From positions 27,766,773-27,830,772 of the forward strand of contig NC_049980.1 of the NCBI RefSeq assembly GCF_000003815.2: a stretch of DNA of 64,000 bases. Direction: 5' to 3'. The notes below the pieces were generated by a model. The model was not told the DNA's origin, did no database searches, and saw only the letters and a list, made by a program, of their open reading frames with translations. Both the position numbers and the translations under genes were made by a program. Positions 1-64,000 of this stretch are shown piece by piece (positions within the stretch are counted from its first letter, which is position 1; the number at the start of each line of letters is the position of its first letter). This DNA comes from Branchiostoma floridae. Taxonomy: Eukaryota > Chordata > Leptocardii > Amphioxiformes > Branchiostomatidae.

Positions 1-306
1 TCCTTGCAAAATTGGACATCACGGAGAAGCAAGGATGGGATATACTAAAGACGTCACGAAAGACATCTGACAGCGCTCTCGTAGTGGACTTTCTGTTGCA
101 GTTTTACTAGAAATCATCTTGTTAATTGACTTGTATAATCTTCTTTTGGTCACACACCAGTATTACACTCGAAGGGTAACTACAGAATTACAATTCTGTC
201 ACGCTATTTGACATGCATTATTCTGTAATTTCATCATTATATATTGCTGTAGCTGTCATTTTGCGATTACTTTTCCGATATGTTGTCGAAGAAAATAATC
301 AATAAA
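1..306 (+). other. 3' UTR end of an IF gene lying upstream of the window
   Basis: This stretch aligns closely with 46205-46526, the 3' untranslated end of the plus-strand IF gene at 42470. Both contain the blocks GACAGCGCTCTCGT and TCTTTTGGTCACACACCAGT, and both end in CAATAAAAC. AATAAA at 301-306 is the likely polyadenylation signal. It has no usable reading frame. The simplest reading is that a paralog of the 42470 gene ends here and its coding exons lie outside the window. Confidence 0.6.
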
Positions 307-1439
307 ACAATGAGATTGGTATAGCTATGTTTCGTTTGATTTTTATATGATTTCCCATAGTTGTAAAATTGTGGGCAAAGTGAAAAAATCACTATGTAAA
401 AATAGAAATGAATGAAAAGGTAATTTTTTTGCCCCAGATGCACCGTCTCAACATGAAATCATCGCATATTGATAAGCAAGGGTCTTTAGAAAAAAAACAC
501 ATCACGTACACTGTCAGAATAATCTCAAAGAACAATTGCCAAAACGTATATAATCCTCCTCACGACAAAGTTACTCTAGGTGCTATGACCAAGTTTTAAG
601 TGCCTGTGCCAAATTTGACGCCTTATAACTCCCAAACGGCTTGTGTTAGAACAACCAAAGTTTGTGACTTATTCTGGAATATTGTTGGTAACAATTCACA
701 AGTTCATGTTTATTGCGACCAGTTTCTGAAAGGCATATTTTACAAAAATCACAAATTTTGGGGTAAACAATGAGATTTTTATATATTTTCTTGCTATACT
801 ATACTTGCTTTTATACATCTTTAATATATAACATATCTTCATTGGGCAATTATAATTAGATATTACTAATTTATGCTAATATGCAAAATCCAAGATGGCG
901 AACAATAGCTTCATGAAAAATATAAGAATAAGTGTAAGATTTCATCACTACTTGGTATTTTCACTGAAAAAGTATTTATGTGAACCGTTTTAATCCGTTT
1001 TCATGGGGGTTGGGGTTATATGTTAAAAAAAAATTATCCTAAGACATTGATGATGATGATCAAAAATGTCGGATTGAAAGTGATAGCTTAAACATATGTG
1101 ACGTAATTTTATGACGTCATCCTGACGTAGTTGTGGTGGCTTTGGACAATAGAAGTTTCAGTAGACTTAAAGATTTATAAAAAAAAACCTTTAATGGTAA
1201 CTTTACTGTGATATATTTGGTATTATAGGAATTCCCCTTTTACCCCCAAAAAATCAATAACGCCATACGTCATACGTCATATACGTTATAATGATATGAA
1301 ATTTTAGGAATTGTAAAACACGACAATCACATCATCCCCTGAAAATTTGGCGATCGAGCCGTTTTGAAATTATGAAGGGCGGCCGAATGAGGCACCCCAC
1401 CCAACGCCAGGGAATACCAATAAAAGCCTAGTCTGGATG

Positions 1440-1440
<1 letters not shown>
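307..1440. mobile_element. Decayed MITE-like DNA transposon (TTAA family) with a U-repeat fragment
   Basis: Bases 346-420 match a fragment of the U repeat (TATATGATTT..CCATAGTT). From about 596 to 1435 the sequence matches the element family seen at 8925, 12559 and 52507. The left part reads AGTGCCTGTGCC and CTCCCAAACGGCTTG. It is rich in TGACGTCA-like words, and the right end, near AGTCTGGATG, is a worn terminal repeat. No transposase frame is visible. Confidence 0.45.
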
Positions 1441-2540
<1,100 letters not shown>

Positions 2541-2940
2541 GTCCTTTTTTGTGGCCATGACTTGTCCTTTGAGCTTCGAGCGTGTCTTTTACTTTGAAAC
2601 TAGCAAGACCCTCTAGGCGGTATATTCTGGTGCCAAAGCATCTGCCCGGCACACTAGTTCTTTACAGTTTTATTACGGTCACTTAACATACCGTCACCTC
2701 CTGTCAACAATCTGCTTGGCTTACGAAGCTCGCTATTGGTGAACCGCATCGTTTCAGATTATAGAAACCCATTGGTTCCTGGTTTCTGTGAGGTTTACCA
2801 AGGACATAGCCGACCTCAATGTGTCAGCGCATCACAGGTTCATGACCTGTCTTTTCCACAAAATGGCTTCATATAGGAAGCAATTTGTGTACTTAGTATG
2901 TAGGGCAATCAAATATTTGAGGTAAAAAAATAGTTAAGAT
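2541..2940 (-). pseudogene. Relic of an M-family IF gene: promoter and first codons only
   Basis: On the minus strand an ATG at 2558-2556 opens with M-A-T-K, the start of the M-family IF genes at 15748, 31021 and 55567. Homology to those genes stops after about four codons, where it runs into U repeat. The 380 bases upstream of this ATG (2559-2940) match the upstream block of the other M genes almost throughout, including both ATTGG (inverted CCAAT) motifs and TGTGTCAGCGCATCACAGG. The rod-coding exons are gone, so only the promoter side of a lost gene survives. Confidence 0.65.
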
Positions 2941-2954
2941 TACGGAATAGGCAG

Positions 2955-3484
2955 TAATGCTGAAGATCAATAGAGAGATATATGGTTCCGATTACATGAC
3001 CTATTCAACTTCACAGAGCCTTAAGCCGGAATTTGCGGTTCACCGAGGGATCACTGCCATCAACTTAAATCTAATTGTAGACGCAAAGACATAGTTTGAA
3101 TATGTTCATGATTGGAATGGTCTTGGCTGGCACACGTGTGATATTTGATTGCCCCACATATCCGAGCTGCGGTATGCTCTGCAAATCGTCCTAGTCAGCA
3201 TCTGACCGGACCACATTAGCCAATAATCTGTATCCGTTATTTTTGTCATTTCTGGTGGCTTTCTGGGTACTTATATGCACAGGGAAACCCCTCTGTCCCT
3301 TTACGCAGCGCCCAACCAATGATTTGCCTTCCTGACTAAGAGATTGATAGGACGTGGTTTCATTAATCAACTTAAACAAACTTAAAAGTCTACAAAGCTT
3401 TATCTTTATGTCGGTTTAGCTCAGAATCCACCGCTTACAACTCTGTGGTAAGACTTCCCCGTTCGAAGTCCACACTAGAACAGC
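2955..3484 (+). promoter_or_regulatory. Conserved upstream block of P-family IF gene 1
   Basis: The same block precedes the ATGs at 20757, 34039 and 60613 and the pseudogene at 49511. Shared words include an E-box in CACGTGTGATATTTGATTGCCC (CACGTG 3133-3138), a CCAAT box (3316-3320), the AP-1-like TGACTAA (3333-3339) and GATTGATAGGACGTGG. The CCAAT and TGACTAA words lie about 150-165 bases before the ATG. No clear TATA box is seen. A regulatory role is inferred from conservation and position. Confidence 0.5.
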
Positions 3485-6400
3485 ATGGCGACCCAGTTGG
3501 CCAAGATGACCCGCACCGCTGAGAAGAAACAGCTCTCAGCCCTGAACGGCCAGTTCGCCTCCTACATCGAGAGGGTGCAGGCCCTGAACCAGAGCAATGC
3601 CGCCCTGGAGAGTCAGCTGCAGGCCGTCCAGGCCAAAGCCGCCCCCGTAGACAAGGGGAAGTACGAGGGGATGCTGAGTGCGCTGCGCGCTCAGGTGGAC
3701 GGGCTGTCTCAGCAGAAGGCTCAGTTGGAGTCCGAGAGGAACAGCTGGCAGTCGCAGGCGGAGGAATGGCAGGGAAAGTACGTTGATAATATTCTATTGT
3801 TGCACGAAAGCGCGAATGATTTACGCGCTCTCTTGGCACCCTCGGCGCTCACTGAGCGCTCTCCTGGCGCTCATCGTTGGATTGCCGTCCTTGGCGCTCT
3901 GACGGCGACTGTTTCGACCCGGGTCGAAAACAGTCGCGGAGGTGATGGCGACCTGAGTGACCATGGCGTTTCCATGGCTACCGTGGGCGATTTCGCTACG
4001 CTCTCGTAGCGCTCTTACCAATATTAGGTCGCAGAGAGAGAGCGCGGTATTACATATTATTAAATTGAATATTAACTGCCTCCTTATGTTAGCTTCTACC
4101 TAAAACGTGGTTTGTTTGTTGAATTGGTGACAGTAAAAAAAATTGGGCTATATCAAATTGTATAAACATGCATGGTTTTCCTTATCAATAGGTGCGAAGA
4201 GCAGTATACGGTGCGCTCGGGGCTGAAGGCCGAAATCGAGAAGAACAAAACGGTTAGTCCTAGTCCATTAGTTCTTTTGATACAGTGTAAGAAAAAAAAT
4301 GTACCGACTTAGATTAACCTGTTATCTTTCAAACAAGGAAATTTCTTTTATGTCTGTTTAAATACATGTAACGAGGATCCGCTTGATTGACGTCATAGTA
4401 GCAAGAGTGCAAGATGGTAACGAAAAACGTAAAGTTGACAGCCCGTTTCTTTTAGTTAAAGAATGGTGGAACATTAGCAATTGTTTGACTAAGATAAGTT
4501 TCTTTACCGCCATAATACAACCCTCAATACAATTTTTGTACTTGTTTAAAACTGATTTTTGGGGTATCTTACTACCTATAGCTAGATGTCTAGCCTTCAA
4601 CGACGTAAAAGACCTTAATGTTTTAGGAACTGGCAACCATCAACGCTGCTCGTTCGGGCTTCGAGAGCAGGCTGGTGGCCGCGCAGGGAGAGATCGAGGC
4701 CGTAAATAGGACTAACTCTGCGGTAAGCACGTCCGTCTGCCTGTCTGTCTGCCTGTCTGTCTGTCTGTCTGCCTGTCTGTCTGTTATACCAACCATTCAG
4801 TTGCAATAAAAAACATTCGCAAGTCTTTCAAATCCGTTCCTTGTCAAATTATCAAGTTATGCATCAATGACTTCTTTTATTAGTAATCAGATTGTAACCG
4901 AAAAACCTTTCCAAGCACACAGTGCAGAAACTGTTTAGTAATAAAATCCAGAATAAAGTTTACTCCATTTATACGCATCTTACGCATGATACGTTCTTAT
5001 ATCATAGATTACAATGGAAATGTACTCTAGGAAATAATAAAGAAACCTTGTACAAACCTGCTAACAGTTGTTGCATTTTACAGGAGATAGCAGCTATGCG
5101 GGGAGAGTTGGCCCGGACTGTGACTGCGATAGAGGCAAAGCAGGCGGTTGTGACTGGACCGGACCTCAGCGACACCCTGAGGGAGATCCGTGAGCAGTAC
5201 GAGGTGGTCGGCCAGGCGAACAGGCAGGACGCTGAGGCAAAGTACAGGGAGAAGGTAAGAACATATAACGTGTATCTTGAATTGTGTGTTTGAAATATAG
5301 TTTTTTTGTAACATAACTTCTACAGGTAAAAATACCCAAAACGACCGAGGAACTTAAACTCGTACCGCCTTTAACTAAGCGAACGACGTAAGCATGCAAA
5401 CGTTATGTGTGGACATTATGTATAGTTTAAAGTGTGGCCGGCCATGTAACCATACCAATTTATACAAGGTAGATTATGTTGATGCACATATATGTAGATG
5501 GCAGTTAAATCAGAAATTGCCAACTGCTCGTACAATTTTTAATGATTCAATACCATACCATGTTACCAGTTAGCTTTTCCAATGCAAAGCCTAGTATAGC
5601 ATGTCATTACGTACTATTCCTTTTATGTGATAGTTTGTATTTATAACCTAAGTTTGCGGAGATAGCCCTGCAACGGCAGAAAGACAGCGACGCTCTGGCA
5701 GCCGCCAGGGCAGAAGTGGCTGAGTTCCAAAAGAAGATCGACACCCTGAGGGCCGAGGCCGAGTCTATCAGGAGCAAGGTGGGTAATGTTACCAGTATAG
5801 GTAGGGGCTGGCTGTTGGGGGTATAGTGGGTCTGTGAATTATATCTGAATTTGGCACGCTAAACAGCACGAATACTAACAACCAACTGGACTCCTCGATC
5901 ACATGGACTGGTGCATCGTAGCAAATTTAGGTCGGTGATTGAGCATTTTTAACTGCTATCTTTTGAGCTTGTTTGGACGTATCAAATTTGCTATGAATTT
6001 ACTCTGTTCTATATGTTCCTATTTATCGTGACAATTCCCTGCTGTGATCATCGCCAGGCAAACTCATACATAATCTTTAAAATGCACCTGTTCTCTTGTA
6101 TCTGTAACAGAACATCGCCATGGAAGACGGCATGAACCAAACGGAGACCCGCATACAGAAGGAGATGGAATCGTACAGGCAGGCCATCGGCAAACGCGAG
6201 GCGCAGATCGAGCAAATGAAGCTGGAGATTGCACAACATCTCACCAACTACCAGGAGCTGATGAACGTCAAGATGGCGCTCGACCTCGAGATAGCCGCTT
6301 ACAGGAAGCTGTTGGAGGGAGAGGAGATCAGGTACAGGCACAGTTTTGCCATGTTTTCTGTTCCTATGCATCATGCCGAAACTGTATTCATTTCTAACCC

Positions 6401-6787
6401 TGTCAAAGCTTTGAAAAAAAAGAGACTTAAAGCAACTCCTTTGAACTGTATGCCATACGAAACGGAAAGATAAAAGGCATACCTCATATGAAGTGTATAT
6501 TTACCATGATTACATTCTGTAGCTTAATTTTCCTGACTTCTTTTCTTAAACCATATATAATTCATGTCAGACTCTATGTTATTTTCTTTGTAAGTTGTCA
6601 AGCGATGGGTAAAACCGACGCATTCCACATTTTTAAATGCCATCGCAAAAAAATCCTAATTATTATCTGATTGAAGCAAATCTGCTCGTGTTGCCTCAGT
6701 GTAGTTCGTTTTGTTTTCAAATTAGCAAACGTCTAATCACCATCTTTATTTTTTTATTTGTCCCATAGGCTGGCCGGTCAGGCTTAG
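3485..6787 (+). CDS. Cytoplasmic intermediate filament protein, P family (gene 1)
   Basis: Seven coding exons: 3485-3777, 4192-4252, 4627-4722, 5084-5254, 5653-5778, 6111-6331 and 6769-6787. All introns are GT-AG, the frame holds at every junction, and they encode 328 residues. The head is very short (about 13 residues). Coil 1A contains [19 protein letters not shown]. Coil 1B is the short chordate form. Coil 2 ends in the helix-termination motif YRKLLEGEE at residues 313-321, and the tail is only LAGQA. There is no nuclear localisation signal or CaaX box, so it is not a lamin. The product should polymerise into 10-nm cytoplasmic filaments, probably with a partner IF protein. A conserved frame continues beyond the TAG stop (see findings). 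A likely poly(A) signal lies at 7470-7475. The closest paralog is gene 5 at 34039. Confidence 0.93.
3818..4055. mobile_element. MITE-like insertion in intron 1 of IF gene 1
   Basis: The insertion is GC-rich and full of GGCGCTC words. Its ends are imperfect inverted copies: GATTTACGCGCTCTCT on the left and AGAGAGCGCGGTATTAC on the right. The same sequence is in intron 1 of gene 5 (34370-34625) but not of genes 3 and 9. It contains a near-perfect 33-base palindrome at 3905-3937. It has no coding capacity. Confidence 0.5.
4731..4786. repeat. CTGT/CTGC tetranucleotide repeat beside a splice donor
   Basis: The tract lies 8-10 bases after the exon 3 donor of gene 1. Shorter versions occupy the same place in the other P genes (21895-21911, 35287-35317, 61628-61652). 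Confidence 0.85.
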
Positions 6788-6982
6788 TCGCCCCAACCGG
6801 TTCAGACGGCCCAGACCCCCGAGCCAGTGGCACCAACACCTGGATAAAGTATTCGGCCATGCCATCGTGGAACGTTAGGACGTAATGTATTATCTAATAG
6901 CGAGCCTCTAATAGATTTGATATATGTAACATTCATTGGGACAAGCCAAAACTATTAACCAAGGTACCGTACAAGGAAGACG

Positions 6983-7141
6983 AAGGAAGGAATGGCAAGA
7001 TGGGAGGATTATATCAAAGAATGGACAGGCATGACACAAAGTGAAACACTGAGAAATGCAGGAAGCCAGGAAGAGTTGACAAAAAAGGCTACAAGATCTT
7101 CCGTGGTGGCATGTCCCTCAAATAGCTCGACTAAGGGATAG
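6983..7141 (+). mobile_element. LINE C-terminal fragment in the 3' UTR of gene 1
   Basis: From 6992 the frame reads MARWEDYIKEWTGMTQSETL, then an Arg-Ser-Ser-Val-Val segment and a stop at 7139-7141. The RWEDNIKEWTG-type motif is typical of the extreme C-terminus of LINE reverse transcriptases. The same fragment, more worn, lies in the 3' UTR of gene 5 (37540-37700), so it was inserted before those two genes separated. Bases 6788-7475 otherwise look like 3' UTR ending at AATAAA 7470-7475. Confidence 0.6.
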
Positions 7142-7619
7142 ATGACACAAAAAGCGTTGATTTTAAAGATGCCATGTATGGACGGTTCCATGATTATGAA
7201 TGGATGTCCTCACAGCGCATGTTACTCGTGAACACCACAGTTGCTATTCTGATAAGAAAATTACGATATAGCAGCAAAACTGGTAACACGATATATATCA
7301 ATAAGAAAGCATGTTTCTAAGTTACGTAACTACACACTAGGTTCGCGAACAGCTAGATACAGAGTAAATGATAGACGTGAAGACAATAAGCACCACATGT
7401 ACGTCACGTTAGTGCACCTTAATTGGAAACTACTGTGGAATATGTATCAGATGTAGAAGCACCGTACGTAATAAAAGAAGATCAAACTTAAAGAATTATT
7501 TCCTGAATGGTTCATTGCTCGTGTTTTCTTCTTCAAAACGTAGATTCCATTTCTTTTCCATTTGTTTTTCACTTCATTATCAGAAGCTGGTAACCGCAGA
7601 TAGCTAGAATCTGTAGCCG

Positions 7620-7785
7620 TTAGCCAACAATGATGTCATTCGGCATGTCCATATCCAGAACCATCACCCCGTCTCTAGGTGACATGTAGTGGGACTTGAC
7701 GGCAATTAACTGGCATTGATCTTTGTTGGTTGCTACACCAGTCGATGAAGACAAGCTGCTGCCAGCGGTGACCTGCCTCGTTGGC
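7620..7785 (-). pseudogene. GH10-like glycosidase C-terminal remnant, copy 1
   Basis: On the minus strand one frame reads ANEAGHRWQQLVFIDW. A shifted frame reads SPRDGVMVLDMDMPNDIIVG and then a stop at 7622-7620. Related pieces lie at 26612-26430 and 38290-38110, each downstream of and antisense to a P-family IF gene. The pattern of an RW..L...W segment followed by an FRGF.G.-type beta-strand segment resembles the end of animal GH10 (xylanase-like) proteins. That assignment is from memory and tentative. The copy is frame-broken and lacks the catalytic region. Confidence 0.35.
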
Positions 7786-8072
7786 CTATTACATGAAGGA
7801 TTATGAAATAACGAGGACGTAAAGTTGCATTACTATTGGTATCCTTTCGCTTAGCATACTGCAGTGAAACAATGGCAATTTCCAAAAATACTAGAAGATA
7901 ATAGAAATGTATTAGAACAAAATAAATAAATATTCATGCAATCCTTTAACAGTGAATATCGTTAAATACTTATCCGCGCGGTAGATCAACAAAAGCCAAA
8001 TGACGTATAGAGACAAAGCTGAAGTACAGCACTTAAGGAGATGACATAGATTTTAAGTAAAATCAAGTTTAG

Positions 8073-8920
8073 TCCTATTCAGACCTATTTAGGCCTTTTT
8101 GTCAACCTTGGGAGTGAGAGGCCTTTGGGGGTCCACCCCTTCTAACTCCTGCAACTCTTCAACGACTTATTGTATGGACACGAATGCTGTAGACATAACG
8201 ATAGATTTCAAGAAGTCTGACGCAAGATGACGTAATTATGACGTCATCAAATTTACTGTATTGGCTGGAACCATTAAAGATGGGTATTCCTAGAAAACCT
8301 CAAGCTATGCTACAACAATGTAACAGCAAGTGCAGATAACAGAATAATAATGTTTCTTTCGACTTATGTTGCCAATAGCAAAATCAATGACGTCAAAATG
8401 ACGTCTTCCAAATCTAAGTTATCAGTTGGGCACCGCCATCCTCTAGCCATCACCTTGAATTCAAGACAAAAATAATTTTTTTTAGAGAAAAATAGCAAAG
8501 AAATGAAATAGACTAAATCAGTTTATTTAGATATTTTTGATGAAAAAATACCTGGTAGTTGCAAGTTTTACGAGATAATAACTTAATTAAAGCTAAATAT
8601 TTTTGACCAGGTCATATGGTCCGCCATCTTTCATATTTGATAATGTAAAATAATGTAAGTAACATAAGATTTTATTAATGTAATGAAATAGCAGTAATAT
8701 AGCAATTGAAAAATGTATACAATGTTAAAATCAAAATTAGACATTTTTGTCAAAAATGCCTATCAACAAACGATTACCATGGCAACACGAAAAACAGGAC
8801 AAATCTTCAGTCTCTATAAAGTTGTTGCCAACTAAATGTTAGGAAAATTCATTAAATATGGTGGCTTTAACTTAAGCTGTTCTGGTGTTATACAATATAA
8901 AAGTAGGCACAGGCCTTTTA
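8073..8920 (-). mobile_element. Non-autonomous TTAA-family DNA transposon (B subtype)
   Basis: The left end TCCTATTCAGACC is a worn copy of the terminal repeat CCCTATCCAGACCGGG seen at 12777. The interior matches 12777-13718 along its length (paired TGACGTCA words, TACCAGGTAGTTGCAA-like block, TGCCATGGCAACACGAAAA). It abuts the A-subtype copy that begins at 8925. No transposase is visible. Confidence 0.6.
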
Positions 8921-8924
8921 ACCC

Positions 8925-9420
8925 TGTCCAGACTGGGGGCTAAAAGTGCCTGCACCAACTTTGACATCGTATAGCTCCCAAACGGATTGTGCTAGAATAG
9001 CCAAACTTGGTGACTTTTCCTAGAGTATTGTTGACAACGATCAACAAAAACTTATTTCTATGGTAACGGGTTTCTGAAAGGCATCTGCAAAAATCAATAA
9101 TTTTGGTTTAAAAAATGGGAGTTTAAGATTTTTGGCTGAAATACACTTCTTTTCATATATCTTTAATATCTGACATATCTTAGTGTGATTTCTATTATTA
9201 AATATTCATAAATTTTGCTAATTGTGATGACGTAATTGGTTAAAATATTCCAGATGGCTGACAATACCATGATGAAAAGTATAGCCAGCTTATTTTCACT
9301 TGGCTTTCATCACTACTTTGTATTTTCTTTAAAAAAAAACATTCATATGAACGTTTTCAATCCATTTTGATGAGATTTTAGCGTTATATGTTGACAAAAA
9401 ATGTATCTTAAGGGTCATTG
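8925..9420 (+). mobile_element. TTAA-family DNA transposon (A subtype), truncated
   Basis: TTAA is followed by CCCTGTCCAGACTGGGGGC and then AAAAGTGCCTGCACC. This is the A-subtype left end, as at 12559. Similarity continues through the CTCCCAAACGGATTG and ATGGCTGACAATA blocks and fades near 9410. Bases 9420-10300 hold no gene I can support; the only structure noted there is an imperfect hairpin near 9855-9920 (GGCGGCGTTCTCACGG paired with CCGTGAGAGCGCCGTC). Confidence 0.55.
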
Positions 9421-10805
9421 CATGAGAAAACCAGGAAAAAACAGGCAGATATCGGAAGATAGGGGTCAGCCAAATTCACTCATATTTTGTATGTGGGGTT
9501 GGTGGGTTTAACCTTCACCAACCATACAATTAAAACTTCTCAAGTATCTTTGACTATGGAGTTCTGGGATCCCCTTAGTGACTCTAAAAAATCAAGGCAT
9601 TTTGAGCTAAATTTGTCAAAATTTTGATCCCTGTCCTTGTAATAGTAGAAAAAGTATTTCGATTTTGATTTCCAGATGCCCTAAATAAAGCAGTTTCTTA
9701 CTACAAAATCTGGGGCCTCGCCATTGTCTTATAGATATAAGAATAACGAGTTTTAAGAGTGTTGTTGTCTTTTCTCAGTCAAACCTTATATTTTGAATGA
9801 CACTTAAATTTTATGTGTAAACTTTGCACCTTCTATGCTTTGTCCTCGGTTTGGGGTGGCGGCGTTCTCACGGCGATGAGGCAAATTTACGTAGCGGAGG
9901 CACCGTGAGAGCGCCGTCACAATTAAAATGGGGATATAACGTCCGGCAGAGCAGCACACGAGTTCAGTTACTCTTTGCCTGATGATTAAGAACGTCCGTC
10001 TGCTTATTAAACTTTAAATGATAGAAATCCGTTAATCTTTTATTTAATTTAACAAAATCGTTGCTCAGGCTGTTGCTAAGGATGTTTCAGATCGCACTTC
10101 ACAACAAAGCTAATACATAGAAATACATTTTCTGAAGTGTTTTGCTGTAATGACCTCAGTAGAAGTGTAAGGAAAAGTGCCAAACTGTTTAATGTTTAGC
10201 AGATGCAGAAACAAGTTTTTTTATGTCATTTCTGTCAGAATCTTTAGCAAAACTGTTGCTCAGGCCTTTGGTACTGGGGTATTCAGTCATGTTTCAAGCA
10301 AAGGAAAGCAAAGAGTCAAGTTCCCTTTTACATGATTTTATTCCTGTCATCTCTTATATCATGTATTACTGTTAAAATGATAATTGATTGGAAATGCTAA
10401 TTTCTACATGGGGGATATAAGAATACCCGAAAAGGAATTGATTTTACACATTTTTATTTTTGATCTTTTACGTCATTCAGTAAATACCTACTGCATCACT
10501 GCGTATATGTAGTATGTCGCATACAATAAAGAATATTCGTGGAAAGGACTACATCATGCATATTGAAATTTATCTAGAAACAAATGCGATATAATAAAGA
10601 TCAAGAACAAGGCTATTCTGTGATGAATACAAGTAATTTCCCCGATACAGTATGACATCATATGGCTCCGCTACATAGCGCGAACTGCAGACTAAGGTGG
10701 ATACAATAGGATCTTCTCTCAAGAGCTGGAGGACTTAATTTCCATCGTGACCGCACGCCTGACCTCACGGCTGCATGGTGACATCAGGACTGCTGACCTC
10801 AGGAC

Positions 10806-13800
10806 TTAGAACTGAAGAGCCTGCCATATGGGTAGAATTTATGAAATGATTATAATAAGGAGTTGAAACATACAATGACGACACTTTCAGTTGTTCCGTG
10901 TTTTGAAGATTTCCCAGATTCATTTTCAGATAGAGATTTCTTTTACTGAAACGCAAAAGAAAAGCGGATCCGCAGAAATTAACTTCGAGTCAGCTTACGG
11001 ATGGCTTATTTGACAGAAACTGCCATTTTTGCACGTTTAGGACTATTTTGCCATATTGATGCGGCAAAGTTTATATAAATCAGTAATTTTTCATACTCAA
11101 TATTGCCACATACGTTATCTGAGCAATTTGTCATGAAGAAAATACTGGGATGGTGGAAAATCAACCAACCATTGTGTTATAAAACTTTCAAACTAATCCG
11201 TATCATAAACATGTTATTATGGAAGCATTCTCACCCCAGTTCCTCCCTCCAGTAGCTTCCTGTAGGCCGCAATCTCCACGTCCAGCGACATTTTGATGTT
11301 CACCAGCTCCTGGTACTCCACGCTGTGCTGGGTCATCTCCCCCCTCATCCTCTCCATCTGTCGCTCCAGTTCGGCGATAGCGGCCTTGTACTCAGCAATC
11401 TCCCTCAGTCGGCGGGCCTCTGTTTCCGCCATGGTCGACTCCAGCGAACCGGACTATTATAAAAACAGGTAAGAAAATGCAGTAAATACTAGTATCTACT
11501 AACATAGTTTCGTCAGATCAAACATATACTCTACGTATAAACGTGTCTAAAGAGAAGATTGTCAAAGCAGCATCCCCCATCTGCATACCTAAGTTGTTCA
11601 GTAGGGTGCAGGTGGCTGCATTATAGATCTCTTACAGTGTCATTCAATATAACCCGGTGACTAAATATCAATCGAGGTCCCGCCGTGCCCCCGACGTTGT
11701 GTCCTTAGAAATGGCAATTTACACGACCTACCTCACTTCACCCAGGTGTACATTTGGTACCGTTGGGGTCAGGGAGATAAAAGAAAAGACTACTTTTACT
11801 GTCTGACTGTACTGTGTATTTGGCACTCTAATATTTCAAACTAGAATGCAGTGCCACATTGTTCTCGTCTGTTCAAAGCAAATAGAGAAAAAATAGTTAC
11901 ATCGTTACATCGTTTTTCCCTTTCGCGGTTCATACTGGCCTCACATCTGTTTCTAATATGGAATTCATGCATTTGTGTCAATGGACCAGATTATTGTTAA
12001 AAATTGAAGGTCCTTGGCTTTCGCGATTTTCCGTTTTTTTTCCCCCAGATTTTCAGATGTTTAGGACTGCAGACTATATCTTTCATGTATATCTATCACT
12101 GCATGCTACCACTATCACGTTGGTGGTAGTTCTTCTATATGGTAGACAGAATTATAATATAGACGATGACCCAACCTTGCTCCTTAGAGCCTCTGTCTCG
12201 CCGGTGATGGACTGTAGAGTCACCTTCAGGTTGGTCAGCTCGGACCGGAGGGCGAGCAGAGCCTCGTTATCCGCCTCCCGCTGCCGGGACAGCTCGCTGA
12301 ACTGGGTGTGGAAGCAATATCATCTTTAACCTGTTTTGGTTGTATGTTTGTTTCGTTGTTTCTTTGTACATCTGTTATTTCTGACTTCATGCTATATCAT
12401 ACACATGAGCTGGTGTGTTACGCCGAAGGGCGGTTGTACAGGCTATGTAGATACAAATGCGGATACAGATACCGGCGTCAACCCTAGTTTCTGAACTTGT
12501 TATGCAAATACATGAGGAATGTCAAACATAGCAACATTCCAGCAACTGGAATACTTAACCTTATCTAGATCGGGGGGGGGGGGGGTAGCTAAAAGTGCCT
12601 GCGCCTTCTTTAACGCCGCATAACTGTCGAATGACGCGTGCTAGGACAACGACACTTGGTGACTTTTCCTGAATAATTATTGGCAACAGTCCCACCCAAA
12701 AAATCGACTTTTCATGTTGCCATGGCAACGGGTTTCTGACAGGCATATTTTACCATATCTACTAATTTCAGTTTAACCCTATCCAGACCGGGCTTTTTTG
12801 GTCATCCCTGGACCGGGGGGGGGGTGGGGTTGAGGCCCTCCACTTCTAAGTCCTCTAACTATTGAACGACGTGCCGTAGGGCCACCAAATTTTTAGGACA
12901 TGATATCGACATAATATCCGACGAGTATATGACGTTTGATGTTACGTTGACGTAAAATGACGTAATTATGACGTCATCAATTGTAGCCGGACCCATGAAA
13001 AAAGGGTATTCTCAGAAAACTTCAAGTTATACTACAAAAATGTAACAAGAAGTGCAGATTGCAGAATAATAATGTTTATTACGACATGTATTGCCAATAG
13101 CAACATCGATGACGTCATAATGACGTCCTAAAATGACGTCCTGCACATCTAAGATACGAGTTAGGCTCCGCCATATTATATCCACTACCTTGAATTTTTA
13201 AAAGTACTTTTTTTGCGACAAATAATCACAAAAGACAATGGAAATAGACTAAATTCATTCATTTAGATGGTTTTTGATGAAAAAATACCAGGTAGTTGCA
13301 AATTTTAAGGGATAATTAGCTTGTTATTCTTGATCTGGCCATGCGGTCCGCAATCTTGGATTTTGGGCTGATGACGTCATCAAATTAGCATAATTGATGC
13401 ATATATAATTATGAAAGATATGCTAAATAATTTAATATTTTATTTATGTATCAAAATAGCAGTAATATAGCAAAGAAATGTGAAAAATACATTGTTAGAA
13501 CCAAAAATAGTGATTTTTGGCAAAACTGCCTGTCAGCAAACGGTTGCCATGGCAACACGAAAAAATTGAAAATTTGTCAAACTTCGTAAAATTGTTGCCA
13601 ACAATATTTTTGGAAAACTCACAAGATTTGGTGGCTTTAGCGTATGGCGTTCTGGCGTTATAGGACATCGAAGTTGGCGCTGGCCTCAAAAGCCCCCCCC
13701 CCCCCGGTCTGAATAGGGTTAAATTATGAGATTTCAAAGTTTTCTTGCTAGACCTCACTTGCTTATCCATATCATTAACCTTGTTATTAACCTTATTATT

Positions 13801-15748
13801 ATTAATCTTAACTTACATTGATAATTAGATATTCCTAAGCGATGCTGATTTGATGACGTCATGGGTCAAAATCCATGATGGCGGACAATGTCATAATCAA
13901 CGGTGAATGCTTGTTATTTATACTCAAATTTTGTCAAAATCTTTCACTTTTTTACAAAACACAATCACTTAAACCTTTTTAGTCCCCTTCTATTGGGTTT
14001 TGGCGTTATATTTAAAAAACACTTATTTTAAAAAAATTCATGCTTGTCGATACTAGATTTTCTAACGTCATAAAGGCGGCAGTGTCCTCGTTATTGGGAA
14101 TAAAATACTTGGCAGACTTAGATACTCATAAGATACCCTTAATAGTAATGCTTTTGTTTAATACCGCTAAATTACATTAAAATTTAAATAAAACTTTACC
14201 AGGACATGATTCTCTCTAAATTTGGTGATCGTAACCCAAGCCGTTTTGAAATTACGAAGGAGTCCGGTCTTGATAGGGTTATATTAATGCACTTTAATGT
14301 CGTGCGAACCGAATTTCTTCTTGGGAAAAACGCTCCCTAACATCACAATATTGCTACATTTTCTATATCCGTACTCTGATTGATAAGGTTCTTTTTACAA
14401 GGCCTCTGCTATTGACATCACACAAAATTACTATTGACATCACACAAAATTCAACACATTTATGCAGTGCCAGTGGGTTAAAACGTTTCATCCATTCTCA
14501 CCTTGACCTTGTACTTGGCCTCGGCCTCATCCCTGTTGGCCTGGCCCATGATCTCGTACTGCAGGCGGATCTCACGCAGCGTCTCGCTCAGGTCTGGGCC
14601 AGCAAAGAATGGCGTCTCCGTCTCAGCTATGGCCACGGCCTCGTTCAGCTGGCTCTGCACCCTCCTAGTCTCCTGCATGGGAAATACAACATTTGCACCT
14701 TGAGAAACTAGATGACCATTTAGAGTTCACTAACTGCGTGAAATGAAAGTTTACGTGAAATTTCTTTGACTTTGTAGTTTGCTGCTGAAAAACGATTTAC
14801 AGTGTAATGAGTGAGTTCAAAGGGTGCAATAATCATTCCATTTTTCGTTAGAATACATGTACCAAGAATAGGAGCTCAATAAATACACGAGGTTTCTAAA
14901 ACTACAAAGACATATTCACCTCATCATAGACCCTCTTCAGGAACTCAATCTCCTCCTGAGCTGTTGTCAGCCTGTTTTCCACTCCAACACGCTCCACAGT
15001 CGCCGCATCTACCTCCTGAAACATTGGGAATTCAAACATCTTGTATATACATAACAATACCCCAACAATGCTAAAGTTAATAATCGGATATGATAATGGC
15101 ATATCAGCACGATGAAGATCTAATGGAACGACAAACACACCTTCTTGACCGCTGCAAGTTCAGTCCTCCTTGCTGCATTTGCGGCAGTCTCGGCCTCGCA
15201 TCTGCCGGGAATCAAAGTGAATAGAACATTTAAATAATTTGTTCAGTCAAACGTCGACAATATTTGTTCTATTCTAATAACGCGCTTCATTCAAAGTTTA
15301 ACTACGAATGACTATTCAGAGAAATCAATATCCAGCCGCTTGATTTCCTTTTATTTCGTACTATAGTATCATGTGTGACTTACTTCGCCTGCCACTCCTC
15401 GGCCTGAGCCTGCCAGCTGGCCCTCTCGGCCTCCTGCTGAGCCGTCTCCTGGGTGAGCTGGTCCACCAGCGCGCGCAGCTCCGTCAGCTCCGTCTCGTAC
15501 ACCTCCGTGATGTTTCTCTCCTCACTCCGACTTGCCTCCTGGATCCGGATCTGGGTCGTCAGCTTGGTGTTGCGCTCCTGCAGGGACCGCACCTTCTCGA
15601 TGTAGCTGGCGAAGCGGTCGTTCAGGACCACCAGCTCCCTCTTCTCGCCACTGCGGGTCACCCTGGCGTCAGCGAGGGTCTGCACCGCCCCATCGGTGGC
15701 GATGTAATACTTTCCGCCGCCGACTCCAGCTCGTGATTTGGTGGCCAT
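10806..15748 (-). CDS. Cytoplasmic intermediate filament protein, M family (gene 2)
   Basis: Exons on the minus strand: 15748-15384, 15201-15141, 15015-14920, 14672-14502, 12301-12176, 11453-11235 and probably a tail exon 10820-10806. Exon sizes are 365, 61, 96, 171, 126 and 219 bp, with GT-AG introns and an open frame. The head of about 35 residues contains [14 protein letters not shown]. Coil 1A reads [18 protein letters not shown]. Coil 2 reaches AAYRKLLEG, but the following EE is lost through a 2-bp deletion relative to gene 4, giving GGTG. If the conserved donor at 11234 is used, the protein ends ALQF (350 residues). If the intron is retained, it ends VRMLP. Intron 4 carries nested transposons and intron 5 a SINE. 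A possible minus-strand poly(A) signal lies at 10458-10453. The nearly identical paralog is gene 8. Confidence 0.85.
11655..11810. mobile_element. tRNA-derived SINE remnant in intron 5 of gene 2
   Basis: It contains CACGACCTACCTCAC, CACCCAGGTGTA and GGTACC..GTTGGGGTC. These match the body of the SINE in the same intron of gene 8 (53427-53650), where the tRNA-like head is better preserved. The shared position shows insertion before the gene 2/gene 8 duplication. Confidence 0.55.
12559..14283. mobile_element. TTAA-family DNA transposon (A subtype) in intron 4 of gene 2, itself interrupted
   Basis: It lies between TTAA at 12555-12558 and TTAA at 14284-14287. The left end is CCTTATCTAGATCGGGGG and the right end CCGGTCTTGATAGGG, inverted relatives of one another. 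The matching intron of gene 8 reads ATACTTAATGCACTTTA with nothing inserted, which is the empty site with a single TTAA. TTAA targets and CCCT-type ends suggest a piggyBac-like non-autonomous element. A second element (12777-13718) sits inside it. Confidence 0.7.
12777..13718. mobile_element. Nested TTAA-family DNA transposon (B subtype)
   Basis: It is flanked by TTAA at 12773-12776 and 13719-13722. The left end is CCCTATCCAGACCGGG and the right end CCGGTCTGAATAGGG, inverted matches over about 15 bases. It is 942 bp long with no transposase frame. It interrupts the A-subtype element, so it is the younger insertion. Confidence 0.75.
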
Positions 15749-16380
15749 GGCGTGTCCTTAGAGCTTCGAGCGTGATTTTAGTTTGAAACTAGCAAGACCG
15801 TCTAGGCGGTATGTTCTGGTGCTAGAGTTCTGGTTCTTTACAGTTTTATCATGGTCCACGCCGTCACCTCCTGCCAATAATTTCCTCGGCCAGCGAAGCT
15901 CGCTATTGGTGAACTGCATCGTTTCAGATTATAGCAACCCATTGGTTCCTGGTTTCAGTGAGGTTTACAAAGGACATAGCTGACCTTAATGTGTCAGCGC
16001 ATCACATGTTCCATGACCTGTCTTTTGTACCAAATGGCTTCAAATAGAAAGCAATTCATGTGCTTGCAAACTCCATAGTATGTAGGGCAATCAACTATTT
16101 GAGAAAACACATATCTTGAAGCTTGTTAAGGGGAATACGCGTCAGAAGTGTTTTGATTTTTCTCTGTCCAAAACAAGTATGATTTTTTAACAGTTTATCT
16201 ACACGCAATGTGTTAGTATTCATTTCTAGATTTCACACTAAGTCTATATTCTTAAACTTCAAAAACAGACTTGTCTGCTTATTGCTTGGTGGAACTTGGA
16301 TGGAATGCAATGCTTGGAAATAACCGGTCGTTATTATTTGGGGCAACAAAATGTTTGATTTAAACCACGGAGACACCATC
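15749..16380 (-). promoter_or_regulatory. Conserved upstream block of M-family gene 2
   Basis: This region is shared with 55568-56120, 31022-31370, 41880-42400 and 2559-2940. On the gene's strand it holds two CCAAT boxes (plus-strand ATTGG at 15905-15909 and 15941-15945) and the words ACATTGAGGTCAGCTATGTCC-like and GGAACCAATGGG. The distal part (16130-16380) is the same sequence that lies just upstream of the oppositely oriented IF gene at 42470. Bases 16380-16840 show nothing I recognise. Confidence 0.5.
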
Positions 16381-16839
16381 TTCAGCCAGGTACCTAGGTG
16401 TGCACCATTATATATGCGCCCATTTCGTTAGCTGCGTATTATGTTGTCGGAATTTTGCCATTATAAAGATACACTTGTTTCATTTAACATCATCTCGCAA
16501 ACCCACCAAATAAGATTTCGGTAACTTTGTTGTGAAATCGGCACACGTCTAGCCTAGGTAATGTGTGGGCTATTAACGGTGTCATTTAGCCTTGCTCTAG
16601 CAGAATTAATTACAGTACTCTATAGAGCAACTTGTCAGGCTGTAGAGAGTGGTGTAAGAAATTTCATGCAAGACTCCATATCTGTGCCCACCAGAGGTCA
16701 TCCGTGGGTTATAACTTTCGCGCAGAAGTTGCTCCATTTTGGATATGTGCATATAAGGTATTGTTTGGTGAGGTCCCTGTGTATTTACCGTCACATTGAA
16801 CCCAGTTGATGTGCTTGGTTGGGCATGGATGAAGTGACT

Positions 16840-18560
16840 GACAATTTGAAATAGCCAAAACGTGCCAAACAGATATGTTATAAGCCGCCTGAGGTCCAAC
16901 TTACTCAGTCTCAGTAGCTGTGACCTGGTTATAATTGTTAAAGTCACATTACAAAGGGGTACTATATGACCACGGAAACCTCAAGCCAGTTGATATATTA
17001 GTAGATCCTGTTCATAAGACAGGCGATTGTCACATAGCTGTGACTAAAAGTATAAGTATGTTTTCTTTGAAGGTTTCTTGACTTACAAAGAACATTTTGG
17101 TCGCAAGGCCCATTGACACCGTCCTCTGTTGACAAATTCGAAGAAGTTTATTTCTATAAGACTTACAGTGCAAAGAATTTATGTCACGGTACCTTGGTAA
17201 CGCGTGATATTATCCTTCCATATTGAACGATTACATAAATGGGATTCGTGCAATTTCTAATCATCATGCCAAAATTCAAAGACTGTGGAAAGACTGTGTC
17301 CACATTGACATTCAACATTTACCTAGCCTAGATACTTTCATACTCAAAGAGCGCACGTTTCCCTGTCACAACTTAAGCAGACAGCTGTATAACCGTACAA
17401 CACACAAAACAAAGTTCCAAATGAGCCGCGATGAAGATATGTAGGAATATGGACTGTTATAGGTGTCCTGGTAAAGACTTCTGTGCAGAAATTACTGCAG
17501 TGGTCCGGAAACTACTTCAAACACATCACCCTAAATAACGGGAACCTAAAATGTTCATGTCAATGTCAGAGTAAACTCTTGGACGCCCTATGTACAACTA
17601 AGTACGCCCTAAAGTAACGGCGTTAGATGAGTGTTTTAAACATCAATTCGGCACATGTACGGTAAAAGACTAGTTTTAGTTGTCGGCGAAGTATTTACAT
17701 GGCTCTTTATTAAATATTGCAATGCCATCATTTGTTCAGTACAGCAATAAACACATCCTCTACCCGACATAACTTGTTATGTCAAGATCCTTGCTAAGGA
17801 CAGGACCGTATGACAGTCATGGTGTTACCTCTCTGACGATGAACTGAACTGAACTGAACTAGGTAACGTTGACAAATTTCTAAAAAGACGTTTATTTCTT
17901 TCAGGATTACAGTGCAAAAGAGCTTGCCATGGTGACCTACAGGTGAACCAGTGAACGTAGGATATGTTTTATCTATTTTTGAAAGAGTACGTAAATGTGA
18001 TTCGTAAAATTCCTAATCATCATGTCAAATTCAAAGACTATGAAAAGTCTGTGTCCACAATTTACATTCAACATTTACCTAGCATAGATACTGTCATGCT
18101 TCAAAGAGCGCACATTTCCCCATGTCACAAGTTTCATCAGTTAAGGCATTGTACAGAATTTTGCAGACAACTGTGTAACCGAACGACACATAGATCAGAG
18201 TTTTAAATGCACTGCGGTGAAGATATGTACGAATATGGACTATTCCAATGTAGGACTTCTGCGCAGAATTACTGCAGTGGCCCGGAAACTACTTCAAACA
18301 TTTGATCACCCCAAATAACGGGAACCTACTATGTCAATGTTCGAGTGCATTTTTAGATACCCTATGTACTAATCACGCCCCAAAGGAACGATATTAGACA
18401 AGTTTCCAAATCATCTATTTAAGACTTGTACATTATAAGACTAGCTATCGGCCAGGTATTTTTATGGCTCTTCATAAGATATTGTTATGTATTAATTTGT
18501 TCCGTACAGAAATGGTCACATCCTCTACCGGACATATATCGTTATGTCAAGATGCTATTT
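16840..18560 (+). repeat. U repeat, copies 2 and 3
   Basis: Two head-to-tail copies (about 16840-17850 and 17870-18560) carry the same landmarks as copy 1. Copy 3 holds the best-preserved frame (17964-18206): an 80-codon stretch including PSIDTVMLQRAHISPCHKFH. After one stop the next segment reads MHCGEDMYEYGLFQCRTSAQ. Neither has a recognisable protein domain. Both copies end in the CTGAACTGAACT-type junction shared by all copies. Confidence 0.6.
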
Positions 18561-18790
18561 AAGATGACTGAATAGGCAGCAGTACTAAAGATGATTATTA
18601 GAATATGTGGTGACCTATTTAACCTTACAGAGTCTTAAGCTGGAATTTTCAGTCACTTAATTCTATTTGTAGACGTAAAGACATAGTTTGAGTATGTTCA
18701 TATGTTCATGAATGGCATGTTCTTGGCTGTTACACTGATCCACGTGTGATATTTGATTGCCCTACATACCCGAGCTGTCGGCCATGTATT
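18560..18790 (+). repeat. Stray fragment of the P-gene upstream block
   Basis: It matches the distal half of the block preceding the P genes, including TGATCCACGTGTGATATTTG (CACGTG near 18742). It breaks off after CATACCCGAGCTG and runs into U repeat. No IF exon follows, so it is a duplicated regulatory fragment or a trace of a lost gene. Confidence 0.5.
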
Positions 18791-20240
18791 TTTATGGTTC
18801 TACATGAAATATTGCAATGTGATCATTTGTTCCGTACAGCAATGAAAACATCCTCTACCCAATAACTTGTTATGTCAGGATGCTAGTTAAGGGCATGGCC
18901 TTATGGCAGTCATGGTGTTACCTCTCTGAGGATGAACTGAACCTGACTAGCTAAGGTGACTAAATAGGCAGCATTGTTGATGATTGGGATTAGGGTGGAC
19001 TGCAAGATGTATATGATAGATAGTACAATTTATGGATTACATGGTTCAATGTAATACGATAGAGATATGTGATACTAATTTCACTTTTTATTTAATTTTC
19101 CATAGTTTTAAATTGTCGGAGAACTTCTTGCTGCAAAATGTAAAGAATCACTGTGTCAGACAACACCAGGTAAGATAAAAGATAGGTTCATAACATAATT
19201 TTTGGATGAAGGAAAGAAATTGTCCACAAAAGTATTGTCTCTGTCACAGAATCACACATTGATAATTGTAATGACGACAGTATTTTCAGAAAGCATTTGT
19301 GACAGCTTATCATAATTATGTAAACAATGATTTAAGAACCCAAACAGAAAAAACACTAGCAACTACAAATTAATTTCGAAAACCCCATATTTGAGACGTT
19401 GGTGCTCGCAATGAACACATATCGATCAAACATTTCTATAACTATCCCTGTGAGACATAATTTCGGAAATCTTTGAATACTGAAGTTGCTCAAACACCTA
19501 CTTGTTTTTTATGCCACTTAGGTCATATTTTGTGGTCCAAGTCTGTATTCCTTTGTGGTTATCTATAGAAAAGCATCATGCACACTGTCAGAAGACTAAA
19601 AATGAACAATAGCCCAAACGTGCTAAACAGACATGTTATAAGCCGCCCGAGGTCAAGCTTACTCAGTAGCTGTGACCTTTTTATGATTGTTTAATGCACA
19701 TTACGAAGGGGTATATTATGAGCACGGAAACCTTAAGCCAGTTGAGATATTGGTAGTCCTTGTTCATAAGGCAGACAATCTTCACATGGCTGTGAATAAT
19801 AGTATGAGCATCTTTAAAGCTTTATCGATTTACAAAGAACATTTTGGTCACAAGGCCTATGCACTGACATCGTCATCTTCCGTCCTCTGTTGACAAATTT
19901 GTCATGAAGTCCATTTCTATAAGGCTTACGATGCAAAAGATTCATGCCACGGTGACCTAGCAACACAGGGTATTTTCATCTATTTTTAAAAGATTATGTA
20001 AATGTGATTCGTAAAATTCCTAATCATCATGCCAAATTCAAAGACTGCGAAAAGACTGTGTCCACAATTGACATTCAACATTTACCTAACCTAGTTACTA
20101 TCATACTCAAAGAGCGCACATTTTCCCTGTCATAAGTTAAGGCGTTGTCCAGGATTTCGCAGACAGTTGTATGCAACGAACAGCAATGAACACATCCTGT
20201 ACCCGAAATAAATTGTTATGTAAAGATCCTAGTTACGGTG
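18790..20240 (+). repeat. U repeat, copy 4
   Basis: The unit starts from the CTGAACCTGACTAGCTAAGG junction and runs through the AATACGATAGAGATATGTGA and CAAGTCTGTATTCCTTTG blocks to TTGACATTCAACATTTACC. Its frames are more broken than in copy 3. Confidence 0.6.
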
Positions 20241-20244
20241 ACTA

Positions 20245-20756
20245 AATAGGCAGCAATGCTGAAGACGGGTGTGAAATATGTGGTCCCGATTACATGACCC
20301 ATTTAATTTTACAGAGCCTTTAGCCGGAATTTGCGGTTTACCGTAGATGTGGACTTATTTTGAATATGTTCATGAATGGAATGTTCTTGGCTGTCACACT
20401 AATCCACGTGTGATATTTGATTGCCCCACTTACCCGAGCTGCAGTATGCTCTGTAAATCGTCCTGGTCGGCGTCCCACCGGACCACATCAGCCACTGACC
20501 CGTGTTTGCTATGTAGGTCATTTCTGGTGGCTTCTTAGGCACTTATGTGAACAGGGACCCTACTATGTCCAAGTACGCAGCACTCGACCAATAATACGAA
20601 CTTCAGACTAAGAGATTGATAGGACGTGGTTACACTAATGAACTTAAACAAACTTCGAAAGCTACAAGGCTTGAACCACATGTCGGTATAGCTCAGAATC
20701 CACTGCTTACGGCTCTGTGGTAAGACTGCCCTGTTCGAAGCCCACAAGAGCACAGC
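20245..20756 (+). promoter_or_regulatory. Conserved upstream block of P-family gene 3
   Basis: Homologous to 2955-3484, with the CACGTGTGATATTTGATTG E-box word, GACTAAGAGATTGATAGGACG and the GGTATAGCTCAGAATCCAC segment just before the ATG. Confidence 0.5.
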
Positions 20757-23700
20757 ATGGCGACCCAGGTGGCGATCCAAACTCTACACGATGCCAAGAT
20801 GACTCGATCCGCTGAGAAGAAACAGCTCTCTATCCTCAACGGCCGCCTCGCCTCCTACATCGTAAAGGTGCAGGCCCTAAACCAGAGCAACACCGCCCTA
20901 GAGAGTCAGCTGCAGGCCGTCCAGGCCAAAGCTGCCCCCGTAAACAAGGGGAAGTACGAGGGGATGCTGAGTGAGCTGCGCGCTCAGGTGGACGAGCTGT
21001 CGAAGCAGAAGGCCCAGGTGGAGGTCGAGAGGAACAGCTGGCAGACACAGGCAGAGGAGTGGCAGGGAAAGTACGTTAATTGATATGATATGATATTGCT
21101 TTTGAATATGAAGACAGATTTTAACTTCGTTTACTTTTACCCCATTCCACTCGCCACACTATCTCTGTAACCGAAAATATATCTATTATGTCTATTGGAA
21201 AGCGGGTCTTAATAAATAGCATTAATGATAACTACCCTTTTGTGTAATGTCAGCTTCAACAAAACTGTTTTTTTGTTGTTTTTTTCCTTGGTTGGTTGGT
21301 TAGTTAGTTGGTTGTTTAATTGGTTTGTCGGTTCATGAAAAGTAAACAAATGGAGTATATCAAATTTACTAACCATGGTTCCCATGTTTGCTAGGTGCGA
21401 ATATCAGAAATCGGTGCGCTCCGAGCTGAATGCCGAAATCAAGAAGAACAGATTAGTAAGTCTTTGTCCTATGTTCATTTTTAAACAATGTCATAAAAAG
21501 ACAATATAAAGTCCGATTCAATCAGATCAACCTATTCTAATTAAAACAAGGGCAGTTGCACTTGAAGTCGTCTTATGCTTCGTCTGTTTAGATATGGAGT
21601 ATCTGTCTAGGTAAGCTAGGTAAGAACAAGTCAAAACATGTGTACAGTTGGATTGAGTACAACATTGTAACAAAAAACGCAGAGTGGACAGCATGGTCTT
21701 TCAATTAAAAAGTGGGGGACCTTCCACAAAATGTTTGCATATAAGATCCTTTCGCGTTACCACCATCAAACAGTCTTTAATGTTTTAGGCACTGGAAATC
21801 ATCACAGCGGCGCGTTCGGGCTTCGAGAGCAGGCTGGTGGCCGCGCAGGGAGAGATCGAGGCTGTGAATAAGAATAACTCTGCGGTAAGCACGTCCGTCT
21901 GTCTGTCTGTAATGGCTATTATTCATTTGCAAGAAATATGATAATAAAAAGGGTATGTCGTTGCTTATCGATATCAATAACCTGTGCATCAAATCTGTTC
22001 CTCGTCAAATGATCAAGCTATGTATCGACGACTTATTTCATTAGTAATCGGACTGTAACCCAAAGACCTTTTCAATCACATAGTAGAGCTACTTCTAGTC
22101 ATTTTTAGTTATAGAATAAAGCATAGATTTACTCCGTAAATGACGTATTATCTTACGTATAATACATTATATATAATATAATAAATAACAATGGAAATGT
22201 ACTCTAGGAAATAACACATAACCCTTGCAAAAAACCTGCTACATGTTGTTGCATTTTACAGGGGATAACAGCTCTGCGGGAAGAGTTGGCCCGGACTGTG
22301 ACTGCGATAGAGGCAAAGCAGGCGGCTGTGACTGGACCGGACCTCAGCAACACCCTGAGGGAGATCCGTGAGCAGTACGAGGTGGTCGGCCAGGCGAACA
22401 GGCAGGATGCTGAGGCAAAGTACAGGGAGAAGGTGAGAACAGACAACATTTATCCGGAATGTTTGTGTTTGAAAATACCTTTTATTAACGCATCCTTGTT
22501 ACGTGTTATAGGAATACAAAATAAAAGACCAAGAATCCTCCGATGATAGCTTTAAACAAGGCTTAGAGCTAGACATGTAAAGGTTAGGTGTGATCATTTA
22601 GTGTACATGTTTCCTGGCCATTCACAGTTGTAAACCTAAGAATCTGATGAAGACCATAATGTAGATGATTCAAAAATAGTTTTCTTCCGGTTTAATGGTG
22701 TCTTCAATACGAGTTAGATCGATCAGAAATGGTCAACTGCTTTTAAATACTAGTCTTAAATGATAAGATTTATTCTTGTCCTTACCATAACATGTTACCA
22801 GATTAGCTTTGCCAGATGAAGCCTGTTATTAAGTGCCGATGATGCTATTTGACAGTTTGTATTTCTAACCTAAGTTTGCGGAGATAGCCCTGCAACGGCA
22901 GAAAGACAGCGAGGCTCTGGCAGCCGCCAGGGCAGAAGTGTCTGAGTTCCAAAAGAAGATCGACACCCTGAGGGCCGAGTCAGAGTCTATCAGGAGCAAG
23001 GTGAGTGGGTTTACGGTATAGGGAGGAACTGGCTGTTGGGGGCACAATGGGTCTGTGGATTAAATCTCAATTTCGCAATCCAAGGGGCACAGAACGTAAC
23101 AAACGGGGGGCTGCTTGAATAAATTGCAGCAAATCAAAGTCGGCCATTGTGCGTTTCCAACCGCTATCTTTCCAGCCTGTTATCACTAAATGAAAGTTGT
23201 CATGAATTCTGAACACTTCTATTTGTTCGTATTTTACTACGGATATTCTATTCTGGAGTTCACGGAGTTCTGGAGTTCAAGTTCGCGGATACAAGTGCGT
23301 AGAATCGTGCAGCCCGGAAACTGCTAACGGAGGGGGGCAAGGGACCAGTCCCTGGCCTAGGCACTAAGGCAGGTAGGCCAGTGGAGTCATCGTAAGGCCA
23401 GCTCATAAATAATCTCTAAAATGCACCTGTTCTCTTGTATCCATAAAAGAACCTCGCCATGGAAAACAGCCTGCAGGTAACGGAGACCCGCATACAGAAG
23501 GAGATGGAATCGTACAGGCAGACCATAGGCAAATGCGAGGCGCAGATCGAGCAGATGAAGCTGGAGACGGCACAAAATCTCACCAACTACCAGGAGCTGA
23601 TGAACGTCAAGCTTGTGCTCGACTTTGAGATAGCCGCTTACAGGAAGCTGTTGGAGGGAGAGGAGATCAGGTACAGGCACAGTTTCTTCATGTTTCATGT

Positions 23701-25724
23701 TCCTATATCTATTCCTGGCACTGTCAAAACTAAAAAAATGACTTATATAAGAGCTAAAGGTGGTATATCACTACACTTTGGGCGCACGTCCACCACTGCG
23801 GGGCTCAATGACGCAGATGCACCTTCCTTGAACCTAGAAGTGCCCCCACGGAACCTAGGGGTGACGGTTGAAAACGCAACGTTTTTTTTTAAAGTTAAGC
23901 AATAAAGCAAGTGGAAGACACCATGCCATTAACAGTATCTGATGAAGGTTATATTTTTGCATCTTTTACACCAAGTATTAAAAGGTACAACATTTTATCA
24001 CTGCTATTTTGGAAGCACTTCTAATGATTTTACAACGATGTCCACAAAGCTTGTATTTGTATACATACTAACTTAAAAGTATATTTTGACTTGTTTTACT
24101 TTCTTGCTTTTGGACTCTTGAAAATTTGTCTTCCTACTCTTTTTGCATATCAATTCATAGTTAGGACAAACATACTCCACAACTAGGACTCTTTTGCATA
24201 TAAATTCACTGCAAGGACATAAAAACCCTCCCCAACAATACTTCTCCAGTGTCACCGGCGAAAAACAACGGATGTTGTTTGAGACGTCTGACCGTTTCCA
24301 AAAAATTATCCAGTTGCTTGAGTAACTGCTTATTGACGTATCTTATTACCTGGATGTCTAACCTTCATCGACTTATCTTTTGATTTATTTGATGAGAAGT
24401 AGGTCAGTACTTTATTCTTTCTAACACCAAATAAGTAACTGGTTCATCAATTCATAAACCTGAAGAAATGGGGAAAGAGACTGTCGTACAGCGTTGAAAA
24501 AGAAAGCATTTATGTTGGATATTACAAGCAGTCGAATAATTGCTGATAGCATGCTGCCGATAAAACACCAAACTTGCAGTCATTCGGACCCATAAATGAT
24601 AAAGTAATGTTTTATTCTCACCTTTTACAGATATTATAGACTCGGACATCACTGGTTTGACAATATATCCGTCGACAATGAAAATTCTTCATGTCATATG
24701 AAAACGTATAAAATATCAAACATTTTCATGTGAAAATTGTTGAATAGACCTATATACATACATCATTACACATTGTACATGGTACAAAACACATAACCAA
24801 TCGAGTCAAATCTGGTATACGGCTCATGTTCATTCATTTGGGTCCTTTTTTTTTACAGTAAAGGTCTTTCATGGTTATTTATAACAAATGTAAAATATAA
24901 TTCACCATTATCAGGGAAATCCTTTCATAACGCATACTATCTTATTTTGGGGCATTTTCATCATTATGTGACTTTTCATAACATGACAAAGCTGCGATAT
25001 CCAACAACATGTTCATTTAGTCTAGAAACGCTACAGTGCCACACGCCAGTGTGAGAAAATCAGCGAAAATAGTGAACGGACCCCCAGTTGCGCAAGCGTG
25101 CCCCAAATACAATGAGATACCATCCTGATTGACACGTGAACATGGAAGACAAAATGATTCAATTCTAAAGTTTACTTTTTTTATTCAATTTTTAGTTTAT
25201 CACTTTATAGTTAAGAACTTCATTTTTTTTGGGTAATTTGTCGAACAATTCACAACATCACTGGATGCATGGACAGACAGGTAAAAGCAGACGATTGCCA
25301 CCTTTTCAAGGAAAACAAAAACGCAGTTATGACCTGATTGATACATGTCTGCACGTGTTTCCCCGGTATATTGTGTTTTTTGTTGATTTTGCAATATTTT
25401 AACCACATCTGTATTTCTTCCTGGAACAATCGAGCTGTAATTTGCAACACACCAAATAGGACCTTTCGAAATTTTAAACTGTCTTTGCCAAGGAGTGAAA
25501 AAAATCTTATCAGTTGAAAATTTGGGTAAATCAACTTTTTTTAATGTCGGGAAATACAGTTAATCTTGTTCCAGAATGACTTCTACCTAGTATACTGATG
25601 AAATTTCAAGTTAATCTTTATTTTTCCCCATAGGCTGCTCGGCCAGGCTTATAAGCCCCAGTCGGTTGAGACGCAGGCGCTCGAGCCAGTGACAGCACGC
25701 CGACCGCGCCATGAGAAGGAATAA
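20757..25724 (+). CDS. Cytoplasmic intermediate filament protein, P family (gene 3)
   Basis: Exons: 20757-21070, 21395-21455, 21789-21884, 22262-22432, 22875-23000, 23450-23670 and 25634-25724. They encode 359 residues. Compared with genes 1, 5 and 9 the head has seven extra residues (VAIQTLH replacing LA). The rod is the most diverged of the four, and coil 2 ends [11 protein letters not shown]. The last exon reads [14 protein letters not shown] and on to a TAA at 25722-25724, a 29-residue tail. The codon TAT here is TAG in genes 1 and 5. Intron 6 is about 2 kb and includes part of a foldback element. I found no clear AATAAA in the first kilobase after the stop. It lies tail-to-tail with gene 4. 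Confidence 0.92.
24268..24380. repeat. Single arm of a foldback element in intron 6 of gene 3
   Basis: Words such as AGTTGCTTGAGTAACTG and CTGGATGTCTAACCTTCATC match the right arm of the large hairpin at 32335-32850. Only one arm is present here. Confidence 0.5.
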
Positions 25725-26429
25725 TGATGTAGATCTGAAGTACGTTTTCATAGGAAATCTCTAATTGCTTTGACATATAATATATTTTGATATATCATTT
25801 GATATCTATATATGAGTGGAAGATATTTATTTGCATGTTCTTTCCCATATGGGCTAAATGCAGTGATTCAGAAGTCTGGAGCTATGCCATCATTATACCT
25901 ATTGTCTACATGCCTCATTCATCTGTTATCTGTTACAATGTTGTCTGCGGCTGTCATTTTACAAACAAATAGTTCGTAATTGGTTGAAAGCAACGCTAAA
26001 AGAATTGCGTATATCATTGTATATAGAACACCCTACTAAAAAGTGGACTTCATTTCCTATACGGTTGGAATTACAAAGTATACAGAGTATGTAAATCAAA
26101 AGAGTCCGGTTCTTTCTTCCAACTTCAATTTGTAAGGGATGATCACTGATTCTTAATTTAGCCATGGCGCGGCGATAGTTGGAATTATGCCTGTTCGGGT
26201 ACGGTTTTCATTCGTATGTATGTTTGATTTTTCTAAAAGTTGTAAATTTGTTTCCTTGATTTTCGCTTTACCATTAGAATTCAGTCCTGAGTAGAATGGA
26301 GGGAAATTTAGTCTTTGCTTCACTTCCAACTGCGCTGATGGCATATTACGGCAGAGTGCAACTTTTCTTTCCCCATTATTTTGCGTTTCATTATCAGAAT
26401 ATAGTACCTGAAATCTGTATAGCCATTAA

Positions 26430-26612
26430 TTAACCGACAATGACATCATTAAGCATGCCTGACAGGTAGAAGGTCTTGGTGGCCGTCACCTGTTCGTGGA
26501 ACTTGACTTTGACCTGGCAGTTGCCATGAAAACCTCGGAAGTCGATACGTGAATCAAACATACTTACGAATGTCCATACATAGAGAAGCATAAAATTGGC
26601 TTTATCAGGATC
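26430..26612 (-). pseudogene. GH10-like glycosidase C-terminal remnant, copy 2 (frame intact)
   Basis: The minus strand has 60 open codons ending in TAA (26432-26430). They start at DPDKANFMLL, pass through SRIDFRGFHGNCQVKVKF and finish with LNDVIVG. It is related to the remnants at 7785-7620 and 38290-38110, which share the NDIIVG-stop end. The FRGFHGNCQVKVKF stretch is like the last beta strands of GH10 xylanase-like animal proteins. This is family recognition from memory, without a search. No upstream catalytic exon is visible in the window, so it is either a terminal exon of a lost gene or a pseudogene. Confidence 0.35.
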
Positions 26613-26878
26613 AATGACATGTTTGTTGCTTGATTAATTCTCCCTTAAAAGCCCATTACCGATTCGCCGGATGACTACTCATGAGGTTGTCCATACATCC
26701 TTGACTCAACTTGGCAAGTCAATAATTATACCATCGCGACTAAGAAAATTACAACATGCACACACGCACGGGTAATCAAAATTGTTTACTTCAGGCAAAT
26801 CAGTAAGACAAACAATCAAGAATGTTGGACCATGTGCGACTCATTCTCAACGGTCAAGTAGTTCGATCACTGCATCTG

Positions 26879-27465
26879 CCATAACGCCAGAACGACTTAC
26901 GGTAGAACCACCAAATCTGATAAATTGTTCTAAAATTTAGTTGGCAATAATTTTTTTAAGTTTTAAAACTTTTTTGTGTTGCCATGGCAACATGTTTAAC
27001 AATGCATTTTCACCTTTATTTGCTAAATTACTGTTAGTTTCTGCTGCTTACAAAAATAAAATCCTATGTTTTCTTAAAAATGTCATAATTAAATATGAAT
27101 GAATAATACTGATTTGAAGACGTAATCAGCCAAAATTCAAGATGGTGGACAATATTACCAGATCAAGAATGACTAGTTAGTATCCTATTTTTTTAAACAC
27201 AAAGGAATGTATTTAAAGGAACATTCTTTATAAATCTTATTAAAAAAATTAAGGTGGTGGATATAAGATGGTGGAGCTCAAGTGGTATTGATATTGCCTT
27301 TGGCAACAAAAGTCGTAAAAACATTATCATTCTATTATTTACACTTTTTCTGTTATCTATATCTTTTGTAGCATACCTTGTTTTCTGGGAATACCCCTTT
27401 CCATGGTTTCATACAATACAATCAAAGTGATGACGTCATAATTACGTCATATTACTCCATGTGAG
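26879..27465 (-). mobile_element. TTAA-family DNA transposon (B subtype), truncated, reverse orientation
   Basis: It reads as the reverse complement of the B-subtype interior: ATAACGCCAGAACG, GTGTTGCCATGGCAAC, then TGACGTCATAATTACGTCAT at the far end. Both terminal repeats are missing. Bases 27470-27960 contain no gene I can support. Confidence 0.5.
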
Positions 27466-28289
27466 GTTGTTTTGCAGAACGACTCACCCGGAATTGTTGA
27501 AGAAGAAGTCCGTGTAGGAAAGGGAAGGAATGGTACAATCAGTATTCGTCCGATTTTGCTGGTGGCTACAGTTTCACTGGTTTGTACCTCTCCAGTTATG
27601 AAACAAGTCGGAACTGCCAATGCTTGTCAAGCTAATCCATAACACTACAGAACATCCAGTAACGTCGGACAAAGCAGCATAAGAGGTCGTACACTCTTTG
27701 CCAATATGATCAGTATTTTGGGAATGAAAACGAACATGCATTATTAGCGATTCTTTCAATGTCTTGCATTGTCTCGATCTCAAGTGTATGTTTTATTTGC
27801 CTACAGATATATAAATTTTGCGATATTCCCATGTCCTTAAACACATTGCGTTGGCCAGTGCCATTGCATCCTCTGAACTCCAGGTAATGTTGACTGTATG
27901 CATGCCCTCTCAGTCATATTTTGTCCATGCAGCTCATAATAAAAATCATTCAAAGACTAAGCCAGGTTCGCAGAAACGTTTATTTGTCAGGAGCTTCTAC
28001 AATTTTATGATTCGTTAGATATTCAATCTTCAACTTTTGCATTGTTAGTGTTAACATTTTGAACGATATAATGTATTTGGTCCTTCACGCCATCTTTAAG
28101 AATATTTGCCCTATGGAAACCATACAGAATGACATCACATGGCTTCCCTATATCTCTGGAGCACAAACTGTAGACTTAAGCTGGATACAATGAATTTCCT
28201 CTCTAGCTGGAGGACTTCAACTTGACCTCACACCTGACCTCACGGCTACTGACCTATGCTAACGACTGCTGACCCCACGACTGCTGACC

Positions 28290-31021
28290 TCACTGACCTC
28301 GATTGACTTCACCGAAGAGTCTGTCAAAGGGGCAGAGTCAATGAAAGATTATAGTAAGAAGCTAAAACATGTAATGACGACGCATTCAGATTATCTCTGC
28401 TTGAGGATAACAGTTCTTCAGATTGCTTAAAGATGCAGCTCCATTTTACTGATATGCAGCGCATAAGAAAAGTGGATCCACAAAACAAAACTTTGCAATA
28501 TGCCTGAGTCAGCCTATAGGTGTAACATACGTGACAGAGATTGTCATTCTCGTGTTGGACTTTTCGGCCATGTTTGATGCCGCAGAGCTGATATGACTCA
28601 GGGATTAACCATGGTGAATATTAAGCGGCAGAGGCCACATAAGATTCATTGTCATCCAAATCATTTCAGTAATCGGTCCTGAAGAGAAACACAGGACTGG
28701 TAAAAAATTATGGACAGCAGCCCCACCTCAGCTCCTCCCCCTCCAGCAGCTTCCTGTAGGCCGCTATCTCCACGTCCAGGGATATCTTGATGTTCACCAG
28801 CTCCTGGTACTCCACGGTGTGCTGGTACACCTCCACCTTCATCTTCTCGATCTGCCACTCCAGTTCGCCGATAGCGAGCTTGCACTCCGAAATCTCCTTC
28901 AGTCGGCGGGCTTCTGTTTCTGCCATGTTCGTCTCCAGGGAGACAGACTGTACAAACACAAAGTTCAGGAGAGGCACCGTTGTACAATTGGCAGTGCAGT
29001 TTTTTTGTTGTAACCGCATGTCAGCATTAAGACATCAAAATCATTGGAAATAAGGCATTAATTCTAACGTCTATTGAATAAAAATTGCCTCAACTTATCT
29101 ACATTGTAGTTTTGATGGTGTCGATTGTGAACCAACAATGTTATGTTTTCTTACCTTACAGCGAAATTATATTGGAGAATATTGTGGTGTAAGTAAGTCC
29201 AATTGGTAGTTAAACCGACCTTGTTTTTTAATGTCTCAGTCTCGGTGACGATGTACAGTAGAGTCCACTTCAGGTTGGTCAGCTCGGACCGCAGGGCAAC
29301 CAGAGACTTGTTATCCGCCTCCCGCTGCCGGGACAGCTCGCTGAACTTGGTTTTGAAGCAATGTCGATGTTAGATTGTTTTGTTTGTTTTGTTATTTCTC
29401 TGTGTGCTTCTGACTTTATGCTACATCATATATCTAAGCTGTGTTACGCCGAAGGGCCGTTATACCTGTTATGCAGATACAGATGCAGATACAAATACAG
29501 ATACCGAAATCAAGCTCATTTTCCGAAAAATAATATGAAACCTTATTTCTGTGTACGTTACAGATATTGTAACTTTTAAATTAATTCCTACTTTGGAATA
29601 GTGTCTAAGAAAAACACAATCAAATGAAAAAAATTAGTTTTTATTGTGAAGGACATGACATTCAAGCATTTCTTATATCAGTGCTCTGATCAAGAAGGCT
29701 GTGATATTGACATTACATACTGAAAACTTAACACAGCTCTGCAGTTTGTCAAAACATGTCACCCATTCTCACCTTGAACTTGTACTTGGCCTCGGCCTCC
29801 TCCCTGTTGGCCTGGCCCATGATCTCGTACTGCAGGCGGATCTCACGCAGCGTCTCGCTCAGGTCTGGGCCTGCGATGATCGGCAACTCCATCTCAACTA
29901 TGGACACGGCCTCGTTCAGCTGGTACTGCACCTTCAGTGTCTCCTGTGCGGGAAGCACAACATTTGCATCTTGAGATGATCATCTACAGTTTACTTACTG
30001 CGTGATATAAAACTTTAAGTGGGAAAACCTTTAACGACTTTGTAGTTTCTTGCAACTGAAAAACTATTGACAATGTAATGAGTAAGTTCAAAGGTACAAA
30101 TAAATCATTTTTCGTTTGCATACAATTTCCAAGAATAAGAGCTCAAAACATCCACGAGGTGTCAAACACTACAAAGACATATTCACCTCAGCATAGACAC
30201 TTTTCAGGAACTTAATCTCCTTCTGTGCTGTGGTCAGCCTGTTTTCCACTCCAACACGCTCCACAGTCGCCACATCCACCTCCTGAAACATATCGGGAAT
30301 AGTACTTTAAGCATCTTGTATATACAAAGCAATACTCCAAATAAAGTTAACAATTGAATATGTTGACGGCATATCAGCACCATGGGGATCTAATTGAACG
30401 ACAAACACACCTTCTTGACCGCTGCAAGTTCAGTCCTCCTCGCTGCAGTCGCGACAGTCTCGGCCTCGCATCTGCCAGGAATCAAAATGAAATGAAAATT
30501 CAAATCATTTGTTTATTTAAACGTAGACATGTTCTACTCTGATAATGCGTTTCATGCAATGAATGACTATTCAGAGAAATACAGTTTCTTGATTTCTTGC
30601 TTTTTTTTCGTTTTATAGCATCATGTGTGACTTACTTCGCCTGCCACTCCTCGGCCTGTGCCTGCCAGCTGGCCCTCTCGGCCTTCTGCTGAGTCGTCTC
30701 CTGCGTGAGCTGGTCCACCAGCGCGCGCAGCTCCGTCAGCTCCGTCTCGTACAGCTCCGAGATGTTCGATTCCTCGCTCCGACTCGCCTCCTGGATCCGG
30801 ATCTGGGTCGTCAGCTTGGTGTTGCGCTCCTGCAGGGACCGCACCTTCTCGATGTAGCTGGCGAAGCGGTCGTTCAGGACCACCAGCTCCCTCTTCTCGT
30901 CGCTGCAGGTCACCCTGGCGTCAGCGAGGGTCTGCAACGCCCCATCTGTGGCCCCATCGGTCGCCCCATCGGTGACTGGCTTCCCGTCGCCGACACCGGC
31001 TCGTGATGCTTTGGTGGCCAT
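28290..31021 (-). CDS. Cytoplasmic intermediate filament protein, M family (gene 4)
   Basis: Exons on the minus strand: 31021-30636, 30471-30411, 30282-30187, 29943-29773, 29345-29220, 28947-28727 and a probable tail exon 28320-28290. Sizes are 386, 61, 96, 171, 126 and 221 bp. The frame is open and predicts 363 residues. The head carries a tandem TDGA triplication. Coil 2 ends in the intact motif YRKLLEGEE (residues 344-352), unlike genes 2 and 8. The tail would be LFGEVNRGQ if the acceptor at 28322-28321 is used, or WGCCP if the last intron is retained. Rod positions strongly conserved elsewhere are changed here (NLKWTLLYIVTETETLKNK in exon 5), so it is the fast-evolving member. It is convergent with gene 3 and divergent from gene 5. 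Confidence 0.88.
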
Positions 31022-31370
31022 GACGTGTCCTCAGAGCTCGAGTGTCCTGCTGCCCCAGTATCTGTCCCGTGCACTACTTCTTTACATAAACTTGATTTGA
31101 ATGACATGGCCATTTCCTGCCAATCTGCTCGTCCCATGAAGTTTGCTATTGGCTACGTTCTTCCATGATATAGAAACGTCACAGCAAGGTTTACCAAGGG
31201 CATAGCCGACCCCAATGTGTCAGCACATCACAGGATCACAACCTGACGTTACAATCTAATGGTTTTATATATAGAGAGCGATGCGTCGCTCCAGAACTTT
31301 CAAGCTTCGTAGTAGCATGTGGGGCAATCAAATGTTTGAGGAAAAACAAACCTCGAAGCTTGCTAAGGGG
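31022..31370 (-). promoter_or_regulatory. Conserved upstream block of M-family gene 4
   Basis: A diverged version of the block before genes 2 and 8. One inverted CCAAT (GCTATTGGC) is retained, as are AAGGGCATAGCCGACC and GGGGCAATCAAATGTTTGAGG. Bases 31370-31780 show nothing I recognise. Confidence 0.45.
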
Positions 31371-31784
31371 AATATGCTGTCGAATTCGTCTGCATTCACA
31401 TGTATTCCCAATAAATACAGAAATATACGTGTAGTTATTAACCAGTATTCGAGGTCATTTCGTGAAAGGCCCTACAAAAACTTGGCAAATTGACCATACT
31501 TTTATTGTACAATTGTCGAATAGATGCTTTAAAAGCTGGTTTAACATGGTACCTTCAGTGCGTAGGCTATACGAAGGGCATCAAAGGGTTCACTCAGGAA
31601 ACTCACATTTCAGGTTCCTGTTATTTGTGGTGTTTTGTGTCGTTTCTATGCCACTGCGGACATTCTACGCAAGCATCTTAAGCTGTTACGAACCTTATTC
31701 GTACATGTATTCCTCCCAGTGCCAGTGCACTTTTTGAAATTCTGATTTATGTGTTGGTATACAGATGTCTGTCAAAGACCGAAC

Positions 31785-32130
31785 AGCGCATAAACGGATG
31801 GAAACGTGTGACACGGAAGAATGTACGCTTTAAAGTATCATAGTATCTAGGCTAGGTAAATGTTGACTGATAATTGCTGATACAGTCTTTGAATTTGGCA
31901 TGATGCTTAGAAATCTTACGAACTACATTTGTGTAATATCCATAATATGTTTGATAGGAAAAAATTGTCTAGTGTTCCTTTGAACTATCCTGTCAGTGTA
32001 CCTGATGGTTCTTTAGAGATGACCACAAAGGAATCCAGGCTTGGACCAATAAGTACGATCTATGTCGTATCAGACAATAAGTAGATGTTTGGGTACCTTC
32101 AGTTTTCCGAAACTATTTCTCACAAGAAGA
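31785..32130 (-). repeat. U repeat fragment, inverted
   Basis: It reads as the reverse complement of the U repeat (AAGTATCATAGTATCTAGGC and CAGTCTTTGAATTTGGCATG). It is the only copy in this orientation in the window. Confidence 0.55.
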
Positions 32131-32334
32131 AATGTTTGACCTGAGCACTGCTTTTTCGAATTTCCCCAAATTCACTCAATTTAGAGTTTGCGGGGAAAGT
32201 CATGATGTATAAACTATACTTACTTTAAGGCCGTGAAAGCTGTCTAGCTGTGGTGAATTTGGTCCCAGTAGACCGCGATCTTTCTGCTGGTCTTCTCCAT
32301 GATCCAGATTTCTCACTGATCTCAGGCAAAACTT

Positions 32335-32850
32335 ACCGTACCGATCCAAGATGCGTCGATGAAGGTTAGACATCCATTTAATAAGCAGTTACTAAAGCAA
32401 CTGGGTATGATTTTCGATACGGTCAGACGTTTCAGATAGCATCCACTACCTTTCGTTAGTGACACTGAATTGATTTGGGAAAAAACTGGTCTCTTATAAC
32501 CTAGCTATAAATGCAAAAGAGCTAATGACAATTTTGGATGTCCAATAGGAAACAAGGTAAGACAAGGTTAAAGACAATTTGGATTTCAATAGGAATGAAC
32601 AGTAGTCTTCAGCTTTACCTTGAGTTACCTCGTTTCCTATTGGACATGTAAAATTGTCTACAGCTCTTTTGCATTCATAGACAGGGTATAAGAGACCAAT
32701 TTCTCCCAGATCACTTCAGTGTCACTGATGAAAGATAGTGGATGCTATGTGGAACGTTTGATCATTTCCAAAACACATACAGTTGCTTGAGTAACTGTTT
32801 TTGGCATATCTCATTACTTGGATGTCGAACCCCCATCGACGTATTTTTTT
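32335..32850. mobile_element. Foldback (long inverted repeat) element
   Basis: The left arm (about 32345-32560) and right arm (about 32625-32845) are imperfect reverse complements. CGTCGATGAAGGTTAGACATC faces GATGTCGAACCCCCATCGACG, and GCAAAAGAGCT..GACAATTTTGGATGTCCAATAGG faces CCTATTGGACATGTAAAATTGTC..AGCTCTTTTGC. The loop is about 60-70 bases. There is no coding capacity, and a single arm is found in intron 6 of gene 3. Bases 32850-33360 show nothing recognisable. Confidence 0.65.
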
Positions 32851-33374
32851 AAAGATAAGTTCATAACGTTAACAATGATATTTGGGTTTTGATTTAATCC
32901 TCTGAATCTGATTAATCATTCGGCTAAAAGAAATACAGGCAGATCTACAGGGTACACAGTGTTGGTATCAACCGTTTACATGGTATTTTTATCAAAATAT
33001 TTTATGAGTTTGTTTTTGATGGAGATGATCATGCGGGCTTTACGGGTACTGCTGGGAAAATTACAATCCGCTGATGAATTCTCTGGGATCGGGTAGTCGT
33101 GTTTGCGGGGGTAGACAAACTGTTCCTTAGGGGGTAGCAGTAGTCGATGAAAGACTAGCGTGCTTATTAGCTAGGGAGCAGACTTTGCATGTGTGGTGGG
33201 CAGCGTCCATTCAACAGTTCATATTTGATTACTGCCATGTGGAACTTGCGTCGGTACTGGAATAAGAAATGTTCATAGCTGTCATAGTGATTTACGTTCG
33301 ATATCTAATTTCTTCACATATCCGGGCTGTGAAAACCCTGCATATGGTCCTAGTCACCTTCTGGCTAGTTTAAG

Positions 33375-34038
33375 CTGTCGGCCATCCATTTGTATGGTTC
33401 TTTTATAAAATATTGCAATATAATCATTTGTCCCGTACAGCAATGAACATAATCCTCTGCACGACAGAACTTGTTATGACAAAATCTTAGATAAGATGAC
33501 TAAAAAAGCTGCAATGCTGAAGATGATTGTAAAATATGCGGTCCCGAATTTATGACCTATTCAACTTCAGAGAGCCTTTAGCCGAAATTTGTGTTTCAAC
33601 AAGGGGTCACTTATTTCTAATTGTAGACGTAAAGGCATAGTTTGAATATGTTCATAAGTTCATGAATGGAATGGTCTTGGCTGGCACACTGATCCACGTG
33701 TGATATTTGATTGCCCCACATATCCGAGCAGCGGTATGCTCTGTAAATCGTCCTAGTCAGCGTTTGGACGGATTACATCAGCCAATGACCTTTATCTTCT
33801 ATATAGGGCATTTTGGGGGGCTTCCTATGCATGTGCAAATAGACCTCTGTCCCTGTACGCAGCACCCAACCAATGATACGCCTTCCTGAGTAAGAGATTG
33901 ATAGGACGTGGTTACACTGTTGAACTTAAACAAACTTCGAAGGCTACAAAGCTTTAACCGCATGTTGGGGTAGCTTAGAATTCACCGCTTACGACTTTGT
34001 GGTAAGACTGCCCCGTTCGAAGCCCACACGAGCACAGC
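33375..34038 (+). promoter_or_regulatory. U repeat end and conserved upstream block of P-family gene 5
   Basis: Bases 33375-33490 match the terminal part of the U repeat. From about 33490 the P-gene upstream block follows, with TGATCCACGTGTGATATTTG, CAACCAATGATACGCC and GAGTAAGAGATTGATAGGACG. The AP-1-like word has one change here (GAGTAAG for GACTAAG). Confidence 0.5.
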
Positions 34039-37000
34039 ATGGCGACCCAGTTGGCCAAGATGACCCGGACCGCTGAGAAGAAACAGCTCTCCGCCCTGAA
34101 CGGCCAGTTCGCCTCCTACATCGAGAAGGTGCAGGCGCTGAACCAGAGCAATGCCGCCCTGGAGAGTCAGCTGCAGGCCGTCCAGGCCAAAGCCGCCCCC
34201 GTAGAAAAGGGGAAGTACGAGGGGATGCTGAGTGCGCTGCGTGCTCAGGTGGACGGGCTGTCTCAGCAGAAGGCTCAGTTGGAGGTTGAGAGGAACAGCT
34301 GGCAGTCTCAGGCGGAGGAATGGCAAGGAAAGTACGTTGATAATATGTTATTGTTGTACGAATGAGCAAATGATTTACGCGTTCTCTTGGCACCCATGGC
34401 GCTCACTGCGCGCTCTCTTGGCGCTCATTTTTAGATCGCCGTCCTTTTCGACCCGGCTAAAAACAGTCGCGGAGATGATGGCGACCTGAGCGACCATGGC
34501 GCTTCCAACACAATCTTTGTGTGCTTTTATGGCTACCTTGGCGATTCCACTACGCTCTCATAGCGCTCTTACCAATTTGAGGTCGCAGAGAGAGAGCGCT
34601 GTGAGGGGGTATTACATTATTGTTGTTTACTACCTCCTTATGTTAGCTTTTACCTACAACTTTGCTTGTTACATCGGTGACAGTAAAACATAGTTAAACA
34701 ATTGGGCTATATCAAATCTTATAAATATGCATGGTTTTCCTTATCAATAGGTGCGAAGAGCAGTATACGGTGCGCTCGGGGCTGAAGGCCGAAATCGAGA
34801 AGAACAAAACGGTTAGTCCTAGTCCATTAGTTCTTTTAATAAAATGTAAGAAATAAAAAGAAAGAATACAACAGAAATATGTGCCCACTAACCTGTTATC
34901 TTTCAAACAAGGAAGGTAGCACTTTAAGTCGTCTTATGTCTGTTTAAATACATGTAGCAAGGATCCGCTTGATTGACTTAATAGTGGCATAAGTTAACAG
35001 CCTGTTCCTTCAGTTAAGAATTTGTGGGACCTTAGCAAATGTTTGAATAAGATTTCTTTACCGCCATAATACATCCCTCAATATAATTTTTTTAATTGGT
35101 TAACTGATTTTTGGCGTATCCTGCTACCTATAGCTAGATGTCTAGCCTTCAACGACGTAACAGACCTTAACGTTTTAGGAACTGGCAACCATCAACGCTG
35201 CTCGTTCGGGCTTCGAGAGCAGGCTGGTGGCCGCGCAGGGAGAGATCGAGGCCGTGAATAAGAATAACGCTGCGGTAAGCACGTCCGTCTGCCTATCTGC
35301 CTGTCTGTCTGTCTGTTACGCCAACCATTCAGTTGTAATAGAAAACAAGCGTAAGTCGTTGCCTATAAAAAAACGTACATCAAATTTGCTCCTTGTCAAA
35401 TGATCAAGCAATGCATCAATGACTTCTTTTATTTATGTAATCCGACTGTAACCGAGAGATCTTTCCAAGCACATAGTAAAGCCAATCTTTTGAAATAGAA
35501 TACAAGATAAAGTTTAATTTATTCCGCAAATGATTCATTATCTTAGGCTACACGTTGATACGCTATACGTTGTATAATAAGTAACAATATATATGTACTC
35601 TAGGAAATAACACATGTTGTTGCATTCTACAGGGGATAACAGCTCTGCGGGAAGAGTTGGCCCGGACTATTACTGCGATAGAGGCGAAGCAGGCGGCTGT
35701 GACTGGACCGGACCTCAGCAACACCCTGAGGGAGATCCGTGAGCAGTACGAGGTGGTCGGCCAGGCGAACAGGCAGGACGCTGAGGCAAAGTACAAGGAG
35801 AAGGTGAGAACAGACAACATGTATCCTAAATCGTTGTGTTTGAAATATAGTTCTTTTGTAACATAACTTCTACAGGTAGAAATACCAAAAACGACCGAGG
35901 AACTTAAACTCGTACCTTTAACCAAGGGAACGACGTAAACATGCGTTATGTGTTGACAATTTGTATAGTTAGGTGTGGTCGGCCATGCAACCATACCAAT
36001 TTATACAAGGTAGATTATGTTGATGCACATATATGTAGATGGCTATTGGAATAATGGCGCCTACGAGTTAAATCAGAAATTGGCCAACTGCTCGTACAAT
36101 TTCTAATAATTCAATACCATAAGATGTTACCAGTTAGCTTTGCCAATGAAAAGCCTAGTATAGCATGTCATTACGTACCATTGCTGTTATGTGATAGTTT
36201 GTATTTATAACCTAAGTTTGCGGAGATAGCCCTGCAACGGCAGAAAGACAGCGACGCTCTGGCAGCCGCCAGGGCAGAAGTGGCTGAGTTCCAAAAGAAG
36301 ATCGACACCCTGAGGGCCGAGGCCGAGTCTATCAGGAGCAAGGTGAGTGTGTTACCAGTATAGGTAGGAGCTGGCTGTTGGGGGTAAGTGGGTCTGTGGA
36401 TTATATCTGAATTTGGCACGCTAAACAGCACGAATAGTAACAACCAACTGGACTCCTCGATCACATGCACTGGTACATCGTAGAAAATTTAGGTCGGTGA
36501 TTGAACATTTTTAACTGCTATCTTTTGAGCTTGTTTGGACGTAGCTAATTTGCTATGAATTTACTCTGTTCTATATGTTCCTATTTATCGTGGCAATTCC
36601 CCGCTGTGATCATCGCCAGGCAAACTCATACATAATCTTTAAAATGCACCTGTTCTCTTGTATCTGTAACAGAACATCGCCATGGAAGACGGCATGAACC
36701 AAACGGAGACCCGCATACAGAAGGAGATGGAATCGTACAGGCAGGCCATCGGCAAACGCGAGGCGCAGATCGAGCAGATGAAGCTGGAGATTGCACAACA
36801 TCTCACCAACTACCAGGAGCTGATGAACGTCAAGTTGGCGCTCGACCTCGAGATAGCCGCTTACAGGAAGCTGTTGGAGGGAGAGGAGATCAGGTACAGG
36901 CACTGTTTTGCCATGTTTTATGTTCCTATGCATCCGGCAGACCCTGTATTTATTCCTAGCCCTGTCAAAACTTAGTAAAGAGGCTTACAGCAACTTGGCA

Positions 37001-37343
37001 CGTGAAACGGGAAGATGAAAGGCTTATTTCACATGAAGTGTACATTTACCATGATTCCATTCTGTAGCTTAATTTTCTAGATTTCTTTTTTAACCTATTC
37101 ATAATTCATATTCATGTTTTTGTTTGTAATTTGTCGAGGGATTTGTTAATCGTAATTTACAACATTACTGGGTGGGTAGACAATTCAAGTAAAAACAGAT
37201 GATTTTTACCTTTTCAAGTGCCATCGCGAAAAACTAAAACCCAATGATTATCTGATTGAATCAATTTTGTTCATAAATTAGCCTACGTCTTACCACTATC
37301 TTTATTTCTTGATTTGTCCCACAGACTGGCCGGTCAGGCTTAG
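34039..37343 (+). CDS. Cytoplasmic intermediate filament protein, P family (gene 5)
   Basis: Exons: 34039-34331, 34751-34811, 35179-35274, 35633-35803, 36217-36342, 36673-36893 and 37325-37343. They encode 328 residues. It is nearly the same as gene 1, with small rod differences (for example FASYIEKVQ for FASYIERVQ and NKNNAA for NRTNSA). The helix ends [11 protein letters not shown] and the protein stops at LAGQA. The acceptor base differs from gene 1 but still completes Arg. Beyond the TAG the frame continues SPQPVQTAQITEPVAAPPQ to a TAA. Intron 1 holds the same MITE as gene 1, and the 3' UTR the same LINE fragment, so genes 1 and 5 are recent sisters. AATAAA lies at 38010-38015. Confidence 0.93.
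34370..34625. mobile_element. MITE-like insertion in intron 1 of gene 5
   Basis: Counterpart of 3818-4055, with the GATTTACGCGTTCTCTTGGC left end and AGAGAGAGCGCTGTGAGG right end. The central palindrome has decayed here. Confidence 0.5.
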
Positions 37344-37539
37344 TCGCCCCAGCCGGTTCAGACGGCCCAGATCACCGAGCCAGTGGCGGCACCACCTCAG
37401 TAAAACTATTCAAACCCCGTCATGGGAGAACGTTAGGACATAAAATAAGATTTTATAGCGAGTCTCTAGTAGATTAGATTCATGTCACATTCATCGGTAC
37501 AAAAAATATCAATCAAGGTACCGTCCAAGGAAGAAGAAA

Positions 37540-37700
37540 GAGGGCATGTCAACATAAAAGATGGGTGGATAATATCAGAGAATCGACAGGCACGAGACAA
37601 AGTGAAACAATGAGAAATGCAGGAAACCAGTAAGGGTTGGGAAACTAGTTGTCAGATCTTCCCTGGTGCCCCAATCCTCGAATGGTTACACAAAAAGCGC
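37540..37700 (+). mobile_element. LINE C-terminal fragment in the 3' UTR of gene 5
   Basis: A worn counterpart of 6983-7141. RWVDNIRESTGTRQSETM is readable, but the frame is broken afterwards. Confidence 0.5.
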
Positions 37701-38109
37701 AAATTTGAAAGATGCTATGGTTGGATGGTTTCATCAATGGATGTCCTCACAGTTCATATTACCCGCAAACACCGTTGCTATTCTGGTAAGACAATTACGA
37801 AACGGCAGCTAAACTGCCAGGTCAGTCATGATATATATCAAGAGGAAAGCATGTTTCTGCCTTACGTAATGATACACTAGGTTGGCGAGCAGCTTGGATG
37901 ACAAACAGCTACGTACAGAGTATAAAGACATGGAGCACCACATGTATATTAGTGCACCTTGATCGGAAACTACTGTGGTATTTTTAGGAAATATAGAAGC
38001 ATGGAACGTAATAAAAGAAGATCAAACTTAAAGATTGTTTTCTGAACGGTTCATTTCTTCATTTCATTATCAGAAGCTGGTAACCGTAGATAGCTAGAAT
38101 CTGTAGCCG

Positions 38110-38290
38110 TTAGCCAACAATGATGTCATTCGGCGTGTCTATATCCACGGCCATCGTCCCGTCTCTTGGTGACAGGTAGACAAGGTGGCAATCAACTGGC
38201 ATCGGAACTTTACCCACTAATTGCCCTTTGTTGGTCGGTACGCCAGTCGATGAAGACAACCTTCCGCCAGCGGCGGCCTGCCTTTCCGGC
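38110..38290 (-). pseudogene. GH10-like glycosidase C-terminal remnant, copy 3
   Basis: On the minus strand AGKAGRRWRKVVFIDWRTDQ is followed by a stop. In another frame VDIDTPNDIIVG ends at TAA 38112-38110. It is the counterpart of 7785-7620 and is frame-broken. Confidence 0.35.
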
Positions 38291-38488
38291 CTGTATCCTT
38301 TCGTTTAGCATACAGTAGTGAAGCAATGACAATTTCCGAAAATACTGGAAGATGCAATTATATCCATAACCAAGAATATCGCTAATTACTTATCTACGAA
38401 ATAGATGAACAGAAGCCAGATAAAGTATAGAGACAATGCTTTAGTACGGCATTTAAGATGGCAAAGATAATAAGTGAATCAAGTTTAA

Positions 38489-39440
38489 CCCTATTCAGAC
38501 AGGCCTCTTTTGGTCAACCTTGGTAGTTGGGGTGTCTTTTGAGACCCACCCCTTGTAACTCCTGCAACTCTTTAACTTATCATATGACTCATTATATGAC
38601 CACGATATTTTAAAAACTGCTCGAGACATAATAATGGAAGATTTCAAGACGTTTTAGGCTTTCATAACGCAAGATGGCGAAATTGTGACGTCATCAGATT
38701 GACTGTATTGGTTGGAACCATTAAAGATGGGTACTCTCAGAAAACTTTAAGCCATGCTACAAAAATGTAACAGCAAGTGATGATAACATAATAATAATGT
38801 TTTTACGATTTACGTTGCCGATAGTAAAATCAATGACGTCAAAATGACGTCATAAAATAATATCTTTCATATGTACGTTATCAGTTGGGCTTCACTATCC
38901 TATATCCACTACCTTGAACTTTCAAAATACATTTTTAGATGATAGCAAAAGACAATTGGAATGGACTAAAATGTTTATTTGAATATGTAAATAATGAAAA
39001 TTGCCAGGTAGTTACGTAATAATAAGCTATATATTTCTGGCAAGGTCATATTCTTTACCAGACCATGAAGGGACACACAAATAAATATAAAAATAAATAA
39101 ATATGGTCCGCCATCTTGGATTTAGGCCGATGACATCATAATCTATTCACATGTAATGATGAAAATAACATAGCCAAGATATAACAATAACAAGATTTCT
39201 AAAAAAAATTCTAAATGACATAATGTTTCATTTATGTAATAGAATAGCACTAACATAGCAAATGGACATTGTATACATTATTAGAAGTAGAATTAGCCAT
39301 TTTTGTTAAACATGCCTATCAACAAATGAATGCCATGGCAAGACGAAAAAAAATGAATTTTTTCAAACTCTATAAAACTGTTGCCAACTAAATTTTAGGT
39401 ATACTTTTCAAATTTTGTGGCTCCAGCATAAACTGTTGGT
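38489..39440. mobile_element. TTAA-family DNA transposon (B subtype) after gene 5
   Basis: TTAA at 38485-38488 is followed by CCCTATTCAGACAGGCC. The interior matches 12777-13718, including AATGACGTCAAAATGACGTC and TGCCATGGCAAGACG. The right terminal repeat is lost near 39440. Bases 39440-39820 hold no gene I can support. Confidence 0.6.
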
Positions 39441-39819
39441 ATTGTGGCACACTACCTGTATGTTATCACAATTCACCAGAACACGCTGCGAGTTGTATTG
39501 AACTCCGTCCCAGTACCCCCGCAGGTTGACACCCTCCACGGCAAGGTGGCTGAAGGCGAATCGCATGGCGTCCTTTTACCACACGCCCTCTTCAGCTCTT
39601 CTGGTTCCTCTAATGTCAGTTTTGTCACCCAGATCATTAAAAAAATAAGTATAACATTGAAACTGACGTACACGTCTTTTTACCTGTATGGTGATGACAT
39701 AATGAAGGCACTGCTAAGGCACGACAGAGGCTTCTTTATTATTTGTGTTATTTATTGAACTCCTTGTCTGCCGGCGTATGATTCCTTGTCTGTCACGGTA
39801 CACTCTTACATCTCATGTT

Positions 39820-40260
39820 GTTTAGGTGGATGGTTTTATCTAAAATGGACTATTGCAACGTAATATGGGGCTATTGTGGTAAGTGTCTGTCCGATGAACT
39901 ACAAAAACTCCACTGAACCGGACAGCTAGACTTATACTTAAGGTTTAACATACACACATCATGTTGTCGGTGATACTGCCTTGGGCTGGACAACCTTAAC
40001 ATCCAGGAGAAACTTGCACCTGCTACAAACAATGTACAAGGAACTTAACAATGAACTTACTGAATATATCCATAATTTTCAAAAAGACTTCTGACTCTCA
40101 CAGTTATTCCATCCGGCACAGCCTGAATCTATCCATGAAACTACTGCTTGTACGTTTGGAATGTGGGAAGCGCAAGTCTACCACAATCACTAGATTGCCC
40201 GTCAAAATCTGATTTTAAAGCCAAATGCAAGACCTGGCTGGTCTGACCACTCAACGACGA
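39820..40260 (+). mobile_element. Decayed LINE (CR1/Rex-like) reverse transcriptase C-terminus
   Basis: Broken frames read MDYCNVIWGYCG, then DELQKLH and MYKELNNELTEYIHNFQK. The DYCNVIWG...LQKLQ pattern is typical of the region after the LINE palm domain, and an intact relative is at 56121-57328. Frameshifts and stops are several. Confidence 0.6.
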
Positions 40261-40394
40261 AATGAAACTGACGACTATGATGTGTATTATTGCTGTTATA
40301 TCATGAGTAGTATTTATTTGTTATCAATATTACTGTTTTTATTAGTTTCATAATCATTAATATTTATTCATGATTTTGTTAGTTTGAACCTTTA

Positions 40395-40745
40395 TTTTTT
40401 CATGAAAGCTCAAATCGGCTTGCAGGCCGATTTTCATAGAGGTCATGAGGGAAGAGGCAAGGGTCAGACAAAGTATATGACAGAAACATCATTTAGAGTC
40501 CTTATAAGTCCTATAAGTCTATATACACAACTTTTACATACATACAAAGAAAAAAAAATCGATACATGATTCAAGTCCGTTTATTTGGCCGTTCCCATAA
40601 CTTTAAGAGTCTCTTAAAGGAAGCCAGAGTTGGGGCTGTGCGTATGTCCGGTGGTAGACTGTTCCAGATTGTGGGTCCACGGAAGGCGATGGCTCTTCTG
40701 AAGGTTTCTCGGTGGGGTTTTGGCACAGCGAGTTGATTGCTTGTG
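40395..40745 (-). mobile_element. Second LINE 3' end fragment, opposite strand
   Basis: The minus strand from about 40740 reads AFRGPTIWNSLPPDIRTAP and then SFKRLLKLW, ending in a stop near 40570. This is the usual LINE (CR1/L2-like) C-terminal WNSLP..I motif. A short hairpin (ATCGGCTTGCAGGCCGAT, near 40412-40430) lies in the presumed 3' UTR. Confidence 0.6.
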
Positions 40746-41066
40746 CTTTGCCTGGTTGAACATATTCTTCTTGAAGATAAGCTTTTAGTTATATTTCAAT
40801 CCATACTACTTACACTATGGATTGCAATATTTTTTTTTTTTTTTTGGTCGTGTCTCTTTTCCTTCTTCTTCTTCTTCTTCTTCTTCTCCTGCCAAATCTT
40901 CAAATGGATTCAACTTTTTTTCATTTTAGGCCAAATGAGCTGAAATTTGGCATGAAGGTAGGGATAGCAAATACCCCCAGACGTTGTTTTTTTTTTTAAA
41001 TTCTTTGAAAGAGGCCTTAGAAATTATGATATTTAGGGTTTGGGGTCATTTTTAGACCACATATAT

Positions 41067-41861
41067 AGGGCTTATTCAGTCACGTGATCCCCCCCCCCCT
41101 AGCAACGAGCGAAGTCGGCCATTTTGGTGCCCTCTGTAACTCGCCGTAAAAATTGTAAATATTTCCCAAGCAATGCACAGTTTCCGTTCAAAACGTTTAG
41201 TTTCAAAATCACAGTGCTTTGTCTTGGCGTGGGATGTTGGTTCTGCACTGGTAATGCGCACACAAATTGGGTAACAGTAAGATTTGCTTCGCGATTCTCT
41301 AGTAAAGCCGCGCGGGACTGAAAATACGAAGGGAAATTCCAAAACAAACAGCGGAGTCCATAAACGACAACAGGAACATGTCCCCTAGTTCTTTTTATGA
41401 ATTTCCATGAAAAATAAAAGAGTACAAGATGTGTGAACAAAAACCGCGGCACATGATACTATCCTGTGGTCGTCCAACTTCTGAATGTCGATTCAACTTT
41501 CCCGATCACTACGTACTTCTATCAACAAAATCTCACCCTACACTCTGTATTTGTCCAGATACTACGTTGTCGCAAGGACTTTTCATCAAGTTGTTGTAAG
41601 CCTGGTACGCTTTGAACTGAGTGTGCAGAAAGTCGTTTACAGAACAAAATAACAAATACAAGAGCAATGGACTCCTCTGTCACCCAGTCACTGTTGCCGT
41701 GTTCGTAAAGTAGACAGCGTGCAAATTAAAAAACGACTTCACTTTCCTAGTTTCCTTGAAGTTAGAGACCTTCAGACACCGAGAATCTTTGCTGGACTGG
41801 TGGTACACCAAAATGGCCGCGCACGGAGGGAAGGGGTGATGACGTCACGTGAATAAGCCCT
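41067..41861. mobile_element. Non-autonomous DNA transposon with ATATAT target duplication
   Basis: The left end AGGGCTTATTC..CACGTGA and the right end TCACGTGAATAAGCCCT are inverted repeats. They extend weakly inward (CGGCCATTTTGGTG on the left, CACCAAAATGGCCG on the right). ATATAT flanks both ends (41061-41066 and 41862-41867). It is about 795 bp long. The open frames inside resemble no transposase I know. It marks the breakpoint where an M-family IF gene is missing. Confidence 0.7.
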
Positions 41862-41879
41862 ATATATTTTGGGCCCCTG

Positions 41880-42400
41880 CGCCCTGTTCACATGCGAGAA
41901 CATGCCGTCACCTCCTGCCAATAATCTGCTCGGCCCACGAAGCTCGCTATTGGTGAATTGCATCGTTTCAGATTATAGAAAGCCATTGGTTCTTAGTTTC
42001 AGCGAGGTTTACCAAGGACATAGCCGACCTCAATGTGTCAGCTCATCACAGGTTCATGACCTGTCTTTTCCACCAAATGGCTTTATATGGAAAGTAATCC
42101 GCATACTTAGAAACTTCATAGTATGTAGGGCAATCAAATGTTTAAGGAAAAACAAATCTTGAAGGTTGTCAAGGGGAATATGCCCAGAAGTGTCCTGAAT
42201 TTTTCTTTCTCTCTATAACAAATAAAATTTATCAAGAGTTCATTTACATGCACTGTGTTCAGCATCACTTTCGTATGTCACACTTTGTCTTTATTCTTAA
42301 ACTTTAAAAACTGGATGGAACTAGGTTAGAATGCGATGCGTGGAAATAACAGGTCGTTAGTATTTAGGGCAACCAAATGTTTGATTCTTGCGCAGTCCCA
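41880..42400 (-). pseudogene. M-family IF upstream block without its gene
   Basis: It matches the region upstream of genes 2 and 8 from GCCGTCACCTCCTGCCAATAA onward, with both inverted CCAAT motifs. The proximal 130 bases and the coding exons that should lie to the left are absent, replaced by the transposon ending at 41861. Its distal end joins directly to the promoter area of the oppositely oriented IF gene at 42470, so it may now serve that gene. Confidence 0.55.
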
Positions 42401-42469
42401 TACTAGGTACAAAAACACATGATACCGCTAAGGCTGATTAGAATCGAATCGTATAAAAAGAGTGTCAAA

Positions 42470-43802
42470 ATGACTCAACCAAAAACAAGCGAGGCAATCC
42501 GAAGCTCTGTAAGGTCCTCGTTGATCGCAAGAGATGAAGATGTCAATGGATCCGGACCCGAATCTCTCAAGGCAAGAACACGCGCCATCCGAGCCGGCAA
42601 TGTGATCACATCCCTGGGAGGGCCTGGTGACGCACAGCAGACCATGGCCGGCGCACGCAAGGCTCGAGCCCAGGAGAGGGAGGATATGTCCGCCATGAAC
42701 AACCTCTTTGCCTCCTACATCGAGAAGATGCGCTCATTCCAACAACGGAACTGCGCGCTGGAGGCACAGGTGCTGAAGCTCCAGGCGACGGAGACGACCG
42801 CAAACACGAAGGCGCTTTACGAGAAGGAGACCAGAGACCTGCGCGCACTGGTGGACGAGCTGTCAGAGGAAAAGGCCAAAATGGTTCTGGAGAGAAACCA
42901 ATGGCGAGAACAGGCAGAGGAGTACAAAAGAAAGTAAGGTCCTGTTATGTTTTGGGGCTTCGCACAAGCTCCATTGTATTTGTATTTCATCAAACGCCTA
43001 TCTTGTAAGTGTTACACTTCTCATGAATGATAAACAATGTTGCCTGTGTAAGTAAACGGAAACCACCTCCACAAATGTCAAAAAGACCCAATTAGATTTT
43101 TTACACATATTTGCATCAATTTGCTGAAGACAAGCCCTTACAGTTACCAGGTATAAGGCTTATTTTACCATGGCAGAAACAACAGACGAATAGCTCTCAT
43201 GAGCAGTGCATGTGTATTATGATGACACGTTTATTGTTGTTTCAAAGGAGATTTTGTGACTAATTTAGTGCTGCTTTCTAAGTCATTATCTATGCTGGAT
43301 ATTGACTTTAAACTTTCCCTGACAGGTGGGAGGATGAGGCGGAATGGCATGCCGAGCTGAATACTGAAGTTGCAAAGCTCAATAAAGTAAGTGCCATTGC
43401 CTTCGTATATGTCGGTACGGTTAGCAATATCCAATTCACCATTTTTGCAATGCCTTGTTGTACGATATCCACCTCTTTTAGCTTTTCATAAAGGATTTGC
43501 ACACTCTACGTTTTTTTCTCCAGGACGTGTATGCTGCAACGCAAGTACATTTGGACCTGCAGAATAAGATTACTACGATAAAGGAAGAGATGGATTTCAT
43601 GATGATGGTGCACAAGCATGTGAGGTTCTTGTTACATTTTTTTACATGACCAAACATCTTATCCTTACAATGGTAAATTGCGAACGATCAACACGATCTA
43701 CTGCGATTTACGTAAACACCTTTCTCTCACTATCTCTTTATTATATGCATAAATGTCTGTATTTGTGTGTGTGTGTTTGTATGTGAGTGTGTGTGTGTGT
43801 GT

Positions 43803-43851
<49 letters not shown>

Positions 43852-45923
43852 TGCCGTGTTAAATAACGATCTGAACATCTTTTCTGTTTTCAGGAACTGA
43901 AGCCACTTCAGGACCAGTTGAACGAGAGTCTGTCCATTTCCGCCATGGATCGGACTCAAGAAGCCGGACCAAACATCATTGCTAAGCTGTACCAGCTGCG
44001 CCAGCTGTATGAAGACTTCTGCCGGGACATTCAGGAGGAAGCAGAGGCCAAGTACAAAGAGAAGGTAAGGTACAGATAATTTGTTGGATGCTGTGTTCAC
44101 ATACAACAATATGGTTGTAATGGGAAGGTGTTGAGTAGAAAATTAAAGGTGACGACAAAAGAATCTGTTGAGTAATCAAGAAACTTTGACATATCATCTA
44201 GATGGCTGTGGTGTAATGAAGCCGAAAAATTGTTTAGGGACAAAGACAGTGCATAGAAGGTGCCTTTTCTGTAGAATAGATGTATGAAAATGAACGTATG
44301 GTAGTAGATCAGCATAGGTAAAATACTTTCTTATGATATTATATGAAATAGTAACATAGTAAAATACCCTCTTGTGTGTGTTCCCCCAGTTCACCGAGCT
44401 TGCGCTCGAGCGTGAGCGGGACAACATGACGATGCTGGCCGCCAGGAGTGAGCTCATCACCTCCCAAAAGGAGGTGTCCGATCTTCGAGAACAGCTCAAC
44501 ACCTTGATGACCAGCACTGAGACGCTGAAACACGAGGTGGATTTACAAATCATTCATCCCACCAATAGAGGGTTCATATGTAATGTTCTGTGAAACAGGA
44601 AAATTGCACAACGCAATTACAGTGGATAACGCAACCATTCACCGCTGTTTCTTCGAAATCAGAAAAGCGTATTAATTAAGGGTTAATGACCCTCGCATGT
44701 TCCTCGGTGTATATGATGTCATAACGCCTGGTTCTTTGCTATAATCACCGGATAAAACCACCGAGTAATAACGTTATTATCATATAGCCAATCAAAACTG
44801 ACCCAGATAAGAGAGACAAATTCCTTGTTATAACACATACGTATCTATTCGTATGTCATACATATTTGTCATACCTATTCAATACTATGCCGCACAAGTC
44901 CATGAGAATTGTAAGTAACAACTTGACTTTTCAAATCAAAGGCAAACTCTGACGTCTGTGTTAGTTATTTTATCATAACGGAATACTTCATTTCGGTCGA
45001 TTGAATTTAAACTGTGTATGTATATATCTTAATTGTATTTCAGAGCAAGGCTTAAAAAAGACACAATTCAACAAGTTAAAGATTTGTACAATATTGCTAG
45101 AACCAAGCGCAGCTTAGAAAAAAAAGCCGATTTACTATGCTACAGACAACAAAGATATCCTAAAAGTAAACTCCTTGTTGGGATTGCCGAAGTTTCTGCC
45201 TTCTATTGCCGCCACTGGTTCTCCCCTGGTATTCAACTTTTGCTGGTTTCTTGTGTCTCCTTAAACTTCTTTTGACTCAATCAGTGACTACAAATCTGTC
45301 TCAGAGATTTCTTTGTTGTCATAATGCAGAATTTCCGTACAGAGTTTCGTTTGAAACATGACAGGCAAAGATTGAAGAATTTCTGCATTGTGGATCGTTG
45401 CAATTAAAGCGTTCTGTTTTCAGTCGTTTTGTTTATGTTTGACTTAAATAGAAATAAGTTTTATCATTTCATTTACTTTAAGTCTATTTTAAGACCGTAA
45501 ACTTTTTTCTCTTTAAACAAAGAAAGGTGCTATTTTTGTTATCAGAAGAGCCACCACCCCCTGCAATGTCCCTCGTTCTCTTCAGCTGGAGGGATGTAAT
45601 CATACTTTTCATACTTTTGGTCGACGATTATGTTACTCTCTCATTCCGACTGCTAAGAGTCATGTAAATTGGTCCTTCTGAGTTGTTCAAAGTTTCAAAA
45701 GTCATTAACAACCGGTTGTTTATAAAACTATTTAATTAATTGTTGTTAATGATTTTCCATGTGTTATGGTGTCATAAACAACATGAAATGGGGACTTCTG
45801 ATTGATCAACATTCCCTGGCTATATGATAATCAAATTTAGCAATGACTGCTTTTTTGCAGAGCTCGTCTTCTTCATCTATCAACGTCCAGCAAGTAACGA
45901 TCACTTCTCAGACAGTCATGTAA
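42470..45923 (+). CDS. Divergent intermediate filament gene lacking the coil 2 end exon (gene 6)
   Basis: Exons: 42470-42933, 43326-43386, 43524-43619, 43894-44064, 44390-44536, and a probable tail exon 45861-45923. The first five keep the family phases. The head is long (about 65 residues, Ser/Arg-rich), and coil 1A reads MNNLFASYIEKMRSFQQRN. Exon 5 is 147 bp rather than 126, one heptad more. No exon encoding [11 protein letters not shown] is found between 44536 and 45861 on either strand. Joining exon 5 to the last exon keeps frame and gives the tail SSSSSSINVQQVTITSQTVM, 333 residues in all. The chosen ATG has AAA before it; an in-frame ATG at 42419 would add 17 residues. AATAAA lies at 46521-46526. 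It could be a functional short IF-like protein or a gene recently disabled by exon loss. Confidence 0.75.
43764..43849. repeat. (GT)n microsatellite in intron 3 of gene 6
   Basis: A long interrupted GT tract about 45 bases before the exon 4 acceptor. Confidence 0.95.
45044..45275 (+). other. Unrecognised open frame preceded by a splice-acceptor-like site
   Basis: TTGTATTTCAG precedes an open frame that starts in phase 2, runs 76 codons (first residues ARLKKDTIQQVKDLYNIART) and ends at TGA 45273-45275. Its first half is lysine/arginine-rich and helix-prone; the second half is hydrophobic with Cys and Trp. The phase does not fit exon 5 of gene 6, which ends in phase 0 and would give SKA-stop. 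It is not IF rod sequence and I do not recognise a family. It may be part of an inserted element that replaced the missing exon. Confidence 0.25.
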
Positions 45924-46526
45924 ACCAGTACACACTACAGACCAACGCCACTACCTCACACCGGGTAGGTCAGTAAACGTGCCAATGATAAGTGTTTTTT
46001 TCCACTTGAGTGCTGAATAGCAAATATAGAATGCATTTCCACCTATATCATTGGCGATACCAGCAGTACTGCGTATATTGTACGCCAAAGTATCTATTCA
46101 ATAACGTCTGCATTCGCATAAGAAAGATCACATCACATATCTCTATCGTATTTTCTTGTTTAAACTTTATTATCCTCAAACTGTACAATCTATCAACTTA
46201 CAGGCCATCCTGATCCTTGCAACATTGGACATCACCAGAGAAGTAAGAATGTGCCGAACACGTAACGAAAGACTCCTGACAGCGCTCTCGTGGTGGACTT
46301 TGTGTTGCAGTTTCACTGAAAATCATCTTGTTAGTTGACTTGTGTAATCTTCTTTTGGTCACACACCAGTATTCCACTGGAAGGATAACTATAGGATTGT
46401 AATTATGTCACACTAAAGTTGCTTTATTTGACGTGCACTGTTTTGTAATGTAATAATCTTATACTGCTGTTCCTGTCATTTTGCGATTACTTTTTTAATT
46501 TGTTTTTGAAGAAAAAAATCAATAAA
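45924..46526 (+). other. 3' UTR of gene 6
   Basis: From 46205 it matches window bases 1-306. Bases 45990-46215 match, in reverse, the U-repeat piece GATCAGGATGGCCTGTAA..GATAGATTGTAC, so a repeat end is included. AATAAA is at 46521-46526. Confidence 0.5.
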
Positions 46527-46539
46527 ACATCAAAATGCT

Positions 46540-48450
46540 TATAGCTACGTCTCATTTTTATATGATTTTCCATAGTTGAAAAATGTCAGCTAACTTTTAC
46601 ATGTAGCTGCATATTGTAAAGAATCACTGTGGCAGACAATACAGTAAAAATAAATGTTAGTTTCATAACACAGACATGATTTTAGTTGAATGAAAAATAG
46701 TTTTTATCTCCAAATGTATTGTTTTTATTTTTATCACATTGATAAATTTAATGACAACAATATTTACCAAACAGAACACTCATCTGTGACAGCTTTTCAT
46801 AATCATGCAAACAAATGTTTAAGACCCCAAACAGTAAAACAGTAGCAATCACACTGTACAGCATCCACACATTTGGAACTTTGGGGCTTAAAGTGAACAC
46901 ATAATGGTCAGGTATTTCCACAACTATCCTTATATAGTTTCGTAAATCTTAGACAACTAAAGGTTCTCAAACATCTACTGATTGACTGACGCCACACAGA
47001 TCATATCTTGTGGTCCAAGTCTAGATTCCTTTGTCTGTCACATCACGAACAATGTCAAAAAACTCAAAAAAGGACCATGGACATGGCTATCTGGTTCTTT
47101 TTGAGTATTCTGACAGTGTGCTGTGACCTGGTTATGATTGTTGAAAGGCACGAAGAGGTACTTAATGAGCACGGAAACCTCAAGCCAGTTGAGATATTAG
47201 TAGTCCGTGTTCATAAGACATGCAAGTCTCACATAGCTGTGACTAATAGTATATGCATATTTTCTTTAAAACTTTGTTAATCAACAAAAAACATTTTGGT
47301 CGTAAAGCCCATGCAACTGACAACGTCATCTTCCGGTCTCTATGCAGTTAACAAATTTGTGAAGAAGTTCATTTCTATAAGGCTTACAGTGCAAAAGATT
47401 AATGGCACGGTGACCTAGCAAAACAGGATATTTTCATCTATTTATAAGGATTACGTAAATGTGATTCGTAAAATTCCTAACCCTTATGCCAAATTCAAAC
47501 AAATTCAAAGACTGTGTCAACAATTGACATTCAACATTTACCTAGCCTAAATACTATCATACTTGAAAGAGCGCAAATTTTTCCATGTCACGTTTCCATG
47601 CATTAAGTCGTTGTCCAGGATATAGCAGACAGTTGTATAACAGTACGGCATGTATATAGATCAGAGTTTGAAATACACTGCGGTAAAGACATGTACAAAT
47701 ATGGACTGTTTCAGGTTAGGACTTCTTCACAGAATTACTGTAGTGTCCCGGAGACTACTTCAAACAGTAGATTACCCCCAAAGAACGGGAACCTCATTGT
47801 CCATGTTCGAGTGAACCATTTCTCACCCTGTGTACAACTAATTACGCGCTTAAGTAACGATATTAGACACATATATTCGGCACGTGTACAATGAAAGACT
47901 AGGCACTGAACTGCCAGCCAAATAATTGCATGGCATTTCATGAAGTATTGCAATGTAATAATTTGTTCCGTACACCACTGAACACATCCTCTACTTGACA
48001 CACTTGTTTTGCCAAGATCCCAGTTAAGGACAGGACCTTATGGCAGTCATAGTGTTACCTCTCTAAGGATAAACTGAACTGAACTGAACTAGTCAAGGTA
48101 GCTAAATAGGCAACAATGCTAAAGATGGGGATCGGGAGGCCTGCTAGATGCATATGTTAGATGATATACAATTTGAGGATTACACAGTTTAAACAATTAA
48201 ATACGATAGAGATGTGTGATGGGTCTCATTTGATTTTTATATGATTTTCCAATATTTTTCAAACTTTCGGCAAACTTCTGGCTTCATATTGTGAAGAATC
48301 ACTGCGTCAGACAATGCAGTAAAAATAAAAGATAGGTTCATAACACAGATATAATTTTAGATGAAGAGAAAATGTTTTGACACGATCCTAAGGACATGAC
48401 CTTATGCCAGTATTGATGCCACCACCCTGAGGATGAACTGAACTGAACTT
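46540..48450 (+). repeat. U repeat, copy 5 (longest)
   Basis: It runs from TTTTTATATGATTTTCCATAG through AAACCTCAAGCCAGTTGAGA and ATTCAACATTTACCTAGCC to GAACTGAACTGAACTAGTC, then a second partial end. Here the codon after SEF is GAA rather than stop: 47641 onward reads SEFEIHCGKDMYKYGLFQVR, showing that the decayed frame was once longer. Confidence 0.6.
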
Positions 48451-48454
48451 AACT

Positions 48455-49510
48455 CGTTATGGCGACTGAATAGGAAGCAGTGCTGAAGGTGATTGTGAAA
48501 TATGTGGTAACGATTACATGACCAATTCAACTTCACAGAGCCTTAAGTCAGAATTTGCGGTTCACCGTGGGGTCACTTTCATAACCTTTATTCTAATTGA
48601 AGACGTAAAGACATATTCTAAATATGTTCATGAATGGAATGTTCTTGGCTGTCACAGTGATCCACGTGTGATATTTGATTGCCCCACATAGCCGAGCTGC
48701 GGTATGCTTTGTAAATCGTCCTAGTCAGCGTCTGACCGGACCACATCAGCCGATGACCTACTAAGGAGTATATCTGCTAACGGGGGCCGCCCTAAAATGC
48801 CCCCTGCCCTAAGATGCCCGGATTTTTTGCTGATCTTATTATGCATAAGTACGCCGTGTTTGATGCCACTGACTATGATGATTAGAAAGGTAAATAAACC
48901 AAGTCCAAACAAACAGCTATTTTTTCCATTAAAAAAATATGTACACGTATTCACTTCCATTCTTTTTGAAGACAGAATTTTCACAACAATGTTGGTATCG
49001 CCGAATCACTGTGGTCACCTGTTACTAGGTATTGGTGGCTCGTGTCCCTAAATGTACAACCAGTACAAAACAGCCACACAACTGCCAAGAAATAAAGCTT
49101 CACAAAACACTACAAACATTGGTCTTCAAATGTTTGTTGAGTAGAAGACCGGCCATAGAAAAACAACGTAAGCATCACCGCCGTTGTTTTACCCAGGGAG
49201 TGTGGCCCCGCAGGTGGCAGACGAGCGAACGCCCAAAAGATTTGTACTCTAACAAATGATTCGTACCGTCTATATAAGTTAAACTTCACAGAGTGATGTC
49301 GAATACAGTTGTAACGCGGAGGGTGAAGGGTCCATGAACAGTAAGGATGCCTTCCTTATTGAAGTATGGTCTCTAGATGAATGTGTTAAAAATTCCTTGA
49401 TCAAAACTTCTAGCAACTAGTGATGGAGCGCCGTAAAAAAGCGGGCATCTTGGCATCTTAGGGCGGCCCCCGTTATATAGGTCATTTCTTGTGGCTTCCT
49501 AGGCACTTAT
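48455..49510 (+). promoter_or_regulatory. Upstream block of the broken P-family copy, split by a transposon
   Basis: Bases 48455-48777 and 49476-49510 together match the block before the P genes (TGATCCACGTGTGATATTTG, then GGTCATTTCTTGTGGCTTCC). The DNA transposon at 48780-49473 separates them. The proximal 200 bases of the block, with the CCAAT and AP-1-like words, are deleted. Confidence 0.55.
48780..49473. mobile_element. Non-autonomous DNA transposon, TA target
   Basis: The left end ACGGGGGCCGCCCTAA and the right end TTAGGGCGGCCCCCGT are exact inverted repeats over 16 bases. Subterminal copies of AAGATGCCC follow on both sides. TA lies at 48778-48779 and 49474-49475. Intact paralogous blocks (for example near 33800) show the uninterrupted sequence CTTCTATATAGG at this place. 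It is 694 bp long with no recognisable transposase. A TA target suggests a Tc1/mariner-type mobiliser, but the ends are not a family I can name. Confidence 0.7.
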
Positions 49511-50130
49511 GTGCACAGGGACGAATTGATGAATGCTAAACTGGCGCTTGATATCGACATAGCCTCTTACAAGAAGCTGTTGGAGGGAGAGGAGATGAGG
49601 AACAGCGACAGTTTCGCCATGTTTAGTGACTCTACGCATCAGGCCAACAATATATTCATTCGTAGCCATGGCAAAACTTTGAAGAAAAAAAAACAGCAAG
49701 TCATTTGAACTAATTGCACGTGAAACGAGAAGATAAAGTGTACATTCATGGCAAATGTACCTCACCTCACCTCACCGGTCCCATAGCCTCACCGGCCGTA
49801 GGGGCAGCACATCCATCAACATAAGTTTTCCACCCAGGGCAAATGTACACTTCACATGAAATGTGAATTTACCATAATTCCATTCTGTAGCTTAATGTTT
49901 TGTCAGGCTATGAGACCGGTGAGGTAAGGTAAGACACTTGAAGTAAAAGCAGATGATTTTCACCTTTAAAGAAGCCATCGCGAAAAACACGCAATTGTTG
50001 TCTGATTAAAGGGAATCAGCACGTATTTCCCCAGTCTATTTCGTTTTTTGTTAACTAGCCTACGTCTAACCACTATCTTTATTTTGCCCCATTATTTTGT
50101 TCGGCCAGGCTTAGTCTTCCATGCCGGTCG
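49511..50130 (+). pseudogene. P-family IF pseudogene: end of coil 2 and tail only
   Basis: Bases 49522-49611 encode ELMNAKLALDIDIASYKKLL and then EGEEMR, the second half of exon 6. They are joined directly to the P upstream block at CACAGGGAC. Exons 1-5 and the start of exon 6 are missing. The exon 6 donor GT has become GA. A tail-exon remnant at about 50102-50150 reads GQA, then TAG, as in genes 1 and 5. A short inverted-repeat insertion (arms near 49765-49791 and 49909-49935, around ACCTCACCGGTC) lies in the former intron. Confidence 0.8.
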
Positions 50131-50154
50131 AAATCACCGAGCCAGTCGGTCTAC

Positions 50155-50360
50155 CGAAAGTGCGAAAAGGAACGAAAGGGAACGGAATGGGACGAAAAGG
50201 AACGACAGGGGACGAAAAGTAACGGAAAGGAACAAAAAGGATCAAAAGAGAACGAAAGGGGACGAACAGGAACGGAAAGGAACAGATTTAATAAAAAAAA
50301 AGAACGAAAGTGAACTAAAAGGAGCGAAAGGGAACGAAAATGAACGAAGTATGAAGCAAA
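50155..50360 (+). repeat. Degenerate GGAACGAAAGG minisatellite
   Basis: About 20 imperfect copies of a 10-11 base unit (GAACGAAAGG, GAACGGAAAG, GGACGAAAGG). A Lys/Arg/Glu-rich frame across it is a repeat artefact. Bases 50360-51240 hold no gene I can support; a CCTA run and a CCCTTGACCTCCAGGTC word near 51025-51055 hint at another short repeat. Confidence 0.85.
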
Positions 50361-51761
50361 TTTAAATAAAATCTATAGGGAATGGTACAGTTGCTGTCGA
50401 AAGCATATGAAGCGGGTGTATTTTACCCAGAAGGTGGCAATATTAAATTTCTACTATGAAGTTCCAGGGCCGTTGTGTTTACGTAGCTACGTTATCAAGT
50501 ACAAGGAAACGGAGTTTAAGATAAGAAATTAAGGACCAGAATTCATTTACTAGTTGGTGTTAGATGAATATTGATTAATATACATTTTCAGATTGCAGCG
50601 ATGTTGTTTTATTTGGGTGGCTTCTGTTCTCTCAAGATGGGAGCCCCGCATGCACATGACCCCCGATTGTTTACGTCTTTAGAAATCCTGTCAGTAATGA
50701 TATGATAATAGACTGCTGCGTCACGAGCATGACAGCTTGTTCAACAGGGCTCTCTACACAGCTCTGGACTGGGAGCAACAGGCCTCTGAAGACATGTCCT
50801 CTCGTTTACTACTGAACAAAGGGAATCTAACAGTGAAAGGATAGACATCCATTGCCATATGTATACAATGTACCAGTAATGGGCTTTCATTGAATTGTAA
50901 CATGTACAATCGTCGATATGTATCGACAGGAAATTTTTACCAGGATTTTTTTTTTTTATTTGGCTACCAGTCTACAAATTCTGGAGTATTTAAGGGTCTA
51001 TGAAGACATCTGTTGATTACATACCTACCTACCTACCTAGTCCCTTGACCTCCAGGTCTTTGGGGGGACAAGGTAGACATGAAGATCGAGAGTTGCCTCC
51101 AGGTGTGTCTTTCTCTAGCCAGGGTTAACCTCTCCTCTGTTAATTAAGCTAGTCTTATTGTATCCTCAGAACTCTTGTTGAATATTTGAATGTCCCTCTC
51201 GGTCATATTTTTTTCAACTTACATTTAGACAAGAAAATTCAATGACACATTTGAAAGCAAAGAGTCAAGTTCCCTGTTACATGATTTTATTCCTATCATC
51301 TCATATATCACGTATTACTGTTAAAATGATAATTGATTGGAAATGCTAATTTCTACATGGGGTATATAAGAACACCCGAAAAGGAATTGATTTTACACAT
51401 TTTTATTTTTGATCTTTTACGTCATTCAGTAAATACCCAATGCATCATTGCGTATATGTAGTATGTCGCATACAAAAAAGAATACTCGTGGAAAGGACTA
51501 CATCATGCATATTGAAAATTTATCTGGAAACGAGGTGATATAAAGATCAAGAACAATGCTATTCTGTGATGAATACAAGTGCATTGTACTTTTCCCCCGA
51601 TACAGTATGACACATGGCTTCGTTATATAGCGCGAACTGCAGACTAAGGTGCATACAGTACGATCTTCCCTCTAGAGCTGGAGGACTTAATTTCCATCGT
51701 GACCTCATGCCTGACCTCACGGCTGCATGGTGACCTCAGGACTGTTGACCTCAGGACTGCT

Positions 51762-54700
51762 TTAGAACTGAAGAGCCTGTCATATGGGTAGATTTTATGA
51801 AATGATTATAATAAGGAGTTGAAACATACAATGACGACGCTTTCAGTTGTTCCGTGTTTTGAAGATTTCTCAGATTTATTTTCAGATAGAGATTTCTTTT
51901 ACTGATGAGAAACACAGAATAAAAGCGGATCCGCAGAAAATAACTTCGACCAGCTTACGGATGGCTTATTTGACAGAAACTGCGTATGTACGTTTAGGAC
52001 TATTTTGCCATATTTTATTCGTCAAAGTTTATATAAAGCAATAATTTTTCATAGTCAATATTGCCACATACGTTATCTGAGCAATTTGTCCTGAAGAAAA
52101 ATGCTGGGATGGTGGAAAATCAACTAACCTTTGTGTTATAAAACGTTCAAACTAATCCGTAACATAAACATGTTATAATGGAAGCATTCTCACCCCAGTT
52201 CCTCCCTCCAGTAGCTTCCTGTAGGCCGCTATCTCCACATCCAGTGACATCTTGATGTTCACCAGCTCCTGGTACTCCACGCTGTGCTGGGTCATCTCCC
52301 CCCTCATCCTCTCGATCTGCCGCTCCAGTTCGGCGATAGCGACCTTGTACTCAGCAATCTCCCTCAGTCGGCGGGCCTCTGTTTCCGCCATGGTCGACTC
52401 CAGCGAACCGGACTATTATAAAAACAGGTAAGAAAATGCAGTAAATACTAGTATCGTCTACTAACATTGTTCCGTCAGATCACACATATCCTCTACTCTG
52501 TATTAACCATGTCCTAACAGGGCGCGTGGGGGGGGGGGGGGGGGAGGCTGTGGGGCTAAAAGTGCCTGCGCCAGCTTTGACGTCATATAGCTCCCAAACG
52601 GCTAGTGCTAGAACAACCAAACTTGGTGATTCTCTTGCTAAACTAAACTTCTTTTCATATATCTTTAATATCTAACACATCTTAGTTACACATTTATGAT
52701 AAAATATTCATAAATTATGCTAATCAGATGACGTAATTGGTCACAATCCAAGATTGCCGACAATATCATGCTGAAAAGTATCACCAGCTTAGTTTCACTC
52801 GGATTCCATCACTACTTTGTCTTTTCTTACAGAAAACATTCATGTGAACGTGTTCAATACATTTTCACGGGGTTTTAGCGTTATATGTTGAGAAAAATGT
52901 ATCTTAATACATTTAAGGTTGATAATCCAAGATGGCGGATAGCTAAACTACAGTTGACGTCATTCTATGACGTCATTTTGACGTCGTTGCGTGTGCTATT
53001 GGCAACAAAAGTATTAAAACACTGAAATATCAGTAAGAAACCTTTATTGGTAACTTTTTGAGTGAGATATTGAGGTATTATGGGCATTCCCCTTTTTAGC
53101 CCCCCACCCAAAATTAATGACGTCATAATTACGTCATATTATGTCATAATGATATAAAGATTTCAGGATTTATCAAATTTGATGAGCATAACACCCCCTG
53201 CAAATTTGGTGATCATACAGTAAGCGGTTTTGAAAATACCAAGGGGGGGGGTCGAAAGAGCACCCCCCACCCCTCCAGTCCAGGGAAGGCCCAAAAAGAC
53301 CAGTCTGAATAGGGTGTCTGAAGAGATTTTCAAAGCAATATTCCCCACCTGCATACCTAAGTTGTGCAGTAAGGGGCAGGTGGCTACACTGTAGATTACT
53401 CACACTGTTATTCAATATAACCCGGCGACGCGTGCGGCGTAACTGGTAGAGCTTTTAATTCGGAGACTAGAGGTCCTGAGTTCGATACCCGCCATGCACC
53501 CGACTCTGTGCCCTTAGGAAAGGTAATTTTCACGACCTACCTTACACGCCCAGGTGTAAAATGGGTACCTGGCTTCGGTTGGGGTCGGGGAGGTAAAAGA
53601 AAAAAACTACCCTTAGATTATCGTTCAAAATTTAAAGGTTCTTGCCTTTCGCCTTTTTCAGTTTTTTTTATCAGATTGGTAGTTCTTCTATAGGGTAGAC
53701 AGAGTTATAATATAGACGATGGCCCAACCTTGCTCCTTAGAGCCTCCGTCTCGCCGGTGATGGACTGTAGAGTCACCTTCAGGTTGGTCAGCTCGGACCG
53801 GAGGGCGAGCAGAGACTCGTTATCCGCCTCCCGCTGCCGGGACAGCTCGCTGAACTGGGTGTTGAAGCAATATCGACATTAACTTGTTTTGGTTGCATGT
53901 TTGTTTCTTTGTATATCTGTTAGTTCTGACTTCATGCTACATCCAACTTATAAGCTGGTGTGTTACGCCGAAGGGTGGTTGTACAGGCAATATAGATACA
54001 TAAGTGGCTACAGATATCGGTGTCAAGCCTAGTTTCTGAACTTGAAATTCAATTAGATGAGGAATATGAAACATAGCAACATTCCAGCAACTGGAATACT
54101 TAATGCACTTTAGTGTGGGGAAACAGATTTCTACTTGGGAAAAATGCCAAAGAAAAACAACAATAAACGAGCGATTCTTTTTCAATGTTTGAATGTAAGC
54201 GTCACAATATTGTACATTTCCTATATCCGTACTCTGATTAATAAGGTTTTCTTTTACAAGGCCTTTGCTATTGACATCACACAAAACTCAACATATTTAA
54301 GCAGTGACAGTGAGTTAAAACGTTTAATCCCTTCTCACCTTGACCTTGTACTTGGCCTCGGCCTCATCCCTGTTGGCCTGGCCCATGATCTCGTACTGCA
54401 GGCGGATCTCACGCAGCGTCTCGCTCAGGTCCGGGCCTGCAAAGAATGGCGTCTCCGTCTCAGCTATGGCCACGGCCTCGTTCAGCTGGCTCTGCACCCA
54501 CCTTGTCTCCTGTACGGGAAACACATCATAGATAATCACCCACTGTATACTTTCTCCGTCAAATAAAACTTTAAGTAGGAAATCTTCAATGATTTGTGGT
54601 TTCTTGCAACTGAAAAAAAAACTATTAACAGTGTAACGAGTGAGTTCAAAGGGTACAATAATCATTTCATTTCTTGTTAATAGCATACATGTACCAAGAA

Positions 54701-55567
54701 TAAGAGCTCAATAATTCACGTGGTATCAATCTAACACTACAAAGACATATTCACCTCATCATAGACCCTCTTTAAGAACTCAATCTCCTCCTGTGCTGTG
54801 GTCAGCCTGTTTTCCACTCCAACACGCTCCACAGTCGCCGCATCCACCTCCTGAAACATATCGGGAATTCAAACATCATGTATAAACAATACTCCAAAAT
54901 AAGGTTCAGAATTGGATATGTTGATGGCATATCAGCACAATGAAGATCTGATGGAACGACAAACACACCTTCTTGACCGCTGCAAGCTCAGCCCTCCTTG
55001 CTGCATTTGCAGCAGTCTCGGCCTCGCATCTGCCCGGAATCAAAGTGAATAGAACATACATTTAAATCATTTGTTCATTCAAACGTCTACTCTGATAATG
55101 CGTTTCATTGAACGCGTATACTATGAAGAACTATTAAGCGCAATCAATTTTCAGTGGCTTGATTTCTTTTTCTTTTGTTTTAAAGTATTATGTGTGACTT
55201 ACTTCGCCTGCCACTCCTCGGCCTGTGCCTGCCAGCTGGCCCTCTCGGCCTCCTGCTGAGTCGTCTCCTGGGTGAGCTGGTCCACCAGCGCGCGCAGCTC
55301 CGTCAGCTCCGTCTCGTACACCTCCGTGATGTTTCTCTCCTCAATCCGACTTGCCTCCTGGATTCGGATCTGGGTCGTCAGCCTAGTGCTGCGCTCCTGC
55401 AGGGACCGCACCTTCTCGATGTAGCTGGCGAAGCGGTCGTTCAAGGCCACCAGCTCCCTCTTCTCGCCGCTGCGGGTCACCCTGGCGTCAGCGAGGGTCT
55501 GCAGCGCCCCATCGGTGGCGATGTAATACTTTCCGCCGCCGACTCCAGCTCGTGATTTGGTGGCCAT
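51762..55567 (-). CDS. Cytoplasmic intermediate filament protein, M family (gene 8)
   Basis: Exons on the minus strand: 55567-55203, 55029-54969, 54850-54755, 54509-54339, 53854-53729, 52412-52194 and a probable tail exon 51776-51762. Structure and length (350 residues if the tail exon is used) equal gene 2, including the [17 protein letters not shown] head segment and the 2-bp loss that turns LLEGEE into LLEGGTG. Without the last splice it would end VRMLPL. Differences from gene 2 are few and scattered. Intron 5 carries a SINE shared with gene 2 and a transposon not shared. Intron 4 is the empty site for the transposons of gene 2. Homology between the two loci runs from about 51257 to 57420, so the whole gene with both flanks was duplicated. 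Confidence 0.85.
52507..53314. mobile_element. TTAA-family DNA transposon (A subtype) in intron 5 of gene 8
   Basis: TTAA at 52503-52506 is followed by CATGTCCTAACAGGG, a G tract and AAAAGTGCCTGCGCC. The right end is CCAGTCTGAATAGGG. The same intron of gene 2 reads CGTATAAACGTGTCTAAAGAG without the insert. Confidence 0.65.
53427..53650 (+). mobile_element. tRNA-derived SINE in intron 5 of gene 8
   Basis: The head has an A-box-like GGCGTAACTGGTAGAGC and a B-box GAGTTCGATACCC at tRNA-like spacing. The body contains CACGACCTACCTTAC, CGCCCAGGTGTAAAATGGGT and ACCTGGCTTCGGTTGGGG. The tRNA-like part would not fold into a complete cloverleaf with a matching acceptor stem, so it is a SINE, not a tRNA gene. 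Confidence 0.7.
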
Positions 55568-56120
55568 GACCTCGTGTCCTCAGAGTTTCGAGCGTGTCTT
55601 TGGTTTGAAACTATCTTTCGTAGCAAGACCCTCTAGGTGGTATGCTAGAGCAACTGCCCGGTACACTAGTTCTTTACAGTTTTATCACGGTCACTTAACA
55701 TGCCGTCACCTCCTGTCAATAATCTGCTTGGCTTACGAAGCTCGCTATTGGTGAACCGCATCGTTTCAGATTATAGAAACCCATTGGTTCCTGGTTTCTG
55801 TAAGTTTACCAAGGACATAGCTGACCTCAATGTGTCAGCCCATCAAAGGTTCATGACCTGCCTTTTCCACCAAATGGCTTCAAATAGAAAGCAATTTGTG
55901 TACTTACAAACTTCGTAGTATGTAGGGCAATCAAATATTTGAGGAAAAACAAATCTTGAAGCTTGTCAAGGGTAATATCTAATATGCTTCAGACGAGTTC
56001 TGAATTTATTTTGTCTGTCTATAACAAATATCATCAATATCAACATTTATTCACCCGTAATGTGCTCGTAATCATTTCTTGATTTCACACTATGGCTATA
56101 TCCTTAAACTTTAAAAACAG
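55568..56120 (-). promoter_or_regulatory. Conserved upstream block of M-family gene 8
   Basis: Homologous to 15749-16260 with both inverted CCAAT words. The distal continuation is displaced to 57329-57420 by the LINE insertion (TTAGTATTTAGGGCAACAAA is found there). Confidence 0.5.
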
Positions 56121-57328
56121 GGTGAATTATTTTATACTGTTCGCCGATGACACAAACATATTTCTTTCCCACAAAAATTTTGACTCTCTGATACAACTGG
56201 CTAACCAAGAACTGCGCAAAGTAGCTACATGGTTTGAAGCCAATAAATTATCAATAAATACTAAAAAAACAAATTTTCTCATTTTCTGTAGCAAGAATAA
56301 AAGTTATGATACTAATAAGGCCAAAATTTTCCTACAGAATGTTACTATAAAGCAGGAGAAACAAACTAAATTTTTAGGAGTAATTATAGATGAAAAACTA
56401 AATTGGAAAGCCCATGTCTCCGCCGTAAGTAAAAAAGTTGCTAAGACAATTGGTGTTATAGGGAAAATCAAACACAATATTCCTCTAAAGACCCTTTTAA
56501 CTATTTACAACAGCCTTATATACCCGTATTTGACTTATTGCAATATAGTTTGGGGATGTGCGTGCCATACTACACTTCACCCACTTACAACTCTACAGAA
56601 AAAATTCACACGAATGGCTACTGCCTCTGATATTCTTTCACATACAGCCCCTTTATTTCTAAAATTGAAAATATTGAATGTGTATGATATAAATAAGTTG
56701 CAAATTAGTATCTTCACATTGAACTGTCTTTCTAACACTCTCCCCGATATGTTTAAAGATTTCTTAAATCCTAATTCACATGTACACAATTATCATACTA
56801 GGCAAAGAAATCTACTCCATATCCCTCTCTTTCGAACAACATTAGCGCAGTCCTCCGTTAAATATAGATGTGCTACAATCTGGAACAGTCTTCCTACAAA
56901 TATAAAAAACACTACTTCCTTCCTTACATTTAAAAGTGCCCTTAAAACACACCTCATAAACCACCCTAGCCCCTTATAGAAATATTTATCCTATCTCAAT
57001 TCATATTGCTATAATTATTTGATTTCGTTGATCACTCATCTTTTTTTGTATTATTATAACATATGATTGTATAAGTTTCTTATGTTTATTACTTATTGAT
57101 TTCACTGATCGTATATCTTTTGTATTATTATAACATATGTGCTAGTTTTTTTTCTTCTTTGTTGATTATGATTCATTGATCACAATTTTGTGTAAACATA
57201 TAGGAGGAGGGCACAGCATAAACTGTTAAGGTTTTTCCCTCCTCCTGCACCTGTTTTATATTTTATTCTCTTCTGTATTATTATTTTGTACGTGCAAACA
57301 ATAAAACAAACAAACAAACAAACAAAAA
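56121..57328 (+). mobile_element. 5'-truncated LINE (CR1/Jockey-like) with open reverse transcriptase C-terminus
   Basis: An uninterrupted frame runs from the left junction to TAG at 56977-56979. It contains FADDTNIF (reverse transcriptase catalytic motif), WFEANKLSINTKKTNFLIF, KFLGVIIDEKLNW, LTYCNIVWG and WNSLPTNIKN in the usual order. Fingers, the upstream palm and the endonuclease are absent. The 3' end is AATAAAACAAACAAACAAAC, a CAAA-type tail. It splits the upstream region of gene 8, which is contiguous at the gene 2 and gene 6 loci. The open frame suggests a young insertion. Confidence 0.85.
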
Positions 57329-57429
57329 CTAGGTTGGAATGCGATGCTTGGAAATGGCAGGTTGTTAGTATTTAGGGCAACAAAATGTTTGATTTCAACC
57401 ACGTTGACACTCTCTTTGGCAAAGTGGGC

Positions 57430-60090
57430 GCGCTAATAAGACGAAAAATCATTTGTGACAGCTTTTCATAATTATGTCAACAAAGGTTTAAGAACCCAGA
57501 CTGTAAAAGAAGAGCAACTACAGCATTAAGAATTTCCCACATTTAAGACTTTGGGGCTCAGAATGTAAATATGGGTCAAACATTTCTATAACTATATCCT
57601 TGTGTTACATAGTTTCAGAAATCATTGAAAACTGAAGTTACTCGAACATCTACTGGTTTTCTTATGCCACACAAGTCATATTTTGTGGCCCGAGTCTGTA
57701 TTCCTTTGTTCCTATCTATAGGAAAACATCATGCACAGTGTTAAAAGACGAAAAAATAACAATAGCCAAAACGTGCCGAAGATATGTATAAGCCGCCTGA
57801 GGTCAAACATACACAGTCTCGGGTGGTGTGACCTGGTTATGATTGTTTAAAGGCACATTGCGAAGGGTAATCTCAGACCACAGAAACCTCAGGCCAGTTC
57901 GATATTAGTAGTCCTTGTTCAAAAGACAGAAAAGTGTCATATAGACATAACTAATGATTTATGCATGTTTTATTTAAATATGTATCGATTTACCAAGAAC
58001 ATTTTGGTCGCAAGGCCTATGCATGCATTTGCATCGTCATTTTCCGTCGTCTGTTTAGTTGAAGAATTTGTAAGGAAGTCTTTTATATTAGGCTTACGGT
58101 GCAAAAGAATTATGGCACGGTGATCTAGCAACACAGGACACTTCTATTCTTGATAGATATGTAAATATACGTGAATATGACTCATAAAATTCCTACCCAT
58201 TATGTTAAATTCAAAGACTGTGAAAAGACTGTGTCAACAATTTACATTCAACCTTTGCATAGCCTAGATACTAAGTTACTTCAAAGAGCCCGCATTTTCC
58301 AATGTCACAAGTTTCATCCGTTAAGGCGTTGTCCAAAATTCTACAGATAGCTGTATAGCCATACGACAAATAGATCAGAGTTTAAAATGCACTGCGGTAA
58401 ATTTATTTACGAATATGGACCGTTCCAGTGTGGGACTTCTGCGCAGAATTCCTGAAGTGGCCGGAAACTACTTTAAACATTTGATCAACCCAAATAACGG
58501 CAACCTAAAAAGTCAATGTACGAGTAAATGAATTTTTTGATACCCTATTTGTAACTAATTACGCCCTAAAATAACGACAAGTTTTCAAAATATCTCATCA
58601 TCACGCGTGTACAATAAAAGACTAGTTTTAGCTGTCAGCCAAATATCTGTATGGCTCTACATAAAATATTGCAACGTAATCATTTGTTCCGTAAAGCAAT
58701 AAACACATCCTCCATTCGACATAACTTGTTATGTCAAGATCCTAGTTAAGGACAGGACCTTATGGCAGTCTTGGTGTTACCTCTCTAAGTATGAACTGAA
58801 CTGAACTTAACTACATAGGCAGCAATGATGAAGATTGGGATCAAAAGGCCTGCAAGATGCATATGATAGATTGTACAGTTTGTGGATTACACAGTTTAAA
58901 CAATGAAGTACGATATAGATCTGTGATATGCCTAATTTCACTTTTCTTTATTTGATTTCCCATAGTTTTAAGATTGTCGGCAAACTACTGGCTGTATATT
59001 ATAAAGAATCACTATGTCAGACAGTAAAAATAAAAGATAGTTTCGTTACAGTGATATATTTTTTTGGATAAAGGAAAAAGACAAAATTGTCCACAAATGT
59101 AGAAAAAAAGAAAAATAGCAGGAACGTGCCAAACAGACGTTTTATCAGCCGCCTAAAAGTCAAGCTTACTCAGTTTTAGTAGCTGTGACCTGGTTATGAT
59201 TGTCAAAAGGCACATTGCGAACGGGCAATTTATGAGCGCGGAAACATCAAGTTAATTGAGATAATAGTAGTCCTTGTTCGTAAGGCAGGCTACTTTCACA
59301 TGACTGATAATGAGCATCTTTAAATGTTTGTTGATTTACATTTTGGTCGCAAGGCCTATGCACTGACATTGCCATATTGCGTCCCCCACTTACAAATTTG
59401 TCAAAAAGTTTTTGTCTATAAGGCTTACGGTGCAAAGCAAAAGATTTGTTCCACGATGACCTAGCAACACATGGTATTTTCATCTATTTTTGAAAGATTA
59501 CGTAAATGTGATTCGTAAAATTCCTAATCATCATGACAAAATTCAAAGACTGTGAAAAGACTGTGTCTACAATTTACATTTACCTAGCCTAGATACTAAC
59601 ATACTTCAAAGAGCGTACATTTCCCCATGTCAGACGTTCTCATCTGTTAAGGCGTTGTCCAGGATTTTGCAGAAAGTTGTATAACCGTACGACACATATA
59701 TCAGAATTACAAATAAAAAGTACTGCGGTACATATATGTGCGAATATGAACTGTTTCAGGGTAGGGTGTCTACAAAGAATTACTGCAGGGGCCCAGAAAC
59801 TGCTTCAAAATTTTGATCACCCCAAATAACGGGAACCTTAAATATCAATGTTCGAGTGAACTCTTTGATACCATATGTACAAATAATTGCGTCCTAAAGT
59901 AACGATATTAGTCAATTTTTCAAAACACCTATTTGGCACGTGTACAATAAAAGACTGTAGAATTGTAGTTGTCGGTCAAGTATTTGCATGGCTCTTCATT
60001 AATATTGCAATGTAATCATTTGTCTCGTATGGACACATCCTCTACCCGACATAACTTGTTATGTAATGATCCTAAGTAATAAATAAGGTG
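57430..60090 (+). repeat. U repeat, copies 6 and 7
   Basis: Two consecutive copies (about 57430-58830 and 58830-60090). Both keep GTGTACAATAAAAGACT (58610 and 59940 areas), which looks like a poly(A) signal after the decayed frame. Both also keep the CTCTACCCGACATAACTTG end. Their reading frames are broken. Confidence 0.6.
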
Positions 60091-60612
60091 ACTAAATAGG
60101 CATCAATGCTGAAGATGATTGCGAAATACTGGTCGACATGAACATGAACTATCCAAGTTTACAAAGCCTTAAGCGGGAATTTGCGGTTCACCGAGGGGTC
60201 ACTTAATTCTAATTGTATACGTAAAAACATATTTCAAATATATTCATAGGTTTATGAATGTTCCGGGCTGTCAAACTGATCCACGTGTGATATTTGATTG
60301 CCCCACATACCCGAGCTGTGGTATGCTCTGTAAATCGTCCTAGTCAGCGCCTGACCGAATCTGTTATATAGGTCATTTTTGGTGGCTTCCAAGACACTTA
60401 TGTGTACAGAGACCCTCCCCTATTCCTGTACGGAGCACCAACCAATGATACGCCTATCTGACTAAGAGATTGATAGGACGTGGTTACACTGATACACTTA
60501 AACAAACTTCGAAGGCATAGAAAAGCTTTAGCTGCGTGTCGGTATAGCTCAGAATCCACCGCTTACGACTCTGTGGAAAGACTGCCCCGTTCGAAGCCTA
60601 CACGAGCACAGC
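60090..60612 (+). promoter_or_regulatory. Conserved upstream block of P-family gene 9
   Basis: It contains TGATCCACGTGTGATATTTG (CACGTG near 60283), ACCAACCAATGATACGCC and CTGACTAAGAGATTGATAGG, spaced as in gene 1. Confidence 0.5.
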
Positions 60613-63600
60613 ATGGCGACCCAGTTGGCCAAGATGACCCGGACAGCTGAGAAGAAACAGCTCTCGGCCCTGAACGGCCAGTTCGCCTCCTACATCGAGA
60701 AGGTGCAGGCTCTGAACCAGAGCAATGCCGCCCTGGAGAGTCAGCTGCAGGCCGTCCAGGCCAAAGCCGCCCCCGTAGAAAAGGGGAAGTACGAGGGGAT
60801 GCTGAGTGCGCTGCGCGCTCAGGTGGACGGGCTGTCTCAGCAGAAGGCTCAGTTGGAGGTTGAGAGAAACAGCTGGCAGTCTCAGGCGGAGGAATGGCAG
60901 GGAAAGTACGTTAATCATCATGATATTGCTTTCAAATATAAAGACAGCTTTTAACTACGTCCAGGCCCCTTTGTACTAGACGGCGATCACGCTGCGCTTT
61001 TACTGCGACCTAACTCACCTCACCTCACCTATCCCTTGACCTTCTAGTGGGTCGTTGGGGCACCATGGCGACCTAAATAGGCTATGCTTAACATTCGATT
61101 ATATCGATTTTACCTAGCATGTATGGTTCTCTTGTTTGATAGGTGCGAAGAGCAGTACTCGGTGCGCTCCGGACTGAAGGCCGAAATTCAGCAGAACAAG
61201 ATGGTAAGTTCATTCTTTCTATCCATACAATGTCATAAGCAGAAATTTGAAAGTCCGTCTTCGATCAGATCAACCGGTTCTCATTCAAACAAGGACAGTT
61301 GCACTTGAAGTTGTCTTCTGTTTAGATAAGGAGGATCTGTCTAGGTAAGCTTATTAGTACAAGTCGAAATATGTGTACAGTTGGATTGAGTACAACATTG
61401 TTAAAAACGTACTGTGGACAGCATTTTCCTGCTACTAAAAAGTGTTGCGGGTTGACTTACGAAATGTTTGCATATAATAAGATACTTTCGTATTACCACC
61501 ATAACAGTCTTTAATGTTTTAGGAACTGGAAATCATCAACGCTGCGCGTTCGGGCTTCGAGAGCAGGCTGGTGGCCGCGCAGGGAGAGATCGAGGCCGTG
61601 AATAAGAATAACTCTGCGGTAAGCACGTCTGCCTGTCTGTCTGTCTGTCTGTGACACCAATCATTCAGTTGCAATAGAAAACAAGCGTAAGTCGTTACTT
61701 TAAAAAAAAAAACGTACATCAAATCCTTTCTTTGTCAAACGTTCAAACTATGCATCGACGGATGACCTCATTCATTATTATAATCAGACTGTAACCGATA
61801 TTCCTTTCCAATCACATAGTACAACATCATAGCCAATTTTTCGTAATAAATTTTACAGGGGATAGCAGCTCTGCGGGAAGAGTTGGCCCGGACTGTGACT
61901 GCGATAGAGGCGAAGCAGGCGGCTGTGACAGGACCGGACCTCAGCAACACCCTGAGGGAGATCCGTGAGCAGTACGAGGTGGTCGGCCAGGCGAACAGGC
62001 AGGACGCTGAGGCAAAGTACAGGGAGAAGGTGAGAACAGATGACAGCTATCCTGAATTGTTGTGTTTGAAATATATTTGTTTTGTAAGGCCACGCCAAGG
62101 TAATTCATGGATGACATCCGCTCGCTAATTTTCGCTTGATGTCAGCAAAAAACACAGCAGAATCTTTAAGAGATGGTCAACATGACAAAAAATTGCGAAA
62201 ATAGGCAAATTGTGCCTCACGGTACATCACTTCCTGGGAAACCAGGTGCAGCTAGTGTTGCAGACCAACCTGGATTTTAACCAAATACGTCATGACATTA
62301 GCATAATTTATGAATATCTAATTATAAATGTCACACTTAGATATGCTACATATCAAAGATATAAGAAACAAGTTTAGTTTAGGAAGAAATCTTAAAATCC
62401 CATGGTTTAAACCAAAAGTAGTGATTTTTGTAAAATATGGCTTTCGGAAACCCGGTGCCATGGCAACACGAAAAATAATAAACTTAATTTTTTTTTGGAA
62501 ATTGATGCCAACAATATTCTAGGAAAATTCATTAAGTTTGGCTGTTGTAGCACACGCTGTTTGGGAGCTATACGACGTCAAAGTTGGCGCAGGCACTTTT
62601 AGCCCCATGAATACAGCAATTGAGAGACCATGTTTTGTTCCTTTAATTCTTGTTTATATACAGCCTTCATGATATCTTATTTGGAAATGAAGCCATCTCT
62701 TTTTGTAGCCATCTAGTTTTTTCACACTATCTCATTGTTTTTTTCAGTCTGTAGAGGGTGTCGTCCATGAAATTTACTTACTGTGGCCAAATGTTATTAT
62801 CATGGTAGAAATATTTAAAAAAAGACCGAGAAATTTAAACATTCAACCAAGGAAACGAGCTAGACATGTAGAGGTTATGGGAATTTTGTATGGTTAGGTG
62901 TGACCGGCCATGCAACCATGCCAGTTTATGCAAGGTAGATTATGCTAATGTACATGTATGTAGATGGCTATTAGAATAATGGCGTCCTTAATACTTGTTA
63001 AATCAAAAATGGCTAACGGCCCGTACTATTTTGAATGATTCATTACCATAACAAGTTACATGATTAGCTTTGCCGATGGGACGTATAGTGTGTTATTACG
63101 TGCCGTTCCTGCTATGTGACAGTTTGTTTGTATAACCTAAGTTTGCGGAGATAGCCCTGCAACGGCAGAAAGACAGCGACGCTCTGGCAGCCGCCAGGGC
63201 AGAAGTGGCTGAGTTCCAAAAGAAGATCGACACCCTGAGGGCCGAGGCCGAGTCTATCAGGAGCAAGGTGAGTGGGTTGCCAGTATAGGTAGGAGCTTGC
63301 TGTTGGGGGTAAAATGGGTCTGTGAATTACATCTAACTTTGGCAAGCAAAGGAGGACGAATGGTAACAATCATTGAGAATTCTTGAAGACTTCAATGAAA
63401 ACAGCTTGGTTTTATCGTAGCAAATTTAGGTGCGTGGTTGTGCATTTACAACTGAAATCTTTTGAGATTGTTTAAAGTATCGAATTTGCATAAACTTACG
63501 CTGGTCTATTTGTTTCTATTTCATCTTGGCAATTCCCTTCTGCTGTCATCGTAAGGCAATCTCATACATAATCTCCAAAATGCACCTGTTCTCTTGTATC

Positions 63601-63829
63601 CATAACAGAACATCGCCATGGAAGACGGCATGAAGCAAACGGAGACCCGCATACAGAAGGAGATGGAATCGTACAGGCAGGCCATCGCCAAACGCGAGGC
63701 GCAGATCGAGCAGATGAAGCTGGAGACGGCACAAAATCTCACCAACTACCAGGAGCTGATGAACGTCAAGATGGCGCTCGACCTCGAGATAGCCGCTTAC
63801 AGGAAGCTGTTGGAGGGAGAGGAGATCAG
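60613..63829 (+). CDS. Cytoplasmic intermediate filament protein, P family (gene 9), 3' end outside window
   Basis: Exons: 60613-60905, 61143-61203, 61523-61618, 61859-62029, 63142-63267 and 63609-63829, all with intact GT-AG sites and phases. Together they give 322 complete codons. The rod is nearly identical to gene 5. The helix ends [11 protein letters not shown] at the exon 6 donor. The tail exon should lie beyond 64000, so whether its stop codon is TAG or TAT cannot be seen. Intron 1 lacks the MITE of genes 1 and 5. Intron 4 carries a reversed TTAA-family element. Confidence 0.92.
62195..62608 (-). mobile_element. TTAA-family DNA transposon (A subtype), reversed, in intron 4 of gene 9
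   Basis: It reads as the reverse complement of the A-subtype left half, ending GGCGCAGGCACTTTTAGCCCC. The block TGCCATGGCAACACGAAAA is included. It is absent from intron 4 of genes 1, 3 and 5. Confidence 0.55.
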
Positions 63830-64000
63830 GTACAGGCACAGTTTTGTCACATCTATGTTATTTGTTTGTAATTTGTCTAGCGATTTGTTAATCGTAGCTG
63901 ACAACATTATCGGGGTTTAACCAATGCTTTCCACCTTTTTAAGTGTCGTCGCAAAACACACGTAATTATTATCTGATTGGGACAAATCTGCACGTGTTTC

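Follow-up and report, generated by a model that had tools for sequence, protein, structure and literature searches.

The window, by which we mean the whole stretch of 64,000 nucleotides of Branchiostoma floridae DNA analysed here (C2:27766773-27830772), is the middle part of a larger array of intermediate filament (IF) genes (Table 1). The seven IF genes of two families that the original prediction had named as intact (P1, M2, P3, M4, P5, M8 and P9) each have six rod exons with open frames and GT-AG introns and, as it had also stated, the P genes lie on the plus strand and the M genes on the minus strand, tail-to-tail. Position 3485 is the start codon of P1 and 63829 the end of rod exon 6 of P9. 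Exons 2–6 of these genes measure 61/96/171/126/219-221 nt, and the models up to the rod end correspond to proteins of about 36-37 kDa (P) and 39-40 kDa (M). Pfam Filament (PF00038) matches exon 1 of P1, M2 and N6 and exon 6 of P1; M4 exon 6 has an IF-domain score of 74.2 bits, and the full rods of P1 and M2 match vimentin (8rve) at 161 and 182 bits. A third family, N, represented in the window by N6, was absent from the earlier two-family scheme. The P pseudogene of that scheme is a remnant, psiP7, which keeps its upstream block and, at about 49511-49737, the last part of exon 6; a search for its exons 1-5 gave no match. The M gene held to be lost after P5 has left M-type upstream DNA alone at that place. 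The partner of P9 placed outside the window is M10, which carries a single in-frame stop in exon 4 and is otherwise open.

The array was surveyed with 140 kb flanks added around the window, in a genome of 513,431,437 bases in 431 contigs. It comprises at least 23 IF loci across ~170 kb (10 P, 8 M and 5 N), a lower bound because a few runs of N bases fall within array regions. From left to right, the loci run Ma Pb Mc Nd Pe Mf Pg Nh Pi Mj Nk in the left flank, P1 M2 P3 M4 P5 N6 psiP7 M8 P9 in the window, and M10 N11 P12 in the right flank. The strand rule holds at 23/23 loci, with all P and N on plus and all M on minus, and 9/10 P, 7/8 M and 4/5 N copies are open. Three modelled exon ends lack a GT donor: exon 2 of P12, which has GC, exon 4 of Nk, which is cut short, and exon 5 of N11. 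The outermost flanks searched, the rightmost 18 kb and leftmost 17 kb fetched, hold no extra IF exon. Further along the chromosome, a dispersed copy of the P3 upstream DNA and exon 1 lies at C2:28359046-28359748 (L030 246-948) with 96.9% identity, and no other exon was found within the 4 kb fetched around it. Our literature search found no paper on this array, which carries little weight, most subscription papers being beyond its reach.

Table 1 Features of the IF array in the window (window positions; exons in order of transcription).
Feature	Position	Strand	Exons or remarks
M-type upstream relic abutting P1 block	2547..2930	-	82-86% to M2 and M8 upstream regions
P-type upstream block of P1	2931..3484	+	self-blastn
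P1	3485..6331	+	3485-3777, 4192-4252, 4627-4722, 5084-5254, 5653-5778, 6111-6331; open, GT-AG
P1-M2 spacer	6332..11234	.	duplicated in other units
M2	11235..15748	-	15748-15384, 15201-15141, 15015-14920, 14672-14502, 12301-12176, 11453-11235; ends LLEGGTG
M-type upstream region of M2	15749..16360	-	self-blastn and upstream pair comparison
P3	20757..23670	+	20757-21070, 21395-21455, 21789-21884, 22262-22432, 22875-23000, 23450-23670; most divergent P
M4	28727..31021	-	31021-30636, 30471-30411, 30282-30187, 29943-29773, 29345-29220, 28947-28727; most divergent M; LLEGEEL kept
P5	34039..36893	+	34039-34331, 34751-34811, 35179-35274, 35633-35803, 36217-36342, 36673-36893
M/N upstream region	41899..42386	.	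M to its left gone, N6 to its right present
N6	42470..44536	+	42470-42933, 43326-43386, 43524-43619, 43894-44064, 44390-44536; without exon 6
Proposed in-frame last exon of N6	45861..45923	+	SSSSSSINVQQVTITSQTVM, then stop; in frame in 4/4 readable N copies
psiP7 (P remnant)	48464..50085	+	P upstream block 48464-48758; exon 6 end and 3' flank 49511-50085
M8	52194..55567	-	55567-55203, 55029-54969, 54850-54755, 54509-54339, 53854-53729, 52412-52194; ends LLEGGTG
P9	60613..63829	+	60613-60905, 61143-61203, 61523-61618, 61859-62029, 63142-63267, 63609-63829

Upstream DNA is specific to the family, as had been proposed: all pairs match within P (45/45), within M (28/28) and within N (10/10). The cross-family matches (M-P 7/80, N-P 2/50) are nine in all, 28-37 nt long, each to P1, which adjoins the M-type relic; no M exon match was found for that relic. 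M and N are a separate case. Set in reverse orientation, the M upstream DNA matches that ahead of N6, Nh and N11 in 24/24 pairs; for Nd and Nk, whose distance to their M is 2.1-2.5 kb, the figure is 0/16. Between M10 and N11, with start codons ~940 bp apart, the upstream DNA is a single common stretch. Upstream DNA that is P-specific at one end and common to M and N at the other thus makes P> <M N> the repeated module, with M and N back to back. Stretches leading from an M or N gene to the next P (16849-20172, 46214-48490 and 57443-60074) contain repeats with common sequence, in tandem and dispersed copies, and a reverse-transcriptase frame (PF00078) of a mobile element lies between M8 and P9 (window 56083-56979). 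The P leaders contain an A-box-like motif within 70 bp of the ATG in 9/9 open P genes (window 3417-3484 for P1) and a B-box-like motif, also within 70 bp, in 8/9, P1 being the exception. We rejected a tRNA- or SINE-like leader, since these motifs come without an Rfam match (one P5 leader at a loose threshold, and the window at the gathering threshold) and no tRNA was found.

Joint duplication of P and M, as originally predicted, stands in so far as blocks were copied: the non-coding spacer between the two genes is duplicated along with them, which shows that P and M were copied as one block. The spacers of Pb-Mc, Pe-Mf, Pi-Mj, P1-M2 and P9-M10 align in 10/10 pairs over 62-100% of their length at 77-86% identity, and P1-M2 is covered by Pe-Mf to 100% at 85.8%. 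The P3-M4 spacer, compared with the other five (5 of 15 spacer pairs), reaches a coverage of only 6-11% and is not aligned. Two units, Pg-Nh and P5-N6, lack an M; both retain the flank 3' of P as well as the M/N upstream region, their spacers are alike in pieces along their length, and the tree pairs Nh with N6 as sisters at support 100. On the right, the ends of the missing M segment lie ~100 bp apart in the two units, and on the left they fall within repeats. We read this as probably a single loss of M, after which the M-less unit was duplicated; two separate losses are less likely.

Block copying changes what joint duplication can say about function. Neighbours in a block get copied together, so a functional link is unnecessary to explain it, and the proposal that P and M multiplied jointly because their products are needed in stoichiometry is not supported here: copying extended to units without M, one of the P loci is just a remnant, and there are 9 open P against 7 open M. 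Since M-less units also multiplied, copy number is no argument for stoichiometry; more generally, the array illustrates that co-duplication of neighbours alone is no evidence of it. Physical linkage alone would likewise account for joint copying, and for the spread of M-less units, if the array had grown by neutral amplification through unequal crossing over, with no partnership and with products that pair with themselves or with IFs from elsewhere.

The matching of P and M trees, which the original prediction had put forward as a test, gave no match apart from the P3/M4 outlier. Distances among P and among M correlate at 0.91 over the six tail-to-tail pairs, with 101/720 permutations as high (53/720 on codon positions 1 and 2), and this value is carried wholly by P3/M4; without that pair it is -0.25 (n=5; 90/120 permutations as high). 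Other pairings show no distance match either: r is -0.31 (n=8) for M and the head-to-head P of the next unit, 0.19 (n=5) for P and N within one unit, and 0.02 (n=4) for N and the P of the next. Tree support is low in M (37-65) and mixed in P (58-96). In both families the nearest copy differs from exon to exon, as expected under recombination or conversion. P3 and M4, which belong to a single unit, are each the most divergent of their families, in dN more than in dS; this could be shared relaxation or co-evolution, in one case.

These mosaic affinities bear on two alternatives. For neutral amplification, the mosaic exons and unmatched trees fit, as does the lack of a hetero charge preference described below, but most copies are open and dN is below dS in 12/12 chosen pairs (p 0.04 or less, uncorrected). 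The ratio of mean dN to mean dS is 0.37 in P (36 pairs), 0.36 in M (28) and 0.40 in N (10). Together with the headless P proteins discussed below, this makes amplification without partnership look unlikely to us. The array might instead boost the dose of one abundant filament system, with interchangeable copies kept alike by gene conversion; the exon-by-exon change of nearest neighbours in P and M and the low mean dS between copies (0.125 and 0.126 for P and M) are what such a history would leave, yet the protein sequences of P3, M4 and the N copies have diverged, which means that not every copy can stand in for another. We give dosage a real chance, short of an even one, and it is compatible with the reading that we favour, in which P and M co-assemble and N modulates them.

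The closest relative sampled is Q27051, which has the full set of six rod exons and lies ~0.6 Mb to the left of the array (C2:27.05-27.07 Mb); it is 48% identical to P1, 57% to M2 and 47-50% to N. A rod tree was built from seven outgroup rows and 15 array gene models, out of 22 in total (9 P, 8 M and 5 N). It unites P, M, N and Q27051 in one clade with support 99 and leaves five other amphioxus IF rows and human vimentin outside; within this clade, P joins M with support 99 and N joins Q27051 with 68. The tree samples a minority of the other IF places of the genome; five outgroup rows are X-filled, being without exon 2 and some ends, the lamin row is joined from two loci with its extra coil-1B stretch omitted, and human vimentin was cut at what we take to be its exon boundaries. 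Coil 1B is short in P1, M2 and N6, with no long insertion relative to vimentin. In lamins and protostome IFs, coil 1B carries a 42-residue insertion, which chordate-type cytoplasmic IFs lack.

The tree and the charges bear on the parallel drawn at the outset with keratins I/II. The clade of P, M, N and Q27051 stands apart from three amphioxus rows (X18, X16 and X19) that are presumably keratin-like, a label we assign from their motifs, and the window genes do not divide into acidic and basic partners, with a pI of 5.3-5.9 for P and 4.9-5.0 for M. Keratin scores over coil 2 speak for P and M being orthologues of the two keratin types arranged as pairs: P scores higher with type II than with type I chains (K5 63.6, K1 61.3, K14 52.8 and K10 43.9 bits), and M gives K14 62.3, K10 58.1, K5 60.1 and K1 40.7 bits. 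Over coil 1B, however, keratin 1 (type II) is matched by both M (45.2 bits) and P (24.4 bits), with no type I chain among the matches listed, and the best match of both families is vimentin, though it is the sole full-length cytoplasmic chain among the matches. With the keratin-like genes outside the clade and both families acidic, we disfavour keratin orthology and regard it as extremely improbable. The parallel thus stands by analogy at most: both systems have two IF families in many tandem copies, and joint assembly, known for keratins, is proposed for P and M from their genes. P and M differ in belonging to another clade, in lacking acid/base pairing and in being interleaved in one array, whereas vertebrate type I and II keratin genes lie in separate clusters.

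The three families are truncated in different places. Ahead of coil 1A there are 10-19 residues in P, 34 in M (41 in M4) and 68 in N. At the other end, which is the most conserved part of IFs, the motif LLEGEE closes the rod in 9/9 open P (as LLDGEE in P12) and in 1/8 M; M4 reads LLEGEEL, and LLEGGTG replaces the motif in the other 7/8. In M2, M8 and M4, the 3/8 M genes examined for this, the next likely acceptor after exon 6 leads into TAAAA, and M is apparently without a tail. For P, the reading past exon 6 is not conserved among copies, and no tail exon is settled. As regards charge, net g-e' scores between chains give no signal of P-M complementarity, which we therefore set aside: they are 8 for P1/P1, 12 for M2/M2 and 12 for P1/M2, and 6 for P3/P3, 16 for M4/M4 and 11 for P3/M4, in a crude count with heptad registers from a simple core score.

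N proteins, encoded by five copies, would comprise coil 1 and most of coil 2. All four readable copies run from exons 1-5 directly to a proposed in-frame last exon, SSSSS..VQQVTITSQ, and LLEGEE is missing from them together with its exon; exon 6 sought beside these copies was absent, the best score being 2.1 bits against 128-135 for controls. The gap from exon 5 to the last exon is just 183 bp in Nd. N6 exon 5 exceeds that of P and M by one heptad, and N11 exon 5 continues to its GT through an in-frame repeat of its last ~22 codons. Loss of so conserved a part could mean that the N genes are pseudogenes, and a one-base frame slip in Nk exon 4, just ahead of the run of N bases that hides its end, and a dN/dS of 0.56 for Nd-N11 (a weak test, p 0.033) agree with that. 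Exons 1-5 are nevertheless open in 4/5 copies, the last exon is in frame in 4/4 readable ones, and N6-Nh gives a dN/dS of 0.21 (p 1.1e-11), so that we consider decay of the family quite unlikely. N would offer a natural test of the role of the rod end, a part thought indispensable.

Truncation offers a better argument for partnership than joint duplication does, above all in the near-headless P proteins, as judged from the gene models. In the accessible text of PMC11900225, headless type III IFs fail to assemble, and loss of part of exon 6 leaves GFAP unable to form filaments, with aggregates in astrocytes that express GFAP of their own. According to the portion available of PMC4351089, headless vimentin needs intact vimentin in order to assemble, K14 assembles with K5 when its head is missing, tail-less K8 does so with tail-less K18 or K19, and in C. 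elegans headless IFA-2, whose partner is IFB-1, is functional and tail-less IFA-2 is not. Because headless type III IFs need an intact partner, P most likely needs one with a head, and homopolymers of P, as neutral amplification would allow, become improbable on these partly seen sources. M is the natural candidate, being the neighbour and duplicate companion of P, and hetero-assembly of the two is plausible; the differing truncations suggest that P, M and N may need one another for building or controlling filaments. Against partnership stand the unmatched P and M trees, the M-less P-N units and the missing P-M charge complementarity. Since tail-less IFA-2 is non-functional, two tail-less partners may not suffice everywhere, and a partner for P or M could be encoded elsewhere instead.

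We therefore lean, with somewhat more belief than doubt, towards an array of P> <M N> modules, block-duplicated and reshuffled, whose P and M products co-assemble and whose N products modulate them. P, M and N would descend from a single cytoplasmic IF gene resembling Q27051, as the tree suggests, each family having been truncated differently: P in its head, M in its tail and normal rod end, N in its rod-end exon. Repeated duplication of whole blocks and loss of single genes built the array, and recombination between copies, to which the exon affinities point, would have reshuffled them. P, presumably unable to polymerise alone, would co-assemble with M as supplier of the head, in a pair evolved separately from keratins I/II, and N would terminate or modulate P/M filaments. 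Should P need M, amphioxus would have an IF pair with an origin independent of keratins I/II, and pairing rules could be compared between independent cases. A bolder version, on which we would bet against, is a three-part IF system outside the keratins, with the features of one protein split among P, M and N of one module, a common M/N upstream region driving both genes, and N capping or limiting P/M filaments.

We know of no gene array from work on A3 and B2, two small Branchiostoma IF proteins. These form heteropolymers according to the part of a review available to us (PMC5040974), and are co-expressed by the title of Karabinos et al. 2002; they resemble P and M as small amphioxus IFs, compared by description rather than by sequence. 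C. elegans IFA/IFB is likewise a heteropolymer with one partner functional when headless, in the accessible parts of PMC4351089 and PMC5040974, but there the head was removed experimentally and the IFA-2 tail is needed. Lens filensin and phakinin also co-polymerise, and filensin without its first 29 residues still formed filaments; unlike P and M, they are vertebrate lens proteins, and the filensin tail region is essential, as far as the text seen of PMC10626283 states. Separately from these comparisons, a cysteine occupies the same position of coil 1B in 9/9 open P and 8/8 M, where N and Q27051 have a tryptophan; it is a core position by a crude register, and an in-register disulfide is possible.
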